This document shows, in pieces, positions 1-64,000 of a DNA stretch of 64,000 bases (position 1 is the first letter of the stretch; the number at the start of each line of letters is the position of its first letter). Below the pieces are notes generated by a model. The model searched no databases. It saw only the letters and a list, made by a program, of their open reading frames with translations, and had not been told where the DNA came from. Where the stretch lies: NCBI RefSeq assembly GCF_900637185.1, contig NZ_LR134352.1:4826001-4890000 (forward strand). Reading direction: 5' to 3'. This stretch comes from Nocardia asteroides. GTDB lineage: Bacteria; Actinomycetota; Actinomycetes; Mycobacteriales; Mycobacteriaceae. Both the position numbers and the translations under genes were made by a program.

Positions 1-225
1 GGCGGCAGCGACAGCAGCGGCAGCAGCGGCAGCAGCGGCGGCAGCGGCAGCAGCAGCGGCGGCAGCGACAGCAGCGACAGCAGCGACAGCAGCGACAGCA
101 GCGACAGCAGCAGCAGCAGCAGCAGCGGCAGCACCGGCAGCAGCAGCGACAGCAGCGGCACCGGCAGCGCCAGCGCCAGCGGCGGCGGCGCCAGCGCCAG
201 CGGCAGCAGCAGCAGCGGAGCACCA
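1..225 (+). repeat. GGC/AGC/GAC trinucleotide tract coding for a Gly-Ser-Asp tail
   Basis: Almost every codon is GGC, AGC, GAC or GCC. Codons 21-40 read as an Asp-Ser-Ser triplet array that runs into poly-Ser. Gain or loss of repeat units would change length without breaking the frame. The tract continues to the window edge, so its full length is unknown. Confidence 0.9.
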
Positions 226-2574
226 ACGACCACCGGCGCCGCGACCACCGGCACGAGTCTGCTCGACGCACGAACAGGGGCCGGTCCTGCAACGAAAGCA
301 GTTGCGGCGCAGGTTGAAACATCGCCCGCGCCGTGGACGGCGGGCTGGCAGGCCGCAGCCGCCACCACTCCCCCGATGCAGCCCATGCCGAAGCTGCCCC
401 CACCCGCACCCCGGGCCACTCCGTACTGGGAACGTGTCGCCCGTCCCGCCGGCGTCCTCCCGGCCGCCGCGATCACCGGCGTCATCGGCGCCACCGTCAT
501 CCCGATCGACCGCCCCGGCATCGGCTGGCTCCTCGCCGGCACCGTCCTGACCGGAGCCCTGTGCGCCGTCGACTACCGCGCACGCTCCCGCGCTTCCGCC
601 GAAGCGACCCCGAATCCCGCTGCCGCACAGACGTCCTCGGCGTCGCCGAACAACCCTACTCCCCCGGTCGCCGGGGACCTGTCTGCCACGGCGGGCCCTG
701 CGGACGCGCCGCCTCACCGAACACCATCGACCGAACACTCAACGCCCACCACCGAACACAGCTCGGCATCAGATGCGGCCGAAACCACGGCCGAAGCGAA
801 CCAACCCTCGTCGCCCGAACCTGAAGCGGCCCAGACCCACCGGGCCACGGGTGCGGCCGACGCGTCCTCGATCACACCGCCCGATCGGTCCGCCGAGTCC
901 GACTCAACCGAGTCGACTCCGACCGGTGGCGCCGCGCAGCCCAGCGCGACCAGCACTGCTGCGGCATCTCAGCAGACCACCGGCAGCCGGCCGACCGTTG
1001 CCGGCTCGACACCCGATGTGGCACAGACCCACCGGGCCCAGGCGCCGTCCGTCGAATCCTCGAACGAACGGCCCGATCAGGCCACCGGGCCGGCCCGGTC
1101 CGCACCGCCTCGTGACGGCGCCCGACCCGGCTCCGCGCAGCGCACGCCGACCAGTGGCGGCACGCGCTCCGGCCTGCCGCACTCCACGGCGACCATCGCT
1201 GCGGTGCACGCAGGCTCCGCGAACGCCGCATCGACGGGTGGCGTTGTACAAGTCGGCTCCGAGCAGGCTTCCTCGGCCGACCGGGGAGCGGCGGGGCGGG
1301 TTCCGTCGGCAGTGAATGCTGCTGCGGGACAAAGCGAGTCCGCGGCCGAGGCCGAGCGCCCCGCCACCGTGCGGGATCGGGTGTGGTGGGCGGCGGCCGC
1401 GCTGGTCCTGCTCGGGGTGGGGACGTTCCGGGCGGCCGGGTGGTTGTTCGTGTTGTGTGTGCTGGCGGCCGGGGTGGCCGGGTCGCTGGCGGTGCTGGGG
1501 CGGGCGACGCGGCGGGGATTGCTGCACGATGTGGCGGCGGTGCCGGTGGCGGTGTTCGGTGCGGTGCCATGGGCGTTCGCGGGGCTGCGGCCGGGCAAGG
1601 CGGCGGATTCGTCGACGGTGCGCCGCTACGGGGCGTCGGTGGCGGTGACGGCGGCGCTGCTGGTGGTGTTCGTGCCGCTGCTGGGTGGGGCGGACGCCAC
1701 GTTCGCCGAATTGCTGAGCGGGTTGGTGCCCTCGGTGGACGCGGCGACGGCCTGGCAGTGGATCCTGCTGTTCGGGGTGGTCGCGGCGGGCGCGCTCGGC
1801 GCGCTGTATCTGCTGGCCGGGCCACCGGCGCCCGCCACCGCCGTCGCCCGTCCGGCGCGGACCTGGGCGCGCGGTGAGTGGATGCTGCCGGTCGGCGCGC
1901 TGACCGTGCTGTTCGCCGCGTTCGTCGGCGCCCAGTTCGTCGCCCTGTTCGGCGGCGACGACTACGTGCAGCGCACCGCGGGCCTGACCTACGCGGAGTA
2001 CGCGCGCAGCGGTTTCTGGCAGCTGTCGGCGGTGAGCATCCTGACCCTGGCGGTGATCCTCGCGGTGCTGCGCTGGGCCGCCCAGGACAGCGCGGCCGAC
2101 CGGCGCTGGTTGCGGATCCTGCTCTCGGCGGTGAGCGTGCTGGCCCTGGTGATCGTCGGGTCGGCGCTGGCCCGGATGTGGACCTACCAGCAGGCCTACG
2201 GGTTCACCGTGCTGCGGCTGCTGGTGGAGGTGTGCGAGCTGTGGGTGGGCCTGGTGTACGTGCTGGTGCTGGTCGCCATCGCCCGGTTGCGGTGGAGCTG
2301 GGTGCCGCGCGCCGCGGTCGGCACCGCGCTGGCGACGCTGGTCGCGCTGGCGCTGCTGAATCCGGAACACCTTGTCGCCGAACGCAATGTCGATCGCTGG
2401 GAGCACGGCAAGCGGCTCGACACCGGGTACCTGAGCCGGTTGTCGCCCGACATCCTGCCCGCGCTGACCGGCCTGCCACCCGAACTGCGCCTGGAGATCG
2501 AGGAACCGATCCACGCCGAACTCGACGACGACGCCTGGTGGTCGTGGAACCTGTCGCGCAGCGCGGCCCGCTGA
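1..2574 (+). CDS. DUF4153/DUF4173 family membrane protein with repeat-rich N-terminus (5' end outside window)
   Basis: The reading frame is open from base 1 to the stop at 2574, so the gene begins upstream of the window; the ATG at 376 is internal. In order: a Gly/Ser/Asp low-complexity tract (codons 1-75), a Pro-rich stretch, a first hydrophobic pair (about codons 140-185), a long Ala/Thr/Pro/Ser-rich linker (about 195-455), then a multi-pass membrane domain to the C-terminus. The membrane part carries FRAAGWLF, GADATFAEL and RTAGLTYAEYARSGFWQL, which I recognise as DUF4153/DUF4173 hallmarks. The biochemical role of this family is unknown to me. The gene converges on recD with 3 bp between the stop codons. 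Family assignment is firm; the N-terminus is incomplete. Confidence 0.85.
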   Translation, partial: GGSDSSGSSGSSGGSGSSSGGSDSSDSSDSSDSSDSSSSSSSGSTGSSSDSSGTGSASASGGGASASGSSSSGAPTTTGAATTGTSLLDARTGAGPATKAVAAQVETSPAPWTAGWQAAAATTPPMQPMPKLPPPAPRATPYWERVARPAGVLPAAAITGVIGATVIPIDRPGIGWLLAGTVLTGALCAVDYRARSRASAEATPNPAAAQTSSASPNNPTPPVAGDLSATAGPADAPPHRTPSTEHSTPTTEHSSASDAAETTAEANQPSSPEPEAAQTHRATGAADASSITPPDRSAESDSTESTPTGGAAQPSATSTAAASQQTTGSRPTVAGSTPDVAQTHRAQAPSVESSNERPDQATGPARSAPPRDGARPGSAQRTPTSGGTRSGLPHSTATIAAVHAGSANAASTGGVVQVGSEQASSADRGAAGRVPSAVNAAAGQSESAAEAERPATVRDRVWWAAAALVLLGVGTFRAAGWLFVLCVLAAGVAGSLAVLGRATRRGLLHDVAAVPVAVFGAVPWAFAGLRPGKAADSSTVRRYGASVAVTAALLVVFVPLLGGADATFAELLSGLVPSVDAATAWQWILLFGVVAAGALGALYLLAGPPAPATAVARPARTWARGEWMLPVGALTVLFAAFVGAQFVALFGGDDYVQRTAGLTYAEYARSGFWQLSAVSILTLAVILAVLRWAAQDSAADRRWLRILLSAVSVLALVIVGSALARMWTYQQAYGFTVLRLLVEVCELWVGLVYVLVLVAIARLRWSWVPRAAVGTALATLVALALLNPEHLVAERNVDRWEHGKRLDTGYLSRLSPDILPALTGLPPELRLEIEEPIHAELDDDAWWSWNLSRSAAR

Positions 2575-2577
2575 CGG

Positions 2578-4605
2578 CTAGACCGGGGTGTTCCGGGACA
2601 GTCCGCTGGCCCGGAGCACCCGCCGTCCGATGGCGGCGCGAATGGACTCCTCGGTGCCGATGATCCGCACATGGGTGCGGGCGCGGGTGATGGCGGTGTA
2701 GAGCAATTCCCTGGTGAGCAGCGTGGATTCGGGTTCGGGCAGCACCACCGAGACGGTGTCGTACTGGCTGCCCTGGCTGCGGTGGATGGTCATCGCGAAC
2801 ACCGTGACCACGGCCGGGAACTGGGTCGGATGCACCAGGTACGGTTCGCTGCCGCGCTGCAGCGCCGCCCGCAGCGAACCGTCGGGACGGCGGACGATGA
2901 CGCCGGTGTCGCCGTTGTAGATGCGCGCCTCGTGATCGTTGGCGGTGACCAGCAGCGGCTGGCCGGGATACCAGACCGCTTGCGGCCCTTCGGGTCCCGC
3001 GCCCCCGGCGGCGGCCCAGTCGGCGGCCAGCCGGTCCCAGCGCTCCACGCCGAACGGGCCCTGGCGATGCGCGCAGAGCAGCCGGTGCGATTCGAGGGCG
3101 GTGAGCGCGCCGACCGCGTCGCCCGCGTCGGCGGCGGTGGTGACCGCCAGGGCCGCGGCGGTCACGTCCGCGCGGACCGCGGCGGTGTCGTCGGGATCGC
3201 ACAGCGACACATCGCCGCCGCCCGCGCGCAGGATCCGCAGCGCCGCGTCGGCGTCACCGGCGCGCACCGCGACGGCCAGGTCGGCAATCCGGCCGCCGAA
3301 CCGCCTGCCCCGGGTCAACCGGACGATCCCACCGCGCAGCCGGCGCAGTTCCAGCGCGCTCAGCGAATCCGAATCCGACTGCCCTCCCGGGTAATCCGCC
3401 GAAGACTCGGTGCCGCCACCGAGTCCCGTCGCGTCACCGGTCCGCCCGTGGAGGTCAGGCGTCTCGCCTCTGTGATCCCCTGGCCCTACGCCGGCGGTCG
3501 CCGACCCCGCCCGCGCCGCGAAGGCGGGGTCGGCCGGAAGCAGTTCGCGCAGTGCCGGATTCGGCGCACCGCCGATCGGCCCCGCGACCAGATCCGCCAG
3601 CACCGCGCCGGCGTCGACGGAGGCCAGCTGGTCGGGGTCGCCCACCAGGACGAGGCGGGTGTCCGGGCGCAAGGCCGAGAACAGGTGGCTCATCATGGTC
3701 AGCGAGACCATCGAGGTCTCGTCGACCACCACCACGTCGTAGGGCAGCCGGTTGTGCGCGTGATGGCGGAAACGGGTGGTGCGCCCCCGCTGCCAGCCGA
3801 GCAGCCGGTGCAGGGTGGACGCGGTCAGCTCGGGCAAGCCGAGTTCGGCGGCCTGGTCGCGCACCGCCTCCTGCAACCGCGCGGCCGCCTTGCCGGTGGG
3901 CGCGGCCAGCGCGATCCGCAGCGCGGGCAGCTTCGGGCTGGCCCGGCGGTGCGCGGTGAGCAGCGCGAGGATGCGCGCGATCGTGTGGGTCTTGCCGGTG
4001 CCGGGTCCACCGGCCACCACGGTGGTCCAGTGCGTGGCGGCCAGCGCGGCCGCGAGCCGCTGCCGGTCGGGTCCCGCGCCGAGCGGGTCGGCGAAGAGGC
4101 GGTCGAGTTCGGCGCGGACCAGGGCGGTGTCGATCTCCGGGTGATCGGCGCTACGCTCGGTGAGCACCCGCCGCAGGGTCTGTTCCTGCTGGTAGTAGCG
4201 GTCCAGGTAGAGCAGCGCGCCACCCTCGGCGTCGGCCTCCACGATGCGCAGCGGCCGCAGCGGACCAGCCTGGCCACCCTGGATCAGCGGACTGCGCCGC
4301 AACCCGTCCAGCACCCGGTCCAGGTCCGGCCACGGCAGGCTCGCCGGGTCGATCCCCGTCGCGGTGTCGCGGGTTTCGTCGGCGTCGATGCCGATCTCGC
4401 GCATCCGCGCCAGCTCCAGGCACACCGAGCCCGAGCGCACGGCGCGCACCGCCAGCGCGGCGGCGAACAGTACGTCTTCGCTGTCCTCGCGGCCCATCCG
4501 GCCGAGCCGCACCGCGACGTGCACGTCGGCGGCGGAGAGCACGCCCGCCTCGTTGAACACCCGCAGCAGCCCGGTGCCCCGCTGCGCCACCTGGATCGCG
4601 GTCAT
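2578..4605 (-). CDS. recD: Exodeoxyribonuclease V subunit alpha (RecD helicase)
   Basis: 675 residues. RecD is the 5'-3' helicase of the RecBCD complex, which resects double-strand breaks. Walker A GGPGTGKT lies at about residues 199-206, the DETSM helicase motif II at about 295-299, GDPDQL at about 322, and the C-terminal UvrD-like motifs IHRSQGSQYDTV and YTAITRAR near 605-645. The ATG overlaps the recB stop in an ATGA junction, indicating translational coupling as the last gene of recC-recB-recD. Residues about 360-415 form a Gly/Ser/Asp/Thr-rich insert between motifs, probably a disordered loop. The helicase motifs are intact. Confidence 0.95.
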   Translation of the reverse strand: MTAIQVAQRGTGLLRVFNEAGVLSAADVHVAVRLGRMGREDSEDVLFAAALAVRAVRSGSVCLELARMREIGIDADETRDTATGIDPASLPWPDLDRVLDGLRRSPLIQGGQAGPLRPLRIVEADAEGGALLYLDRYYQQEQTLRRVLTERSADHPEIDTALVRAELDRLFADPLGAGPDRQRLAAALAATHWTTVVAGGPGTGKTHTIARILALLTAHRRASPKLPALRIALAAPTGKAAARLQEAVRDQAAELGLPELTASTLHRLLGWQRGRTTRFRHHAHNRLPYDVVVVDETSMVSLTMMSHLFSALRPDTRLVLVGDPDQLASVDAGAVLADLVAGPIGGAPNPALRELLPADPAFAARAGSATAGVGPGDHRGETPDLHGRTGDATGLGGGTESSADYPGGQSDSDSLSALELRRLRGGIVRLTRGRRFGGRIADLAVAVRAGDADAALRILRAGGGDVSLCDPDDTAAVRADVTAAALAVTTAADAGDAVGALTALESHRLLCAHRQGPFGVERWDRLAADWAAAGGAGPEGPQAVWYPGQPLLVTANDHEARIYNGDTGVIVRRPDGSLRAALQRGSEPYLVHPTQFPAVVTVFAMTIHRSQGSQYDTVSVVLPEPESTLLTRELLYTAITRARTHVRIIGTEESIRAAIGRRVLRASGLSRNTPV

Positions 4606-7600
4606 CGTGGTCCCCCTGCCAGCAGATCCGACAGCGCGACGACGAGTTCGGCGGGCGGACGCCAGTCGAAGACACCGTGCCCGGGCGGGGTGTCCGCGCC
4701 GATCATGCCGCGCACGAACAGATAGCGGGCGCCGCCGAGGTGACGGGCGGGGTCGTAGCCGGGCAGCCGCCAGCGCAGGTAGCGGTGCAGCGCGACCGCG
4801 TAGAGCAGCGCCTGCAGCGGATAGTGCGACCGGATCATCTCGGCCACCATGTGCTCGCGCCGGTAGTGCTCGACGGTGAGGTCGCCGGTGCCGAGGCGGT
4901 TGGTCTTGTAATCGACGATCAGGTAGCGGTGCTCCCCGCTCCCGTCGGGCACCCGCAGGACGGCATCGATGCTGCCGGTGAGGTAGCCGCGCAGGACCGT
5001 GTCGGGCAGGGCGGCGAGGTGGTCGGCGTAGCTGGACAGCACATCGTCGGCGGGCAGGTGGGTGCGTAGCAGGCCGGCGACGGCGTGGATGCCCGCGGCG
5101 TGCGTGCCCGGGGTGTCACCGCCGCCCAGCGGCAGCTCGAATTCCAGCTCGGGCAGCCGGTCCCGGCCGGCGATGCCGGCCAGCGACCCGAAATCGGCCG
5201 GGGTGCGCAGGACTTCGAGCAGGGCGGTGGACAGCAGGTCGACGTCGAGTTCGGCCATGGTGTGCTCGACCGCTTCGACGCACCGGGCGTGGACCTCGAC
5301 CGCCAGGTCGGGCGCCGAGGTGTCGACCGCTTCCAGCACGCCGTGCACCAGGGTGCCGAATTCCGCGCCGTAGGGCAGGCCGTTCATCAGCGACGGCGCG
5401 CCCGTGCCCCCGACGGGGGCGTCCAGCGGCGCTTCGGCCGGTTCGTCGTCGGGCCCTGGTCCGTCCTCGGGTTCCTCCGCGGTCACTCCGGTCGCGTCGT
5501 GGGCGCCCGCGGTGAGGGCCGAGTACGAGGTGCGGCGCCACTGCTGGTCGAGCACCCGGGCGAAGTGGGCGGCGGCCAGCTCCCCGGTGGGCAGTTCGGT
5601 GCGGACGCGGCGCGGTTCCACGTCGTCGGGACGGTCGACGGCGGTCACCGAGATCACCTCGGCGGCCGGGGCGGCCCACTCGGTGATGCGTTGCACGGCA
5701 GCGGTATCGGCGGGGATCTCGGCGCGGCGCGGTACCTGCGCGGAACCGGGTCTGCGGCCGAGCAGCATCCGGTGCAGGGGCGCGGCGCCGGTGGTGACCG
5801 CCGGCGCCCACCAGGCCACCACCTGGCACATGGCCCGGGTCAGCGCGACATAGAGCAGCCGCAGTTCCTCGCCGGATTCCTCGGCCTCGCACCGCAATTG
5901 GCGTTCGCTGTAGCCGGGCGCCTCCTTGCCGCCGATATCGAGGACGCGGGCGCCGGCGTCGTCGTGGAACAGCAGCGTCGCCGGATAGGGGTTCTTGGCG
6001 CTGTCCCACGCGAACGGCAGGTAGACGAGCGGGAATTCGAGCCCCTTGCTGGCGTGCACCGTGGCGATCTGCACGGCGGCGGCGTCGCGGTCCAGGCGGC
6101 GGCTGCGGCCGCTGACGCTGCCCGCCTCCGGGTCGCGGACGCGGTCGGCCAGCCAGCGGGTGAGCGCGGTGAGCCCGAGGCCCTCGGCCACGGCGACTTC
6201 GTCGAGCAGCTGGGCCAGGTGACGCAGGTCGGTCAGTTCGCGTTCGCCGTTCTCCACCGCGAGCAGCCGCGGCGCGAGATCGGTCTCGGTGGCCAGCTTG
6301 TCGAACACGGCGGCGAACCCGGCCCGCCCGAACAGCCGGGCCGCCTCGCGCAGCTGCGTGGAGATCCGGCCCACCAGATCGGCGCCCCCGGTGTCGATCT
6401 CGGCGGCGGTGACACCGAGGATCGGCGTGCAGGCGGCCAGCCGGACCCGGTCGCCGCGATGCGGTTGTTCGAGCGCGCGCAGCACCCACAGCCAGTCGGT
6501 GGCGGCCACCGTGGCGAACACGCTGGTGCCGCCCGCCAGCACCGAGGCGACACCCACCCGGTCCAGGGCGGCGCGGATCACGTCGATCTGGGTGCGGGTG
6601 CGCACGAGGACCGCGATGTCGCCCGGTCCGATCGGCCTGCGCGGGCGGCCGTCGCCGACCTCGGTGAGCGGCCTGCCCGCGCCGCGTTCGGGCCCGGCCT
6701 CGATGGTGGCGCCGGATTCCAGCAGGGCCACGATGTCGGCGGCCAGATCGTCGGCGACCTTGGCACGCTGCCTGCCGACCGACGGGAAGCCCGACCGGTT
6801 GCGCGGTCCGGCGCCGGTGCGCGGCAGTACCCGCAGCCGCAGCGGTGTGACGATCGCGGGGTCACCGTGCAGCCGGGTGGCGGGCCGGGTCGGGGTGACC
6901 GGGTAGACGCTGATTTCCGGATGGCCCAGTTCCGCACCGCCGCACAGGTGGTCGAGCGCGCGCAGCAGCCCGGCGTCGCTGCGCCAGTTGCGGGTGAGTT
7001 CGCTGCGCCGGTCCGCCACAGCCACCGCGTCGAGGTAGCTGAGCACCTCGGCGCCGCGGAAGGCGTAGATGGCCTGTTTCGGGTCGCCGACCAGCACCAG
7101 GGTGGCGTGGTCGTGGAAGGCGCGGCGCAGGATGTCCCACTGCAGCGGGTCGGTGTCCTGGAACTCGTCGACCAGGGCCACCCGGTAGCGCTCCCGGATC
7201 CGCGCGCAGGCGCGGGCGCCGTGCTCGGGGTCGCTGAGGACCTCGTGCAGCAGCACCAGCAGGTCGTCGAAATCGCGCAGGCCCGCGCGGCGTTTGCGGC
7301 GTTCGGTCTCCGCGCGCACGGCGGTGGCGAAGGCGACCCGCTCGCCGGCGGCGCCGTCGGTGCGCGGAGCGAGTTCGGCGTGCCGGTCGTGCACGGCGGC
7401 CAGCGCGAGGGTGCGCGCCTCGCGCAGGGTGAACGGCGGGCGGTCGCGGGCGTAGCGGGCCAGGTAGAGGTCGTCGGCGACGGTGGCGACCAGCTCGTCG
7501 ACCGATTCCACCAGCCGCGCGCCCGGATCGTGCTCCCCCGCCAGGCCGAGTTCGTCGAGCATCCGCTGGCAGAACGAGTGGGTGGTGGCGATGGTGCCCG

Positions 7601-7967
7601 CGTCGAAATCGGCCAGGGCGGTGAGCAATCGGTGCCTGCGCAGCCGCAGCGTCGCCGGGTCGGTGTCGGCCAGGGCGCGGACCAGCTCGTCCGGGTGGGC
7701 GCGCGCGACCTCCGGGTCGGCCAGCGCGGCGGCCACGGCGACGAAGCGGTCCCTGGTGCGTTCGCGCAGCTCCTGGGTAGCGGCGCGGCTGAAGGTGACC
7801 AGCAGCAGTTCGGTGATGCCGATGCCGGCCTCGGCGACGTAGCGCACGGCCAGCCCGACGATCGCGTGCGTCTTGCCGGTGCCCGCGCTCGCCTCGAGCA
7901 CCGTGGTGCCCGCCGGGAGCGGACCGGTGGCGTCGAAGGCGGCGGGCGCAGCCACGGTCTCGGTCAC
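4602..7967 (-). CDS. recB: Exodeoxyribonuclease V subunit beta (RecB helicase-nuclease)
   Basis: 1121 residues from a GTG at 7967 that overlaps the recC stop (GTGA). The frame stays open further upstream, but that part only mirrors recC. The protein has the SF1 helicase motifs: ASAGTGKT at residues 26-33, DEFQDTDPLQW near 267, GDPKQAIYAFRG near 293, HASKGLEFP near 636 and LYVALTRA near 706. The C-terminal RecB-family nuclease domain has GTLVHGVLE and the catalytic VDYKTN signature near 1017, followed by QALLYAVAL. It acts as the 3'-5' helicase and nuclease of RecBCD. Domain order and length match the family. Confidence 0.95.
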   Translation of the reverse strand: MTETVAAPAAFDATGPLPAGTTVLEASAGTGKTHAIVGLAVRYVAEAGIGITELLLVTFSRAATQELRERTRDRFVAVAAALADPEVARAHPDELVRALADTDPATLRLRRHRLLTALADFDAGTIATTHSFCQRMLDELGLAGEHDPGARLVESVDELVATVADDLYLARYARDRPPFTLREARTLALAAVHDRHAELAPRTDGAAGERVAFATAVRAETERRKRRAGLRDFDDLLVLLHEVLSDPEHGARACARIRERYRVALVDEFQDTDPLQWDILRRAFHDHATLVLVGDPKQAIYAFRGAEVLSYLDAVAVADRRSELTRNWRSDAGLLRALDHLCGGAELGHPEISVYPVTPTRPATRLHGDPAIVTPLRLRVLPRTGAGPRNRSGFPSVGRQRAKVADDLAADIVALLESGATIEAGPERGAGRPLTEVGDGRPRRPIGPGDIAVLVRTRTQIDVIRAALDRVGVASVLAGGTSVFATVAATDWLWVLRALEQPHRGDRVRLAACTPILGVTAAEIDTGGADLVGRISTQLREAARLFGRAGFAAVFDKLATETDLAPRLLAVENGERELTDLRHLAQLLDEVAVAEGLGLTALTRWLADRVRDPEAGSVSGRSRRLDRDAAAVQIATVHASKGLEFPLVYLPFAWDSAKNPYPATLLFHDDAGARVLDIGGKEAPGYSERQLRCEAEESGEELRLLYVALTRAMCQVVAWWAPAVTTGAAPLHRMLLGRRPGSAQVPRRAEIPADTAAVQRITEWAAPAAEVISVTAVDRPDDVEPRRVRTELPTGELAAAHFARVLDQQWRRTSYSALTAGAHDATGVTAEEPEDGPGPDDEPAEAPLDAPVGGTGAPSLMNGLPYGAEFGTLVHGVLEAVDTSAPDLAVEVHARCVEAVEHTMAELDVDLLSTALLEVLRTPADFGSLAGIAGRDRLPELEFELPLGGGDTPGTHAAGIHAVAGLLRTHLPADDVLSSYADHLAALPDTVLRGYLTGSIDAVLRVPDGSGEHRYLIVDYKTNRLGTGDLTVEHYRREHMVAEMIRSHYPLQALLYAVALHRYLRWRLPGYDPARHLGGARYLFVRGMIGADTPPGHGVFDWRPPAELVVALSDLLAGGPR

Positions 7968-10900
7968 GGTTGCCCCTGACTCTCGGCGGCCAGCAGCGGC
8001 GCCCACCAGCGGCGGGCGACGGCGCCGAAACGGGTGCTCTCCGGTTCCCCGGCCCGCGCGGCCGCCGCGGCGACACGGTCGAAGCGGGGCGCGCGGCCCC
8101 ACACGTAGCGCAGGTAGCGGTCGGTGTGGTCGCCGAATTTGTCGGGGCCGTTGGGTCCGCCGTCGAAGGCGTGTTCGGCCGCGAGCAGGGCGTCGGCGAC
8201 GCTGTCGCCGCGGAAGCGGCGTTCGGCGTAGGTGGCGGTGGCGGCGGGCGCGACCGGCAGCGGCTCGCACAGGCCCTCGTCGCGCAGCCGGACCAGATCA
8301 CGCAGCACCGCCAGCGCGGCGGGCGCCTCCGGGGCGACGATCACCGAGCGGGCCACCGGCCTGCTGCGGAACTGCCCGCGTCCGGTGCTGATCGCGCGCC
8401 ACGACCGGTCCTCGGTCGCGGCCAGCGCCAGCAGCGACACCCAGGCCGCCAGCCGGTGTTTGGGCGCCAGCCGCGAATACGTGGTGCGGACCAGGGTCTC
8501 CCCGCGCACCTCGGGGACGGTGCCGGCCAGGGTGCGGCCGTTGCCGAGGTCGATCGCGATGTCGACGGCTCGCGGCGCGGCCTCGTAGTCGGGCAGGGCG
8601 GTGCGCACGATGGTGTCGACGGTGCCTTCCACCTCGTCGAGCACCGCGGCGCCGAAAGCGAAGGGCGGCAAGGTTCCCCGCCGCCACTCGGCCGCGCGCA
8701 GGGCCGCGGGGTCGGCGCCGGTGAGCCGCGCGCTCAGCATCCGCTCGCCCAGGTCCCATTTGGCCAGACCGTCGAGTTCGATGGGCAGCTGCTCGGCGAT
8801 GTCCTCGGCTTCCTCCGGCACCCGCAACCCGAGCCGCTGCCACAGGAACGCGCGCACCGGATGTTCGGCGAAGGCGATCAGTTCGGCCAACGCCACATCG
8901 GAGGGCGGAGCGGGTGCCAGTGGTTCGCTGAGCAGCGGCGGGCGCGGGCGCGCCGGGCGAGCGGCCGCGCGGGCGCCGGCGAGGGCGACGGTGTCGAAGC
9001 TGCGCGGGCGTTCGGACGCGAAATTGCGGCGGTCGAACGATTGCAGCGGGTGCCGCTGGTGGACCGCGCCCAGCGCGGCCGGACCGACGTGCGCGGCGAG
9101 GACGTCGAGCAGTTCGGCCACCGGGACCGCGGGCGGCCTGCTCGCGCCGGTGACGGGGTCGGCGCCGGTGTGCAGGATCAGCAGCTGGTCGCGGGCGGCC
9201 ATGATCGCGTCGAGCAGCAGCTGCCGGTCCTCGCTGCGGGCGTCGCGCTCGCCGACCAGCGGGTCGCGGGCGAGCAGGTCGTCACCGTCGACCGAGCCGG
9301 GCCGCGGGAAGACGTCGTCGTCGAGGCCGAGCAGGATCACCACCCGGTGCGGCACCGAACGCATCGGCACCAGCGTGCACACCGTGAGTTCGCCGGTGCG
9401 GAAGTTGGCGCGGCCGGGCCCACCGGCGAGACGGCCGGTCAGCAGCACCGCGACATCGGCGAGCCGCAGCGGGGTGCTGCCCGCGTGTTCGGTGGCGGCC
9501 ACGATCTCGCGGCGCGCCTCGGCCCGGATCCAGGACTGCGCGTCCGGCACGTCGGTGAGCAGATCCACCGCGCGCAGCAGCACCGCGGTCCACTCCGCCG
9601 CCGGGCGCGGTCCACGCAGGTCGCGCAGGCACACCGCGAGCCGGTCGACGAACTCGGCGAAGCGACCGGCCAGATCCACGTCGTTGGAGTCCACGTCGTC
9701 CAGCGGCAGCGCCAGATCCAGCCAGTCGTCACCGGACTCGTCGGCGGTGACGCCGAGCAGGATCCGGTCGACGGCCGCGTTCAGGGTGTTCTGCGCGAAC
9801 TCGGCCAGCCCGAACGCCTCGCGCTGCCGCGACCCGATGCCCCAGCGGGCGCCGGATTCGGCGGCCCATTCGCGCAGCCGCTCGACGGCGTCGTCGTCGA
9901 AGCCGCAGCGGCGCCGCACGGTCTCGCTCGCCGCGAGTTCGAGCACCTGCGTCACCGTGACGCGACCGTCGGCCAGTTCCAGCAGCGCGATCACCACCGC
10001 CAGCATCGGGTTGGTCACCGCCCGGCCGCGATCGGCGAGCCGGACCCGCAACTGGTGCGCGGGGTGCTCGCCCTCGGCGGGCAGGTCGACGGCGCCGGTC
10101 CCGCGCTGCCCGAAGGCCGCGCGCACGAGCGGCGCGTAGGCCTCGACGTCCGGGCACATGACCAGGACGTCGCGCGGTTGCAGGGTGGGGTCGGCGGCGA
10201 AGGTGGTCAGCAGGAGATCGCGCAGGACCTCGACCTGGCGGGCCGGGCCGTGGCAGGCGTGGATCTCGACGGTGCCGTCGGCGACCGCGCCCGCGGCGGG
10301 CACCCGATCGTCCCGGAGAGCGGACTGCACGGCGCCGAGCAGACTGCCGGGCAGTGGGGTGCCGGACAGGTGGGTCTCGCTGTGCAGCAACGGATTCAGT
10401 CGATGCTGGAGTTCACGGACGTCGCGAGCCAGGCCGGCCAGCAGCGGATGCCGGACCAGGTCGGCGCTGTCGTCCGCCGATCGGGGCATCGTCGCCCCCC
10501 GCTCCCCGCGCACTGCCTCGGCGATGTCCGGAAGCACGGCAGCCGCCGACTGCTCGTCCGCGCGATCGTGCGTACTCCCGGTCATCCCCGAGTGCTGGTC
10601 CGCACGATCGGTCGCGAACGCGGCCGCCCCCGGCCGGGAGTCCACACGATCGGTCGCGAGCGCCGCCGCCCCCGACAGGTGGTCCGTGCGATCGGTCGCC
10701 GACTGATGGTCCCCGCGATCGGTGTCGTCGCTCCGGGCACCGGTGTCACCCGCGTGCTCGTCACGCGACGCCGCGGACAGGGCCGTCCACATCGCCGGGC
10801 TGGGGTGGGCCAGCCACAGGTGCACGTCGCGGTGTTCGGCCAGCGCGGTGAGCACGGCGAGCTGGTCGGCGGGCAGCCGGGTGAGGCCGAACAGCGACAG

Positions 10901-11554
10901 CCGCGCAGGCAGGTCGACGGAGTCCGGCTCGGCCCGCAGTCGCGCGCAGGCCGCGGTGAGCCGCTCGGCCGGGCTCGGCGATCCGATCGCCGCGCGCAGG
11001 GCCCGCCACAGCTGCGGCTGCCAGGCCAGGTCCGCGGGGACCGGTCCGCCCGCGCCGTCGGTGTCGGCACCGGCCGCCCAGTCCAGTAGCAATCGGGGCC
11101 GCTGTGCGGTATAAGACTCGAACAGCGCGGCCAGGTGCGCGGCGGTGGCATAGCGCCGCCCGATCCGGTGGCCCGCGCCGGGCAGCCCGAGATGACGCGC
11201 CAGCACCGCCGCCCACGGCTGGTCCACGACCTCGTCGAGCACGCGCAGCAGGGTCCACACCACCCGCTGCCCCGCCCACGGATCGTCGGCGGGCGCCACG
11301 CCGGTCGCCGCGGCCAGCACTTCCGCGACCAGCGCCGCGGGTGCGGGGAACGCGATATTGGCGGCGATTCCGTCGCCGGTTCCCGCCACGCCGAGCACCC
11401 CCGACAGCCGCTGCGCCAGCCAGCGTTCGATCCCCTTCGCCGGCACCGCCACCACCTCGGCGGCGAACGGATCGGCCTGCGGCGCCGCGAGCACCGTTCC
11501 CAATCCGTCGGCCAGCGCGTCGGCGCGTTCGGCGCGATGGAGATGCAGCGGCAT
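7964..11554 (-). CDS. recC: Exodeoxyribonuclease V subunit gamma (RecC)
   Basis: 1196 residues from the ATG at 11554, chosen because MPLHLHRAERAD with FAAEVVAVPAKGIERWL nearby is the usual RecC N-terminus; earlier in-frame codons look non-coding. RecC holds the complex together and scans DNA for the recombination hotspot. Recognisable blocks include HACHGPARQVEVLRD, VMCPDVEAYAPL and RVVILLGLDDDVFPRP. It is the first gene of the recCBD operon. Residues about 262-341 form an inserted segment made of 14-residue tandem repeats, listed separately, replacing a normally short variable loop between the HLWLAHPSPAMW block and the HPLLAGLARDVRELQ block. Confidence 0.93.
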   Translation of the reverse strand: MPLHLHRAERADALADGLGTVLAAPQADPFAAEVVAVPAKGIERWLAQRLSGVLGVAGTGDGIAANIAFPAPAALVAEVLAAATGVAPADDPWAGQRVVWTLLRVLDEVVDQPWAAVLARHLGLPGAGHRIGRRYATAAHLAALFESYTAQRPRLLLDWAAGADTDGAGGPVPADLAWQPQLWRALRAAIGSPSPAERLTAACARLRAEPDSVDLPARLSLFGLTRLPADQLAVLTALAEHRDVHLWLAHPSPAMWTALSAASRDEHAGDTGARSDDTDRGDHQSATDRTDHLSGAAALATDRVDSRPGAAAFATDRADQHSGMTGSTHDRADEQSAAAVLPDIAEAVRGERGATMPRSADDSADLVRHPLLAGLARDVRELQHRLNPLLHSETHLSGTPLPGSLLGAVQSALRDDRVPAAGAVADGTVEIHACHGPARQVEVLRDLLLTTFAADPTLQPRDVLVMCPDVEAYAPLVRAAFGQRGTGAVDLPAEGEHPAHQLRVRLADRGRAVTNPMLAVVIALLELADGRVTVTQVLELAASETVRRRCGFDDDAVERLREWAAESGARWGIGSRQREAFGLAEFAQNTLNAAVDRILLGVTADESGDDWLDLALPLDDVDSNDVDLAGRFAEFVDRLAVCLRDLRGPRPAAEWTAVLLRAVDLLTDVPDAQSWIRAEARREIVAATEHAGSTPLRLADVAVLLTGRLAGGPGRANFRTGELTVCTLVPMRSVPHRVVILLGLDDDVFPRPGSVDGDDLLARDPLVGERDARSEDRQLLLDAIMAARDQLLILHTGADPVTGASRPPAVPVAELLDVLAAHVGPAALGAVHQRHPLQSFDRRNFASERPRSFDTVALAGARAAARPARPRPPLLSEPLAPAPPSDVALAELIAFAEHPVRAFLWQRLGLRVPEEAEDIAEQLPIELDGLAKWDLGERMLSARLTGADPAALRAAEWRRGTLPPFAFGAAVLDEVEGTVDTIVRTALPDYEAAPRAVDIAIDLGNGRTLAGTVPEVRGETLVRTTYSRLAPKHRLAAWVSLLALAATEDRSWRAISTGRGQFRSRPVARSVIVAPEAPAALAVLRDLVRLRDEGLCEPLPVAPAATATYAERRFRGDSVADALLAAEHAFDGGPNGPDKFGDHTDRYLRYVWGRAPRFDRVAAAAARAGEPESTRFGAVARRWWAPLLAAESQGQP
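10532..10726 (-). repeat. Tandem 42-bp (14-residue) repeats inside recC
   Basis: Four in-frame units start at 10699, 10657, 10615 and 10573 (reading down the minus strand): ATDRTDHLSGAAAL, ATDRVDSRPGAAAF, ATDRADQHSGMTGS and THDRADEQSAAAVL. A shortened 9-residue unit, DTDRGDHQS, precedes them at 10726. The conserved core cgatcggtcgc on the plus strand recurs at 10605, 10647 and 10689, exactly 42 bp apart. The units correspond to RecC residues 277-341. Confidence 0.9.
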
Positions 11555-11743
11555 CCGTCGTTTATACGCCCAGCGACCGACCCGCAATCGCGCGGCCCCG
11601 CCGAGGTGACCGCGCAGGGCTAGTGAAATAGACCACACCGCAACGCCTTCGCGGCCGCGCCTGCGGCACCCCCGAGCGCGGCCGTGGGATCGTTGGCCTT
11701 CGGGTGGGACAGTTCGGCGGCAGGCGAAAGGCTGGTCCGGTAC

Positions 11744-11950
11744 ATGAGCGCGCAGGTGATTCCCCTGGTTCCCGGTGGCGGCTTCGTCGTCCGACGCGCG
11801 GGTGCACGCTGGGAGCTGATCAATTCCCGGCGGTACGGCCCCGATCAGGTGATCCACTCGTGGCCGCTGGATCGCCACGGCGAAGCGTTCGAACACTGCC
11901 ATCGGCTCAACGGCTGCACCATCGCGACTCCGCACGCGGCCCATCACTGA
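11744..11950 (+). CDS. Small hypothetical protein
   Basis: 68 residues from the ATG at 11744, divergent from recC. An upstream in-frame start at 11684 would add 20 residues that look less protein-like. The product is mixed in composition with two cysteines, many Arg and His, and no signal peptide or membrane segment. It contains a GGGFVVRRAGARWELI stretch. I do not recognise a family. A purine-rich GAAAGG lies 12 nt before the ATG. It may be a real short protein or a chance open frame in GC-rich DNA; the natural-looking residue mix favours real. Confidence 0.45.
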   Translation: MSAQVIPLVPGGGFVVRRAGARWELINSRRYGPDQVIHSWPLDRHGEAFEHCHRLNGCTIATPHAAHH

Positions 11951-12044
11951 TCGGAATCCGCTGCGGCGCAACGACGATGTAACACACTCCGGATCTCACC
12001 TCAAGTAGTGCGATCGGGCGTCAGGTGTGCCAAGGTGGTCCCTC

Positions 12045-12929
12045 GTGCGTGACCGTTCCCCTTCCACCCGCGTCGTTTCCCGGGTCGCAGCAACCGCCTG
12101 TCTCCTCGCCGCCGCCGGCGTCCTCACTCCGGGGGTGCCGCTGGTGGTCACCGCGGCCCAGGCGGCGCCCCCCGCGTTGACCCAGGTCACGGTGCCCGGG
12201 TTCGACAACGACATGAGCTCGCGCATCGCGCGGGTGAACTCCTACCTGGCCGGCCGCCCCGGCGTCGTCGGCTACGTGCTGCGCGATCGCGTCACCGGCG
12301 GCACCTACGCCAACGAGCACGCCGAGAACCAGGTGTGGACCGCCTCCACGATCAAACTGGCCATCGCCGCCGACCTGCTCAACCGGGCCAGGGTCGGCGC
12401 CATCGGCCTGTCCCCCGACGACCGCACCAACCTCGAATCCATGCTGGCCACGTCGAACGATCACGCCGCCGACGTCCTGTGGAACAAGTACATCGGTCTC
12501 GACCGGATGGCCTACAACAACGCGTTCCGGGCCTACGGCATGGTCAGCCTCATCCCGCAGCCGACCGCCTCGGCGATGTTCCCCGACTGGTCCTTCCAGA
12601 AGTGCACCGCCGCCGACCTGGACCGGCTGATGAACACCATCCTCGACACCATGCACCCCGACGACCTCGCCTACCTGCTGGACCGGATGCGCTCGGTCGA
12701 CTCCAACCAGCACTGGGGCGTGTGGGGCGCGGGCGCGCGGATGCGTCCCGGCCTGAAGAACGGCTGGTCGGCCGAGGCCGACGGCTGGGTGGTCAACTCG
12801 GTGGGCGTGGCGGGCGACGGCGAGCGCTACACCCTGGCGATCATGAACGCGCTCGGCGCCGACGGCGGCTACACCGAGGGCGCCGAGACCGACACCAAGG
12901 TCGCCGAGCTCCTGCTTGCCGGTCGCTGA
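12045..12929 (+). CDS. Secreted serine hydrolase (class A beta-lactamase-like)
   Basis: 294 residues from the GTG at 12045, preceded by AAGGTGG at a good distance; a GTG at 12027 in the same frame lacks this. An N-terminal signal peptide with a hydrophobic core (about residues 14-38) ends at AQA-AP. The active-site SxxK is STIK at 101-104, an SDN-like SND is at 137-139, and a KNGW segment near 243 may stand for the KTG box. The fold is that of serine beta-lactamases and penicillin-binding proteins; whether it hydrolyses beta-lactams or acts on cell-wall peptides cannot be told. A hairpin terminator follows. Confidence 0.8.
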   Translation: MRDRSPSTRVVSRVAATACLLAAAGVLTPGVPLVVTAAQAAPPALTQVTVPGFDNDMSSRIARVNSYLAGRPGVVGYVLRDRVTGGTYANEHAENQVWTASTIKLAIAADLLNRARVGAIGLSPDDRTNLESMLATSNDHAADVLWNKYIGLDRMAYNNAFRAYGMVSLIPQPTASAMFPDWSFQKCTAADLDRLMNTILDTMHPDDLAYLLDRMRSVDSNQHWGVWGAGARMRPGLKNGWSAEADGWVVNSVGVAGDGERYTLAIMNALGADGGYTEGAETDTKVAELLLAGR

Positions 12930-12966
12930 CCCGGCTCGTCCCGTATCCTCGATCACGTCATCGGGT

Positions 12967-13001
12967 CCGTGGGCCGCGGTGGTTCTCACCGCGACCCACG
13001 G
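12967..13001 (+). terminator. Hairpin terminator after the serine hydrolase gene
   Basis: The stem is CCGTGGG..GCGGTG pairing with CACCGC..CCCACGG around a 5-nt loop (GTTCT), with one 2x2 internal mismatch. It lies 37 bp after the stop and has no U-tract, as is common in actinobacteria. Confidence 0.6.
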
Positions 13002-13132
13002 CGCCCGGTGAAGGAACGCACCACACCAAGATCGGAACCGGGATCTCGTGGCGACGTCGCATCCGGAGCCGACTACGGTAAACCCTGTCACCACCGTTGC
13101 GGGGCCACCCCAGTCTGTCGAGGAGCAGGACG

Positions 13133-14557
13133 ATGAGCACTCAGTCTGTCGGGAACCAGCGGCACCGCGTGGTGGTGATCGGTTCCGGGTTCGGCGGGTT
13201 GTTCGGCACCAGGCACCTGCGCAAGGCCGATGTCGACATCACCCTCATCTCGAAGACCTCCACCCACCTGTTCCAGCCGCTGCTGTACCAGGTGGCCACC
13301 GGCATCCTGTCCACCGGTGAGATCGCGCCCGCCACCCGGCTGGTGCTGCGCAAGCAGAAGAACGCGCAGGTGCTGCTCGGCGACGTGCACGACATCGACC
13401 TGGAGAACAACACGGTCACCTCGCGACTACTCAACCGCGACACCGTCACCCCGTTCGACAGCCTCATCGTTGCCACCGGCGCCCAGCAGTCGTACTTCGG
13501 CAACGACCACTTCGCCACCTTCGCGCCGGGCATGAAGACCATCGACGACGCGCTCGAACTGCGCGCGCGCATCCTGGGCGCCTTCGAGCAGGCCGAGCTC
13601 GCCACCACCCAGGAGGAGCGCGACCGGCTGCTCACCTTCATCGTCGTCGGCGCGGGCCCGACCGGTGTGGAGCTGGCCGGGCAGATCGCCGAGCTGGCCG
13701 ATCGCACCCTCGACGGCACCTTCCGCACCATCGACCCCCGCGACGCGCGCGTCATCCTGCTCGAGGGCGCGGGTGCCGTGCTCGGCCCGATGGGCCCCAA
13801 ACTGGGCGCCAAGGCGGCCAAGCGGCTGGAGAAGATGGGCGTGGAGATCCAGCTCAACGCCATGGTGACCGATGTCGACGCGCACGGCGTCATCGTCAAG
13901 GACGCCGACGGCAGCACCCGCCGGATCGAATCGGCGTGCAAGGTGTGGTCGGCCGGTGTGCAGGCCAGCCCGCTGGGCAAGATGATCGCCGAGCGGTCCG
14001 ACGGCACCGAGGTGGACCGGGCCGGGCGCGTGATCGTCGAACCCGACCTCACGGTCAAGGGCCATCCGAACATCTTCGTGGTCGGCGACCTGATGTCGGT
14101 GCCGGGCGTGCCCGGCCAGGCGCAGGGCGCGATCCAGGGCTCGACCTACGCCGCCAAGGCCATCAAGGCCGGCCTCAAGGGCCAGACCCCCGAGCAGCGC
14201 GCGCCGTTCAAGTACTTCAACAAGGGCTCGATGGCGACGATCTCGCGCTTCGACGCCGTCTGCCAGATCGGCAAGTTCGAGTTCAGCGGCTTCCTCGCGT
14301 GGCTGGCCTGGCTGGCGCTGCACCTGTACTACCTGGTGGGCTACCGCAGCCGGATCGTCACCGTGATCGGCTGGTTCGTCTCGTTCCTCGGCCGCAACCG
14401 CGGTCAGATGGCCGCCACCGAGCAGTGGGTCTTCGCCCGGCTGGCGATCGAGGAGGTCCAGTCCGACCAGGCCGACGCCGACGAGCTCGCGGCCGCGCTC
14501 GGCGCCCCGCCCGGCAACAACAGCAAGCAGGTGCGCGCGCAGCGCGAGGCCGGCTAG
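13133..14557 (+). CDS. ndh: Type II NADH dehydrogenase (NDH-2)
   Basis: 474 residues from the ATG at 13133 with GGAGCAGG upstream. NDH-2 is a single-subunit, non-proton-pumping NADH:menaquinone oxidoreductase on the inner face of the membrane. The FAD-binding GSGFGG is at 17-22, followed by LFQPLLYQVATGILSTGEIAP typical of the family (written here in part: LFQPLLYQVATG). The second dinucleotide fold is VVGAGPTGVELAG near 170, and GDLMSVPG near 320 contacts FAD. A C-terminal hydrophobic anchor, FLAWLAWLALHLYYLVGY, is near 387-404. A strong hairpin follows, so it is probably monocistronic. Confidence 0.95.
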   Translation: MSTQSVGNQRHRVVVIGSGFGGLFGTRHLRKADVDITLISKTSTHLFQPLLYQVATGILSTGEIAPATRLVLRKQKNAQVLLGDVHDIDLENNTVTSRLLNRDTVTPFDSLIVATGAQQSYFGNDHFATFAPGMKTIDDALELRARILGAFEQAELATTQEERDRLLTFIVVGAGPTGVELAGQIAELADRTLDGTFRTIDPRDARVILLEGAGAVLGPMGPKLGAKAAKRLEKMGVEIQLNAMVTDVDAHGVIVKDADGSTRRIESACKVWSAGVQASPLGKMIAERSDGTEVDRAGRVIVEPDLTVKGHPNIFVVGDLMSVPGVPGQAQGAIQGSTYAAKAIKAGLKGQTPEQRAPFKYFNKGSMATISRFDAVCQIGKFEFSGFLAWLAWLALHLYYLVGYRSRIVTVIGWFVSFLGRNRGQMAATEQWVFARLAIEEVQSDQADADELAAALGAPPGNNSKQVRAQREAG

Positions 14558-14571
14558 TTCGCACGCCTCGT

Positions 14572-14605
14572 CGGGCCGGGTGGTTCTCCCGAACCGCCCG
14601 GCCCG
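14572..14605 (+). terminator. Strong hairpin terminator after ndh
   Basis: A 15-bp stem, CGGGCCGGGTGGTTC with GAACCGCCCGGCCCG (one G-U pair), has a 4-nt TCCC loop. It starts 14 bp after the ndh stop. Confidence 0.8.
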
Positions 14606-14734
14606 CGTCGTCCGATCACCCTTCCCACACACGATATTGCGGGCTGCCGTCGTTTCGGACCCATCCGGGTCCGGCCTCGGTCCGAATGCCGGACGTCATA
14701 TGTGTGACCAAATCCCCAGGATGAAAGGTGATCT

Positions 14735-15547
14735 ATGGCGACGGGGAAACACAGGGCGCCGAGCCCGCAGCGACAGAAAGTGGGGTCGGTCGTCGCGGCG
14801 GGAGCGGTCCCCCTGGTCATGGCCCTGATCGGCACGGGCACCGCGAACGCCGATCCCGCGCAGGCGGCGGTGACCCAGACCGAGCTTCCGGCCGGGCCGG
14901 AGTTCGACGCGGTGGCGCCCAACGCCACCCCCTATGTGGGACAGCAGATGCCGGAGAACACGCGCAGTTCGCTGGCGTGGTCACGCAGCGGCCCGGAGAC
15001 GGATTACCTGTCGCCGGTGGGCACGCTGCACGCGCCGACGGCGGTCGCGCCGGTGCCGCCGATCCTGCCGCCGCCGGGGCAGTTCCGCTTCGGTGACCAG
15101 CTGGTCCCGGTGCCGGAGTTCGTCCCGGTCGAGACGTCGATCCAGATCAACGACGCGGCGGCCAACACCGAGGCCAACCTCGCGACCTTCCTCGACTCGG
15201 TGGGGCTCGAGCGCAGCCGGTCGGACCGGATCGCGTCGGAGACCCTGGGCTCCGCCGCGCGCGGTGCCGCCGTCGGGTCGATGGTGGCCACCCCGTTCGC
15301 CATGATGGCGAGCACGGGCGGCGCGGTGGCCGGCCTCGTCGCCGGTATCCCGTTCGTCCCGATCGGCCTGGTCGCGGGTCCGATCCTGGGCGGGATGGCC
15401 GGCTACATGGCGGTGTCGGTGCCGTTCACGGTCGTCGGCGCCGGTGTCGGCGCGGCGGTGGGCGCGGCGAACGGATTCCTCGCGCCGCCGCGCGCGGCCG
15501 CGCCGGGCGAGATCGCCGACGACTCGGCGGTGCTGGTCAGCGCCTGA
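14735..15547 (+). CDS. Secreted glycine-zipper protein of unknown function
   Basis: 270 residues with AAAGGTG before the ATG. The basic N-terminus MATGKHRAPSPQRQK and a hydrophobic stretch ending at ANA-DP look like a secretion signal. A Pro/Val-rich middle (residues about 45-140) is followed by an Ala/Gly-rich hydrophobic half with repeated GAAVG, GGAVAGLVAGIP and GAGVGAAVGAAN segments, reminiscent of glycine-zipper membrane-inserting regions. Small exported proteins of this style are common in nocardiae, but I know no function. It resembles in layout the protein at 45376-46077. A perfect 13-bp hairpin ends the unit. Confidence 0.75.
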   Translation: MATGKHRAPSPQRQKVGSVVAAGAVPLVMALIGTGTANADPAQAAVTQTELPAGPEFDAVAPNATPYVGQQMPENTRSSLAWSRSGPETDYLSPVGTLHAPTAVAPVPPILPPPGQFRFGDQLVPVPEFVPVETSIQINDAAANTEANLATFLDSVGLERSRSDRIASETLGSAARGAAVGSMVATPFAMMASTGGAVAGLVAGIPFVPIGLVAGPILGGMAGYMAVSVPFTVVGAGVGAAVGAANGFLAPPRAAAPGEIADDSAVLVSA

Positions 15548-15563
15548 TCGATGATCCACAGCG

Positions 15564-15593
15564 ATGGGAGCCGGGGTTCGCCCCGGCTCCCAT
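15564..15593. terminator. Perfect 13-bp hairpin with UUCG tetraloop
   Basis: ATGGGAGCCGGGG and CCCCGGCTCCCAT pair perfectly around TTCG. It lies between the convergent secreted-protein gene and ureD and could serve both strands. Confidence 0.85.
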
Positions 15594-15658
15594 TCGCGTA
15601 TCAGAAGGCGCCGCTCGGTGGTGCCCGCTCGTTCCGCGCCGAACGGCCTGATCTCGTT

Positions 15659-16348
15659 CTAGCCGACGGCGGCCGTTCGGTCCGCGCCGGACGGATCGCC
15701 CGCGTGCAGGCGGGTGCTCGTGCGGGTGGACAGCGATCCGCCCGCGGCCAGCGGTAGCCGGACCGCGTCGAGCCCACCGGACCAGGCGGGCCGATCGTCC
15801 GGGTAGCGCAGTTCGCTGTCGATGGCGCGTGCGGCGCTCAACCGGTCGTCGGTGACCGTGCCGGCGCCGAGGGCGAGGCGATGCCGGAGCAGGGGCAGGT
15901 CGTCGAGGTCGGCGATCAGGTCACCGCGCCAGGCGCCGTCGTCCTCGCCGCTGCGGCCCAGCTGCACCCGCTCGCGCAGCCGCAGCCGCGCGTCGGCGGC
16001 CAGCCGCACCGTCGTCACCGTGTGATGACACGCGCCACCGGCAACGATCATCGGCTCCGGATCGACATCCAGTTCCGCGCCCGCACCGACCTCGAAGTGC
16101 CAGTGCCCCACCGACATCGGCGTCCGCGCGCTCGGCAGCGCGATCGTCGCCGCCACCGACCGCACGGTCAACCGCGCGCCGGGCAGCACCACGACGCGGA
16201 TGTCGAGCTCGTCCCCGCCCAGCGGGGTGGCCGCGGTGCCGATCAGGTGCACGGTGTCGGCGCCGGTGTACCGCGCGGCCAGGCCGCCCACCGCTTCGAT
16301 GCGGGGCAGCCTGCCCAGCGCGGCGACGATGCTCAGCTCAGTGCGCAA
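15659..16348 (-). CDS. ureD: Urease accessory protein UreD (UreH)
   Basis: 229 residues. UreD forms the UreDFG complex that delivers nickel to the urease active site. Family blocks seen include [17 protein letters not shown] near 30-46 and the central [20 protein letters not shown]. The only in-frame start before these is TTG at 16348, inside the ureG C-terminus (11-nt overlap), so translation is probably coupled to ureG. It is last in ureF-ureG-ureD; structural genes ureABC are not in the window. Confidence 0.85.
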
Positions 16349-17045
16349 CGCCGGTGGCCGTGTCCTGCTCGGCGGCGTGGCGCAGCTGCTCGCGCACCCA
16401 CGCCAGCACCGGGGTGGCGGCGGGGTCGTCGGTCAGCGACACCAGCGCGGTCGGTCGGCCCTCGCGGACCTTGGCGGCGTCGCGTTCCATCACGCCGAGG
16501 TCGGCGCCGACGAGCGGGGCCAGGTCGGTCTTGTTGACCACCAGCAGGTCCGAGAAGGTGACGCCGGGGCCGCCCTTGCGCGGGACCTTGTCACCGCCCG
16601 CCACGTCGACGACGAAGATCTGCACGTCGATGAGGCCGGAGGAGAAGGTGGCGGTGAGGTTGTCGCCGCCGGATTCCACCAGGATCAGGTCCAGCGGCGG
16701 GTTGGCCGCGACCAGGTCGTCGATGGCGTCGAGGTTGGCGGTGATGTCGTCGCGGATGGCGGTGTGCGGGCAGCCGCCGGTCTGCACGGCGGTGATCCGC
16801 TCGTCGGGCAGGACGGCGTGGCGGCGCAGGAAGTCCGCGTCCTCGGTGGTGTAGATGTCGTTGGTCAGCACGGCCAAAGACAATTCGTCGCGCAGCTGCC
16901 TGCACAGGGCGGCGACCAGCGCGGTCTTGCCGGAGCCGACCGGGCCGCCGATGCCGATGCGCAGCGCCTCCCCCGGCACGCGGTGGCGCTTGGGGCGGTC
17001 GTGGCTGTGCTCGTGCGGCTCGCCGTCGATCAGATGGGGCGGCAT
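16338..17045 (-). CDS. ureG: Urease accessory GTPase UreG
   Basis: 235 residues, with AAGGAG before the ATG. UreG is the GTP-dependent nickel chaperone for urease maturation. The P-loop GGPVGSGKT is at 33-41, the metal-binding GGCPH near 90, [16 protein letters not shown] near 110-125 and the G4 motif NKTD. A short His-bearing N-terminal extension (HEHSHD) may add nickel binding. It starts 35 nt after the ureF stop and overlaps ureD. Confidence 0.95.
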
Positions 17046-17080
17046 GGTGACTCCTTCTCGGGGACGGGGATTCGGGGAGG

Positions 17081-17731
17081 CTAGGAGGCGAACAGGGGCA
17101 TGTCGCGGTGCAGGTGCCGTTCGGCAAGCGCGTCCTGCAGCGGATCCGACAGCGCGGCCAGGCCGCTGACCGCCTCGGCGGCGATCCGGTCGCACAGCGA
17201 CGCGAGCCGCATGGTGCCCGCGGCGATGGCGGCGGGGTCCAGCGCCAGCAGTCGCTGGGCGGCGGTGGCGGCGCCGGTGAGCGTGGTGTAGACGACGACG
17301 CCTGCCAGCTGTTCGGGCTCGGTGCCCGCGGCGGCGCCGACCATGCCGAACACCGTCGACAGGTGCGGCCGCACGCCCGCGGGCGTCCATTCGTGCTGAG
17401 GCCACAGCTGTTTCGCCAGCCGCAGCACGCCGCGGCCCTGCGCGCGCGAGGCCGTTCTGGCGGCGGGCGAGGGTGTCCTGGCGTCGGCTTCGAGTTCGGC
17501 GCGCTCGGGAGTCAGCGATCCGGCGCAGACCGCGGCGGCCAGCGACGCCGCGACCAGCCCCGAGGTGGCGATCCGCCGGCGCAGGTACAGCTCGACAGTC
17601 GCGTTGTCGCGCAGCAGGCCCGCCGCGATCGCCTCCTCGACGCCGCCGGAGTGCACGTGCCCGCCGACGGGCAGGCGTGAGTCGGCCAGCGCGAGCAATG
17701 TCGCCAGGCCGGCCGCACCCTCGTTCCGCAT
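17081..17731 (-). CDS. ureF: Urease accessory protein UreF
   Basis: 216 residues, all-helical UreF family, recognised by [19 protein letters not shown] at about 16-34. It bridges UreD and UreG and acts as a fidelity factor in nickel insertion. The ATG at 17731 is preceded by TAGGAT with a 6-nt gap, the geometry of a leaderless promoter, so the ureF-ureG-ureD unit seems to have its own promoter. The gene upstream on this strand is an MFS exporter, not ureC. Confidence 0.92.
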
Positions 17732-17737
17732 CCGCCG

Positions 17738-17743
17738 ATCCTA
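17738..17743 (-). promoter_or_regulatory. Putative leaderless -10 element for ureF
   Basis: TAGGAT on the minus strand is separated from the ureF ATG by 6 nt, matching TAnnnT placement for leaderless transcripts. No clear -35 was found. Confidence 0.45.
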
Positions 17744-17805
17744 TGCAACCGACCTGGACATCCGCCCGGTGAGGGCGGCCGGTGCTGCCCGGCCGCCTGT
17801 CCGGC

Positions 17806-19275
17806 TCAGCGGGTGCCGCGGGCCGAACGCCAGGCCAGCACCGCCATCGCGATCAGCAGCAGCGCGCCGCCCGCGGTCGCGACGTGCATGCCCGTGACGA
17901 AGGATGCGCGCGCCGCGTCGATCAGCGCGGTGTCGCCACCCGCCTCGGCGACGGTCTCGCCGAGCGTGTCGCCGAAGTCGCCGCCGGACCGGAAGACCAG
18001 CGCGGCGACCGAGCCCAGCAGCGCCAGACCCAGCGCGTTGCCCAGTTCGAAGCTGGTCTCCGAGATGCCGACCGCCGACCCCGCCCGCTCGGCGGGCACG
18101 GCCGACACGGCCACGTCCGACACCAGCGTGAACGAGATGCCGTAGCCGATACCGGCCACCGCCGAGCCCACCAGGTACCAGATCAGCCCGCCGTCCACGC
18201 CGACGCCGAGCAGCATCAGGTTGCCGACCGCCGACATCGCCAGGGCGAGGGTGAAGGTCGCGCGCACGCCGAGCGCGCGACCGACCCTGGCCCCGCTCAT
18301 CGAGAACACGAACACCGCGATCGCCATGGGGATGCCGAGCAGCGCGGCCTGCAGCGGGTCACGCCCGGTGACCGACTGCAGATAGACGCTGGTCAGGTAG
18401 CTCAGCGCGGCCAGCGACATCATGCCGACCAGGCTCGCGCCGATCGCCACCCGGAACAGCGGTCGGGTGAACAGGCTCAGATCGAGCAGCGGTTCGGCCA
18501 GCTGACGCTGCCTGCGCACGAACACCACCAGCAGCACCGCGCCGATCGCGGCGATCACCAGCGAGGTGATGTCGAAACCCTCGGCGGCGATGTGCTTGAT
18601 CCCGTACACCACCGGCAGGATGCCGCCGATGGAGAGCGCGACACTGGGCAGATCCAGCGGGCCGAGCGCGGCCGAGCGGTGCTCGGGCAGCAGGAACGGG
18701 CCGAACAGCAGCAGGATCGCCAGCACCGGGATGTTGATCAGGAACACCGAGCCCCACCAGAAGTGGTGCAGCAGGACACCGCCGATGATCGGGCCGACGG
18801 CCGAGCCGCCGGCGAAGAAGGCGGTCCAGATGCCGATGGCGGTCGCGCGCTCGCGGACGTCGGGGAACAGGCTCGAGATCAGCGCCAGACTCGACGGCAG
18901 CAGGGTGGCGCCGCCGATGCCCATCAGCACGCGGGCGGCGATGAGGACTTCCGGGTTCGGCGCGAAGGCGCCGAGCACCGAGGCCAGGCCGAAGACGGTG
19001 GCGCCGGCCAGCAGGATGTTGCGCCTGCCGATCCGGTCGCCGAGGTTGCCCATGGTGATGAGCAGTCCGGCCAGCATGAACCCGTAGATGTCGAGGATCC
19101 AGAGCTGCTGGGAGGCGCTGGGGTCCAGGTCCGCCGTGAGGGTCGGCATGGCGAGGAACAGCACCGAGATGTCCATCGACACCAGCAGCACCGGCAGCAG
19201 CAGCACGCCCAGTCCGAGCCATGCGCGGCGTCCACCGGCCTGCGCGGTGGGCACCGCCGGTTCCAGCTTCGTCAT
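17806..19275 (-). CDS. MFS drug exporter, DHA2 (14-TM) family
   Basis: 489 residues from the ATG at 19275 (GGAAGGA upstream); the longer open frame is spurious. It is a proton-driven multidrug exporter of the QacA/SmvA type. [17 protein letters not shown] marks TM1, [20 protein letters not shown]2, and GDRIGRRN loop motif A; motif C-like [10 protein letters not shown] follows. About 14 hydrophobic segments are present. It is divergent from a TetR gene with twin operators between them, so the exporter is very probably repressed by that TetR. Substrate unknown. Confidence 0.9.
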
Positions 19276-19296
19276 TCCGACATCCTTCCGAGGTTT

Positions 19297-19333
19297 GCGT
19301 ACACCGTACGCGGGGAATGGGTACAGTGTACGC
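19297..19333. promoter_or_regulatory. Twin palindromic operators between the MFS exporter and TetR genes
   Basis: GCGTACACCGTACGC (19297-19311) is a palindrome around a 3-bp centre. GGGTACAGTGTACGC (19319-19333) matches it at 12 of 15 positions and contains GTAC-AGT-GTAC. Centres are 22 bp apart, about two helical turns. The pair lies in the 90-bp gap between divergent genes and fits binding by a TetR dimer pair controlling both promoters. Confidence 0.75.
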
Positions 19334-19365
19334 ATCGACTGGGAAATTCGAAAGCGAGTCATGGG

Positions 19366-20058
19366 ATGACTGATGCGAAACTCACCCGCACCGCGATCGT
19401 CGACGTGGCGATCACCCTCGCCGACGCCGATGGGCTCGACGCGGTGTCGATGCGCCGCATCGCCGAGCGGCTCGAGGTCGGCACGATGTCGCTGTACCGG
19501 CACGTGGCGAACAAGGACGAGCTGATCGCGGCGATGACCGACGAGATCGCCGCCCGCCACCCCTACCCCGACCCGGCCGGCCAAGGCTGGTCGTGGCGCG
19601 ACCGGGTACGCATCGCCGCCGAGATCGATTGGCAGCTCTACCAGCAGCATCCGTGGGTGCTGCTGACCTTCGCCGTCCCGCGCTACAGCTTCGGCCCGCA
19701 GGGCCTGGCCAGCCTGGCCTGGCTGGTCGACGGGCTGCGCGCCCTGGAGGTGTCGGCGCGCGAGGCCACCACCATGGCGTTCACGGTCTGGAACTACATC
19801 TCCGGCGCCAGCCTGCCCGTGGTGGGCGGCGCGCTGCTGGCGGAGCGCCGCACCGCCACCGACGACACGAACGGGCTGCGCGACCTGCTCGAGGGCACGC
19901 CCTCGTTCCCGGTGCCCCCCGCGCTGGCCGACCTGGAGGGCGCCGGCGTGAGCGAACTCACCTCCGAGGACCTGCTGTTCCTCGGCCTGGACGCCCTGTG
20001 CGACGGTTTCGCGGCCCGCGCCGAACGCCGCGCCGGGGTCGCCACCGAACCTGCCTGA
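19366..20058 (+). CDS. TetR-family transcriptional repressor
   Basis: 230 residues from the ATG at 19366. The N-terminal helix-turn-helix is in IADTLADADGLDAVSM-type sequence (residues about 10-55, with VGTMSLYRHVANKDEL as recognition region). The rest is a TetR C-terminal ligand domain with YISGASLPVVGGA and LFLGLDALCDGF. It is divergent from the DHA2 exporter and adjoins the paired operators at 19297-19333, so local autoregulation and exporter repression are likely. Ligand unknown. No clear ribosome site is seen. Confidence 0.9.
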   Translation: MTDAKLTRTAIVDVAITLADADGLDAVSMRRIAERLEVGTMSLYRHVANKDELIAAMTDEIAARHPYPDPAGQGWSWRDRVRIAAEIDWQLYQQHPWVLLTFAVPRYSFGPQGLASLAWLVDGLRALEVSAREATTMAFTVWNYISGASLPVVGGALLAERRTATDDTNGLRDLLEGTPSFPVPPALADLEGAGVSELTSEDLLFLGLDALCDGFAARAERRAGVATEPA

Positions 20059-20090
20059 CCATCGGCGACCGGTGTGCCGCCCACGCCGAC

Positions 20091-20121
20091 TTGACCTCGA
20101 GTGCCGTTCAGGTTGAACAGT
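20091..20121 (+). promoter_or_regulatory. Possible promoter of the MDR oxidoreductase gene
   Basis: TTGACC (20091-20096) and AACAGT (20116-20121) are 19 bp apart. The second hexamer ends 6 nt before the ATG at 20128, again suggesting a leaderless start. Both spacing and -10 are imperfect. Confidence 0.3.
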
Positions 20122-20127
20122 ATTCGC

Positions 20128-21108
20128 ATGCACGCGATCCGATTGCACGAATTCGGCCCGGCCCGACACCTGCGCTACGAGACCGTTCCCGACCCCGAGC
20201 CCGGCCCCGGCCAGGTGCGCATCGCGGTGGCGGCCAGTGGCGTCCACCTCGTCGACACCGCGCTGCGCCGCGGCGAACCCGGGCCCTTCCCCCTCCCGGA
20301 CCTGCCGACGATTCCGGGCCGCGAGGTGGCGGGCACGGTCGACCTGGTCGGCCCCGGCGTCGATCCCGCGCTGCTCGGCACCGCGGTGGTGACCCACCTG
20401 GGCACCGCGCCCGGCGGCTACGCGGAATCGGCGGTGGCCGACGCCGACCGGCTGCTGCCGATCCCCGGCGGTGTCTCGGCCGCCGCGGCCGTGGCCCTGG
20501 TCGGCACGGGCCGCACCACACTGGGCATCCTGCAGTTCGCCGACCTGGGTGCCGACAGCGTGGCGGTGGTGACGGCCGCGGCGGGCGGCATCGGCACCCT
20601 GCTCGTGCAGTACGCCCGCGCGGCGGGTGCCACGGTGGTCGGGCTGGCGGGCGGCCCGGACAAGGTGCGCCGGGTGGCGGCCGACGGCGCCGACATCGCC
20701 GTCGACTACACCGCCGACGACTGGCCCGCGCAGGTGCGCGCGCAGCTCGGCGGACGCGCGGCGACCGACGTGTTCGACGGCGTCGGCGGCGCGATCGGCG
20801 CCGCCGCGGTCGACCTGCTCGGCCCCGGCGGCACGCATCTGGTGTTCGGCTGGTCGGCGGGCGCGCCGACCGAGGTGGACCCGGCGGCACTGGCGGCGCG
20901 GGGTGTCACCTCCCGGTCGGTGCTCGGGCCGCCGATGGTGGAACGGGCCGGTGGTGATCTGCTCGTGCTGTCGCGGCGGGCGCTCGCGGCGGCCGCCGAG
21001 GGACTGTTCGTCCCCGCGGTCACCGAATTCCCGCTCGCCGAGGCCGCCCGGGCCCACGACGCGCTCGAAAATCGGTCGACGACAGGCAAAGTCGTGCTCA
21101 TCCCCTGA
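20128..21108 (+). CDS. Zinc-independent MDR oxidoreductase (quinone reductase-like)
   Basis: 326 residues from the ATG at 20128, where the family's N-terminus MHAIRLHEFGPARHLRYE begins. The N-terminal GroES-like domain includes PTIPGREVAGTVD. The NADPH-binding fold VTAAAGGIGTLLVQYARAAG lies near residues 150-170. No zinc-binding Cys cluster is seen, so it fits the NADPH:quinone reductase branch. It follows the TetR gene on the same strand after 69 nt. Physiological substrate unknown. Confidence 0.88.
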   Translation: MHAIRLHEFGPARHLRYETVPDPEPGPGQVRIAVAASGVHLVDTALRRGEPGPFPLPDLPTIPGREVAGTVDLVGPGVDPALLGTAVVTHLGTAPGGYAESAVADADRLLPIPGGVSAAAAVALVGTGRTTLGILQFADLGADSVAVVTAAAGGIGTLLVQYARAAGATVVGLAGGPDKVRRVAADGADIAVDYTADDWPAQVRAQLGGRAATDVFDGVGGAIGAAAVDLLGPGGTHLVFGWSAGAPTEVDPAALAARGVTSRSVLGPPMVERAGGDLLVLSRRALAAAAEGLFVPAVTEFPLAEAARAHDALENRSTTGKVVLIP

Positions 21109-21170
21109 CCGGCGGCGACTCGCCGGGAGGCCGTACGGCGGGCCGTGGCGCACTGGTGGAGACTGGAAGG

Positions 21171-21842
21171 ATGACCGCCGCGCAGCCGCCCGCCGACCGC
21201 CGTCTCGCCGACCGGGCGCTGGCCGCGAATGATCCGACCGGTTGGTTCGAGCCGCTCTACGCCGAGGCCGCGGCGGGCACCTCGGTGGTCCCCTGGGACC
21301 GGGCGGAGCCCAATCCGCTCCTGGTCGACTGGCTGCGCGACGCCCCGCAGCCCGCGGGCACCCGCGCCCTGGTCATCGGCTGCGGGTACGGCACCGACGC
21401 CGAATTCGTCGCCGCCCAGGGCATCCGGACCACCGCGTTCGACATCTCCCCCACCGCGATCCGCGGCGCCCGCGCCCGTTTCCCGCAGTCGCCGGTCACC
21501 TACAAGGTGGCCGATCTCCTGCACCCGCCCGCGGCCTGGCTCGACGCCTTCGACCTGGTGCTCGAGTCCATCACCGTGCAATCCCTGCCGCCGGGTGTCC
21601 GCGCCGACGCCACCGCGAACATCCGCTCCCTGCTCGCCCCCGGCGCCACCCTGCTGGTCATCGCCGACATCGCCACCTCCCCGATCCCCGGGCCACCCTG
21701 GCCCCTCACAGCCGGCGACATCGACGCCTTCGCCACCCCCGACCTCACCGCGGTCCGGGTCGAGCGACTGCCCCGGCCCGACGCACCCGGCCGTCAGCGC
21801 TGGCGCGCCGAGTTCCACCGACCCTCACAGCCGAATCCATAG
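21171..21842 (+). CDS. Class I SAM-dependent methyltransferase (thiopurine-methyltransferase-like)
   Basis: 223 residues from the ATG at 21171, just after a GGAAGG ribosome site; the ATG at 21156 lacks one. The SAM-binding motif I is ALVIGCGYGTDAEFVA at about 65-80, then TAFDISPTAI (acidic residue binding ribose). The N-terminal WFEPLYAEAAAGTSVVPWD is typical of the TPMT/UbiE-like group in actinobacteria. Acceptor unknown; thiol or small-molecule detoxification is possible. Confidence 0.85.
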   Translation: MTAAQPPADRRLADRALAANDPTGWFEPLYAEAAAGTSVVPWDRAEPNPLLVDWLRDAPQPAGTRALVIGCGYGTDAEFVAAQGIRTTAFDISPTAIRGARARFPQSPVTYKVADLLHPPAAWLDAFDLVLESITVQSLPPGVRADATANIRSLLAPGATLLVIADIATSPIPGPPWPLTAGDIDAFATPDLTAVRVERLPRPDAPGRQRWRAEFHRPSQPNP

Positions 21843-21916
21843 CCGCCCAATGCTTTCCGACTGAATCGGCTCAGCTGCGGGCCGGGTTTCGCAGGAATTT
21901 CATACGCGGCGGGCGA

Positions 21917-23137
21917 TCACACGGATCGGGCCTTCGTCTCGTCGGCGCGCCGCCGCCAGGGCGGGATCGTCAGGTAGGTGGCGGCGCGCAGCAGCCATTC
22001 GACCGGGCCGTAGGGATGCCCGCGCAGCCACCAGGTGCTGAGGGCGAGCTGGGCGGCGAAGGTCAGGAGGCCGATCGCGACCACGCCCAGGGGTGGGATG
22101 TCGTCGGCGAGCGCGAAACCGTAGCCGGTGTACACGACCATGAGGACCACGGACTGGCCGATGTAGTTCGACGCCGCCATCCGGCCCGCCGCACCGAGCG
22201 GCGCCACCCATCGCGCGGTCGGCGCCCACCACGCGAGCCGCAGGACCAGCGCGATGTAGGCGAAGGTCATGGCCGGGGCGACGCAGTACTGCAGCCAGTG
22301 CAGCACCGCGGGCGCCTCCCACCAGCGCATCGATTCGGCGAAGGTCGCCGCCGAAATCGGCAGCCCGAGTCCGAGCCCGATCACCAGCACCCGCGGCGAC
22401 CACCGGCGCAGCGTGTCGGCATCCTCGAAGAGAGTGCGTTGTCCGGCCGCCATGCCGAGCAGGAACGTGGCCAGGCTGGGCACCCCCTGGCCGAACCAGA
22501 TCAGCAGCAGGAACACCGGCGCGAGCGCGGTCTGGGCGGCGACGGTGTCGGCGAAGGCGCCCGTGTAGTCCGCCGAGATCTTCGGCAGGTTCACCAGCTC
22601 ACCGAGGGCGAGCACGCCCGGTTTCCCCGCGAAGACACTCCACACCGACCACGTCGCGTACAGCACGACGCCGGTGATCACCGCGGTGCGCGGGCGCAGC
22701 TTGCGCAGGGTGATCAGTACCAGGCACAGCACCGCGTACAGGGTGAGGATGTCGCCGATCCACAGCAGATACACGTGCACCAGCCCGATCGTCAGCAGCG
22801 CGGCGCAGCGGCGTAGCAACCGCCGCACCGGCGCGACCCCGGCCCGTTCGGCGGCGGCGATCTGCAGGGTGAACGAATAACCGAACAGGAAGGCGAACAG
22901 CAGGTAGAACCGGCCGGTGAACAGCGCGTCGACGGTGGCGCGCACCAGCTGGTCGACGGTGCCGCCGAACAGCGACACCGGATACTGCTTCGTGCCGATC
23001 ACCGACCACAGCGTGGTCGCCACGATCGCGTTGGTGAGCAGGATGCCGAACAGCGCGAAGCCGCGCAGCAGGTCGACCTCGGCGATCCGCCGACCGGACG
23101 ATGTCGCGGGCGGCCGCGTCCCCAGTGCCTCTGCCAT
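21917..23137 (-). CDS. DUF418 family integral membrane protein
   Basis: 406 residues with about ten hydrophobic segments. The N-terminal RIAEVDLLRGFALFGILLTN and the C-terminal YGPVEWLLRAATY are signatures of the DUF418/YeiB group, related to membrane acyltransferases; no function is established. A TAGGCT hexamer 6 nt before the ATG suggests a leaderless transcript. It is divergent from the DUF4440 gene. Confidence 0.88.
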   Translation of the reverse strand: MAEALGTRPPATSSGRRIAEVDLLRGFALFGILLTNAIVATTLWSVIGTKQYPVSLFGGTVDQLVRATVDALFTGRFYLLFAFLFGYSFTLQIAAAERAGVAPVRRLLRRCAALLTIGLVHVYLLWIGDILTLYAVLCLVLITLRKLRPRTAVITGVVLYATWSVWSVFAGKPGVLALGELVNLPKISADYTGAFADTVAAQTALAPVFLLLIWFGQGVPSLATFLLGMAAGQRTLFEDADTLRRWSPRVLVIGLGLGLPISAATFAESMRWWEAPAVLHWLQYCVAPAMTFAYIALVLRLAWWAPTARWVAPLGAAGRMAASNYIGQSVVLMVVYTGYGFALADDIPPLGVVAIGLLTFAAQLALSTWWLRGHPYGPVEWLLRAATYLTIPPWRRRADETKARSV

Positions 23138-23143
23138 GGATCG

Positions 23144-23149
23144 AGCCTA
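23144..23149 (-). promoter_or_regulatory. Putative leaderless -10 element for the DUF418 gene
   Basis: TAGGCT on the minus strand lies 6 nt before the ATG at 23137. Confidence 0.4.
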
Positions 23150-23264
23150 GGCAGCGGCGGGCCCCGGCTCGTCCCCCTCGGGAGCGATTTCCGGCGCGGG
23201 TTCCTCACCCCGTCGGGTCACTCCTGCGGCGTATTGACTTCTCCGGCAATCCGGTTCCGCGGCC

Positions 23265-23270
23265 TAGAAT
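23265..23270 (+). promoter_or_regulatory. Putative leaderless -10 element for the DUF4440 gene
   Basis: TAGAAT, close to the consensus TATAAT, lies 6 nt before the GTG at 23277. This supports the chosen start. A TTGACT upstream (23234) is too far away (25 bp) to be its -35. Confidence 0.5.
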
Positions 23271-23276
23271 CACCGC

Positions 23277-23678
23277 GTGGACACCCGAACCCCGCCCAGT
23301 CCCGCCGTGCGTGCCTCCGTGGAGTCCGTCCACGCCGACCTCGCGCACTGGCTCGGCACCGCCGCCCCCGACGCCGTGTTCGACCGTTTCGCCGACGCCC
23401 AGCACGACACCTTCACCATGGTCACCACCGCGGGGGAGATCCTCGCCAAGGCCGAGCTGCTGCACGGCCTGCGCGGGGCCCGCAACGCCCAGCCGGGACT
23501 GACGATCGAGATCGCCGAACTGGAGAGCCTGTTCGACGACGGGTCCACCGTGGTGATCCGTTTCCTCGAACGCCACCACGTGGGTCCGGTGACCACCGCG
23601 CGCCGCGTGACCGCGGTCCTCGACGCCACCGGTGACCGTCTGCGCTGGCGCACGGTGCACGAGACGCCGCTGGCCTGA
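23277..23678 (+). CDS. DUF4440 / SnoaL-like cone-fold protein
   Basis: 133 residues from a GTG. The length, the alpha-plus-beta pattern and segments such as DTFTMVTTAGEILAKAELL and SLFDDGSTVVIRFLERHH resemble DUF4440, a cystatin-like (NTF2) fold also found in ketosteroid isomerases and SnoaL cyclases. No catalytic residues can be assigned. It has a leaderless-type promoter and is followed after 71 nt by an MDR dehydrogenase. Confidence 0.75.
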   Translation: MDTRTPPSPAVRASVESVHADLAHWLGTAAPDAVFDRFADAQHDTFTMVTTAGEILAKAELLHGLRGARNAQPGLTIEIAELESLFDDGSTVVIRFLERHHVGPVTTARRVTAVLDATGDRLRWRTVHETPLA

Positions 23679-23749
23679 CCTGCGCGACACCGGGGCGGTG
23701 CCACAATGGGACCCGACGTGCAGTGACTCGCAACCAGACGGAGGCGGAC

Positions 23750-24736
23750 ATGCAGGCAGTGGTGATCGACCGGTTCGGCGAACCGAAAGACGTGCTCACC
23801 GCCCAGGAGGTGCCGCCGCCGGAGCCGGGTCCGGGCGAGATCCGGATCGCGACGATCCTGTCCCCCGTCCACAACCACGATCTCGCCATCATCCGCGGCG
23901 TCTACGGCTACCGGCCGCCGCTGCCCGCGATCCCCGGCACCGAGGCGGTGGGGGTGGTCGACGCGCTCGGTCCCGGCGCCGTCGGCGTCGAGGTCGGCCT
24001 GCGGGTCGCGGTGGCGGGCGCGCGGGCGGCCTGGGCCGGCTTCTTCCTGGCCCGCGCCGACCAGGTGGTGCCGATGCCGCCGTCGGTGCCCGACGAGACC
24101 GCCTGCCAGCTGCTGGCCATGCCGCTGAGCGCGCTCATGCTGCTCGACGACCTGCGGGTGCAGCCGGGCCAGTGGATCACCGTGAACGCCGCCAACGGCG
24201 CGGTGGGGCGGCTGCTGAACCTGTTCGCGCGGCAGCGCGGCGTGCGGGTGCTGAGCCTGGTCCGCGGCCCCGCGTCGGTGCGGGCGCTCGAGCAGTTCGG
24301 GTACGGCCCGGTGATCGACACCGAGACCGACGGCTGGGCCGACCGCGCCGCCACGGTCACCGACGGCGAGCCGGTGGTGCGGGCCGTCGACCAGATCAGC
24401 GGCCCCGCCGCGGGCGCGCTCATGTCGCTGCTGGCCCCCGCGGGCGAACTGATCTCCTTCGGCGCGCTGTCGGGTCAGCCGCTGATCATCGACACCGGCG
24501 CCGTCATCTTCAAACAGGCTGTCGTCAAGGGTTTCTGGGGCCAGAAGCGCAGCGCCGAGATCGACCGCGCCGACTACCGGCGCCTGATCACCGAACTCGT
24601 CGGCCTGGCCGCCGCGGGGACCCTGCGCCTGGACGCCCAGGCCGAATTCCCCCTCGACCACGCCGCCGACGCCGCCGTGCTGTCGGAGACCCCGGGCCGC
24701 AACGGCAAGGTGGTGCTGCGCGCGAACGCGGGCTGA
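23750..24736 (+). CDS. MDR oxidoreductase, enoyl-thioester-reductase-like
   Basis: 328 residues from the ATG at 23750 after GGAGGCGG. The GroES-like half includes HNHDLAIIRGVYGY and IPGTEAVGVVD. The nucleotide-binding half has VNAANGAVGRLLNLFARQRG, where NAAN.AVG is typical of mitochondrial-type 2-enoyl thioester reductases (MECR/ETR). It may reduce an enoyl thioester or a quinone; the sequence does not decide. It ends 35 bp before a strong terminator that separates it from the lipid cluster. Confidence 0.85.
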   Translation: MQAVVIDRFGEPKDVLTAQEVPPPEPGPGEIRIATILSPVHNHDLAIIRGVYGYRPPLPAIPGTEAVGVVDALGPGAVGVEVGLRVAVAGARAAWAGFFLARADQVVPMPPSVPDETACQLLAMPLSALMLLDDLRVQPGQWITVNAANGAVGRLLNLFARQRGVRVLSLVRGPASVRALEQFGYGPVIDTETDGWADRAATVTDGEPVVRAVDQISGPAAGALMSLLAPAGELISFGALSGQPLIIDTGAVIFKQAVVKGFWGQKRSAEIDRADYRRLITELVGLAAAGTLRLDAQAEFPLDHAADAAVLSETPGRNGKVVLRANAG

Positions 24737-24770
24737 CCGGCCCGCCATCCACAGCTCCTATCCCACGATC

Positions 24771-24802
24771 GAAGCCCGCGGCGACCGCGCGCCGTGGGCT
24801 TC
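24771..24802 (+). terminator. Strong hairpin terminator at the left border of the lipid cluster
   Basis: GAAGCCCGCGGCG pairs with CGCCGTGGGCTTC (13 bp, one G-U) around a 6-nt loop. It separates the MDR gene from the desaturase at 24860. Confidence 0.8.
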
Positions 24803-24859
24803 GTCCGTTGTTACGGTCCGACTGTCCGGCAACCGGATCGGCGACCTGACGAGGGTGAG

Positions 24860-25786
24860 ATGACGCGAGACGACACCGCGCCGCGGAAGAAGACGATCAG
24901 CAACCCCTACATCCACCGCCTGCAGCGCAGGCACTTCCTGCTGTTCGACATCGCGCCGATCGTGGGAACCCTGGCGGCACTGGGCTTCCTGTTCGTGCGC
25001 CCGTTCGGCGCCGTCGAGTTCGGGCTGCTGTTCGCGCTGTGGCTGGCGACCGGACTCGGGATCACCGTCGGCTATCACCGCCTGTTCACCCACCGCACCT
25101 TCCACACCACGCCCGCGGTCGCCGCGACACTGGCCGTGCTCGGTTCGATGGCCGGGCAGGGCCCGGTGGTGTCGTGGGTGGCCTTGCATCGCCGCCACCA
25201 CGAGTACAGCGACCGCGCGGGAGACCCGCACTCGCCCAACCTGTCCGGCGACGGCTGGGTGGGCGCGCTGCGCGGCCTGGCGCACTCGCATTTCCTGTGG
25301 ATGCGCCGCCACGAGTACCCGAACGTCGTGCACTACGCGCCCGATCTGATCAAGGACCGTGCCCTGGTCCGGGTCGCGCGGCTCTACTACTGGTGGGTGG
25401 GCCTGGGTCTGCTGATCCCGGCGGGGCTGGGCGGCCTGCTCACCCAGAGCTGGACGGGCGCGGTCAGCGGTCTGCTGTGGGGCGGGTTCGTGCGGATCTT
25501 CCTGCTCGAACACATCGTGTGGGCGATCAACTCGTTCCTGCACCGGATCGGCACCAAGCCCTACCGGTCCCGCGAGAACAGCCGCAACGGCGGGGTCTTC
25601 GCGCTGGTCACGCTCGGCGAGTCCTGGCACAACAACCATCACGCCTTTCCCGAGTCACCGTCGTTCGGATTGCACTGGTACCGGCTCGATCCCGGCTACT
25701 GGCTGATCTGGACGCTCGAAACCTTCGGCCTGGCCTGGGATCTGAAGATCCCCTCGGCCGACCGCCTGGCCGCCAAACGCGTATGA
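24860..25786 (+). CDS. Membrane fatty-acid desaturase (three His boxes)
   Basis: 308 residues from the ATG at 24860 (GAGGGTGAG upstream). It is an integral membrane diiron enzyme of the acyl-CoA delta-9/JamB type. The three histidine boxes are HRLFTH (near 75), HRRHH (near 112) and HNNHH (near 256), with four or more hydrophobic spans between them. First gene of module A; the ACP begins 9 nt after its stop, so the likely substrate is an acyl-ACP made by the FAAL at 28175. It may form a double bond or, like JamB in jamaicamide synthesis, a triple bond. Confidence 0.92.
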   Translation: MTRDDTAPRKKTISNPYIHRLQRRHFLLFDIAPIVGTLAALGFLFVRPFGAVEFGLLFALWLATGLGITVGYHRLFTHRTFHTTPAVAATLAVLGSMAGQGPVVSWVALHRRHHEYSDRAGDPHSPNLSGDGWVGALRGLAHSHFLWMRRHEYPNVVHYAPDLIKDRALVRVARLYYWWVGLGLLIPAGLGGLLTQSWTGAVSGLLWGGFVRIFLLEHIVWAINSFLHRIGTKPYRSRENSRNGGVFALVTLGESWHNNHHAFPESPSFGLHWYRLDPGYWLIWTLETFGLAWDLKIPSADRLAAKRV

Positions 25787-25795
25787 GGAGCAGTC

Positions 25796-26056
25796 GTGGA
25801 CACCAGTAGAGAAGCCATCGTCGCGTGGTGCCGGGAGTACCTCGCGGAGTTGCTGGAGACACCGACCGCGGCGATCGACCCGCAGGCCGACTTCGACCGT
25901 CTCGGTGTCGATTCCGCGGTGGCCGTCGCGCTGCTCATCGAGGTCGAGGAGCGGTTCGGGGTGGACATCTCCCCCGACGACCTCTACGAGAATCCGACCC
26001 TGGACGCGGTCGCCGGACACCTGCACGCGCAGCTGGCGAACGCGGCCCGTCCGTGA
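25796..26056 (+). CDS. Dedicated acyl carrier protein (module A)
   Basis: 86 residues from a GTG behind GAGGAG. The phosphopantetheine attachment serine is S40 in LGVDSAVAVALL. The acidic helix II is LLIEVEERFGVDISPDDLY. The stop overlaps the following methyltransferase start by 4 nt (GTGA). A free-standing ACP between a desaturase and a FAAL-containing operon indicates that it carries the fatty acid during tailoring. Confidence 0.93.
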   Translation: MDTSREAIVAWCREYLAELLETPTAAIDPQADFDRLGVDSAVAVALLIEVEERFGVDISPDDLYENPTLDAVAGHLHAQLANAARP

Positions 26057-26949
26057 CCGGTCCGGCCGGCGCGGCGCGCACCGAGGCAGCGGCGGCGGCG
26101 ATCCGGCACCACTACGACGTCGGCAACGACTTCTACCGCCTGTGGCTCGACGACTCGCTGAGCTATTCGTGCGCCATGCCCGCCTCCCCCGGCGACACCC
26201 TGGCTGCGGCGCAGGAACGCAAGCTGGCCCACCATCTGCGCGCGGTCGGCGCCGAGCACGCCGAGTCGCTGCTCGACATCGGCTGCGGCTGGGGCGCGGT
26301 GCTGGCGCGCGCAAGCGCCGGTCACGGCGTGCCGCGGCTGACCGGGTTGACCCTCAGCGACGAGCAGGCCCGCCACGTCCGTGCCCTGGATCTGCCCGGC
26401 GTCGAGGTGCACACGCGCAGCTGGGTGGACTTCGAGCCGAAGTCCCGGTTCGACGGGATCGTCTCGATCGGCGCGTTCGAGCATTTCGCGCGGCCCGACG
26501 ACACTCCCGCCGCCAAGGTCGCGGTGTATCGGGAGTTCTTCACCCGCTGCCGCGACTGGCTGACCGTCGACGGCGCCCTGTCGCTGCAGACGATCGTCTA
26601 CGGCAACATGCGCCGCGAGCAGGCCAGCGCGTTCATGCAGCAGCAGATCTTCCCCGACGCCGACTTGCCCACCCTCGCCGAGATCACCGCGGCCGCCGAC
26701 GGGGTGTTCGCGATCGTCGCGCTCACCGACGACCGGCTCGACTACGCCTGGACCTGCGAGCAGTGGGCCCGCAGGCTGCGCGCGCGACGCGCCGAGGCGG
26801 TGGCCCTGGTCGGCGCCGAGACGGTCGCCCGGTACGAGCGGTATCTGAAGATGTCGGCGCTGGGCTTCCGGATGGGCAAGCTCGGCCTGCTGCGGATCGT
26901 CGCCCGCCCGCACCCGGACACGTTCCTCTCGCGTGGACGAGGCCGATGA
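26053..26949 (+). CDS. Cyclopropane-fatty-acid-synthase-like SAM methyltransferase (module A)
   Basis: 298 residues from a GTG overlapping the ACP stop. HHYDVGNDFYRLWLDDSLSYSCA at 19-41 (here split: HHYDVGNDFY, LSYSCA) and the SAM motif DIGCGWGAV at 75-83 place it in the CFA synthase/mycolic-acid methyltransferase family. The family transfers a methyl group to a cis double bond, giving cyclopropane, methylene or methyl branches. EHFARPDD and the C-terminal CEQWARRL helix fit. The adjacent desaturase would supply the double bond. It overlaps the P450 by ATGA. Confidence 0.9.
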   Translation: MTGPAGAARTEAAAAAIRHHYDVGNDFYRLWLDDSLSYSCAMPASPGDTLAAAQERKLAHHLRAVGAEHAESLLDIGCGWGAVLARASAGHGVPRLTGLTLSDEQARHVRALDLPGVEVHTRSWVDFEPKSRFDGIVSIGAFEHFARPDDTPAAKVAVYREFFTRCRDWLTVDGALSLQTIVYGNMRREQASAFMQQQIFPDADLPTLAEITAAADGVFAIVALTDDRLDYAWTCEQWARRLRARRAEAVALVGAETVARYERYLKMSALGFRMGKLGLLRIVARPHPDTFLSRGRGR

Positions 26950-28178
26950 CGACCGCTCCCGCGATCCGGTTCAATCCGTTCAGCGCCGAGTTCCGTCGCG
27001 ACCCGTACCCGGTGTACCGGGCGTTGCGGGCCACCCGGCCGGTTCACAAGACACTCGGCATGTGGGTACTCACCCGCCACGCCGACGCGCGAGAAGTGCT
27101 GCACGACAAGAGCTTCGGTGCGGGACTGATACCGGAACTGGTCACCGCGCAGGCCCGCAGGCTGGGTGCGCCCGACATCGCGCGGATCGAGCGGCTGGGC
27201 CGCACCTCGCTGGTGTTCACCGACGATCCCGCGCACGCCCGGTTGCGTGGTTTGGTGAACAAGGTGTTCACGGCGCGGGCCGTCGCGGCGATGGAGCCCA
27301 CGGTGGCCGCGATCGCCGAACGGCTGCTGCGTCCGGCCGTGGCGGCCGGGGGCGCCGACGTGGTCGCCGCGCTGGCCGGGCCGCTGCCGGTCGCGGTGCT
27401 GTGCGAGTGGATGGCGCTGCCGCCCGCGCTGCACGCCTGGGTCGGCGGCTGGACCCACGACATCCGCTTCCTGCTGGAGCCGGGCCTGATGACCGCGCCG
27501 GACCTGGCCCGGGTGCGCACGGTGGTCGACCTGTTCGCCGACGCCCTGGCCGACGTGCTCGCCGAGCGACGGGCCGCCCCCGGTGACGATCTGATCAGCC
27601 TGCTGCTCGCGGCCAGGACGGCCAACGGCGACACGCTCACCGACGAGGAGCTGATCTTCGTCTGCGTCATGTGTTTCGTGGCGGGCACCGAGACCACCAA
27701 AGCCCTCATCGGCACCGCCACCCTGGCGCTGCTGCGGCATCCGGACCAGGCCGCGCTGGTGCGGCAGTCCCCCGAGCGGCTCCCCGCCGCCGTCGCCGAG
27801 GCTCTGCGCTACGACGCGCCCCTGCAGCTGACCAAACGGCTGGCCACCCGCGACGTGGTGATCGGTGGCGAGACGATCCAGGCGGGCGAGCACGTCCTGG
27901 TGTGTCTGGGTGCGGCCAATCGCGATCCCGCCGTCTTCGCCCGCGCCGACGAGTTCGACGTCACCCGCGTCCCCGGCGACCACCTCGCCTTCGGGCACGG
28001 CATGCACGGCTGTCTCGGCGGCGCGCTCGCCCAGCTGCAAGCCCGGATCGCCCTCGGCGCACTGCTGCGGCGGCACCCCCGCCTGGCCGCCCCCGCCGGC
28101 GAATTCGCCTGGCAGCAGCACAGTTTCCTGCTGCGCGGACTGGACAGCCTGCCGGTGTCGTTCGGCGCGGGCCGATGA
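26946..28178 (+). CDS. Cytochrome P450 (module A)
   Basis: 410 residues from the ATG at 26946 (ATGA overlap). Oxygen-binding I-helix FVAGTETTK near 240, ExxR in EALRY near 280, and haem loop FGHGMHGCLGG near 347-357 with the Cys ligand. It is a soluble bacterial class I P450. Being translationally coupled to an ACP/FAAL operon suggests oxidation of the ACP-bound chain, as BioI does in Bacillus; this is inference. No ferredoxin gene is nearby. Confidence 0.93.
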   Translation: MTTAPAIRFNPFSAEFRRDPYPVYRALRATRPVHKTLGMWVLTRHADAREVLHDKSFGAGLIPELVTAQARRLGAPDIARIERLGRTSLVFTDDPAHARLRGLVNKVFTARAVAAMEPTVAAIAERLLRPAVAAGGADVVAALAGPLPVAVLCEWMALPPALHAWVGGWTHDIRFLLEPGLMTAPDLARVRTVVDLFADALADVLAERRAAPGDDLISLLLAARTANGDTLTDEELIFVCVMCFVAGTETTKALIGTATLALLRHPDQAALVRQSPERLPAAVAEALRYDAPLQLTKRLATRDVVIGGETIQAGEHVLVCLGAANRDPAVFARADEFDVTRVPGDHLAFGHGMHGCLGGALAQLQARIALGALLRRHPRLAAPAGEFAWQQHSFLLRGLDSLPVSFGAGR

Positions 28179-29893
28179 CCCGGCCCGGACAGCTGCTGCC
28201 CGAGGTGCTGCGCGAACGCGCGGCGACGACACCGGATCGGGTCGCCTTCCGGTTCCTCGACGAGACCGGCACGGAGAACGGCCATCTCACCTACGCCGGC
28301 TTGCACGCACGGGCCGCGGCGGTGGCGGCGCGGCTGCGCGCGGTGTGCGCGCCGGGTGACCGGGCGCTGCTGGTCTACCCGACGGGACCGGATTTCCTGG
28401 CCGCGTTCTTCGGGTGCCTGTACGCGCGGGTGATCGCGGTCCCGGTGAATCCGCCGCGCCGCGGACACGTGCAGCAGGCCACGCGCGCCATCGTCCTCGA
28501 CTGCACGCCCGCGGTCGTCCTGACCGAGGCCGCCGCCGTGGAGCCGCTGCGCGCGGCCCTCGCGCCGCTGCTGCCCGGCGCGCGGTGGCTCACCGCCGGC
28601 CTTCCCGGCGACACCGCCTTCGCGGCCGAGCCGATCGAACCGGACGCGGTGGCGTTGCTGCAGTACACCTCCGGCTCCACGGCCACGCCCAAGGGCGTGC
28701 TGGTCTCGCACCGCAATCTGGCGGCCAATCAGGAGATGATCCGGCTGGCCTTCGGCCACGACAGCGGGTCCACCGTGGTCGGCTGGGCGCCGCTGTTCCA
28801 CGACCAGGGGCTGATCGGCAATGTGCTGCAACCACTCTGGGTGGGTGCGACCAGTGTGCTGATGGCGCCGGCCACCTTCGTGCGACGGCCGCTGTTGTGG
28901 CTGCGAGCGATCGGCGAGTACCGCGCGCACTCGAGCGGCGGACCGAACTTCGCCTTCGACGCCTGCGTGGCCAGGGCCGCCGCCGAACCACCGGCCGGGC
29001 TGGATCTGACCAGCTGGCAGGTCGCGTTCAACGGCGCGGAACCGATCCGCGCCGCCACCCTGGCCCGGTTCGCCGAGACCTTCGCCGCGTACGGTTTCCG
29101 CGCGACCTCGCTGTACCCGTGTTACGGGTTGGCCGAGGCGACGCTGCTGGTCACCGGCAGCGGCAAGGGCCGGGGTCCGCGCACCCTGACCGCCGACGCC
29201 GCGGCACTCGGCGCGGGCCACTACCGTCCCGCCCGGGCGGGGAAGCCGCGCACACTGGTGAGTTCGGGCCGCGTCCTGTCCGGCGAGCGGGTCCGCGTCG
29301 TCGACACCGCCACCCTGCGACCGTGCCCACCCGGGCGCGCCGGGGAGATCTGGGTCGCGGGAGACCATGTGGCCCAGGGCTATTGGCAGCGGCCCGAGGC
29401 GAGTGCCGAACTGCTGCGGGCGCGCGCCGCCGACGATCCGCGCACCGGCTGGTTGCGCACCGGCGATGTCGGCCTGCTGGTCGACGGCGAGCTGTACGTG
29501 GTCGGCCGGGTCAAGGACATGGTGATCATCCGCGGGCGCAACCACTATCCGCACGACATCGAGGACACCGTGCAGTCGGCGCATCCCGCGCTGCGCCACG
29601 GCGGGTCCGCCGCCTTCGCCGCCCCGGGCGCGGACGGCGAACGGCTGGTCGTCGTGCAGGAACTGCGCCGCGACCGGCTCGACGCCGACCCGGCCGAGGT
29701 GCGTGGCGCCATCCGGTCCGCGATGCTCCGCGAGCACGATCTCGCCGTGGGCGATCTGGTGCTGACCCTGCCCGGCCAGCTCGCCAAGACCAGCAGTGGC
29801 AAGATCATGAGGTCGGCCGCCCGCGCCCGCTACGCGGCGGCGGGATTCGCCGCCTGGCCGCATCCGCCCGAACGAGGAGCCGGACCCCGATGA
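28175..29893 (+). CDS. Fatty acyl-AMP ligase, FAAL (module A)
   Basis: 572 residues, ATGA overlap with the P450. It activates a fatty acid as acyl-AMP and passes it to an ACP. P-loop YTSGSTATPKGV near 163-174, GWAPLFHDQGLIG near 204, SGGPNFAFDAC near 250, NGAEPIRAATL near 288, YGLAEATLLV near 318, GWLRTGDVG near 427 and the C-terminal catalytic TSSGKIMR near 540. NGAEPI, FHDQGLIG and SGGPNFA are FAAL rather than acyl-CoA ligase features. The likely partner is the ACP at 25796. Confidence 0.93.
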   Translation: MTRPGQLLPEVLRERAATTPDRVAFRFLDETGTENGHLTYAGLHARAAAVAARLRAVCAPGDRALLVYPTGPDFLAAFFGCLYARVIAVPVNPPRRGHVQQATRAIVLDCTPAVVLTEAAAVEPLRAALAPLLPGARWLTAGLPGDTAFAAEPIEPDAVALLQYTSGSTATPKGVLVSHRNLAANQEMIRLAFGHDSGSTVVGWAPLFHDQGLIGNVLQPLWVGATSVLMAPATFVRRPLLWLRAIGEYRAHSSGGPNFAFDACVARAAAEPPAGLDLTSWQVAFNGAEPIRAATLARFAETFAAYGFRATSLYPCYGLAEATLLVTGSGKGRGPRTLTADAAALGAGHYRPARAGKPRTLVSSGRVLSGERVRVVDTATLRPCPPGRAGEIWVAGDHVAQGYWQRPEASAELLRARAADDPRTGWLRTGDVGLLVDGELYVVGRVKDMVIIRGRNHYPHDIEDTVQSAHPALRHGGSAAFAAPGADGERLVVVQELRRDRLDADPAEVRGAIRSAMLREHDLAVGDLVLTLPGQLAKTSSGKIMRSAARARYAAAGFAAWPHPPERGAGPR

Positions 29894-30333
29894 CCCCACA
29901 GGCCCCGAATCCCGATTTCGCCCAGCTGGTGTCGGCCGCGGTGCTGTCCATGCCGGCCGCGGCCCACCTGGGCTTCCACTTCGGCCGGATCGACCCCGGC
30001 GAGGTGGAGATCGTGCAGCCGCACCGGCGCGAACTCACCCAGCACGACGGCTACTTCCAGGGCGGTGTCCTCGGCTCGCTCGCCGATTTCGCCGCCGGCT
30101 CGGCCGCGGGCACCCTGCTGCCCGCGGGCTGGATCAACATGACCGTCGACTACACCGTGAAGATCCTCGCTCCCGCCAAGGGCGCGACCGTCCTCGCCCG
30201 CGGCCGGGTGATCAAGCCGGGTTCGCTGCTCACCATCGCCGCCGCCGAGGTCTTCTCCGTCGAGGACGACGCCGAGATCCTCTGTGCCACCGCGCTGGTC
30301 ACGATGCGCAACATCCGCGTCGCCGGCACGTAG
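29890..30333 (+). CDS. PaaI-type hotdog thioesterase (module A)
   Basis: 147 residues, ATGA overlap with the FAAL. Hotdog fold: HDGYFQGGVLGSLADFAAG then INMTVDYTVKILAPAKG. In most PaaI-family enzymes the turn before the central helix reads HGG or HAG; here it is QGG, so the usual His is replaced by Gln. It could release the acyl chain from the ACP or, if catalytically altered, bind it. Last gene of module A, ending 4 bp from a convergent gene. Confidence 0.85.
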   Translation: MTPQAPNPDFAQLVSAAVLSMPAAAHLGFHFGRIDPGEVEIVQPHRRELTQHDGYFQGGVLGSLADFAAGSAAGTLLPAGWINMTVDYTVKILAPAKGATVLARGRVIKPGSLLTIAAAEVFSVEDDAEILCATALVTMRNIRVAGT

Positions 30334-30337
30334 GCGC

Positions 30338-31279
30338 TCAGCGCGGCCGGCGCACCGCCACGACCGTGTAGGGCGTGGCGGGGGTCGGCTCGGTGTCGAA
30401 GCGGGCGTTCGGCAGATACAGCCGATCGCCGTAGGCCGCGATGGTGGCGGGGACGTCGAAGCGGGGATCGGTGACGCGACCGGTGAGCACCCCTGTCGCG
30501 CCCGACGGGTCGAGGTCGATCACCGCGATCGCCTGCTGCCGGTTCTGCACCGCGTACAGCGTGGTGCCGTCGAGGAGCAGCCCGTCACCGTCGACGAGGG
30601 AGGCGCCGCCGAGGTCGACCCGGCGGGTCTCGCCGGTGGCGGGGTCGACCCGGAAGAGCAGGCCGGTGACCGATTGCACGATCAGCAGACCGGTGCCGTC
30701 GGGTGTGCCGACGATGCCGTTGGCGTTGAAAGCGCCTGGCACGTACTCGATCTCGCCGGTGAGCGGCACCCGGACCACCGCCTCGGGCGCGGGCAGGGCG
30801 CCGTCGGGGCCGATCGGCAGGTGATACAGCACGGGCGCGGTGGAGTCGGTGATCCACGCGCCCGCGGACGTGAGCACCACATCGTTGACAAAGGTCGCCT
30901 GGCCGTCGGCGACCCGGTAGTTCGCCAGCTGCGCGCCGGTCCCGGCATCGAGCACCCGGACGTCCCCGCCGGTGCCGCCCGCCACGAACAGCCTGCCGCG
31001 CTCGTCCAGCCGCAGGCCCAGCGCCGGGGTTCCCGGCCCCCGGCTCAGCAGCGCACCGTGCCCCGTCACCAGATTCGCCCGGTAGACCGAGCCGTCGGCC
31101 ATCGACCCCAGATAGGCCATCGGCAGCGATCCGATCGCGATCCCCTCGGGCCGGAACCCTGCGGGTAGCCCGAGCGTCGCGGGGAACAGCAGGTCCTCGG
31201 CCGCAGCGCGGTGCTGGGGCAGCGGGATCGACGCGACGGCTCCGGCGAGCACCGCCGCCACGACGAGCAGGGGCCTCAT
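30338..31279 (-). CDS. Secreted SMP-30-like beta-propeller protein
   Basis: 313 residues with a signal peptide (MRPLLVVAAVLAGAVAS, cleavage near AAA-ED). Repeated blade motifs such as PEGIAIGSLPMAYLGSMADG, LRLDERGRLFVAGG, GAFNANGIVGTPDGTGLLI and DGLLLDGTTLYAV point to a six-bladed SMP-30/gluconolactonase-like propeller. Many actinobacterial relatives carry the name superoxide dismutase, which nothing here supports. Function unknown; it may act on an exported lipid product. GAAGGA precedes the start. Confidence 0.8.
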   Translation of the reverse strand: MRPLLVVAAVLAGAVASIPLPQHRAAAEDLLFPATLGLPAGFRPEGIAIGSLPMAYLGSMADGSVYRANLVTGHGALLSRGPGTPALGLRLDERGRLFVAGGTGGDVRVLDAGTGAQLANYRVADGQATFVNDVVLTSAGAWITDSTAPVLYHLPIGPDGALPAPEAVVRVPLTGEIEYVPGAFNANGIVGTPDGTGLLIVQSVTGLLFRVDPATGETRRVDLGGASLVDGDGLLLDGTTLYAVQNRQQAIAVIDLDPSGATGVLTGRVTDPRFDVPATIAAYGDRLYLPNARFDTEPTPATPYTVVAVRRPR

Positions 31280-31308
31280 CCGATCCTTCGTTCCGTGGGT
31301 GCGGGAAC

Positions 31309-32184
31309 GTCCCGCGACAACGGCGCTACGTCCTGGCCGTCGCCGAGACCACCAGCTTCACCCGCGCCGCCGAACGCTGCCTGGTGGTGCAGTCGGCGCT
31401 GAGCCACCAGATCGCCCGGCTGGAACGGGAACTGGGCGCGCGACTGTTCGAGCGCACGAGCAGGCGGGTCCGGCTCACCCCGGCGGGCGCGGCGTTCCTG
31501 CCCGCGGCCCGGCAATGCCTGGAGGCGGCCGAGCGGGCGGCGGCCGAGGTGGCGGCGGCGGTCGGTGAGGTGCGCGGCAGGCTCGCGGTGGGGTTGATCC
31601 CGACCGTGGCCGCGGTCGATCTGCCCGCCGCCCTGCGCGAATTCCGCACACGGCATCCGCACGTGCGGATCAGCCTGCGGGTCGGCGCCAGCGAGGACCT
31701 GGCCGAGCAGGTCGAGCAGGGCACGCTGGACGTGGCCTTCCTCGGGCTGCCGAGCGGCGCCGCGCCGCGTGGCGTCGCCGTGCGGGAGCTGGCCAGGGAC
31801 CGGCTGGTGGCGGTGGTCGCGCCGGGACACGCCCTGGCGGGCGAGCCGATGGTGACGCTGTCCCGGCTGGCCGCGGAGGTGTTCGTCGATCTGCCCGCGG
31901 GCACGGCCGGCCGGATCCAGTCGGACCTGGCGTTCGCCGCGGCGGGGCTCACCCGCGACGTCGCCTTCGAGGTGACGACCGCGGACTACATCGCCCGCCT
32001 GGTCGGGCAGGACCTGTGTGTGGCGATGCTGCCCGCCGCGCACGCGCCGCACCTGACCGGGGTGCGCACCGTCGAGGTGGCCGACGCGCCGACCCGGGTC
32101 GAGTACGTCGTGTGGAGCCGCGTCGGCCGCAGTCCCGCCGCGTCGGCGTTCCTCGAGGCCCTGGACATCCCGGCCGACGACTGA
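31309..32184 (+). CDS. LysR-type transcriptional regulator, start codon not identifiable
   Basis: About 291 residues. The winged-helix N-terminus is clearly readable from 31318: QRRYVLAVAETTSFTRAAE, then SALSHQIARLERELGARLF, followed by a normal substrate-binding domain (LAVGLIPTVAAVDLPAAL onward). However, the frame has no ATG, GTG or TTG at or upstream of the expected start; the first is GTG at 31384, inside the DNA-binding domain. The gap to the divergent propeller gene is only about 30 nt. Start-codon loss, a non-standard start or a sequencing error could explain this. It may regulate the neighbouring lipid cluster. Confidence 0.75.
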   Translation, partial: VPRQRRYVLAVAETTSFTRAAERCLVVQSALSHQIARLERELGARLFERTSRRVRLTPAGAAFLPAARQCLEAAERAAAEVAAAVGEVRGRLAVGLIPTVAAVDLPAALREFRTRHPHVRISLRVGASEDLAEQVEQGTLDVAFLGLPSGAAPRGVAVRELARDRLVAVVAPGHALAGEPMVTLSRLAAEVFVDLPAGTAGRIQSDLAFAAAGLTRDVAFEVTTADYIARLVGQDLCVAMLPAAHAPHLTGVRTVEVADAPTRVEYVVWSRVGRSPAASAFLEALDIPADD

Positions 32185-32192
32185 GACGGCCG

Positions 32193-32226
32193 CCGGCCCC
32201 GCCTGCCGGACGGCGGGCGGGGCCGG
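32193..32226. terminator. Bidirectional hairpin between LysR and P450 genes
   Basis: CCGGCCCCGCCTGCC pairs with GGCGGGCGGGGCCGG, one wobble, loop about 4 nt. It sits between convergent stop codons at 32184 and 32240. Confidence 0.75.
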
Positions 32227-32239
32227 GGACCGGCGCGGA

Positions 32240-33496
32240 TCAGGCCGGGGTCAGCGCGACCCGCAGTGATTCCAGGCCGCGGATGACCACGTTGGGCTTG
32301 AACACCGGGTTGTCCGAACGCAATTCGAACGTGCCCGCCTTGCGCAACAGGACATCCAGCAGGATCTCCATCTCCAGCAGGGCGAGCGGGGCGCCGAGGC
32401 AGTAGTGGATGCCGAGGCTGAAGCCGAGGTGCTTCTTGGCGGGGTTCATCGGATCGGAGTAGCGGGTCATGTCGACGCGCTCCGGATCGGGATAGGCGGC
32501 CGGGTCGTGGTTGGCCGAGTTGATCAGGATCACCACGCCTTCGCCCTGCTCGAACTCGTGTCCGGCGACGGTGATCGGACGGGTCGCGGCACGGGTGGTG
32601 ATCTGCACCGACGGGTCGAGCCGCAGCAATTCGTCGGGCGCGTACGCGAGCAGTTCCGGCCGCTCGCGCAGCAGCCGCAGCTGATCGGGGTTGCGCAGCA
32701 GGCGCAGCATGCCGGTGCCGATGAGGTTGGCGGTGGTCTCGTGGCCGGCGACGAAGGTGGTGATACAGGTGGCCAGCAGCTCCTGCTCGGTGAGCACGTC
32801 GCCCCGGTCCTCGACCTGCGACAGCACGCTGAGCAGGTCGTCGCGCGGGTCGGCCCGGCGTTCGTCGAGCAGCTCGCGGAAGTAGCCCATGAACCCGCGC
32901 GAGGCGGCACTGCGCGCGGTCAGGCATTCCGGCGGCAGCGTGTAGTCGTGGTCGAACCCGCGGGCCAGGTCCTGGGACCACCGGTGCACCTGGTCGTAGG
33001 CCTCCTCGGGCACCCCGATCAGCTCGCAGGCGATGATCAGCGGCAGCGGGTACGCGATCATCTCGACGAGATCGAATTCCCCTGCGGCCAAGGCGTCGTC
33101 GACGAGCTGTTCGCACAGCTGCTCGATCCGGGGCCGCAGCCGGGTCACCATGCGCGGGGTGAAACCCTTGGTGACCAGGTTGCGCAGGCGGGTGTGGTCC
33201 GGCGGCTCCATCCACAGGAACGACGTGGGCAGTTCCTCGGCGGCGTCCTCCGGCGACACCGTCGGATGCATCATCGCCGCCTCTTCGGCGTGGCTCCACG
33301 CGGTGGTGGACAGCACGGCCGCGCAGTCCTCGTAGCGGGTCAGCACGTGGTGGCCCAGCGGGGTCTGATGGATCGGGCCCGCCTCACGCAGCACGGCGGC
33401 GGGGGTGTACGGGTCGGCGCGGCCGTCCGGCCCGAACAGCTGGACCAGCGCGGTCTGGACCGCCTGGGCGTCGATCGGCGAAGTCGTGGAGGTCAT
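32240..33496 (-). CDS. Cytochrome P450 (central operon, fourth gene)
   Basis: 418 residues from the ATG at 33496 behind AGGAG. I-helix FVAGHETTAN near 248, ExxR as ELLR near 290, haem loop FSLGIHYCLGAPLA near 358-371 with the Cys ligand. Substrate-recognition segment FLWMEPPDHTRLRNLV is shared with the P450 at 36038, suggesting relatedness. It lies 29 nt after the FAD monooxygenase and forms an operon with it and two more P450s. Likely oxidises a lipid made by modules A and B. Confidence 0.92.
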   Translation of the reverse strand: MTSTTSPIDAQAVQTALVQLFGPDGRADPYTPAAVLREAGPIHQTPLGHHVLTRYEDCAAVLSTTAWSHAEEAAMMHPTVSPEDAAEELPTSFLWMEPPDHTRLRNLVTKGFTPRMVTRLRPRIEQLCEQLVDDALAAGEFDLVEMIAYPLPLIIACELIGVPEEAYDQVHRWSQDLARGFDHDYTLPPECLTARSAASRGFMGYFRELLDERRADPRDDLLSVLSQVEDRGDVLTEQELLATCITTFVAGHETTANLIGTGMLRLLRNPDQLRLLRERPELLAYAPDELLRLDPSVQITTRAATRPITVAGHEFEQGEGVVILINSANHDPAAYPDPERVDMTRYSDPMNPAKKHLGFSLGIHYCLGAPLALLEMEILLDVLLRKAGTFELRSDNPVFKPNVVIRGLESLRVALTPA

Positions 33497-33525
33497 GGGT
33501 GGGTCTCCTGGTTCTCCGGTGGTGG

Positions 33526-34821
33526 TCAGGGAAGGAGGATGCGGCGCAAGGACTCCGGGGTGGTCAGGGCGGCGGGCGGGTCGACCAGGTGGGCGACCCG
33601 CAGGAAGGTCCTGGCTACCCGCGGATCGTGGTGCGCCACGCGCTGGATCCGGCCGACGAGGACATTGGTGAGCCGGGTGCGCACCGTGCGCCGGCCCGCC
33701 ACGCCGGGATGGCGCAGGTCCGAGCCCGCGGCGAGCTGCCAGGCCACCGCCACCGCGTCGTCGGCGGCGGCGTAATAGCGGGCGGGCAGGTCGGATTCGC
33801 TCGCGTCCAGGCAGTCGCGCAGGGCCGCCGCCTGCAGCGCGGCGACCGTCATGCCCTGGGCGTAGAGCGGGTTGAAGGCGCACAGCGCGTCGCCGAGGAC
33901 GAGCAGCCCGGCGGGCGCGGACCTGCCGTCGAACCGGCGCCGCACCGCGGTCCGGAACCGGTAGGGCACCGCGTCGCCGAGCGGCTCGGAACCCACCACG
34001 AGGGAGTGGATGTCGGGCGCCGACAGCGAGGCGGCGTAGTCGCGGAAGCCGTGGTCGTCGACGGGCGGGTGGTCGCCGAGCATCCCGGCCAGCGTCACGT
34101 GCCACCGGTCACCCTCCACCCGGACCGCGCCGCCACCGCGCCCGTTCGCGCCGGTGGAGACGATCACCGAGGCCTGGCCGCCGAGCTGACCGGGCCGGTG
34201 CCGGAAGAACCGCGAGGCGTAGCCGAGGTCGACATCCAGGCGTTCCTCCGCGGGTGCGGCGGCGCCGATCTCGCCGAGCCACTGCGTGATCCGGGAGCCC
34301 CGGCCGGCGGCGTCGACGATCAGGTCGGCGGTCAGGGTCCGGGTGCCCGCCGGTCCGAGCACCGTCACGGCACGCACCCGCCGCGCGTCGCCGACCAGGC
34401 CCTGCGCGGTCGTGCGGGTCAGCAGCTCGATCCCGCGCAGGTGCAGGGTGCGCCGCCGCAGCACGGTCTCGAGCAGCGACCGGGTGGCGATGAGCGAGGT
34501 GAGACCGGTGGAACCTGCCGCGAGCCTGCCGCCGCCGACGTACCAGCGGGTGCCGACCAGCACCTCGGCGACCGTCGCGCCGTCCGAGACCGCCTGCTCG
34601 GTGAACCCCGGATACAGCTCCTCCATGATCCGGCGGCCGCGATCGAGCAGGCCGTGCAGGTGCCAGGCCTGCGGAACACCGCGCCGCACCGGCTCTTTCG
34701 CGTCCAGCTCGTCGCGTTCGAGCACGGTGACCCGTTCGAAGCGATCGGCCAGCACCCGCGCGGCCAGCAGCCCGGCGACGCCCGCCCCGACGACGATGGC
34801 GTGCCCGGCGCGCGGGGTCAC
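33526..34821 (-). CDS. FAD-dependent monooxygenase
   Basis: 431 residues from a GTG overlapping the upstream P450 stop (GTGA). The Rossmann motif VVGAGVAGLLAARVL is at about 10-24, ending in VLERD; the second FAD motif VLGDALCAFNPLYAQGM is near 296-312. This is the pattern of group A flavin monooxygenases (p-hydroxybenzoate-hydroxylase fold), which includes hydroxylases, epoxidases and some reductases. DAAGRGSR near 182 fits. Within an operon of P450s, epoxidation or hydroxylation of an unsaturated chain is plausible. Confidence 0.88.
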   Translation of the reverse strand: MTPRAGHAIVVGAGVAGLLAARVLADRFERVTVLERDELDAKEPVRRGVPQAWHLHGLLDRGRRIMEELYPGFTEQAVSDGATVAEVLVGTRWYVGGGRLAAGSTGLTSLIATRSLLETVLRRRTLHLRGIELLTRTTAQGLVGDARRVRAVTVLGPAGTRTLTADLIVDAAGRGSRITQWLGEIGAAAPAEERLDVDLGYASRFFRHRPGQLGGQASVIVSTGANGRGGGAVRVEGDRWHVTLAGMLGDHPPVDDHGFRDYAASLSAPDIHSLVVGSEPLGDAVPYRFRTAVRRRFDGRSAPAGLLVLGDALCAFNPLYAQGMTVAALQAAALRDCLDASESDLPARYYAAADDAVAVAWQLAAGSDLRHPGVAGRRTVRTRLTNVLVGRIQRVAHHDPRVARTFLRVAHLVDPPAALTTPESLRRILLP

Positions 34822-36041
34822 AGGGTCACCGGCAGGTGCCGGATGCCGCGGTGGATCAGGCTGGGCCGGTACTCGATCGGCGCGTCGGCCAGGGCCAGTT
34901 CGGGTGCCCGGTCCAGCAGGGCGCGGATGGCCGCCTCGGCTTCGAGCCGGGCCAGCGGCGCGCCGACACAGTAGTGGATCCCCAGGCTGAACCCGAGATG
35001 CTTACGCGGCGGCCGGTTTCCGGTGAACCGGGTGACGTCGAAGGTGTCGGCGTCGCGGTAGACCCGGTCGTCGCGATTGGCCGAGCCGGTGAGCACGACG
35101 ACGCCGTCGCCGCGGCGGAAGGTGTGCTCGCCCACCCGGGTGTCGGCCAGGGCGACCCGGATCGTGAACTGGGTGGGCGCGTCGTAGCGCAGCATCTCGT
35201 CGATCGCCGGTCCCACGAGGTCGGGGTTCGCCCGCAGCAGGGCCAGCTGGTCCGGGTGGCGCAGCAGCGCGAGCATGCCGTTGCCGATCAGGTTGATCGA
35301 GGTCTCCATGCCCGCGACCAGCAGCAACAGCGACATCCCGATCACCTCGGGTTCGGTGAGGACGTCACCGTCCACGCTCGCGGCGACGAGTTCGCTGAGC
35401 AGATCGGGCCCGGGGCGCTGCTTCTTCTCGCCGATCAGCCGCGCGAAGTGCCCCATGCACGCGAGCGCGGCGTCGGTGCGCGCGGTGATGTCGTCGGGGC
35501 CGAGCCAGGAGTCCGGGTCGCTGCCGCGCGCGATCGCCAATTGCCAGGCGCGGAAGCTGTCTCCGTCGGCCGCGTCGGCGCCGAGCAGCCGCACCGCGAC
35601 CATCGCGACGGCCAGCGGCACCGCCAGATCCTCGAGCACGTCGAGCTCGCCGCGTTCAACGGCGGCGTCGACCAGGCCGTCGACGACCGCCCCCGCCACC
35701 GGCGCTATGGCCCCGACCAGCGCGGGCGTGAACGCCTTGGCGACCAGCTTGCGGTAGCGGCCGTGCTCGGGCGGGTCCATCCGGACGAAGGAGCCGGGGA
35801 TGGCGGCGGTGGTGTCGCGGAAGGGGCTGATCCCGGCGGCGTAGCCGTGTCCCCAGTCGGTGCCGGTGAGCACGGCGGCGCATTCCTCGTAGCGGGTCAC
35901 CAGCGTCACCGGGACATCACCCAGCGCGTACGGGAACAGCGGCGTCGCCTCCCTGACCCGGCGGTAGGCCGGGTAGGGGTCGGCCCGGTGCTCGGGCGCG
36001 AAGGCGTCGAAGGTGAGGTCGGCGGGGACAGCGGTACTCAT
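34818..36041 (-). CDS. Cytochrome P450 (central operon, second gene)
   Basis: 407 residues, ATGA overlap with the preceding P450. I-helix LVAGMETSIN near 240 (Met where neighbours have His), ExxR as EMLR near 282, haem loop FSLGIHYCVGAPLA near 344-357. Class I bacterial P450, CYP107-like in general appearance. Directly coupled to the FAD monooxygenase downstream. Substrate unknown. Confidence 0.92.
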   Translation of the reverse strand: MSTAVPADLTFDAFAPEHRADPYPAYRRVREATPLFPYALGDVPVTLVTRYEECAAVLTGTDWGHGYAAGISPFRDTTAAIPGSFVRMDPPEHGRYRKLVAKAFTPALVGAIAPVAGAVVDGLVDAAVERGELDVLEDLAVPLAVAMVAVRLLGADAADGDSFRAWQLAIARGSDPDSWLGPDDITARTDAALACMGHFARLIGEKKQRPGPDLLSELVAASVDGDVLTEPEVIGMSLLLLVAGMETSINLIGNGMLALLRHPDQLALLRANPDLVGPAIDEMLRYDAPTQFTIRVALADTRVGEHTFRRGDGVVVLTGSANRDDRVYRDADTFDVTRFTGNRPPRKHLGFSLGIHYCVGAPLARLEAEAAIRALLDRAPELALADAPIEYRPSLIHRGIRHLPVTL

Positions 36042-37276
36042 CGGCCCTCCAGGCTGATTCGCAGTTCGGACATGCCGCGCACCACCACGTTCGGGCGGTA
36101 CGGCGGTTCGGCGAGCAGTTCCATCCGCTCGACCCGGGTGGCGACCGCGCGCAGCACCGTCTGCATCTCCAGGCGGGCCAGCGGCGCGCCGAGGCAGTAG
36201 TGCAGCCCGAGCCCGAACGACAGGTGCCGCTCCGGTCGCTGCCCAGGGCGGTAGCGGCCGATGTCGAACCGGTCGGCGTCGGGGAAAGCCCCGGGATCGC
36301 GGGCCGCGGAGCCGATCAGCACGATCACCGCGTCGCCGGGCACGAAGGTCCGTCCGGCGAGCTCGATCTCGTGTCGCGCGGTGCGGGTGGTCAGGTGCAC
36401 GGGCGGGTCGTAGCGCAGTACCTCGTCGACGGCCGGGCCGCACAGCGCGGGGTCCGCGCGCAGCCGGGCGAACTGGTCGGGGTGGCGGATCAGGGCCAGC
36501 AGGCCGTTGCCGATGAGGTTGACGGTGGTCTCGTGCCCGGCCACGACCAGGATCAGCAGGGTGCCGATCAGTTCGGTGCGGGTCAGCCGGACGCCGGCGT
36601 CCTCGGCGTGCACCAGGGCGGTGATCAGGTCGTCGCGCGGGTCGCGGCGGCGCTGGGCGATCAGGTCGCCGAAGAAATCGGTGAAGGCGTGCACGGCGGT
36701 GGTGCGGGCGGCCAGTTCGGCGGGGCTGAGCAGGGTGTCGGGATCGAGGCCGCGCGCGATGTGCGCGGAGATCTCGCGCACATGGGCGTGGGCTTCGGCG
36801 GGCACGCCGAGCAGTTCGCAGATCAGGGTCAGCGGTACGGGATAGGCCAGCGCCTCGAGCACGTCGGTCTCGCGCTCGGCCAGGATTGCGGTGAGCAGTT
36901 CGGCGACGAGCCGCTCGGCGCGCTCGTGCAGCCCGGCCACGGTGCGGGCGGTGAAGGCCTTGCCGACCAGGCCGCGCAGCCGAGTGTGGTCCGGCGGTTC
37001 CATCCACAGGAACGACCCGGGCAGTTCCACCTCGCTGTCGCCGTGCAGCAGTTCCGGTTCCTCGGCGTGGCTCCAGCGCGGGTCGCTCAGGATCGCCTGC
37101 GCCTGGGCGTGCCGGGGCACCAGGTGCACCTCGTGCGGGCCCGGCACGAACGGGCCGGCGGCACGCAGGGTCGCGTAGCTTCGGTAGGGGTCGTGGCGGC
37201 AGTGCGGGGCGACGCTCTCCAGCACCGCGATCTGTACCGGAGTCGGGTCCCCGACCGCGACATGATCGGACGTCAC
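36038..37276 (-). CDS. Cytochrome P450 (central operon, first gene)
   Basis: 412 residues from a GTG behind AAGGAG. I-helix VVAGHETTVN near 243, ExxR as EVLR near 286, haem loop FGLGLHYCLGAPLA near 348-361. The SFLWMEPPDHTRLRGLV segment near 88 matches the P450 at 32240. First gene of the minus-strand P450-P450-FAD-P450 operon, transcribed from the 214-bp divergent gap shared with module B. Confidence 0.92.
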   Translation of the reverse strand: MTSDHVAVGDPTPVQIAVLESVAPHCRHDPYRSYATLRAAGPFVPGPHEVHLVPRHAQAQAILSDPRWSHAEEPELLHGDSEVELPGSFLWMEPPDHTRLRGLVGKAFTARTVAGLHERAERLVAELLTAILAERETDVLEALAYPVPLTLICELLGVPAEAHAHVREISAHIARGLDPDTLLSPAELAARTTAVHAFTDFFGDLIAQRRRDPRDDLITALVHAEDAGVRLTRTELIGTLLILVVAGHETTVNLIGNGLLALIRHPDQFARLRADPALCGPAVDEVLRYDPPVHLTTRTARHEIELAGRTFVPGDAVIVLIGSAARDPGAFPDADRFDIGRYRPGQRPERHLSFGLGLHYCLGAPLARLEMQTVLRAVATRVERMELLAEPPYRPNVVVRGMSELRISLEGR

Positions 37277-37490
37277 CGGCAGCTCCTTGCGCGATATTTC
37301 GGTGTGCGAATTCGCCGCTCATCGTCGCCGCCCGGGAACGCCGAATTCGCGCAGTATCGGCCGCTCCGATCGGGCGATAGCCGAATATCTTTATCAGGCA
37401 GCGCAATTGGGCGATCGACGGTGATTATCGGCGCGTGTATTTCGGAAGTCGTTCAACACGATTTCATATGGCACTGTTGTCGTTTCGGTC
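37277..37490. promoter_or_regulatory. AT-richer divergent promoter region of the P450 operon and module B
   Basis: This 214-bp gap is richer in A/T than its surroundings. It contains GCGAATTCGC (37306-37315), a perfect 10-bp palindrome, and a related palindrome CGAATTCG (37342-37349), centres 35 bp apart, on the P450 side. No convincing -35/-10 pair or ribosome site was found before the ATG at 37491. A shared regulator for both operons is plausible. Confidence 0.45.
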
Positions 37491-39140
37491 ATGAATTCCT
37501 CGGGTTCGGGCGACACGCTCGGTACGCTGCTGGCCGCCGTCGCCACCGCGCATCCACAGGTGCGGGCGACGTTCTGGTCGGTGTCCGAACACCTCGGCTA
37601 CGCCGAGCTGCGGCAGCGGGCGGACACCACCGCCACCGCCCTGCGGCGGCGCGGGATCGGCCGCGGGGAACCGGTGGGCATCCTGTCGCCGAACGCGCCG
37701 GAGTTCCTGACCGCGCTGTTCGGGATCGCCGGGGCGGGCGGGGCGGCCACTCCCCTGCCGCTGCCCGTCGGCGCCCGCGCGACGGCGGCGTATCCGGCCA
37801 AACTGGCCGCGATCACCGCGGCCGCCGGGATGCGCACCGTGCTGGTGTCACCGCGATTCGCGTCGATGATCCCGCTGCTCGGCGGCATCGGCGTCGAGTT
37901 CGTCGACACCACCGGCCTGATCACCGGCGTGACCGCCGAGCCGGACATCCTGCCCGACCTCGGCCCCGGCGACGCGGCGATCGTCCAGTTCACCTCGGGC
38001 AGCACCGCGCTGTCCAAGGGAGTGCGGCTGACCCACGCCAATGTGGTGGCCGGGCTGTCCGCGATCCGCACCGGCATCGACCTCGGGCTGACCGACCAGG
38101 GCGGTTTCTGGCTGCCGCTGTTCCACGACATGGGCCTGTTCGGCACGCTGTCGGCGGTGCTGCGCGGCATCCCCGCCCATGTCTGGTCGCCGCTGGCCTT
38201 CGTCAAGGACCCGGCGCGCTGGCTGTCCGAGTTCGCGGCCACCGGGACCACCATCACCGCCATGCCGAACTTCGGCTACGAGGCGTTGCTCGGCGCGATC
38301 CCGCCCGAGCGCGTCGCCGACTACGACCTGAGCCACTGGCGGATCGCGTTCAACGGCGCCGAGCCGATCGCGGAGCCGGTGGTGAGCGCCTTCTGCGCGC
38401 GGTTCGCGCCGGCCGGGTTCGCGCCGTCGACGATGTTCGGCGTGTACGGCATGGCCGAGGCCACCCTGGCCGTGGCGTTCCCGCCGCTGCTGCGCGAGCC
38501 CGTGTTCGAGTGGGTCGACCGCGCACGGCTGTCGGATTCGGCACTGGCCCAGCCGGTTCCGCGCACCGATGCCGGTGCCAGGGCCGTGGCCTCGGTCGGT
38601 GCGCCGGTGGCCGGGATCGCGCTGCGCATCGTCGACCTCGACAGCGGCGCGGAGCTGCCCGACGGCCGGGTCGGCGAGATCCTCATCCAGGGCGCGCCCG
38701 TCACCCCCGGCTATCTGAGCGCCGACCCGGACGCGGTCGCCGACCGGTTCACCGACGGCTGGCTGCGCACCGGCGACCTCGGCTACCGCCGCGACGGCGA
38801 ACTGTTCGTCACCGGCCGCTGCAAGGACATGATCACCGTGCGCGGCGTGAACTACTACGCCCAGGACGTGGAGGCCGCGGTCCGTGACCTCGACGGCATC
38901 CACCAGGCCCGCTGCACCGCCGCCGTCGATCCCGACGACGACGTGATCGCGCTGATCGCCGAGACCGAACGCACCGGGCCCGACGCCGAAGCCCTCGCCG
39001 CCGCCGTGCGGGCCGCCGTCGCCGCCCACCTCGGGCTCTCCGCGGTGCGGGTGCACCTGGTGCCGCCGCGCAGCATCCCCCGCACCAGCAGCGGCAAGCT
39101 CCAGCGGCTGGCCGCCCGTGACCTGATCGGCCGGCGCTGA
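37491..39140 (+). CDS. Fatty acyl-AMP ligase, FAAL (module B)
   Basis: 549 residues. P-loop FTSGSTALSKGV near 165-176, FWLPLFHDMGLFG near 204, MPNFGYEAL near 258, NGAEPIAEPV near 286, YGMAEATLAV near 320, GWLRTGDLGY near 423 and TSSGKLQRL near 536. PLFHDMGL and NGAEPI favour a FAAL that loads an ACP rather than CoA. Probable partner is the ACP at 40509. Clearly diverged from the module A FAAL, so the two may take different chains. First gene of module B. Confidence 0.92.
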   Translation: MNSSGSGDTLGTLLAAVATAHPQVRATFWSVSEHLGYAELRQRADTTATALRRRGIGRGEPVGILSPNAPEFLTALFGIAGAGGAATPLPLPVGARATAAYPAKLAAITAAAGMRTVLVSPRFASMIPLLGGIGVEFVDTTGLITGVTAEPDILPDLGPGDAAIVQFTSGSTALSKGVRLTHANVVAGLSAIRTGIDLGLTDQGGFWLPLFHDMGLFGTLSAVLRGIPAHVWSPLAFVKDPARWLSEFAATGTTITAMPNFGYEALLGAIPPERVADYDLSHWRIAFNGAEPIAEPVVSAFCARFAPAGFAPSTMFGVYGMAEATLAVAFPPLLREPVFEWVDRARLSDSALAQPVPRTDAGARAVASVGAPVAGIALRIVDLDSGAELPDGRVGEILIQGAPVTPGYLSADPDAVADRFTDGWLRTGDLGYRRDGELFVTGRCKDMITVRGVNYYAQDVEAAVRDLDGIHQARCTAAVDPDDDVIALIAETERTGPDAEALAAAVRAAVAAHLGLSAVRVHLVPPRSIPRTSSGKLQRLAARDLIGRR

Positions 39141-39178
39141 CCCGCGCCACCCACCCCGCGACCGAATGGGAGTGCCCC

Positions 39179-39967
39179 GTGCACAGTTACGACATCTTCC
39201 GCCACTACGAACGCCTGCACTGGAACCTCGGCGACCTCGCCCTGGACACCGTCGACCCGGCCCTGGTCCGCCCCGAGTACATCACCCTGGCCAAGAGCGC
39301 GGCGATGGGCGAGTCCAATGTGATCGCGGCCGTGCACGGCTTCCTCGACGAGTTCGTCGACGACTACGACTTCTCCACCTTCGCGGTGGTGTGGGGCTAT
39401 CAGGAAGTGCAGCACCACTACGCCTTCCGCGCCTGGCTGCGCGCCGTCGGCGAGGACGTCGCCGACCGCGCGGTCGACGCGATGCGCGAGCCGTACGCGC
39501 CGGGCAGCACGCCCTCGGCGACCCTGGCCACCAACATCATCTCCGAGCTCACGGTCAATCACGTGTACCGGGCGGTGTCGGGCTGGGTGGCCGAGCCGGT
39601 GCTGAAGACGTTGCTGCTCAACGCCAGTCGTGACGAGGCGGGCCATGCCCGGGAGTTCATCCACTACACCACCGAGCGGCTGCGCAGGCGGCCCGAGGAA
39701 CTGCCGTCGGTGCTCGAGACGCTCTACGTCTACAGCTCCGAGGCCAAGATCAAGCATCCGGTGAGCACGTTCAAGGCCGGCATCGCCGAACTGGGCGACC
39801 ACGAGACCATCGACACCGGCTTCGACCTGTTCCTCGAGCAGGTCGCCGCCGAGGGCGAGCTCGAGGTGCTGCACGACAAGGTACGCCGCACCTTCGCCGG
39901 CATCACCGGCCTCGACCTGTCCAGCAACGCGAAGGTGCGCCGCGCCCTCGCCGACGCCATCGCCTGA
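39179..39967 (+). CDS. Ferritin-like diiron protein (module B)
   Basis: 262 residues from a GTG. A four-helix diiron ligand set can be read: E45, E76-x-x-H79 (QEVQHHY), E123, E153-x-x-H156 (DEAGHAREF). This spacing is that of acyl-ACP desaturases and related ferritin-like oxygenases, although the protein is shorter than plant or mycobacterial desaturases. It may desaturate or hydroxylate the ACP-bound chain. Stop and next start share one base (TGATG), giving tight coupling. Confidence 0.82.
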   Translation: MHSYDIFRHYERLHWNLGDLALDTVDPALVRPEYITLAKSAAMGESNVIAAVHGFLDEFVDDYDFSTFAVVWGYQEVQHHYAFRAWLRAVGEDVADRAVDAMREPYAPGSTPSATLATNIISELTVNHVYRAVSGWVAEPVLKTLLLNASRDEAGHAREFIHYTTERLRRRPEELPSVLETLYVYSSEAKIKHPVSTFKAGIAELGDHETIDTGFDLFLEQVAAEGELEVLHDKVRRTFAGITGLDLSSNAKVRRALADAIA

Positions 39968-40512
39968 TGACCACCGGCGACCGGCCCGCGACGGTCGAGG
40001 TGCCGTGGTCGGTGATCCCCGACTACCACTGCTTCGGCTGCTCCCCGCACAACCCCACCGGCCTGCGGCTGACGTTCACCCCCCGCGACGACGGCGCCCT
40101 GGTGGCCGCGTTCCGGCTCGGGCGCGCGTTCGAGTCCTATCCCGGCGTGGTGCACGGCGGCCTGATCGGCGTGATCTGCGACGAGGTGATGGGCAACCTG
40201 ATCGTGCTGGCCCGCCAGGTGCCCGCCTTCACCGTCTCCCAGCGCACCCGCTTCCTCACCCCGCTGGCCGTCGACCGCGACTACCGCTGTGTGGCGACGC
40301 TGCCCACCGGCCGCGGCGCGGGCCCGATTCCGGCGCAGGCGGAGATCCTCGACCTCGACGGCGCGGTGTGCGCCTCCTCGACCGCCACCTACCAGCCGTT
40401 CGACCTGCACGCCGAGCGTGCCCGGCTGACTCTCGGCGACGACGATGTCGCCCTGCTCGACCACGCCCTGTCCACGGCGAACACCTTCTCCCCGAACGGA
40501 GCCCGGCCATGA
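39967..40512 (+). CDS. PaaI-type hotdog thioesterase (module B)
   Basis: 181 residues. The hotdog signature VVHGGLIGVICDEVMGNL holds the usual HGG and helix Asp. The N-terminal CFGCSPHNPTGLRL is a common feature of a PaaI subgroup. Its place between the diiron protein and the ACP suggests release or proofreading of the acyl-ACP. The start overlaps the previous stop, and its stop overlaps the ACP start (ATGA). Confidence 0.87.
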   Translation: MTTGDRPATVEVPWSVIPDYHCFGCSPHNPTGLRLTFTPRDDGALVAAFRLGRAFESYPGVVHGGLIGVICDEVMGNLIVLARQVPAFTVSQRTRFLTPLAVDRDYRCVATLPTGRGAGPIPAQAEILDLDGAVCASSTATYQPFDLHAERARLTLGDDDVALLDHALSTANTFSPNGARP

Positions 40513-40772
40513 CCACCACTTCCGCCGACACCATCCTGCGCACGGTCACCGAGATCGCGATCTCCGAGACCGGCCTGCCCGCCGCCGACCTCACCCCCGA
40601 CGCCGACCTGCGCGCCATGGCGGGCGTGGACTCGGTGCGGGTGCTGCGCATGGTCGCCCGGATCGAGCGCACCTTCGACATCGAACTCGAGGACGCCGAC
40701 GTCTTCGGCATGTCCACCCTGGCCGAGGTCACCGCGGTGGTGGAGCGCGCGGTGCGGGAGACCTCGTCGTGA
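40509..40772 (+). CDS. Dedicated acyl carrier protein (module B)
   Basis: 87 residues. The phosphopantetheine site is S42 in AGVDSVRVLRM, and helix II is RIERTFDIELEDADVF. Overlaps its neighbours at both ends by 4 nt. Little similarity to the module A ACP beyond the core motif, consistent with two separate acyl lines. Confidence 0.92.
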   Translation: MTTTSADTILRTVTEIAISETGLPAADLTPDADLRAMAGVDSVRVLRMVARIERTFDIELEDADVFGMSTLAEVTAVVERAVRETSS

Positions 40773-41602
40773 CCGCCGTCGCCGACACCAATCAGCACTA
40801 CGATCTCGATCCCGACATCTTCGGCCAGTTCCTGGATCCGCTGCGCAAGTACAGCTCCGGGCTGTACGAATCCGAGGACGACACTCTGGAACAGGCGCAG
40901 CGCAACAAGCTGCGGTTCGTCGCCGACCGGCTCGGGCTGTGCGGCGGCGAACAGCTGCTCGACGTGGGCTGCGGGTGGGGCTCGCTGATCCTGTACATGG
41001 CCGGGGAACTGGGCTGTCGCACACTGGGGGTGAGCCCGGCGCCGCGCCAGCACGACTACATCGCCGAGCAGGCGGCGGCGCGCGGCGTGGCCCACCTGGT
41101 CGACACCAGGGTCGGGCATTTCGAGCACCTCGACCTGCCCGCCCGCGGATTCGACGCCGTCACGCTGCTCGGTTCGATCGTGCACATGCCCGACCCCGAC
41201 GCGGTGTTCCGGCGGGCCAGGTCGGTGCTGCGCCGCGGCGGCACGCTGTACGTGTCGGAGAGCTGCTTCCGCAACGCCGCCAACCGGACCGCGTTCGACG
41301 ACCGGGCCGGCACCGGATTCGTCCGCGAGGCGATCTTCGGTTTCGGTGAGCTGCGCCCGCTGTCGGAGCTGATCGCGGCCGCCGAGAACGCCGGCTTCTC
41401 GGTGATCTCGGTCGACGATCTCACCGAGCACTACCGGCGCACCATCGAGGACTGGATCGCCAATGTCGACGCCGCCGCCGCGCGCATCGACACCCACGGT
41501 CCCGGCTTGGCCGCCGAGCTGCGCCGCTATCTCGAGATCGCCAACGCGGGCTGGGGTTACACCACCAAGCACTACGCGCTGGTCTGCCGGAATGCGAGGT
41601 AG
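40769..41602 (+). CDS. Cyclopropane-fatty-acid-synthase-like SAM methyltransferase (module B)
   Basis: 277 residues from a GTG overlapping the ACP stop. HYDLDPDIFGQFLD and KYSSGLYES at 10-36 correspond to the CFA synthase entry motif; SAM motif LLDVGCGWGSL at 63-73. More diverged from classic CFA synthase than the module A enzyme, and its C-terminus is shorter. Methyl transfer to an unsaturated ACP-bound chain is likely; a different acceptor is possible. Confidence 0.85.
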   Translation: MTAVADTNQHYDLDPDIFGQFLDPLRKYSSGLYESEDDTLEQAQRNKLRFVADRLGLCGGEQLLDVGCGWGSLILYMAGELGCRTLGVSPAPRQHDYIAEQAAARGVAHLVDTRVGHFEHLDLPARGFDAVTLLGSIVHMPDPDAVFRRARSVLRRGGTLYVSESCFRNAANRTAFDDRAGTGFVREAIFGFGELRPLSELIAAAENAGFSVISVDDLTEHYRRTIEDWIANVDAAAARIDTHGPGLAAELRRYLEIANAGWGYTTKHYALVCRNAR

Positions 41603-41606
41603 CGCC

Positions 41607-42449
41607 ATGATCGGCACAGCGGGGCTGCTGCCGGTGCCGGAGCTGGTCACCGCGGTCGACAGCTTCCTGGCCGCGTCACCGGCGACGCGCGCCTGGGACG
41701 TGGAGACCGCCGTGGACTGGGCCGCCGCCGACGCGGGCAGGCTCACCGAGGGACAGCGTTCGGCGGTGCAGTTCGTGACCCTCATCGAGGACCACCTGCC
41801 CGGCTACTTCGACGTGTATCACCGGCACTTCCCGGTCGACGACACCGTGGACCTGCCCACCTTCGAACACAATCGGGAGCTCTACCACTTCACCGTGCGG
41901 TGGGCGCTCGAGGAGGACACCCACGCCAGGGCGCTGGCCCGCTATCAGGAGGCGGCGGGGATGGCGCAGCGGTCCACGCTGCGCTCGGAGCTGGCGGTGG
42001 AGGGGCACAAGCCGTTCGACCTGCCCTACGACCATCCGGTGCAGTTCTTCGCCTACGCCCTGGTGCAGGAGAAGGCCACGCAGATGTACTACCAGCAGCT
42101 GCGTGACGTGGTCGCCGACCCGGTGCTGGCCGGGGTGCTCACCCGGTTGTCGCGCGACGAGGCCCGCCATTTCAGCTTCATGGCCGACGTGGTGACCCGC
42201 TACCTGCGCCACGACGGTGACGCCGTGGTCACGCCGATCCGCGACGTGGTCGCCCACTTCCGGATGCCGCTGTCGGACACCCTGCGCGGCTACTGGCGCT
42301 GGGCACTGAAGATCGCGGACGTGGCCGACTACGACCACACCGCCGCCTACGAACACCTGGTGAAGGTGATCGACCGCGCCGTCGACGCGCGCACCGAACC
42401 GGTCGACGAACTGGTCGCCTTCGTCGAGAGCTGCCGCGCGCTGGCCTGA
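41607..42449 (+). CDS. Acyl-ACP desaturase-like diiron enzyme (module B)
   Basis: 280 residues from the ATG at 41607. Diiron ligands match the soluble acyl-ACP desaturase (DesA) family: E61 in LIEDHLPGY, E103-x-x-H106 in LEEDTHARAL, E155, and E185-x-x-H188 in DEARHFSF. Mycobacterial DesA1/2 are the nearest concept. It should introduce a double bond into an acyl-ACP, giving a substrate for the adjacent methyltransferase. Last gene of module B, ended by a large hairpin. Confidence 0.9.
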   Translation: MIGTAGLLPVPELVTAVDSFLAASPATRAWDVETAVDWAAADAGRLTEGQRSAVQFVTLIEDHLPGYFDVYHRHFPVDDTVDLPTFEHNRELYHFTVRWALEEDTHARALARYQEAAGMAQRSTLRSELAVEGHKPFDLPYDHPVQFFAYALVQEKATQMYYQQLRDVVADPVLAGVLTRLSRDEARHFSFMADVVTRYLRHDGDAVVTPIRDVVAHFRMPLSDTLRGYWRWALKIADVADYDHTAAYEHLVKVIDRAVDARTEPVDELVAFVESCRALA

Positions 42450-42453
42450 GCCG

Positions 42454-42500
42454 ACGACTCCGGCCCCGCCCCGATCGTCTCGGGACGGGGCCGGAGTCGT
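42454..42500 (+). terminator. Long hairpin terminator at the right border of the lipid cluster
   Basis: ACGACTCCGGCCCCG pairs perfectly with CGGGGCCGGAGTCGT (15 bp), with an inner CCCGA/TCGGG stem and a 5-nt loop, followed by TTCTC. It lies 4 bp after the module B stop and next to the convergent hotdog gene. Confidence 0.88.
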
Positions 42501-42503
42501 TTC

Positions 42504-42971
42504 TCAATTGCCCTGGGCCAGCACGAGAATGGTGGTGGTGCCGTGGGCGATGAGCTTGCCCGCCGCGTCGGTGATACGTCCCTCCGCGGTCGCGGTGCGG
42601 CGTCCGACGTGCACGGCGGTGGCGTCGCAGGTGAGCCTGCTGCCGTCCAGCGTCACCGCGCGGATGAAGTTCACCTTCAGTTCCAGCGTGGTGTAGGCGA
42701 CGCCGTCGCCGAGTTCGGTGAACACCGCGCTGCCCATGGCGGTGTCCATGAGGGTGGCCAGTACTCCGCCGTGCACCGTGAACATCGCGTTGATGGTCGC
42801 CGGATTCGGGTCCAGGTGATAGCGCGTGCGGCCTTTCGACGCGCTGTCCAGCCGGATGCCGAGCGAATCGCCGACCCCCAGCTTCTCCTGCAGTCCGCGT
42901 TCGAATACCGCGGTCAATTCCGCGACCCGCCGCTGCGCGGTCGCGTCGACGTCGATTTCGGTACTTGTCAT
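42504..42971 (-). CDS. PaaI-type hotdog thioesterase
   Basis: 155 residues from the ATG at 42971 with a strong GGGAGG site. TVHGGVLATLMDTAMGSAVF is the PaaI active-site turn and helix; VGRRTATAEGRITDAAGKL is the usual C-terminal strand block. It probably hydrolyses acyl- or aryl-CoA/ACP thioesters. Monocistronic, divergent from the P450 at 43125. Confidence 0.88.
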   Translation of the reverse strand: MTSTEIDVDATAQRRVAELTAVFERGLQEKLGVGDSLGIRLDSASKGRTRYHLDPNPATINAMFTVHGGVLATLMDTAMGSAVFTELGDGVAYTTLELKVNFIRAVTLDGSRLTCDATAVHVGRRTATAEGRITDAAGKLIAHGTTTILVLAQGN

Positions 42972-43080
42972 GGTCTTCCTCCCTGCGGACGATTCGGCTC
43001 CCATTCGAGCAGCGTTCGGTGAATTCCGGTTCGCCGCAGCCGATTCCATGCCCAGCTCCGATCGCCTGATCGGGATCGCG

Positions 43081-43109
43081 CGCGTCCGGCGAGTCGTTCG
43101 CCGGACGCG
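43081..43109. promoter_or_regulatory. 12-bp inverted repeat upstream of the P450 gene
   Basis: CGCGTCCGGCGA and TCGCCGGACGCG form a perfect inverted repeat with a 5-bp spacer, ending 3 bp before TACCGT (43112-43117), a -10-like hexamer 7 nt before the ATG. It overlaps the place of the -35 element, so it may be an operator for the P450 or for both divergent genes. Confidence 0.5.
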
Positions 43110-43124
43110 GGTACCGTCGGTGAG

Positions 43125-44351
43125 ATGGCCGACACCACCGCTGCTGCCCGCGTCGAGTCCATCGGCGCCGATTTCTTCGACGACCCGCACGCCCACTACC
43201 GGCGCTGGCGCGCCGACGGCCCGGTCCACCGGGTCCGGTTCCCCGACGACGTGATCCGCTGGGTGGTCATCGGCTACGCCGAAGCCCGTGCGGCACTGGC
43301 CGATCCGCGCCTGGCCAAGGATGTCGGGCAGGTGGAGGAGATCCTGCGCGCGAAGCGCCACGACACCCCGTTGGACCCGAATGTGAGCGCGCTGCTGAGC
43401 CACATGCTCGGCACCGACCCGCCCGCGCACACGCGGCTGCGCAAACTGGTGAACAAGGCGTTCACCGCCAAGCAGGTCGCCGGGCTGCGGCCCCGGATCG
43501 AGCGGATCACCGAGGACCTCCTGGACGCGATGGCCGATCGGGACGAGGTCGACCTGATGGAGGAGTTCGCCAATCCCCTGCCGGTGACCGTGATCTGCGA
43601 GCTGCTCGGGGTGCCGTTCGCCGACCGCGACGATTTCCAGGCCTGGACCAGGGCGCTGGTGACGGTCGTCGGCGAGGGCGAGGACGACGCGCGCCCGGCC
43701 GCCTCCGCCGCCATGGTCGGCTACCTGGCCGGTCTGGTCCGGGCCAAGCAGGCCGACCCGGCCGACGATCTGCTCTCGGAGCTGGTGCTCGCCGACGAGG
43801 ACGGCGACCGGCTCACCGACCGGGAGCTGGTGTCGATGGCGTTCCTGCTGCTGGTCGCCGGGCACGAGACCACCGTCAACCTGATCGGCAACGGCATGAA
43901 CGCGCTGCTGCGCGACCGGGCGCAGTGGCAGGCGCTGTGCGCCGATCCGGCCGCGGTACCCGCCGCGATCGAGGAGTTCCTGCGCTTCGACGGACCGGTC
44001 GACATGGCCACGGTGCGCTACACCGCCGAGCCGGTCACGCTGGGCGGCACCGAGATTCCCGCGGGGGAGCTGGTCTATGTGTCGGTGGCGGCCGCCAATC
44101 GCGATCCCGCCCGGTTCGCCGATCCGGACGTCCTCGCCACCGACGGGCCCACCGCCGGGCACCTGGCCTTCGGGCACGGCATCCACTTCTGTGTCGGCGC
44201 CCCGCTGGCCCGGATGGAGGCCACGATCGCCGTCACCGCCCTGCAGCGCCGCTACCCCGGCCTGCGGCTGGCGCCGGCGGCCCTGACCCCTCGCTGGCAG
44301 ACCAGCACGCTCATCCGCGGCCTGCTCGCCCTGCCCGTGCTGCCGCGCTGA
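43125..44351 (+). CDS. Cytochrome P450
   Basis: 408 residues. I-helix LVAGHETTVN near 246, ExxR as EFLR near 285, haem loop FGHGIHFCVGAPLA near 347-360. Resembles CYP107-type macrolide/fatty-acid hydroxylases. It lies outside the terminator that closes module B and has its own promoter and palindrome, so it may be regulated separately from the cluster. Confidence 0.93.
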   Translation: MADTTAAARVESIGADFFDDPHAHYRRWRADGPVHRVRFPDDVIRWVVIGYAEARAALADPRLAKDVGQVEEILRAKRHDTPLDPNVSALLSHMLGTDPPAHTRLRKLVNKAFTAKQVAGLRPRIERITEDLLDAMADRDEVDLMEEFANPLPVTVICELLGVPFADRDDFQAWTRALVTVVGEGEDDARPAASAAMVGYLAGLVRAKQADPADDLLSELVLADEDGDRLTDRELVSMAFLLLVAGHETTVNLIGNGMNALLRDRAQWQALCADPAAVPAAIEEFLRFDGPVDMATVRYTAEPVTLGGTEIPAGELVYVSVAAANRDPARFADPDVLATDGPTAGHLAFGHGIHFCVGAPLARMEATIAVTALQRRYPGLRLAPAALTPRWQTSTLIRGLLALPVLPR

Positions 44352-44360
44352 TCGGGGCGG

Positions 44361-45278
44361 TCAGAACAGGCTGGTCTGGGCGGGGGCGGCCACCGCGCTG
44401 ATGGTGGCGTCGAGTTCGATCCGTCTGCCGACGAGCCGGGAATCGTTGACCAGCACCAGTTCCGCGGCTCCCGCCTCGTCGGCGCAGGCGATGGTGTGGC
44501 CGTGCGCGGTGACCGCGTTCAGCACGTATTCGCCGGTGTCCGCGGTGAATTCGACGGCATCGGGGAAGCGGCCGCGGGCCTGGATCGTGGCGTAGAAGTC
44601 GCGGCCGCCCGCCCAGGCGGTGTCGGTGCGCACGATGTCGGCGGGCAGGGTGCTCGCCGCGTGTTCGGCCGCCTCGGCGACCGCGGATTCCAGTGTGGGC
44701 CAGGGCGGGAGCGGTTTGGTCAGGATGCGGGTCTTGGTCACCCCGGCGACCGCCTGGCGCAGGCCGGCGCGTTCCGAGACGACGCGTTCCAGCTCGCGCA
44801 CGTGCAGCCCGTCCGGGGAATCGGTGATGAACCGGGCCACCAGCGCGCCCTGCTCGAACAGCCTGCGGTGCCGCCGCACGGCCGAGGCCGTCCCGACCTT
44901 GGCCATACCGTCGCCGAAGTAGGCGATGTAGAGGTGGTGCGGCTGCGCGACATACCCCTGGATCTGTTCGGGCAGCGCGGTGAGCGGCCCGCGATGGCTG
45001 TGCACCACCGACCAGCCCTCGGTGATCCGGCACTGCGCGCACTGCTTGCCGGACTCGGCGACCGCGCGGCGCGGACACGGCTGCCTGCCCCGCCGCCCGG
45101 CCCCGAAACCGTGATACCCGAGGCAGAACCGGTCACCGCCGGTGACGCGGAACGCCAGCCGGGTACCGATGCCCGGCAGCAGCTCGGTGCTGCCGTCGGC
45201 GCGCAGCAACGCGTAGAACCAGCGGCCCTGCTCGTCCCAGTGCGTCCCGCAGTACAGCGCGGTGGAGGTCGCGGTCAT
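44361..45278 (-). CDS. DUF2797 family protein
   Basis: 305 residues. Cysteine pairs (PCPRRA..CAQC) near 80-100 suggest a metal site, and YIAYFGDGMAKVGTASAVRRHRRLFEQGA near 125-150 (here: AYFGDGMAKVGTA) is the DUF2797 hallmark, vaguely like a GIY-YIG core. Function unknown. TACTTT 6 nt before the ATG fits a leaderless start. Unrelated in content to the lipid genes. Confidence 0.82.
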   Translation of the reverse strand: MTATSTALYCGTHWDEQGRWFYALLRADGSTELLPGIGTRLAFRVTGGDRFCLGYHGFGAGRRGRQPCPRRAVAESGKQCAQCRITEGWSVVHSHRGPLTALPEQIQGYVAQPHHLYIAYFGDGMAKVGTASAVRRHRRLFEQGALVARFITDSPDGLHVRELERVVSERAGLRQAVAGVTKTRILTKPLPPWPTLESAVAEAAEHAASTLPADIVRTDTAWAGGRDFYATIQARGRFPDAVEFTADTGEYVLNAVTAHGHTIACADEAGAAELVLVNDSRLVGRRIELDATISAVAAPAQTSLF

Positions 45279-45284
45279 CCGTCG

Positions 45285-45290
45285 AAAGTA
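45285..45290 (-). promoter_or_regulatory. Putative leaderless -10 element for the DUF2797 gene
   Basis: TACTTT on the minus strand lies 6 nt before the ATG at 45278. Confidence 0.4.
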
Positions 45291-45302
45291 GTGGACGGCG
45301 AA

Positions 45303-45334
45303 GACCCCGCCCGATCGGGGGATCGGACGGGGTC
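45303..45334 (-). terminator. Hairpin terminator after the secreted-protein gene
   Basis: GACCCCG-C-CCGATC pairs with GATCGG-A-CGGGGTC (13 pairs, one mismatch) around GGGG. It lies 42 bp downstream of the stop at 45376. Confidence 0.7.
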
Positions 45335-45375
45335 GGGTGTCCCCCGGTCGCTCTATACCGGGTCTTCGACCACCG

Positions 45376-46077
45376 CTACTTCGCCGGGGCGTTGAACGGC
45401 TGGTTGATGGTGGTGAAGTACTGGATGGCCGCACCGATCGCCACGGGCGCGGTGATGAAGATCTGACCGGCCAGGGTGCCCAGGGCGCCGACGGCCAGGA
45501 TGCCACCGATGCAACCCACCGCGGCGGCGGGCAGGAACGGACCGAACAGACCCACGATGGTGGCCGAGGCGACGGTCGCGCCGACGATGCCGCCGAGCAC
45601 GCAACCCACCGCGCCACCGGCCAGGCCGCCGACGAGGGTGCCCACCGCGGCACCGGTGGAGATGGTGGAGGTCAGCCGGCTCCAGGCCGCGACCTCACGG
45701 TCGTACTCGTTCTTCCAGGGCGCCTTGTCCTCGAAGGGCAGGGCGACGGGCTTGTAGACCGCCTGCGAGGCGTCGAGCTGCGGGGTCAGCGTCGCGGTGT
45801 TGCCCGCGATCTCGGCCGCGATGGGGAGCTCGAACTCGTCGAGCCGGAAGGTCAGCGGAGTGGCGGCGATGGTGGTGCCGTCGGTCGCCTTCACCTTGAA
45901 CGCGCCGTCCTCGACGACCATCGAGCCCGCGTCGGTGGTGATGACGGACTTGCCGGCCACTTCCTGCGCGGTGAAGTTGACCGGCGCGCCGGCCTGGGCC
46001 GACGCCGAGCCGGTGATGCCGGCCGTGATGCCGATCGCGGCGGCGAGCAGCGCCGCGGCCGCAGCAGATTTCCTCAT
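45376..46077 (-). CDS. Secreted glycine-rich protein, DUF8020-like
   Basis: 233 residues with a signal peptide (MRKSAAAAALLAAAIGITAG, cleavage near ASA-QA) and an AGAGGAAG ribosome site. The N-terminal half (about 35-130) looks like a small beta-domain; the C-terminal half is a hydrophobic glycine-zipper region (GTLVGGLAGGAVGCVLGG) with two Cys that could pair. This exported protein type is common in Nocardia. Function unknown; layout similar to 14735-15547. Confidence 0.75.
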   Translation of the reverse strand: MRKSAAAAALLAAAIGITAGITGSASAQAGAPVNFTAQEVAGKSVITTDAGSMVVEDGAFKVKATDGTTIAATPLTFRLDEFELPIAAEIAGNTATLTPQLDASQAVYKPVALPFEDKAPWKNEYDREVAAWSRLTSTISTGAAVGTLVGGLAGGAVGCVLGGIVGATVASATIVGLFGPFLPAAAVGCIGGILAVGALGTLAGQIFITAPVAIGAAIQYFTTINQPFNAPAK

Positions 46078-46165
46078 CGTATGTTTCTTCCTCTCACATT
46101 CCCGGACGGGAATCGGGCGCGTCGGTTACGCGCTCGTTCTTGGGGGCATCGATTCCGCGGGGCGG

Positions 46166-47098
46166 TCACAGGTCGAGCACCAGCACGCCGGAGCGGGCCC
46201 GCGAGACGCAGAGCATCATCGTGGCGCCGCTGTCGCGTTCCTCGGCGGTGAGCAGCGAGTCGCGGTGGTCGACCGCGCCGTCGAGCACCGGGGTTTCGCA
46301 ACTGCCGCAGGTGCCTTCGCGACACGAGGTGATCACCGTGACGCCCGCCGACTCGAGGACGTCGACGATGGACCGGTCGGCCGCGACCCGCAGGGTCCGG
46401 CCGGTCCGCGCCAGCCGGATCTCGAAGGGCGCGTCGGCGCCGGCGTCCTCGACCGGCCGCGGCACGAAGCGTTCCGTGCGCACGGTGACACCGCCGCGCG
46501 CGCCCTCGGCCTCGACGGCCGTCAACAGCGGTTCCGGACCGCAGCAGTACACCGTCGCGCCCGGCCGGGCGGCCAGGATCTCCGCGATCGGCAGCAGCCC
46601 GGCCTCGTCCTGCGGCACCAGCCGCACGCGGTGGTCCGCGGCGAGCACCTCGGCGAAGGCCATGTGCGATCGGCTGCGGGCGCCGTAGTGCAGCGTCCAG
46701 TCCGCGCCCGCCCGGTCGGCGGCGGCGATCATCGGCAGGATCGGGGTGATTCCGATCCCGCCGGCCACGAAGGTGTACTGCGCGGCCGGCGCCAGCTCGA
46801 AGTTGTTGCGGGGCGAGGACACCGACAGCGTGCTGCCGGGCAGCGCGGTCCGGAACAGGTGCGCCGAGCCGCCACGGCCTCGCGGCTCGTGCAGTACGGC
46901 GATCCGCCAGCGGTCCCGCTCGGCGGGGTCACCGCACAGCGAGTACTGGCGCACCCCGGCGGCGCCTGCCGCGACGTCGATGTGCGCGCCCGGCGTCCAC
47001 GCGGGCAGCTCGCCGCCGTCGGCCGCGGCGAGCACCAGGGCGAACACCGCGTCGGCTGCCTCGGTGCGGTCGATCACCCGCACGCTCACGTCGGTCAT
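46166..47098 (-). CDS. VanB-type ferredoxin-reductase (phthalate dioxygenase reductase family)
   Basis: 310 residues from the ATG at 47098, six nt after GAGGGG; an ATG at 47104 is possible. Flavin domain with RQYSLCG near 60, NAD-binding VAGGIGITPILPM near 110-122, and a C-terminal plant-type [2Fe-2S] domain CREGTCGSCETPV with a final Cys in MMLCVSRA. It moves electrons from NAD(P)H to an oxygenase. It is the only obvious electron-transfer protein in the window and could serve a Rieske oxygenase or a nearby oxidase; divergent from the acyl-CoA dehydrogenase gene. Confidence 0.88.
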   Translation of the reverse strand: MTDVSVRVIDRTEAADAVFALVLAAADGGELPAWTPGAHIDVAAGAAGVRQYSLCGDPAERDRWRIAVLHEPRGRGGSAHLFRTALPGSTLSVSSPRNNFELAPAAQYTFVAGGIGITPILPMIAAADRAGADWTLHYGARSRSHMAFAEVLAADHRVRLVPQDEAGLLPIAEILAARPGATVYCCGPEPLLTAVEAEGARGGVTVRTERFVPRPVEDAGADAPFEIRLARTGRTLRVAADRSIVDVLESAGVTVITSCREGTCGSCETPVLDGAVDHRDSLLTAEERDSGATMMLCVSRARSGVLVLDL

Positions 47099-47243
47099 GC
47101 CCATCCCCTCGGCGGAATCGTTGTCGAGATCACCGTGGTGCAGCGGCGCCCGCGGTGCCGCCGGGGCGTGGCGAGACGATTGGACCGATCGACGTTCACT
47201 ATCGCCCCGGCCTCCGGCGCACCCACCGCCCGAGACTGGCGGC

Positions 47244-48404
47244 ATGACTCCCGTGCCGGAACTGGTCGAAAAGACCAGGCAGTTCGTTCGAGATCACGTC
47301 ATCCCGGTGGAGCGCGAGGTCGTGGCCGGTGGCCGCGTCACCGACGACGCCCTGCGCCTCGACTTGCAGAAGAAGGCCAAAGAGGCCGGTGTGTTCGGCC
47401 CGCTGTCCGACCCCGCCTACGGCGGACTCGGCCTCGACACCAGGGCACAGGCCGAGGTGCTCGAGGCGGCGGGCGCCAGCCTGCTCGGCCCGCTCGCGGT
47501 CAACGCCTGGGCCCCCGACGACGGCAACATCCACCTGCTGGCCGCGGTCGCGAATCCCGAACAGCGGCAGCGGTATCTGGCGCCGCTGGCCTCCGGCGAG
47601 GTCCGCTCGGCCATCGCCATGACCGAACCGGCCCCCGGCGCGGGCTCCGATCCGCGGATGCTGGCCACGGTGGCCGAGGAGACCGACGCCGGCTGGGTCA
47701 TCAACGGCCGCAAGCACTTCACCACCGGCGCGCAGGGCGCCGCGTTCACCATCTGCGTCGCCGCCACCACCGACGGGCCGACCATGTTCCTGGTCGACCG
47801 GGACAATCCCGGTCTGCGGGTGGGCCGCCGGATGCCGACCCTGGACCACACCAGCGCGCCCGGCGGGCACTGCGAGGTGGAGTTCGTGGACTGCGAGGTC
47901 GACGAGTCCGCCATCCTGGGCACGGTCGGCCGCGGCTTGGACCTGGCGCAGGCCCGGCTGGCGCCCTCGCGCCTGGTGTTCTGCATGAACTGGCTGGGGC
48001 TGGCGGTGCGCGCCCAGCAGCTGGCCGCCGAGCACATCACCGGCAGGCACTCCTTCGGCGTCCCGATCGCCGACCACGGCATGGCCCAGGGCCTGATCGC
48101 CGACAACGAGATCGACCTCGCCGCCGCGCGCAGCCTGGTCCGGGCCACCGCCGCCACCATCGACGAGCACGGCGCCACCTCCGGGCAGGCCAGGCACGAG
48201 GCCTCGATCACCAAGACCTTCGTCTCCGAGGCGGTGTGGCGGGTGCTCGATCGCGCGGTGCAGCTGCACGGCGGGCTCGGCGTCTGCGAGGACTACCTGG
48301 TGGCCCGGTTCCTGGTGGAGGCCAGGGCTTTCCGCATCTACGAGGGTCCGTCGGAGGTGCTGCGCTGGTCGATCGCGCGGCGCGTCCTGCGCGGGCCGCG
48401 CTGA
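47244..48404 (+). CDS. Acyl-CoA dehydrogenase
   Basis: 386 residues. FAD-dependent alpha,beta-dehydrogenation of an acyl-CoA. Seen: AMTEPAPGAGSDPRML near 125-140, WVINGRKHFTTGA near 150, and the C-terminal RIYEGPSEVLRW near 368, where the Glu of YEG is the usual catalytic base. LHGGLGVCEDYLV precedes it. First gene of a three-gene run with a hotdog protein (11-nt gap) and an alpha/beta hydrolase. Confidence 0.92.
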   Translation: MTPVPELVEKTRQFVRDHVIPVEREVVAGGRVTDDALRLDLQKKAKEAGVFGPLSDPAYGGLGLDTRAQAEVLEAAGASLLGPLAVNAWAPDDGNIHLLAAVANPEQRQRYLAPLASGEVRSAIAMTEPAPGAGSDPRMLATVAEETDAGWVINGRKHFTTGAQGAAFTICVAATTDGPTMFLVDRDNPGLRVGRRMPTLDHTSAPGGHCEVEFVDCEVDESAILGTVGRGLDLAQARLAPSRLVFCMNWLGLAVRAQQLAAEHITGRHSFGVPIADHGMAQGLIADNEIDLAAARSLVRATAATIDEHGATSGQARHEASITKTFVSEAVWRVLDRAVQLHGGLGVCEDYLVARFLVEARAFRIYEGPSEVLRWSIARRVLRGPR

Positions 48405-48415
48405 GAGGACACGAG

Positions 48416-48943
48416 ATGGCCACCCGCAGCATCGCCGGTTTCGGGGCCGCCTACCCCGCGCTGGACCCCGACGCCGTCGACTACGCCTACCTGCGCGACG
48501 CCTCGCAGGCGCTGGTCCCGTTCGGCGCCCACGTCGGCACCAGGATCACCGAGATCTCCCGGGCCCGCTCGGTGGTGGAGATCCCCGCCGAGCCGGTGAT
48601 GTGCAACCACATGGGCACCGTGCACGCGGGCGCGCTGTTCACCGCGGCCGACATCGCCGGCGCCGCCGCGTTCGTCGGCGCCGCCGCGCACCGCCTGTAC
48701 ACGATCGACCGGCTGGTGCTGCGCGGCGGCACCGCCGCCTACCGCAAGCCGGCCCGCGGCCGGATCCGCGCGGTGGCCACCGTCGACGCCGACGGCCTGG
48801 CCGCCGTGCTGGGCGCCACCGAGTCCGCCCGGTTCCCGCTGGCGGGCCGGGCCGAACTGCTCGACGACAACGACGTGCTCACCGCCGAATTCACCTTCGA
48901 CTACGTGTGCGATGTCCGCATCGCCGGAACGGACGACCGATGA
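48416..48943 (+). CDS. Hotdog-fold thioesterase, DUF4442-like
   Basis: 175 residues from the ATG at 48416 after GAGAGGA. NHMGTVHAGALFTAADIAGAAAF is the hotdog active-site region; YRKPARGRIRAVATV follows. Probably acyl-CoA hydrolysis. Its stop overlaps the next start (ATGA). Confidence 0.82.
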   Translation: MATRSIAGFGAAYPALDPDAVDYAYLRDASQALVPFGAHVGTRITEISRARSVVEIPAEPVMCNHMGTVHAGALFTAADIAGAAAFVGAAAHRLYTIDRLVLRGGTAAYRKPARGRIRAVATVDADGLAAVLGATESARFPLAGRAELLDDNDVLTAEFTFDYVCDVRIAGTDDR

Positions 48944-49851
48944 ATCCCGCATCGCGCAGCGATTCCGTGGGGGGCGGGGCGGGCGGGCCCGCCACCACGC
49001 CCGACACCACCACGGTCGAGACCGGCGACGGTGTCCGGTTCACCGTGCGCTGGCTGCCCGCCGCCGACCCGGCCGCGCCCGTCGTGCTGATCCTGCCCGC
49101 GATGGCCATGAAGGCGCGCAACTACCGGTCGCTGGCCAAGGCACTGCACGCGACCGGCCTGTCGGTGGCGACCTGTGACCTGCGCGCGCACGGCGAGGCC
49201 GAGCCCGCGCTCGGCGAGCACACCGACTTCGGGTATCGCGAGATGCTCGAGATCGACCTGCCCGCCATCGTGTCGGCGGTCGAGGACCGGTTCCCGCGGG
49301 CGCCGCTGCACCTGTTCGGGCACAGCCTGGGCGGTCAGCTGGCGTTGTTGTTCGCCGCCGCCGAGTCCGACCGCGTCGCGGGGGTCACCGTGATCGGCAC
49401 CGGCACCGTGTTCTGGTGGGCGTTCGGCCCGCGGCGCTGGTTCGAGGCGCTGAGCCAGATCCAGTGGATCGGCCTGGTGTCGCGAGTGAAGGGGCATTGG
49501 CCCGGTGGCGTGCTCATCCCGGCGCCGATGCCCGGCGGGGTGATGATCGACTGGTCGGTGCACTCGCTGACCAGCTACTACCGCCCCAGCGGCAGCAAGC
49601 GCCGCTACAACACGCTGCTGTCGCGGATGACCCTGCCGGTGCTGGCGATCTCCCTGTCGCAGGACGTGCTCGGCCCGAAGTCCAATGTCGACTTCCTGGT
49701 CTCGCGGATGCCGTCGGCCGAGGTCACCCAGTGGCACCTCGACGAGGACTCCGCGGTCGAGCACCTCGACCACTTCACCTGGCTGAAGGACGCGCCCGCG
49801 ATCGCGGCGGGCGTGTCGCAGTGGATCACCGCCGGCACCGCGCCGGCCTGA
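48940..49851 (+). CDS. Alpha/beta hydrolase (serine lipase/esterase type)
   Basis: 303 residues. Nucleophile elbow GHSLGGQLAL near 126-135 (the Ser), oxyanion strand VVLILPAMAMKARNY near 49-63, and VEHLDHFTW near 283 supplying the likely catalytic His. Monoacylglycerol-lipase-like. Coupled to the thioesterase and acyl-CoA dehydrogenase; 9 nt before the ABC transporter operon, so all may be co-transcribed and concern lipid turnover. Confidence 0.88.
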   Translation: MNPASRSDSVGGGAGGPATTPDTTTVETGDGVRFTVRWLPAADPAAPVVLILPAMAMKARNYRSLAKALHATGLSVATCDLRAHGEAEPALGEHTDFGYREMLEIDLPAIVSAVEDRFPRAPLHLFGHSLGGQLALLFAAAESDRVAGVTVIGTGTVFWWAFGPRRWFEALSQIQWIGLVSRVKGHWPGGVLIPAPMPGGVMIDWSVHSLTSYYRPSGSKRRYNTLLSRMTLPVLAISLSQDVLGPKSNVDFLVSRMPSAEVTQWHLDEDSAVEHLDHFTWLKDAPAIAAGVSQWITAGTAPA

Positions 49852-49860
49852 AGGAGAGAC

Positions 49861-50991
49861 GTGGCACGACTGCAGATCGAGGCGGTGTCGAAGCAGTTCG
49901 ACACCGACTACGCGGTGCGCGAGGTGAGCCTCGACATCGCCGACGGCGAATTCATGGTCCTGCTCGGCCCCAGCGGCTGCGGCAAGTCCACCCTGCTGCG
50001 GATGATCGCCGGGCTGGAGGAACCCAGCGCGGGCCGGATCCTGGTGGGCGGCACCGACGTCACCGACGCGGCGCCGCAGCGGCGTGACCTGGCCATGGTG
50101 TTCCAGAGCTACGCGCTGTACCCACACCTGTCGGTCGCGAAGAACATCGGTTTCCCGCTGCGGGCCCGGCGCACCCCGCGCGCCGAGATCGCCCGCCGGG
50201 TGGGCGAGGTGGCGGGGACGCTGGAACTGTCGGCGCTGCTGGACCGCAAGCCGGTCGCCCTGTCGGGCGGGCAGCGCCAGCGCGTCGCGCTGGCCCGCGC
50301 CATGGTGCGCGACCCCGGCGCCTTCCTGATGGACGAGCCGCTGTCAAATCTGGACGCCAAGCTGCGCAGCGCGACCCGCGCGGAGCTGATCGCGCTGCAC
50401 CGGCGGCTGGGCGCGACGTTCCTCTATGTCACCCACGACCAGGTCGAGGCGATGACGATGGCCACCCGGATCGCACTGCTCAACGAGGGCCGGGTCGAAC
50501 AGTGCGGCACCCCCGCCGAGCTGTACGACGAGCCGCGCTCCACCTTCGTCGCCGGGTTCCTCGGCTCCCCGCCGATGAACCTGTTCCCCGCCGTCGTGCA
50601 GTCCCGCGCGGGCGCCCTGCGGGTCACGGCCGACGGCGTCGACGCCGCGCTCGACATCACCGGTGACCTCGACACCGCCACCGCGGTGATCGCGGGCATC
50701 CGGCCCGAACGCCTGCGTATCGACGCGACCGCGAGCGATGTGCGCGGCACGGTCCGGATGGTCGAGAACCTCGGCAGCGAGGAACTCGTGCACCTCGACA
50801 CCGGCACGACCAGCCTGTGCGTGCGCGCCCCGCGCCCGGCGGGAGTCCGCGTCGGCATGGACATCGCCGTGCGCGTCGACCCCGCCGACATCCATCTGTT
50901 CGATCCCGATACCGGCCTGCGGCTGACCTGGCAGGCGCCGCACCGGGATTCGGCACCGAGCCAGGACGCGGCGGCCGTGCCCGTCCCCTGA
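49861..50991 (+). CDS. ugpC: ABC importer ATPase (UgpC/MsmK type)
   Basis: 376 residues from a GTG with GAAGGAGAG. Walker A GPSGCGKST at 36-44, Q-loop FQSYALYPHLSV near 81, signature LSGGQRQRVALARA near 134, Walker B FLMDEPLSNLDAKLR near 155 and H-loop VTHDQVEAMT near 191. A C-terminal TOBE-like regulatory domain follows (about 240-360). It energises a CUT1-family importer for sugars or glycerol-3-phosphate compounds. Confidence 0.92.
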   Translation: MARLQIEAVSKQFDTDYAVREVSLDIADGEFMVLLGPSGCGKSTLLRMIAGLEEPSAGRILVGGTDVTDAAPQRRDLAMVFQSYALYPHLSVAKNIGFPLRARRTPRAEIARRVGEVAGTLELSALLDRKPVALSGGQRQRVALARAMVRDPGAFLMDEPLSNLDAKLRSATRAELIALHRRLGATFLYVTHDQVEAMTMATRIALLNEGRVEQCGTPAELYDEPRSTFVAGFLGSPPMNLFPAVVQSRAGALRVTADGVDAALDITGDLDTATAVIAGIRPERLRIDATASDVRGTVRMVENLGSEELVHLDTGTTSLCVRAPRPAGVRVGMDIAVRVDPADIHLFDPDTGLRLTWQAPHRDSAPSQDAAAVPVP

Positions 50992-51024
50992 TTTCCGCAC
51001 GACCCGTTGATGAGGAGAACCACC

Positions 51025-52392
51025 ATGAAGCGCACCCTGCCCATCCTGGGCTTGGTGTTCACCACCGCCGTCGCGCTCAGCGGTTGCGGCCTGGGCGGCA
51101 CCGTGTCCGAGGACACCACGACGACCGCGCAGATTCCCGAGCTGAAGCCCGATCAGCAGGTCTCGATCGTGTTCGAGTCCTACAACTACGGCATGGCGGG
51201 CGCCTGGACCGACACGTTCAACGCGCTGATCGCCGACTTCGGCACGAAGTACCCCAATATCAAGGTCACCGCGCAGAAGCCGCAGGGCAACAGCCCGAAC
51301 CCGGCCACCGACACCATCTCGAGCATCCAGAACCAGATGGTCGCGGGCACCCCGCCCGACGTCGCCCAGCTCGGCTTCTCCGACCTGGACTTCACCGTGC
51401 ACCAGCTGCAGGCCAAGCCGCTCGACACGCTGGTCGGCAAGCAGGAGGTGGCCGCCAACTTCGACGGCCGCCACGCCTACGCCCCCCGCGCCCGGGTACT
51501 CGACGACTGGGACGGCCACACCTACGGCGTGCCGTTCGTGTTCTCCACCCCCGTGCTGTACCTGAACGCGTCGCTGTTCACCGAAGCCGGGCTCGATCCG
51601 GCCAAGCCGCCCGCCACCTGGGCCGAGGTCGCGACCGCGTCGAAGCAGATCGCCGACCGCACCGGCAAGGGCGGGGTGTACATCGACTGCCTGACCAAGA
51701 CCGCCAAGGACTGGTGCTTCCAGTCGCTGGTGCGTTCCAACGGCGGCCGGGTGATCTCCCAGGACCGCCGCACCCTCACCTACGCCGACGCCCCCGTCGT
51801 GGAGGTGACCACGATGGCGCAGAACCTGGTGAACTCCGGCAGCATGCCCAAGCTCAACCAGAAGCAGGGCTATGAGGCCTTCGCCCGCGGCGAGATGGGC
51901 ATGATCCTGGAGACCAGCGCCATCCAGGGCACCTTCGTCACCGGCGCCAAGGACAAGTGGGACCTGCAGTCGGCGCCGATGCCCGCGTTCGCCGGCAAGC
52001 CGACCGTGCCCACCAATTCCGGTGCGGGGCTGCACATCCTGTCCAACGACCCGGCCAAGCAGCGCGCCTCCTGGGAGCTGATCAAGTTCCTCACCAGCGA
52101 GGAGTCCTACATCAAGATCGCGCAGAACATCGGCTATCTGCCGCTGCGCACCGGGCTGCTCGACCAGGCCGACGGACTGAAGGACTGGGCCGCGAAGAAC
52201 CCGCTGCTGAAGCCGAACGTCGCCCAGCTGGGCGCCATGGAGCCCTGGGTCTCCATGCCCGGCAACAACTACCTGCAGATGCGCGACGGCATGATGGACG
52301 CCGTCGAGGCGATCGTGTTCCAGGGCAAGGATCCCCAGTCCACGCTGACCGCTGCGCAGGCAGAGGGCACCAAACTCCTGCCGGTCTCATGA
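51025..52392 (+). CDS. ABC importer substrate-binding lipoprotein (family 1, UgpB-like)
   Basis: 455 residues from the ATG at 51025 (GAGGAGAA upstream). The lipobox LSGC puts the lipidated Cys at residue 21. Solute-binding family 1 features: QVSIVFESYNYG, LIADFGTKYPNIKVTAQ, FYGVPFVFSTPVLYLNASLF-like hinge (seen as YGVPFVFSTPVLYLNA). Substrate not readable; oligosaccharide, glycerol-3-phosphate or glycerophosphodiester are options, the last supported by the adjoining phosphodiesterase. Overlaps the next gene by ATGA. Confidence 0.88.
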   Translation: MKRTLPILGLVFTTAVALSGCGLGGTVSEDTTTTAQIPELKPDQQVSIVFESYNYGMAGAWTDTFNALIADFGTKYPNIKVTAQKPQGNSPNPATDTISSIQNQMVAGTPPDVAQLGFSDLDFTVHQLQAKPLDTLVGKQEVAANFDGRHAYAPRARVLDDWDGHTYGVPFVFSTPVLYLNASLFTEAGLDPAKPPATWAEVATASKQIADRTGKGGVYIDCLTKTAKDWCFQSLVRSNGGRVISQDRRTLTYADAPVVEVTTMAQNLVNSGSMPKLNQKQGYEAFARGEMGMILETSAIQGTFVTGAKDKWDLQSAPMPAFAGKPTVPTNSGAGLHILSNDPAKQRASWELIKFLTSEESYIKIAQNIGYLPLRTGLLDQADGLKDWAAKNPLLKPNVAQLGAMEPWVSMPGNNYLQMRDGMMDAVEAIVFQGKDPQSTLTAAQAEGTKLLPVS

Positions 52393-53246
52393 GCGAATTC
52401 ACCCTCGTCCAGCTCACCGACACCCACCTGCGTCCCGCCGGTGAGCTCGTCCACGGTGTCGTCGACACCGACGCGAACCTCGCGCGGGTGCTCACCCACC
52501 TGCGCGAAGCCGGGCAGCACGTGGATGCCCTGGTGCTCTCGGGTGACCTGTCCGACAACGGGTCACCCGAGGCGTACCGGCGGCTGCGGGCGGCCGTCGA
52601 GCCGGTCGCGGCCGAGATCGGGGCCGAGATCGTCTACGTGATGGGCAATCACGACGAGCGCGCCGCGTTCGGTGAGGAACTGCTGGACCTGGCACCCGGC
52701 TCGGTGGACACCACGCTGCCGCACGACCACGTCGTCGAGGTGGCCGGTGTGCGGATCATCGTGCTGGACAGCACCACCCCACAGCGGCACGAAGGCAGGC
52801 TCGAGGTCGAGCAGCTGGCCTGGCTGTCGGTGCAGCTGCGCACCCCCGCCCCGCGCGGCACGGTGCTGGTGCTGCACCACCCGCCGGTGCCCTCGCCGAA
52901 CGCCACGGTCGATTTCCTCAAGCTCACCGACGCCGACCGGCTGGCCGAGGTGCTGGCGGGCAGCGACGTCCGGATGATCCTGTGCGGGCACAACCATCTC
53001 ACCGCCGCGGCGGCGGTGGCCGGGATCCCGGTGTGGATCGGACCGGCGCTGTCGTACCGGATCGATCCGCTGGCGCCGGTGGGCAGGCATCGCGGCTTCA
53101 CCGGATTCGGCTACAGCCGGATCGATCTCGTCGGCTCGACCATGGTGGCCTGCGCCATCGAGGCGACCCCGGCGACCGCGGTCTACGACCGGCCGGAATC
53201 CGAGGTGCTCGATCAGCTCGCGGCGATCGCCGCGCGGACGCGGTGA
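52389..53246 (+). CDS. Metallophosphoesterase (CpdA/GpdQ-like)
   Basis: 285 residues. Calcineurin-like metal ligands: D11-T-H13, D53 in SGDLSD, GNHDE at 86-90, HHPP near 159 and CGHNH near 198. This group includes cyclic-nucleotide phosphodiesterases and the glycerophosphodiesterase GpdQ. Being placed between the binding protein and permease genes, it probably processes the imported substrate, for example a glycerophosphodiester; no signal peptide, so cytoplasmic. Confidence 0.87.
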   Translation: MSEFTLVQLTDTHLRPAGELVHGVVDTDANLARVLTHLREAGQHVDALVLSGDLSDNGSPEAYRRLRAAVEPVAAEIGAEIVYVMGNHDERAAFGEELLDLAPGSVDTTLPHDHVVEVAGVRIIVLDSTTPQRHEGRLEVEQLAWLSVQLRTPAPRGTVLVLHHPPVPSPNATVDFLKLTDADRLAEVLAGSDVRMILCGHNHLTAAAAVAGIPVWIGPALSYRIDPLAPVGRHRGFTGFGYSRIDLVGSTMVACAIEATPATAVYDRPESEVLDQLAAIAARTR

Positions 53247-53247
53247 C

Positions 53248-54201
53248 ATGTTCGTCGTCGACGACAGGCAGGACCCGGCGCGGGTGGCGGTCATCGCCCC
53301 CGCGCCGGGTCCGCGCCGGTTCACCCGGCGCCGCGCGACCCGCCTGATCGCGCCGTACCTGTATCTGGCGCCCGCGCTGGTCCTGCTCGTGGTGTGGACC
53401 TATCAGCCGCTGGTGCAGGCGGTGCAGCTGTCCACGTATTCGTGGAACCTGCTGCCGACCGCGCCGATGAGACCGGTCGGGACGGCCAATTACGAACGGC
53501 TGCTCGAACTTCCGGCGTTCTGGGGCTCGCTGTGGCGGACCGCGACGCTGATCCTGGGGCTGCTGCCGTTCACCGTGGTGCTGCCGGTGCTGATCGCGCT
53601 GGCGAGCAGGCGGGTGCAGGGCCGGGCTCGCACGTTCTACCAGGCGCTGGTGTTCGCGCCGTTCCTCGTCGCCCCGGTCGCGGCGGCGGCGGTGTGGCGC
53701 TGGCTGTTGCATCCCGGTTCCGGTTTCGTCGACCAGCTGGCCGGTTCGGGCCGCAACTGGGTCTACGACGCCGAGACCGCGCAGGCGGTGATCATCGTGA
53801 TCACCGGCTGGCAGCTGCTCGGCTTCGCGGTGCTGGTGGTGTGGGCCGGATTGGCCGGCATCAGCGGCGATTACAGCGAGGCCGCGCGCGTCGACGGTGC
53901 CACGCCGGGACAGATCCGGCGCTGGATCACCCTGCCGCTGCTGTCGCCCACGCTGCTGTTCCTGGTGCTCACCACGGTGCTGCTCAGCCCCACGCTGTCC
54001 TTCCCGCTCATCGATTCGATGACGCAGGGCGGCCCGTCACAGGCCACGACCAACATCTACTACCTGCTCTGGGACTACGCGTTCCACAGCTTCGACGCCG
54101 GCCTGAGCGCGGCGGCGGGTGTGCTGTTGTTCGCCGGGTTCGGCCTGCTGGCCGTCGTCCTGGTCTGGATCTCGGAAAAGGTTGCCGTTCATGATGATTG
54201 A
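53248..54201 (+). CDS. ABC importer permease (UgpA/MalF type)
   Basis: 317 residues, six hydrophobic spans after a basic N-terminus. The cytoplasmic EAA loop YSEAARVDGATPGQIRRWITLPLL lies near 209-232 (key part EAARVDGATPGQIRRWITLP). It forms the membrane channel with the permease downstream. Starts 1 nt after the phosphoesterase stop and overlaps the next permease by 11 nt. Confidence 0.9.
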   Translation: MFVVDDRQDPARVAVIAPAPGPRRFTRRRATRLIAPYLYLAPALVLLVVWTYQPLVQAVQLSTYSWNLLPTAPMRPVGTANYERLLELPAFWGSLWRTATLILGLLPFTVVLPVLIALASRRVQGRARTFYQALVFAPFLVAPVAAAAVWRWLLHPGSGFVDQLAGSGRNWVYDAETAQAVIIVITGWQLLGFAVLVVWAGLAGISGDYSEAARVDGATPGQIRRWITLPLLSPTLLFLVLTTVLLSPTLSFPLIDSMTQGGPSQATTNIYYLLWDYAFHSFDAGLSAAAGVLLFAGFGLLAVVLVWISEKVAVHDD

Positions 54202-55003
54202 CCGACTTCGCCTGGCGGGCAGCCATCTGCTGCTCGCCGGGACGGCGCTGGTGTGCGTGTTCCCGATCTACTGGCTGTTCGCGACGGCACTGCGCAGGCC
54301 CGAGGACGTCACCTCGCTGTCGCCGCTGCCGTGGCCGTTGTCGGTGGCCAACTATGCCGACGCCGCGCAGAAGGTCGACGTGGCCGGGCTGATCGTCAAC
54401 ACCTTCGTGGTGGCGATCCTGTCGGCGGCCGGACAGCTGCTGATCGCGCTGCTGGCCTCGTACGCGTTCGCCATGTACACCTTCCCGTTGCAGCGGTTGA
54501 TGTATCTGGCGTTCGTGGGCGTCTGGCTGGTGCCGTTCCAGGTCACCATGCTGCCCAACTACATCCTGCTCAACCGGATGGGGCTGATCAACACGCTGAT
54601 CGGCTGCGTGCTGCCCACACTGTGCTCGGCGCTGGGGGTTCTGTTGCTGCGCCAGCACATGAACGCCTTCCCCAAGGAGCTCGTCGCGGCCGCCAAGATC
54701 GACGGCCGTTCGTCGTGGGCGATCCTGTGGACGGTGGTGGTGCCCAATCTGCGCCCCGCGCTCGCGGCGCTGGGCATCCTGCTGTTCATCAACGCCTGGA
54801 ACGAGTACTTCTGGCCCGCCGTGGTGCTGCGCCAGTCCAACGACGTGCTCCAGCTCGGTCTGCGCAGCTTCATGGGCACCGAGGGCGATCAGTGGGGGCC
54901 GATGATGGCGCTGGCCAGCCTGGCCTGCCTGCCGGTGCTGCTGCTGTATCTGGTGCTGCAGCGCCACATCGTCAACGCCTTCGTCCGGTCGGGGCTCAAG
55001 TGA
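54191..55003 (+). CDS. ABC importer permease (UgpE/MalG type)
   Basis: 270 residues from ATG 54191 (or 54194). FPIYWLFATALRRPED near the N-terminus is typical of this permease class; EAA loop ELVAAAKIDGRSSWAILWTV near 161-180. Six spans. Last gene of the importer operon; its end overlaps the convergent hydroxylase gene by 8 bp. Confidence 0.9.
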   Translation: MMIDRLRLAGSHLLLAGTALVCVFPIYWLFATALRRPEDVTSLSPLPWPLSVANYADAAQKVDVAGLIVNTFVVAILSAAGQLLIALLASYAFAMYTFPLQRLMYLAFVGVWLVPFQVTMLPNYILLNRMGLINTLIGCVLPTLCSALGVLLLRQHMNAFPKELVAAAKIDGRSSWAILWTVVVPNLRPALAALGILLFINAWNEYFWPAVVLRQSNDVLQLGLRSFMGTEGDQWGPMMALASLACLPVLLLYLVLQRHIVNAFVRSGLK

Positions 55004-55853
55004 GGCGGCGGAAGGGCGCGATCAGCTGGGCCGTATAGCCGACCGGATAGTCCGGATGCGCTGCCATGCCGAGCTGTTCGGAGGTGAAGCGGCGCCGCGG
55101 GTCGTAGCTGTAGGTACCCAGCAGGTGGTCCCAGAGCAGGGTGAACAATCCGAAGTTGACGTCGCCGACACCCGCCCATTTGAGGTGGTGGAAGCGGTGC
55201 CCCGCGTTCAGGGCGAGCACGTGCTTCAGCGGCCCGACCCGGTAGTCGGCGTTGGAGTGCTGCAGCAGCAGCTGGAGGGCGACGGCCAGGGCCAGCGCGG
55301 CGGCGACGTCGACCGGCAGGCCGATCAGGATCAGCGGCGCCACCCCGGCGGCCATCTCGACGGTCTGGTGCAGCGGGTGCTTCATCAGGCCGTTGAGACC
55401 GTAGAACCGGGTGACGCTGTGGTGCACGGCGTGGAACCGCCACAGCACCCCGATCTTGTGACTGGCGAAGTGCGTCAGCGTGATTCCCGCGTCCGCGACG
55501 AGGATCGCGAGCACCATCTGCGCCGGGAACGGCCAGCCGCCGGGCCACAACCCGGGTGCGGGCACGATCGCGGCGAGCAGCGGGATGACCGCGACGCTCA
55601 CCAGGATCAGCGACTCGTTCACCACGGCGTGCACCCGGTCGCGGACGCTGTCGTCCTGGGCGCCGTTCCAGTCCGGTTCGTACGGGATCAGCCGTTCGGC
55701 CACGAACGACAGGGCCATCGCCACCACCAGCACGAGCAGCAGCCACGGCTTCGGCGCGTGGGCGGCGGCCAGCGCGAGGCCGATGCCGTTGACCCCCACC
55801 AGCATCAGGGGGACATACCCGTACCGGGCGAGCCGGCGCAGCGCAAGGTTCAT
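54996..55853 (-). CDS. Sterol desaturase/fatty-acid hydroxylase superfamily membrane protein
   Basis: 285 residues. Diiron histidine boxes HFASH near 129, FHAVHH near 140, HPLHQ near 158 and HRFHHLKW near 220, embedded in hydrophobic spans. The superfamily (ERG3/alkylglycerol monooxygenase/beta-carotene hydroxylase) oxidises lipid C-H bonds. Substrate unknown. Separated by 4 nt from the AraC gene upstream on the same strand, so co-transcribed. Confidence 0.88.
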   Translation of the reverse strand: MNLALRRLARYGYVPLMLVGVNGIGLALAAAHAPKPWLLLVLVVAMALSFVAERLIPYEPDWNGAQDDSVRDRVHAVVNESLILVSVAVIPLLAAIVPAPGLWPGGWPFPAQMVLAILVADAGITLTHFASHKIGVLWRFHAVHHSVTRFYGLNGLMKHPLHQTVEMAAGVAPLILIGLPVDVAAALALAVALQLLLQHSNADYRVGPLKHVLALNAGHRFHHLKWAGVGDVNFGLFTLLWDHLLGTYSYDPRRRFTSEQLGMAAHPDYPVGYTAQLIAPFRRLT

Positions 55854-55857
55854 GCCC

Positions 55858-56652
55858 TCAGCCTGGGCGCCGCTCCCCCGACGGCGCTTGAACGATTCGG
55901 CTGTCGTCCCAGTCCACCGCGCCGGTCAGCGCCGACGGCGGCAGCCCGAAGATCTCCCGGCAGGTCCGGGTGAGGTGCGCGCTGTCGGCGAACCCCGCGG
56001 TGTGGGCGATCGTGGTCAGGTCGTGGCCGGCCCGGGCCAACTCGACGGCGCTCATCAGCCGCAACCAGAGGATGTAGCGGCGCAGCGGTAGCCCGACCTG
56101 GGCGGTGAACAGATGGGTGAGCCGGCTGGCCGACAAGCCGACGCGGGCGGCGACCTCGCCCGTGCGCACCGGGCCGCGCGCCACCAGCGCGGGCAACGCG
56201 GCCACCGCCGCCACCACGGCCGGATGCCGTGCGACGGCGGCACCGCCACCCGCCTCCGCCAGGGTGCCCAGCAGCCCGTCGACGAAGTCGCCGGCGGCGA
56301 CCACGGACCGCGTGAGATCGCGCAGGGTGGGCCCACCACCCCAGCCGTGGTCCGCGACCCGCGCCACCGCACCGCGACCGGCCGGGGAATCCGGGTCCAG
56401 GAACACGACGATCCCTGTCGCGGCGCCGGTTTCGATGCGGTGCTCGGTATCGGGCGGGATCACGAGCTCGGTCCCGGTGTGCGTGCGACCGGCAGCGTCG
56501 GCCACGGTCACCGGCGTGTCGGCCACGACGATCTGCACGGCATGGTGGGCGTGGGCGCGAGTGCCGCCGATCGTCCCGGTGAAGGCGAGCACGCCGGGAC
56601 GGATCACCGCCCCGGCACCGCGCCAGGCCGCGCCGGATGCCCGCGGCGTCAC
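55858..56652 (-). CDS. AraC-family transcriptional regulator
   Basis: 264 residues from a GTG overlapping the aminotransferase stop (GTGA). N-terminal cupin-like sensor (HAHHAVQIVVADTPVTV..TELVIPPDTEHRI), C-terminal double helix-turn-helix with VAARVGLSASRLTHLF and LTTIAHTAGFADSAHLTR. It probably controls the adjacent hydroxylase gene, with which it appears co-transcribed from the aminotransferase promoter. Confidence 0.88.
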   Translation of the reverse strand: MTPRASGAAWRGAGAVIRPGVLAFTGTIGGTRAHAHHAVQIVVADTPVTVADAAGRTHTGTELVIPPDTEHRIETGAATGIVVFLDPDSPAGRGAVARVADHGWGGGPTLRDLTRSVVAAGDFVDGLLGTLAEAGGGAAVARHPAVVAAVAALPALVARGPVRTGEVAARVGLSASRLTHLFTAQVGLPLRRYILWLRLMSAVELARAGHDLTTIAHTAGFADSAHLTRTCREIFGLPPSALTGAVDWDDSRIVQAPSGERRPG

Positions 56653-57860
56653 TGCCGGTAGGTCGACAGGAAGCGGCCGATGCGTTCGATGATCGCCTCG
56701 AGCTCGTCGGCGTGCGGCAGGGTGACGATGCGGAAGTGGTCCGGCCGCGGCCAGTTGAAGCCGGTGCCCTGGACGATGTGCAGCTTCTCCTGTAGCAGCA
56801 GGTCCAGCACGAACTTCTCGTCGTCGTGGATCCGGTACATGTCCAGGTCGATGCGCGGGAAGGCGTACAGGGCGCCCTTGGGCTTCACACACGACACACC
56901 CGGAATGGCGTTGAGGGCCTCCCACGCGCGGTCGCGCTGCTCGCGCAGCCTGCCGCCGGGCAGGGTGAGGTCGTAGATGCTCTGATGTCCGCCGAGCGCG
57001 GCCTGAATGGCTTGCTGGGCGGGCACATTCGCGCACAGCCGCAGACCGGCCAGCATGGTCAGGCCCTCCAGGTAGCTCGCCGCGTGCTGGGTGGGGCCGG
57101 AGACCACCAGCCAGCCCGAGCGCAATCCGGCGGCCCGGTAGTTCTTCGACAGGCCCGAGAAGGTCAGGCAGAGCAGATCGGGGGCGAGGGAGGCGACAGC
57201 GGTGTGCTCGAGGTCGTCGTAGTAGATCTTGTCGTAGATCTCGTCGGCGAAGACCACCAGATTGTGCCTGCGCGCGATCTCGAGGATCTCGCGCAGCACC
57301 TCCGGCGGGTAGACCGCGCCGGTCGGGTTGTTGGGGTTGATCAGCACGATGGCGCGGGTGCGGTCGGTGATCTTGGCGGTGATGTCGGCCAGGTCGGGGT
57401 ACCAGTCGGCGCCCTCGTCGCACAGGTAGTGCACGGGGGTGCCGCCGTTGAGGGCGGTGGCGGCGGTCCACAGCGGGAAGTCCGGGGCCGGGACCAGGAC
57501 CTCGTCGCCGTTCTCCAGCAGCGCGGTCATCGCCATCATGATCAGCTCGGAGACGCCGTTGCCGAGGAAGACCTCCTCGACGCTCACGTCGTCGACGCCG
57601 AGGGTCTGGTAGTACTGCACCACCGCGCGCCGGGCCGAGAGCAGCCCCTTCGACGAGGAGTAGCCGGTGGACGACGGCAGCGTGCGCACCATGTCCTGCA
57701 ACAGATCCGGCGGCGCGTCGAAGCCGAAGATCAGCGGGTTGCCGGTGTTCAGCTTGACGACGTGATGCCCCTCGGCCTCGAGCCGAGCGGCCTCCTCCGC
57801 GACCGGGCCGCGGATCTCGTACGACACTCCCGACAGCTTGCTGGACTGCTTGACCTGCAT
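56649..57860 (-). CDS. PLP-dependent aminotransferase (AlaA/AspC type I)
   Basis: 403 residues from the ATG at 57860 behind GGAGGG. Fold-type I aminotransferase: VKLNTGNPLIFGFD, STGYSSSKG, INPNNPTGAVYPPEV near 174-188, VFADEIYDKIYY near 209, and the PLP lysine in FSGLSKNYRAAGLRSGW near 240. Closest idea is the alanine/glutamate-pyruvate transaminase AlaA group. Divergent from an HxlR regulator with twin operators in the gap, so likely HxlR-controlled; transcript probably continues into AraC and the hydroxylase. Confidence 0.92.
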   Translation of the reverse strand: MQVKQSSKLSGVSYEIRGPVAEEAARLEAEGHHVVKLNTGNPLIFGFDAPPDLLQDMVRTLPSSTGYSSSKGLLSARRAVVQYYQTLGVDDVSVEEVFLGNGVSELIMMAMTALLENGDEVLVPAPDFPLWTAATALNGGTPVHYLCDEGADWYPDLADITAKITDRTRAIVLINPNNPTGAVYPPEVLREILEIARRHNLVVFADEIYDKIYYDDLEHTAVASLAPDLLCLTFSGLSKNYRAAGLRSGWLVVSGPTQHAASYLEGLTMLAGLRLCANVPAQQAIQAALGGHQSIYDLTLPGGRLREQRDRAWEALNAIPGVSCVKPKGALYAFPRIDLDMYRIHDDEKFVLDLLLQEKLHIVQGTGFNWPRPDHFRIVTLPHADELEAIIERIGRFLSTYRQ

Positions 57861-57896
57861 GAACATCCCTCCGAACCGTGGTTGCCGCACACACTA

Positions 57897-57932
57897 CTTG
57901 GTATTTCCAAGATTTCACTTGGTTTTTCCAAG
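57897..57932. promoter_or_regulatory. Twin HxlR-type operators
   Basis: CTTGGTATTTCCAAG (57897-57911) and CTTGGTTTTTCCAAG (57918-57932) share the perfect inverted repeat CTTGG-N5-CCAAG, centres 21 bp apart. They lie between the divergent aminotransferase and HxlR genes in an AT-rich stretch. A TTGGTT (57919) within the second site and TAAGGT (57941-57946), 16 bp apart, form a plausible promoter for the HxlR gene, so binding would block it. Confidence 0.85.
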
Positions 57933-57940
57933 CCACTGGT

Positions 57941-57946
57941 TAAGGT
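57941..57946 (+). promoter_or_regulatory. Putative leaderless -10 element for the HxlR gene
   Basis: TAAGGT lies 7 nt before the GTG at 57954, with TTGGTT 16 bp upstream as a possible -35. Confidence 0.5.
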
Positions 57947-57953
57947 AGTACAC

Positions 57954-58517
57954 GTGTCACGCCGAAGCTACGCCCACTACTGCTCGGTCAGCCGCGCCCT
58001 GGATCTGGTCGGCGACCGCTGGACGCTGCTCGTGGTCCGCGAACTCACCGCGGGTCCGCGCCGCTACAGCGATCTGCTCGCCGACCTGCCCGGGATCAGC
58101 ACCGACATGCTGGCCACCCGGCTCAAGGACCTCGAGCGCGACGGCATCCTCACCCACCATCGCAACGGGATGCGCTCCAGCTACGAGCTGACCGACGCGG
58201 GCCGCGCCCTGCGCCCGGTCCTCGACGCCCTGTCCGGCTGGGGCACGCCCCTGCTGGGCGAGCGCGCCCCGACCGACGCCGTGCGCGCGCACTGGCTGGC
58301 GCTGCCCCTCGGCCACGCCGTCGCCGGCCTCGTGCCCGCGGGCACGGTCACCGTCCACATCGGCGAGACCGTCCTGCACTACGTGATCGGCCCCGACGGC
58401 GTCACCCACCACGACGGCCCGGCCACCGCCGCCGACCGCGACCTGCGGCTGGATCTGGCCGAGGCCACCGAGATCGTCACCGGCGCGAAGTCACTCGCCG
58501 ACATCGTGGGCGAGTGA
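57954..58517 (+). CDS. HxlR-family winged-helix regulator
   Basis: 187 residues from a GTG. The HxlR core is at about 8-95: CSVSRALDLVGDRWTLLVVREL, GPRRYSDLLADLPGIS, MLATRLKDLERDGILTHH and YELTDAG. A C-terminal extension of about 90 residues, perhaps a lipid-binding SCP2-like sensor, follows. The early Cys may be redox-sensitive. Probably represses itself and the aminotransferase through the CTTGG-N5-CCAAG sites. Confidence 0.9.
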   Translation: MSRRSYAHYCSVSRALDLVGDRWTLLVVRELTAGPRRYSDLLADLPGISTDMLATRLKDLERDGILTHHRNGMRSSYELTDAGRALRPVLDALSGWGTPLLGERAPTDAVRAHWLALPLGHAVAGLVPAGTVTVHIGETVLHYVIGPDGVTHHDGPATAADRDLRLDLAEATEIVTGAKSLADIVGE

Positions 58518-58535
58518 CCCGTACCTTGGTCGTTC

Positions 58536-59129
58536 GTGAGTGCGACAGCTGTTCCGAGACAATCCCTTCCGCTCGCCTGGAAGGCGACGGTCCTGCTCGC
58601 CTCCGCGTGGGTGCTCGCGTGCTGCCTCTGGATCGTCTGGGCCGACGCGACGGTGTTCGAGGACGTCGACACCACGTTCACGGCGGAACTGGCGGCCGCG
58701 ATTCCCGTCGTGATCTGGGCGGTGGCCCTGCTCATCGCTGTGGCCTGGCGCTACCCGGCCTGGTGGCGGCTCGGACTCCTGGTGCCCGTGTTCATCGCCT
58801 CGACGATGGCGCTGACCTTTTTCCATGTTCCCGGCCACGTCGGTTGGGCGCTGTCCCGCGACGCCATGCACCGAGCCGCCACCACGTGTGATCCCTCGGA
58901 ACCCACCTGGACGGGCGCCGCCCTCGAAGGCCGCCGAGTCGGGGTCTACCACTTCCACAGCGTCCAACGCCTCCCGAACGGTGGCTGCCACTTCCGCCTG
59001 CTCCGCAACTACCCGGTCGTGCGGACCGGGTTCGACTATCTCCCCGGTGAAACCCGCGACGGCCTCGTCCACCACACCACCTACATCCCGCTCGGAGACT
59101 CCTGGCACTTCTACGAGTGGACCGAGTAG
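58536..59129 (+). CDS. Hypothetical membrane protein
   Basis: 197 residues from a GTG. Three hydrophobic spans (about 16-37, 48-68, 74-92) are followed by a soluble part with two Cys (CDPSEPTW, NGGCHFRLL) and many aromatic residues. The topology suggests an exposed C-terminal domain. Family not recognised. TACCTT 8 nt before the start may be its -10. Begins 18 nt after the HxlR stop. Confidence 0.65.
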   Translation: MSATAVPRQSLPLAWKATVLLASAWVLACCLWIVWADATVFEDVDTTFTAELAAAIPVVIWAVALLIAVAWRYPAWWRLGLLVPVFIASTMALTFFHVPGHVGWALSRDAMHRAATTCDPSEPTWTGAALEGRRVGVYHFHSVQRLPNGGCHFRLLRNYPVVRTGFDYLPGETRDGLVHHTTYIPLGDSWHFYEWTE

Positions 59130-59292
59130 AGCTCGGGCCGCGTTGTCGACGGCACGTCACGACGTGATGCGCGTCCGGCGGCCAACCCGCTATCCCGTCA
59201 GGACCTCGAGCTCTGTGCCGAGCCGGGATTCGATCAGCGTGCCCTCGGCGAGCGCCGTCCGGCACGATTCGCGCACAGGTGGCGAGTACCCG

Positions 59293-60648
59293 TCAGCGAG
59301 CGGTGAGGCTACCGATGAGGGCAGTGTCGTGGGCGGCTGCGCGGAAGCGGGGGTGGTCGAGGATGTCGTGCAGGAAGTCGGTGGTGGTGGCGACGCCCGC
59401 GCCGGCGATGGTGGTCTCGGCGAGGGCGCGGCGCATGCGGTCGATGGCGGCCGGGCGGTCCGGCGCCCACACGACGACCTTGGCGAGCAGCGAATCATAG
59501 TGCGGGGGAACGGCGTAACCGGCGGCTATGTGCGTGTCGACGCGCACGAACGGGCCGGCCGGGAGCACGCACTCGGTGAGTGTGCCCGGGGCCGGGGCGA
59601 ATTCGCGTTCGGGATCCTCGGCGTTGACGCGACATTCGATGGCGACCCCGGACGGGCGGACGCCCGCGCCCACCCGCAGCGGCTCACCGGCCGCGATGCG
59701 CAGCTGTTCGGCGACGAGGTCGACGCCGGTGACCATCTCGGTGACGGGGTGTTCCACCTGCAGCCGGCAGTTGACCTCCATGAAGTAGAACTCGCCGTCG
59801 GGCGCGAGCAGGAACTCCACGGTGCCCGCGCCGACATACCCCGCGGCCGCGCAGCCACGCACCGCCGCCGCGCCGATCTGTTCGGCGAGCTCGTCGGACA
59901 GGCCGGGTGCGGGTGCTTCCTCCACCAGCTTCTGATGCCTGCGCTGCAGCGAGCAGTCCCGCAGCCCGAGGTGCACGACGGTGCCGTGGGTGTCGGCCAG
60001 GATCTGGACCTCCACGTGCCGCGCCGATTCCAGATAGCGCTCCAGGTAGAGCCTGCCGTCACCGAACACCGCCGCGGCGGTGGCCCTGGTCTGCTGCCAG
60101 GCGGTGCCGAAGTCCTCACCGTCACGGACCACCCGCATACCGCGACCGCCACCACCGGCGACCGCCTTGATGATCACCGGGTAGCCGATCTCCTCGGCCA
60201 GCGCCCGGGCCGTGTCGACGTCGTCGATCGGGTCACGGCTGCCGGGCAGCAGCGGCAGGCCCGCGTCGGCCATGAGCGCCCGCGCGGTGGACTTGTCGCC
60301 CAGGCGGGCCATCACGGCGGCGGGCGCACCCACGAAGACGAACCCCTCGGTCTCGCAGACCTCGGCGAAATCCGGGTCCTCGGAGAGGAATCCGTAGCCG
60401 GGATGGATGGCGTCCGCACCGGTGGCGCGGGCGGCCTCGATGATCGCCGGGATCGACAGGTAGCTGCGTTTGGCCGGGGCGGGACCGATCTGGACCCGTT
60501 CGTCGGCCAGCCGCACCGCCGCCGAGTCCCGGTCGGCGGCCGAGTGCACGGCGACGGTCGCGATGCCGAGTTCCCGGCAGGTGCGGATCACCCGGACCGC
60601 GATCTCACCGCGGTTGGCGATGAGTACCTTGCGCAAGGGGCGGGTCAC
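59293..60648 (-). CDS. accC: Biotin carboxylase subunit of acetyl-CoA carboxylase
   Basis: 451 residues from a GTG overlapping the accB stop. ATP-grasp enzyme that carboxylates biotin on AccB. Seen: KVLIANRGEIAVRVIRT, ADAIHPGYGFLSED, glycine-rich AVAGGGGRGMRVV near 160-172, EVQILAD, FMEVNCRLQVEHPVTE near 290 and AIECRVNAEDP. Length equals stand-alone AccC (about 450), not the actinobacterial AccA3-type fusion with a biotin domain. Last gene of pfaD-accDA-accB-accC. Confidence 0.94.
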   Translation of the reverse strand: MTRPLRKVLIANRGEIAVRVIRTCRELGIATVAVHSAADRDSAAVRLADERVQIGPAPAKRSYLSIPAIIEAARATGADAIHPGYGFLSEDPDFAEVCETEGFVFVGAPAAVMARLGDKSTARALMADAGLPLLPGSRDPIDDVDTARALAEEIGYPVIIKAVAGGGGRGMRVVRDGEDFGTAWQQTRATAAAVFGDGRLYLERYLESARHVEVQILADTHGTVVHLGLRDCSLQRRHQKLVEEAPAPGLSDELAEQIGAAAVRGCAAAGYVGAGTVEFLLAPDGEFYFMEVNCRLQVEHPVTEMVTGVDLVAEQLRIAAGEPLRVGAGVRPSGVAIECRVNAEDPEREFAPAPGTLTECVLPAGPFVRVDTHIAAGYAVPPHYDSLLAKVVVWAPDRPAAIDRMRRALAETTIAGAGVATTTDFLHDILDHPRFRAAAHDTALIGSLTAR

Positions 60649-61190
60649 CGCAGCGCCTCGAACACGATCAGCGGCTGGCCGTGCTCGACGGCGTCACCAT
60701 TGTCGACGAGCAGTTCGGCGACGACGCCCTCCCTGGTCGCGGTGACCGGGATCATCAGCTTCATCGCCTCGATGATGCCGACCTGCTGACCCGCCCGGAC
60801 GGGGTCACCGACCGCGACGAACGGCGCGGCACCGGGTTCCGGCGAGCGGTAGAACACGCCGACCGTCTCGGCGGTCAGGGCGAAGGTGTTCGCGGCCGCG
60901 GCGGCGTCGGCCCGCACGGCGGAGGTGGGCGCGGCGGCGGCCGGGGTGACCAGCGAGAGGTGGCCCGCCATGTCGGTGCCGTTCTCGTGGCCCACGGCGG
61001 GCGCAGAGACCGGGTGGTCGTCCCAGGTGATGCGCAGCAGCACAGGACCGTTGGCGATGGTCACCGAGGTCGGGGCCGACGCGGCGGCGCGCACGGACAG
61101 CGCGTGCCGGGTGAGCACCGCCAGGCTGTGATCGGCGTCGGTGGCGCTCACGGCGCGCAAGGTGGATTCGCTGGTCGCGGACTCGGACAT
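60645..61190 (-). CDS. accB: Biotin carboxyl carrier protein
   Basis: 181 residues from the ATG at 61190 with AGGAG. The biotinylation motif is EAMKLMIPV, the Lys near residue 143. The N-terminal two thirds is Ala-rich and flexible; the domain starts near FYRSPEPGAAPFVAVGD, as in E. coli AccB. 62 nt after accDA. Confidence 0.92.
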   Translation of the reverse strand: MSESATSESTLRAVSATDADHSLAVLTRHALSVRAAASAPTSVTIANGPVLLRITWDDHPVSAPAVGHENGTDMAGHLSLVTPAAAAPTSAVRADAAAAANTFALTAETVGVFYRSPEPGAAPFVAVGDPVRAGQQVGIIEAMKLMIPVTATREGVVAELLVDNGDAVEHGQPLIVFEALR

Positions 61191-61252
61191 CGGGTCTCCT
61201 GGCTCTGGGTGCGGGCGAGTCGAGGGGTCGGGTCGGGTGCGGGCGTGCGGCG

Positions 61253-62941
61253 TCATCGGGCCGCCGGGTTCTCGGGCCGCACCACGCCGTAGGCCCGGAA
61301 TCGGCTGTGGCGCTGGGCAAGCAGGTCGGTGACCGGCCAGGCGCGCAGTTCGTGCACGGCCTGGCGGACGGCGCGGCGCAGGAGCGCGGCCGCACCGACG
61401 GGGTCACGGTCGGCCCCGCCCGGGGGTTCGGGGACCACGGCGTCGGCGATGCCCAGTTCCAGCAGGGCGGCCGCGTCGACGCGCAGGGCGGCGGCGGCGC
61501 GGGGCGCGGCGGCCGGGTCCTTCCACAGGATCGCCGCGCACCCTTCGGGGCTGATCACCGAGTAGACCGCGTTCTCGCACACCAGGACCCGGTCAGCCAG
61601 CGCCAGGGCCAGCGCTCCCCCGCTGCCGCCTTCGCCGGTGATCACGGTGACGACCGGAACCGGCAGGCCGGCGAGCAGTTTCAGCGACTCGGCGATGGCG
61701 ACCGCCTGGCCCTGCTCCTCGGCCTCGATACCGGGGTAGGCGCCCGCGGTGTCGACCAGCGCGACGACCGGGCGGCCGAGCTTGGCGGCCAGCCGCAGCA
61801 CCCGGGCTGCCTTGCGGTAGCCCGCCGGGGTCGGCATGCCGTAGTTGCGTTCGGTCAGTTCGGCGCCGGTGTGGCCCTTCTGCGTCCCGATCACGACGAC
61901 CGGCAGTCCGTCGAGCCGGGCCAGGCCCGCGATCATGGCCGGGCAGTCGGCCGACATCCGGTCGCCGTGCAGCTCGACGAAATCGTCGAAGGCCGACGCC
62001 AGGTAGTCCAGGGTGGTCGGCCTGCCGAGCCGGCGGGCCGCGCGCACGCAGTCCCAGGAGCCGCGCGCGGTGAGCACGGCCGGGTCGGTGATGACGGCGT
62101 CGCCGTCGCCCGGCTCGGTGCGGCGCGGCGGGCGGGTGCTCATCGCGACCAGGCGCGACAGCCGGGCGCGCAGCGCGGACCGGTGGCAGATCATGTCCAC
62201 GATGCCGTGCGCGAGCAGGAATTCGGCGGTCTGGAACCCGGGGGGCAGGGTCTGGCCGATGGTCTGCTGGATCACCCGCGGGCCCGCGAAGCCCAGGCGT
62301 GCACCGGGTTCGGCGATGATGATGTCGGTGGAAGTGGCGAAGGAGGCGGCGACGCCGCCGTAGGTCGGGTCGGTGATGATCGAGACGGTCAGCACGCCCG
62401 CGTCGTCGAGACGGCGCAGCGCACGGCTGGTCTTGGCCATCTGCATGAGCGCGAGGATGCCCTCCTGCATCCGCGCGCCACCGGAGGCGGTGACGATCAC
62501 CAGCGGCGCCCGGTCGGCCAGTGCCGCTTCGGCGGCGGCGGTGACCGCCTCGCCGACGGCGCTGCCCAGGCTGCCACCGAGGAACCGGAAGTCCATGACC
62601 GCCAGCACGATCGGCGTGCCGTCGACGGTGCCGCGCACGCAGCGGATCGCCTCGGGCAGACCGGTCGCCCGGCGTGCCTGCTCGGCCCGTTCCGGATAGG
62701 GCTTGGTGTCGACGAAGCCGAGCGGGTCGGTGACGGTCGCCGCGGTCGCGATCGGCCGGGCCGAATCCTCGTCCAGGAGCAGGTCGACGCGCTGGTCGGC
62801 GGTGAGCATGCCGTGGTCGTCGCATTCGGGGCAGACCCGGTCGGCGCGGTCGTAGCGTTTGCCGTAGACGACCGTCCGGCAGGCCGGGCACAGCAGCCAG
62901 GCGGGGCCGAGGGTGGCGGTTCCGGTCTCGACGATGGTCAT
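61253..62941 (-). CDS. Fused acetyl-CoA carboxyltransferase beta-alpha (AccD-AccA)
   Basis: 562 residues. Residues 1-about 275 are AccD: zinc ribbon C18, C21, C37, C40, then [27 protein letters not shown] and [13 protein letters not shown]. Residues about 300-562 are Acc[36 protein letters not shown] and [16 protein letters not shown]. The order beta-alpha in one chain is seen in some actinomycetes, often in polyketide clusters. Transfers the carboxyl group from biotin to acetyl-CoA, giving malonyl-CoA. ATGA overlap with pfaD. Confidence 0.93.
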
Positions 62942-64000
62942 CGGTCCTCCAGCGGGCGTGGGACGTAGCGGGCACAGGCCGCGGGCAGCCGGACACCGGC
63001 GGTCCGCAGCTGGGCGACCCGGGTCAGGTAGGCGGCGCCCGTCATGAGCTGTCCCGCGATATCGGCGACGGCCCGGTTCTCGGGTGCGGCCAGGTAGGTC
63101 CCCGCCGCCCAGGTGTTGAAGGCGCCCATCGCGGGACCGCACCAGATCTGGTAGTCGGTGACCCGGTCGGCTTCGCCGCGGATGCTCCAGCCCGAGGACA
63201 GGCCGAGGTACCAGCGGAAGACCAGCGCCATCTGCGCCTTCGGGTCCTGTTCGGCCCCGGCCAGCTGGGCGGGATCGCGTTCGGTGAAGTACCGCACGCA
63301 CTCCTGCCACACCTCGTCGAGCGGCCTGCGGAACAGGCTGGACTCGAGCTCGGCGCGCAGTGTCGCGGGCAGGGCGTCGAGGCCGTCGTAGGCGCGGTAG
63401 GTGTCGTAGAGCCGCTGCGCCCTGGCGGCGAACATCGTGCCGCGCCGCAGCACCTGGACCTGCACGCCGAGTTCGAACATGTCCGAGGACGGCGACATGG
63501 CGCAGTCGGCGAATTCGGCCTTGGCCAGCAGGGTCTTGGTGGCGCCGCACTGCGCGGCCTCCACCGCCGACTGGTTGACCGAACCGGTGACCACGTAGGC
63601 CGCGCCGAGCCCGAAGGCGGCGGCGACGGCGTCGGGGGTGCCGATGCCGCCCGCGGCGCCGATCCGCACCCGGTCGGCGCCGGGGACGGTGGCGGCCAGG
63701 CGATCCCGGGCGGCGATCAGTTCGGGCAGCAGGACCGTCAGCGGCCTGCGGTCGGTGTGGCCGCCGGAGTCGGCCTCGGCGGTGATGTCGTCGGCCATCG
63801 GGACGCGCTCGGCGAGCCGGGCCTGGTCGGTGGTGATCCGGCCCGCCGCGACGAGATCGGCCAGCAGTCGCGCGGGCGCGGGTCGCAGGAACAGGTCGGC
63901 CACCTCGACGCGGGACACCTTGGCGATCACCCGGTGCCCGATGGTGATGCCGCCCTGCCGGTCGACCGTGAGGCCGGCGGCCCGGTAGCGCACGACCTCG
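62938..64000 (-). CDS. PfaD-family enoyl reductase (C-terminal part; 5' end outside window)
   Basis: About 353 residues in frame to the window edge; the first codons lie beyond 64000 because RYRAAGL is an internal PfaD sequence. Blocks typical of Pfa[87 protein letters not shown] and [16 protein letters not shown]. PfaD is an FMN-dependent trans-acting enoyl reductase for PUFA synthases and trans-AT polyketide synthases. First visible gene of the acc operon. Confidence 0.93.

Follow-up and report, generated by a model that had tools for sequence, protein, structure and literature searches.

Does the group of fatty-acid genes at 24860-42449 in Nocardia asteroides act by itself, or is it part of a larger pathway? 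The window, which is the whole stretch of DNA analysed, comprises 64,000 nt (GCF_900637185.1, NZ_LR134352.1, 4,826,001-4,890,000, forward strand), and an earlier note on it had described this interval as a self-contained cluster modifying a fatty acid without chain extension. The computed evidence covers gene families and motifs, how far the gene blocks are conserved, and their co-occurrence and linkage. Taking these into account, we consider, with a probability of about 0.7, that the two gene modules of the interval, a core and a module B, belong to a larger secondary-lipid pathway around a Pfa-type iterative FAS/PKS, located mostly outside the window.

The gene list given for the interval was correct, and every class named was found there: two FAALs, two ACPs, two CFA-type methyltransferases, four P450s, one flavoprotein, one His-box desaturase, two diiron proteins and two hotdog-like proteins. 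The motifs were intact in the listed genes, the check covering all except the hotdog proteins. The features, with two genes beyond the right edge, are as follows; fractions refer to the 51 named loci, which were selected by diA and consist of 43 from Nocardia and 8 in five other genera.

24860..25786, + strand: des1, membrane fatty-acid desaturase (module B); PF00487 83 bits; three His boxes (HRLFTH, HRRHH, HNNHH)
25796..26056, + strand: ACP1 (module B); PF00550 68.9 bits; DS motif
26053..26949, + strand: MT1, CFA-type methyltransferase (module B); PF02353 213.6 bits
26946..28178, + strand: P450a (module B); PF00067
28175..29893, + strand: FAAL1 (module B); PF00501; FAAL models among the top NCBIfam matches, none above its own cut-off
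29890..30333, + strand: hot1, hotdog thioesterase-like (module B); PF03061 (4HBT) 21.6 bits, cut-off 20.6
30338..31279, - strand: SGL-like secreted protein; PF08450 below cut-off; 3/51 loci
31279..32184, + strand: LysR regulator; PF00126, PF03466; 4/51 loci
32240..33496, - strand: P450b; PF00067; 41/51 loci
33526..34821, - strand: FMO, LasC/MonCI flavin epoxidase homologue by PDB similarity; 42/51 loci
34818..36041, - strand: P450c; PF00067; 38/51 loci
36038..37276, - strand: P450d; PF00067; 40/51 loci
37491..39140, + strand: FAAL2 (core); PF00501; 51/51 loci
39179..39967, + strand: diA, ferritin-like diiron protein (core); invariant diiron ligands; predicted fold
39967..40512, + strand: hot2 (core), hotdog-like by a reading of the sequence alone, because no Pfam family was found; 50/51 loci
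40509..40772, + strand: ACP2 (core); PF00550 54.4 bits, DS motif; 51/51 loci
40769..41602, + strand: MT2, CFA-like methyltransferase (core); PF02353 148.9 bits; 51/51 loci
41607..42449, + strand: diB, acyl-ACP desaturase family diiron protein (core); PF03405; 50/51 loci
42504..42971, - strand: hot3, 4HBT hotdog protein; PF03061 65.7 bits; 46/51 loci
43125..44351, + strand: P450e; PF00067; 18/51 loci

Two of these genes, those for the secreted SGL-like protein and the LysR regulator, were absent from the earlier list. The former was seen next to the core in close relatives only, and in the latter no standard start codon was found 5' of the HTH.

The interval is formed by two separable modules and not by one cluster. 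Its right half, FAAL2-diA-hot2-ACP2-MT2-diB, is kept across the 51 named loci with two single-gene gaps, and among 13 Pseudonocardiaceae loci, also selected by diA, FAAL2, hot2, MT2 and diB were present in 13/13 and ACP2 in 12/13. The whole interval as a single conserved cluster was rejected: each module B gene was seen beside the core in at least 3-5 of 51 loci, counts that are lower bounds because the flanks reached 10 kb at most. Co-conservation across relatives, supposed for the interval as a unit, therefore holds inside the right half but not between the halves. The hairpins which were thought to bracket the cluster as strong terminators are strong (z -5.3 and -7.3), yet they were not called as terminators because they have no T-run. 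The right edge at 42449 is not a natural boundary, since hot3 comes after the core in 46 and P450e in 18 of the 51 loci.

Of the 59 Nocardia genomes, 19 carry the core, which also occurs in Frankiaceae, Actinokineospora and Thermocatellispora; a plasmid search with diA gave four matches only, with ~30% identity over 61% of the query. This distribution bears on the idea of an envelope-lipid modification specific to Nocardia, for instance mycolate tailoring. Such a role would agree with the match of the methyltransferases to mycolic-acid cyclopropane synthases and of diB to Mycobacterium DesA2, but the core is restricted to a part of the Nocardia genomes and extends to three groups which are not known as mycolate makers, and we regard it as very improbable.

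Within the window no match to a ketosynthase, a condensation domain or a KASIII C-domain was found anywhere, which is what one would expect if the modules tailored an ordinary fatty acid on their ACPs with no extension and independently of any neighbouring synthase. However, a PUFA-synthase-type block starts at position 59293, on the right of P450e at a distance of 15 kb, and continues beyond the end of the window, its KS being 28 kb away. The gap, which counts against a joint pathway, contains an acyl-CoA dehydrogenase, a hydrolase, a sugar-type ABC transporter, a fatty-acid hydroxylase and an aminotransferase. The part of the block reaching into the window is the following.

59293..60648, - strand: biotin carboxylase, end of the Pfa block; PF02786, PF00289, PF02785
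60645..61256, - strand: biotin carrier protein; PF00364
61253..63316 (start provisional), - strand: acetyl-CoA carboxylase carboxyltransferase; PF03255, PF01039, homology
62938..64000, on to ~64788 outside the window, - strand: PfaD-like enoyl reductase; TIGR02814

PfaD scored 624.8 bits against TIGR02814 (cut-off 449.25), and it is followed by a FabA protein, PfaA, GDSL, a flavoprotein, a CoA ligase and LysR, up to ~77815. PfaA (TIGR02813, 1516.7 bits, cut-off 1010.1) has the organization KS-AT-2xACP-KR, with two PP-binding stretches and then the KR. The type A form of PfaC (KS-CLF plus two DH) was not found, the 829-aa FabA protein giving a single hit to FabA and none to KS. By comparison with the Pfa-type secondary lipid synthases described in the available part of PMC3098273, the PfaA domains, PfaD and a FabA-domain protein are common to both, while the carboxylase genes, the two FAAL/ACP tailoring modules and the KS-free FabA protein are particular to the present block. 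Type M is recorded there in Frankia and listed as uncharacterised. In the passages of PMC4035055 at hand, Nocardia PKS cluster #11 is pfaA, with the same KS/AT/ACP/ACP/KR arrangement; it is reported from N. asteroides, N. otitidiscaviarum, N. brasiliensis HUJEG-1 and a further strain whose name appears in print as IFM 10487, with no product found and a PUFA predicted, and those passages mention no tailoring core. The printed strain is perhaps IFM 10847, the source of core-bearing locus L055.

The relationship between this block and the core was evaluated in 59 Nocardia genomes, taking as orthologs PfaD of 72% or more and diA of 85% or more. PfaD and diA occurred together in 18 genomes, PfaD alone in 1 (G025 has PfaD without diA), diA alone in 1 and neither in 39 (Fisher 5.4e-13, uncorrected for kinship). 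In 14 of the 18 both were on the same contig, 14.9-54.8 kb apart, and in two (G009 and G037) the PfaD match carried one in-frame stop. MT1 of module B, present in 15/59 genomes, was accompanied in 15/15 by a PfaD of 60% or more. The linkage recurs in distant lineages. At least two Pfa-block genes were near the core in 19/78 loci of four families, belonging to Nocardia, Frankiaceae, Thermocatellispora, Actinokineospora and other Pseudonocardiaceae, although in the 8 Nocardia loci among those 19 just two edge genes of the block were within reach. The order of the block is common to the genome of the window, Frankia, Pseudonocardiaceae and Thermocatellispora, and in G588 LysR-GDSL-PfaA-PfaC-PfaD-carboxylase is followed by module B and then by the core, ~42 kb in all.

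Several cores have no Pfa block within reach: it was missing from the flanks, of 10 to ~30 kb per side, in Pseudonocardiaceae L146-L150, in Frankiaceae L115, L116, L119 and L121, and in Actinokineospora iranica and Streptomyces AJS327. Eight KS queries taken from the own genome gave no match in the stretches of 70 of the 78 core loci. Both results speak for tailoring of an ordinary fatty acid apart from the synthase. Against it stand the near-perfect co-occurrence in Nocardia, the repeated linkage in distant lineages, and a divergent core (diA 47-48%) which adjoins a modular type I PKS; on balance we find independence of the synthase improbable. The description of the locus as self-contained and lacking a condensing enzyme thus gave way before a synthase 15 kb from P450e that is linked to the core across several families, and the absence of chain extension was not supported, given the synthase and acetyl-CoA-carboxylase genes that accompany the core almost perfectly in the 59 genomes.

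Since the tailoring block travels with the PUFA-type synthase in several actinobacterial families, both probably make one heavily modified lipid. The reactions of this larger pathway, the order of its steps (tailored starter first or tailoring after assembly) and its product we infer as follows. FAAL2 would load a fatty acid onto ACP2, and diB, probably with diA, would desaturate or otherwise oxidise the bound chain. MT2 would add a methyl group through chemistry that differs from standard cyclopropanation, with hot2/hot3 as the releasing enzymes. The LasC/MonCI-like FMO may epoxidise an alkene and the P450s may hydroxylate. In module B, FAAL1-ACP1-des1-MT1-P450a-hot1 could desaturate and cyclopropanate or methyl-branch a second acyl-ACP. 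The chain itself would be made or extended by the Pfa synthase, which has carboxylase genes in its own block. Desaturation, methylation and oxidation of an ACP-bound acyl chain, as proposed before, therefore remain probable from family membership and intact motifs; what found no support is that they are self-contained and without extension.

For methylation the two enzymes differ. Both share family PF02353 with the mycolic-acid/CFA cyclopropane synthases, whose conserved Cys and Glu we take to be the bicarbonate site. Aligned to CmaA2, MT1 keeps both (YSCA and GAFEHF), and MT2 has YSSG and GSIVHM instead, with both missing. In 14/14 aligned orthologs of MT2 position 138 was Val, and at position 30 thirteen had Ser and one had Ala. 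The methyltransferase function assumed earlier fits MT1.

Considering that the core adjoins condensing systems of two kinds, a Pfa-type synthase and a modular PKS, and that FAAL-ACP pairs often feed PKS/NRPS, according to the accessible text of PMC11837247, a particular version of the larger pathway is that the FAAL-ACP modules build an unusual acyl starter for a condensing enzyme, in the manner of JamABC in the jamaicamide pathway. This is a possibility to be taken seriously, somewhat below an even chance: the epoxidase, the P450s and the release enzymes resemble late steps, a CoA ligase is encoded within the Pfa block itself, and the FAALs could reload the Pfa product.

The comparison with the jamaicamide cassette leads also to the polyynes. 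FAAL, ACP, P450, hotdog and His-box desaturase proteins do occur here together, as in clusters for polyynes or terminal alkynes of the caryoynencin/Jam type. Polyyne clusters are known for at least two consecutive His-box desaturases; the interval has one PF00487 protein, in the separable module B, and membership was rejected. Free FAAL and ACP and on-carrier desaturation are shared with the JamABC/polyyne cassettes, as far as these are covered in the portions available of PMC8406139 and PMC11837247, but the core works with soluble diiron enzymes of the ferritin-like type plus a methyltransferase, a word absent from the main text of the polyyne survey PMC8406139. No rubredoxin-like motif turned up when all six frames of the window were scanned by regex, although the rubredoxin gene is also missing from some actinobacterial polyyne clusters in that survey. 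A polyyne or alkyne product is hardly credible. The epoxy isonitrile fatty acid amycomicin, in which AmcQ, AmcB and P450s form the isonitrile, epoxy and keto groups (PMC13273461, in the part available), was also considered, and an isonitrile former was not recognised among the genes named here. No characterised pathway that fits the interval was found in the literature searched, which included few subscription journals.

Against the PDB the FMO is alike in sequence to the polyether epoxidases LasC/Lsd18 (LasC, E 6e-54) and MonCI (E 1e-48). LasC and MonCI act in the context of a modular polyether PKS, whereas the FMO is set among fatty-acid genes. One could speculate that the core operon represents a new kind of portable cassette for acyl-ACP tailoring, attached by actinobacteria to both Pfa-type synthases and modular PKS, which with the MonCI-type epoxidase would convert an unsaturated fatty chain to a lipid with epoxide or cyclic-ether groups, the bacterial equivalent of fatty-acid-derived polyethers. 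We hold this to be unlikely, but if true it would explain the missing product of the Nocardia and Frankia Pfa clusters, catalogued in 2014 and 2011, respectively, with products unknown (PMC4035055 and PMC3098273, as far as available). In any case, the near-perfect co-occurrence of the FAAL/diiron/methyltransferase/epoxidase set with Pfa in Nocardia suggests a lipid far more modified than the plain PUFA predicted, and single-gene knock-outs of the tailoring set would be a way to find it.

Of the two diiron proteins of the core, diB matched PF03405 with 57.5 bits (cut-off 22.7) and has two EXXH diiron motifs, its ligands being invariant in 17 sequences. The copy of diA in the window gave no Pfam or NCBIfam match; its predicted fold resembles an R2-like oxidase or acyl-ACP desaturase, with a TM of up to 0.66 against the castor desaturase and the best E-value for an R2-like oxidase. 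Its ligands E45, E76xxH79, E123 and E153xxH156 were invariant in 21 sequences, and identity between the Nocardia of the window and Actinokineospora or Thermocatellispora was 83-85%, which makes diA a highly conserved diiron protein family.

The interval 24860..42449 had been described in the earlier note as self-contained and without a condensing enzyme. Searches for a KS, a condensation domain and a KASIII C-domain found none within the 64-kb window, but the self-containment was not upheld, since a block of PUFA-synthase-type (Pfa) genes begins at 59293, and such a block co-occurs with the core of the interval in Nocardia and adjoins it in a part of the loci. The likeliest reading is that the interval does the tailoring for a secondary-lipid cluster of the Pfa type, of which we infer the chemistry and the order of steps. 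The features concerned, in window positions, are:

24860-30333, module B: des1, ACP1, MT1 (CFA-type methyltransferase), P450a, FAAL1, hot1
32240-37276, P450b, FMO (flavoprotein), P450c, P450d
37491-42449, core: FAAL2, diA, hot2, ACP2, MT2 (CFA-like methyltransferase), diB; diA and diB are ferritin-like diiron proteins
42504-42971, hot3
43125-44351, P450e
44351-59293, between core and Pfa block: acyl-CoA dehydrogenase (recurring in 13 Nocardia loci), hydrolase, sugar-type ABC transporter
54996-55853, between core and Pfa block: fatty-acid hydroxylase
56649-57890, between core and Pfa block: aminotransferase
59293 outwards, minus strand, Pfa block

After the core, loci L113/L171 (Frankia family) and L154/L173 (Pseudonocardiaceae) carry LysR, CoA ligase, flavoprotein, GDSL, a KS protein of 2.1-2.5 kaa (domains in L171, KS-AT-3 ACP-KR), a FabA protein (Pfam-based assignment in L171) and PfaD. 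The same block is present in N. asteroides, where it ends with biotin carboxylase, carrier protein and carboxyltransferase, its KS lies 27.9 kb to the right of P450e, and PfaA and PfaD score above the curated NCBIfam cut-offs. In G588, a pseudonocardiaceous genome, a stretch of about 42 kb begins with LysR, GDSL, PfaA, PfaC, PfaD and carboxylase, continues with des1-ACP1-MT1-P450a-FAAL1 and ends with the core (identities: LysR 54%, GDSL 54%, PfaA 50%, FAAL2 49%). At least two Pfa-block genes were within the stretch covered in 19/78 loci (two loci each from four genomes), leaving out L117 and L151, with a LysR match only, and L157, with a generic PKS match; eight of the 19 are from Nocardia, where LysR and CoA ligase alone were in reach. 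With wider flanks, most of the block was recovered in Thermocatellispora (L201) and Actinokineospora auranticolor (L196).

The association was also measured in 59 Nocardia genomes. PfaD orthologs (≥72% identity) and diA (≥85%) each occurred in 19 and together in 18 (Fisher 5.4e-13, uncorrected for kinship), a count that excludes weak diA hits (27-32%) and PfaD hits under 72%; the exceptions were G025, with PfaD only, and G046, with diA and a 62% PfaD. Both genes shared a contig in 14 of the 18, 14.9-54.8 kb apart (23.8 kb in N. asteroides), and stood on separate contigs in the remaining 4. MT1 (≥63%; next matches ≤47%) was found in 15/59 genomes, 12 of them with diA (Fisher 1.3e-5, likewise uncorrected) and all 15 with PfaD at ≥60%; its distance to PfaD was 12-37 kb in six and 570 kb in G011, and eight had the two on separate contigs. 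A second Nocardia PfaD group (60-62%) accompanies module B (MT1) in G038 (G038:C1:2426328 and 2444571), G019, G028 and G046, and in the first three of these the core is absent.

The scan of named genomes for diA located 51 loci: 43 Nocardia, including the closest homologues (94% downwards), 4 Actinokineospora, Thermocatellispora, Streptomyces AJS327, Frankia CIT1 and Parafrankia soli. By gene-specific identity thresholds set by us, FAAL2, ACP2 and MT2 were present in 51, and hot2 and diB in 50, the sole diB miss being L056, which is cut off where the sequence ends. The neighbours hot3 (46), FMO (42), P450b (41), P450d (40), P450c (38) and P450e (18) were less constant and module B genes were near the core in 3-5 loci each, low counts that are lower bounds because no flank exceeded 10 kb and some contigs ended sooner. 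Six Nocardia loci (L074, L078, L063, L066, L068, L071) keep P450b and FMO and have no P450c or P450d match ≥62% by the core, which suggests product variants.

The gene diA was detected in 31/394 genomes of a class-wide draw (29 in the Frankia family) and in 18/249 Pseudonocardiaceae. Among 14 loci fetched from the former (13 Frankia family, 1 Nocardia), nine have all six core genes, with diA on the opposite strand in L117 and L119, L121 has the core without hot2, and L114, L118, L123 and L126 carry a second diA type with no FAAL2 or MT2 matches. This second type, frequent in Frankia-family genomes, is more distant (E about 1e-100) and stands beside an ACP. All 13 Pseudonocardiaceae loci have FAAL2, diA, hot2, MT2 and diB, 12 have ACP2, and L151, L152 and L154 have module B genes beside the core. 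A diA protein search returned 339 relatives among 7998 scored candidates, with "ferritin-like", ferritin, rubrerythrin or hypothetical as the names seen among the 120 listed.

In the midpoint-rooted diA tree (79 rows; L117 and L151 labelled Pfa-linked), the parts of Frankia, Pseudonocardiaceae, Thermocatellispora, Actinokineospora and Nocardia all contain Pfa-linked loci, and the modular-PKS group forms one long, strongly supported branch. Since Actinokineospora falls inside the Nocardia part and Thermocatellispora next to it, transfer is suggested.

Against the Pfa link we counted the fetched flanks of L146-L150, L115, L116, L119, L121, A. iranica and Streptomyces AJS327, where no Pfa block was found; L194 and L195 gave LysR matches of 42-43% only. 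With KS queries from N. asteroides itself, a KS was present in 8/78 loci: the Pfa KS in L113, L125, L152 and L154, and in L155-L158 one with 58-66% identity to the modular type I PKS of that genome. KASIII was found in L155 and L156. The divergent core of L155-L158 (diA 47-48%) adjoins modular type I PKS, and their polyketide, if identified, could show what the core makes. The searches found no condensation domain across the 78 loci; in the wider flank of L187 there is one 19 kb from diA. Elsewhere in N. asteroides, at G000:C1 about 6855764-6898699, a very large NRPS is encoded by one uninterrupted frame of 14617 aa that holds many condensation domains.

Pfa type M, listed in three Frankia genomes and others, is among the clusters with uncharacterised products (PMC3098273). 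Another study reports pfaA from two N. brasiliensis strains as well as from N. asteroides and N. otitidiscaviarum, and predicts polyunsaturated fatty acids, of which none had so far been found in Nocardia (PMC4035055). None of the FAAL pathways in the accessible part of the survey PMC11837247 was seen to resemble this one. Polyyne clusters are described in PMC8406139, N. brasiliensis desaturases are listed in PMC3670865 and amycomicin is covered in PMC13273461.

Regarding the enzymes, E45, E76xxH79, E123 and E153xxH156 of diA are kept across 21 sequences. Its predicted model (pLDDT 86; four other models, 47-65) had its best E-value against an R2-like oxidase, with higher TM-scores (up to 0.66) for castor stearoyl-ACP desaturase. 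For diB the matches are PF03405 and Mycobacterium DesA2. In its alignment to cyclopropane synthases MT1 retains Cys and Glu, residues with a role in cyclopropanation. Among 14 aligned MT2 orthologs, 13 have Ser and one has Ala in place of the Cys, and all have Val in place of the Glu; by these residues MT2 is therefore unlikely to perform ordinary cyclopropanation. The best solved relatives of FMO are LasC/Lsd18 and MonCI; those of P450b and P450d include CYP164A2, PikC and PksS, which do not indicate a substrate.

All gene classes named in the earlier note were found in 24860..42449, with motifs intact wherever checked. Of the terminators said to bracket the interval, both hairpins are real and neither has a T-run; the right one stands between the core and hot3, which accompanies the core in 46/51 loci. 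The LysR frame at 31279-31440 has no ATG, GTG or TTG upstream of its helix-turn-helix, so it has either an unusual start or damage. A 98-nt tRNA-Ala called by ARAGORN at 24305-24402 (minus strand), within the coding frame of an oxidoreductase (23723-24736), is probably spurious.
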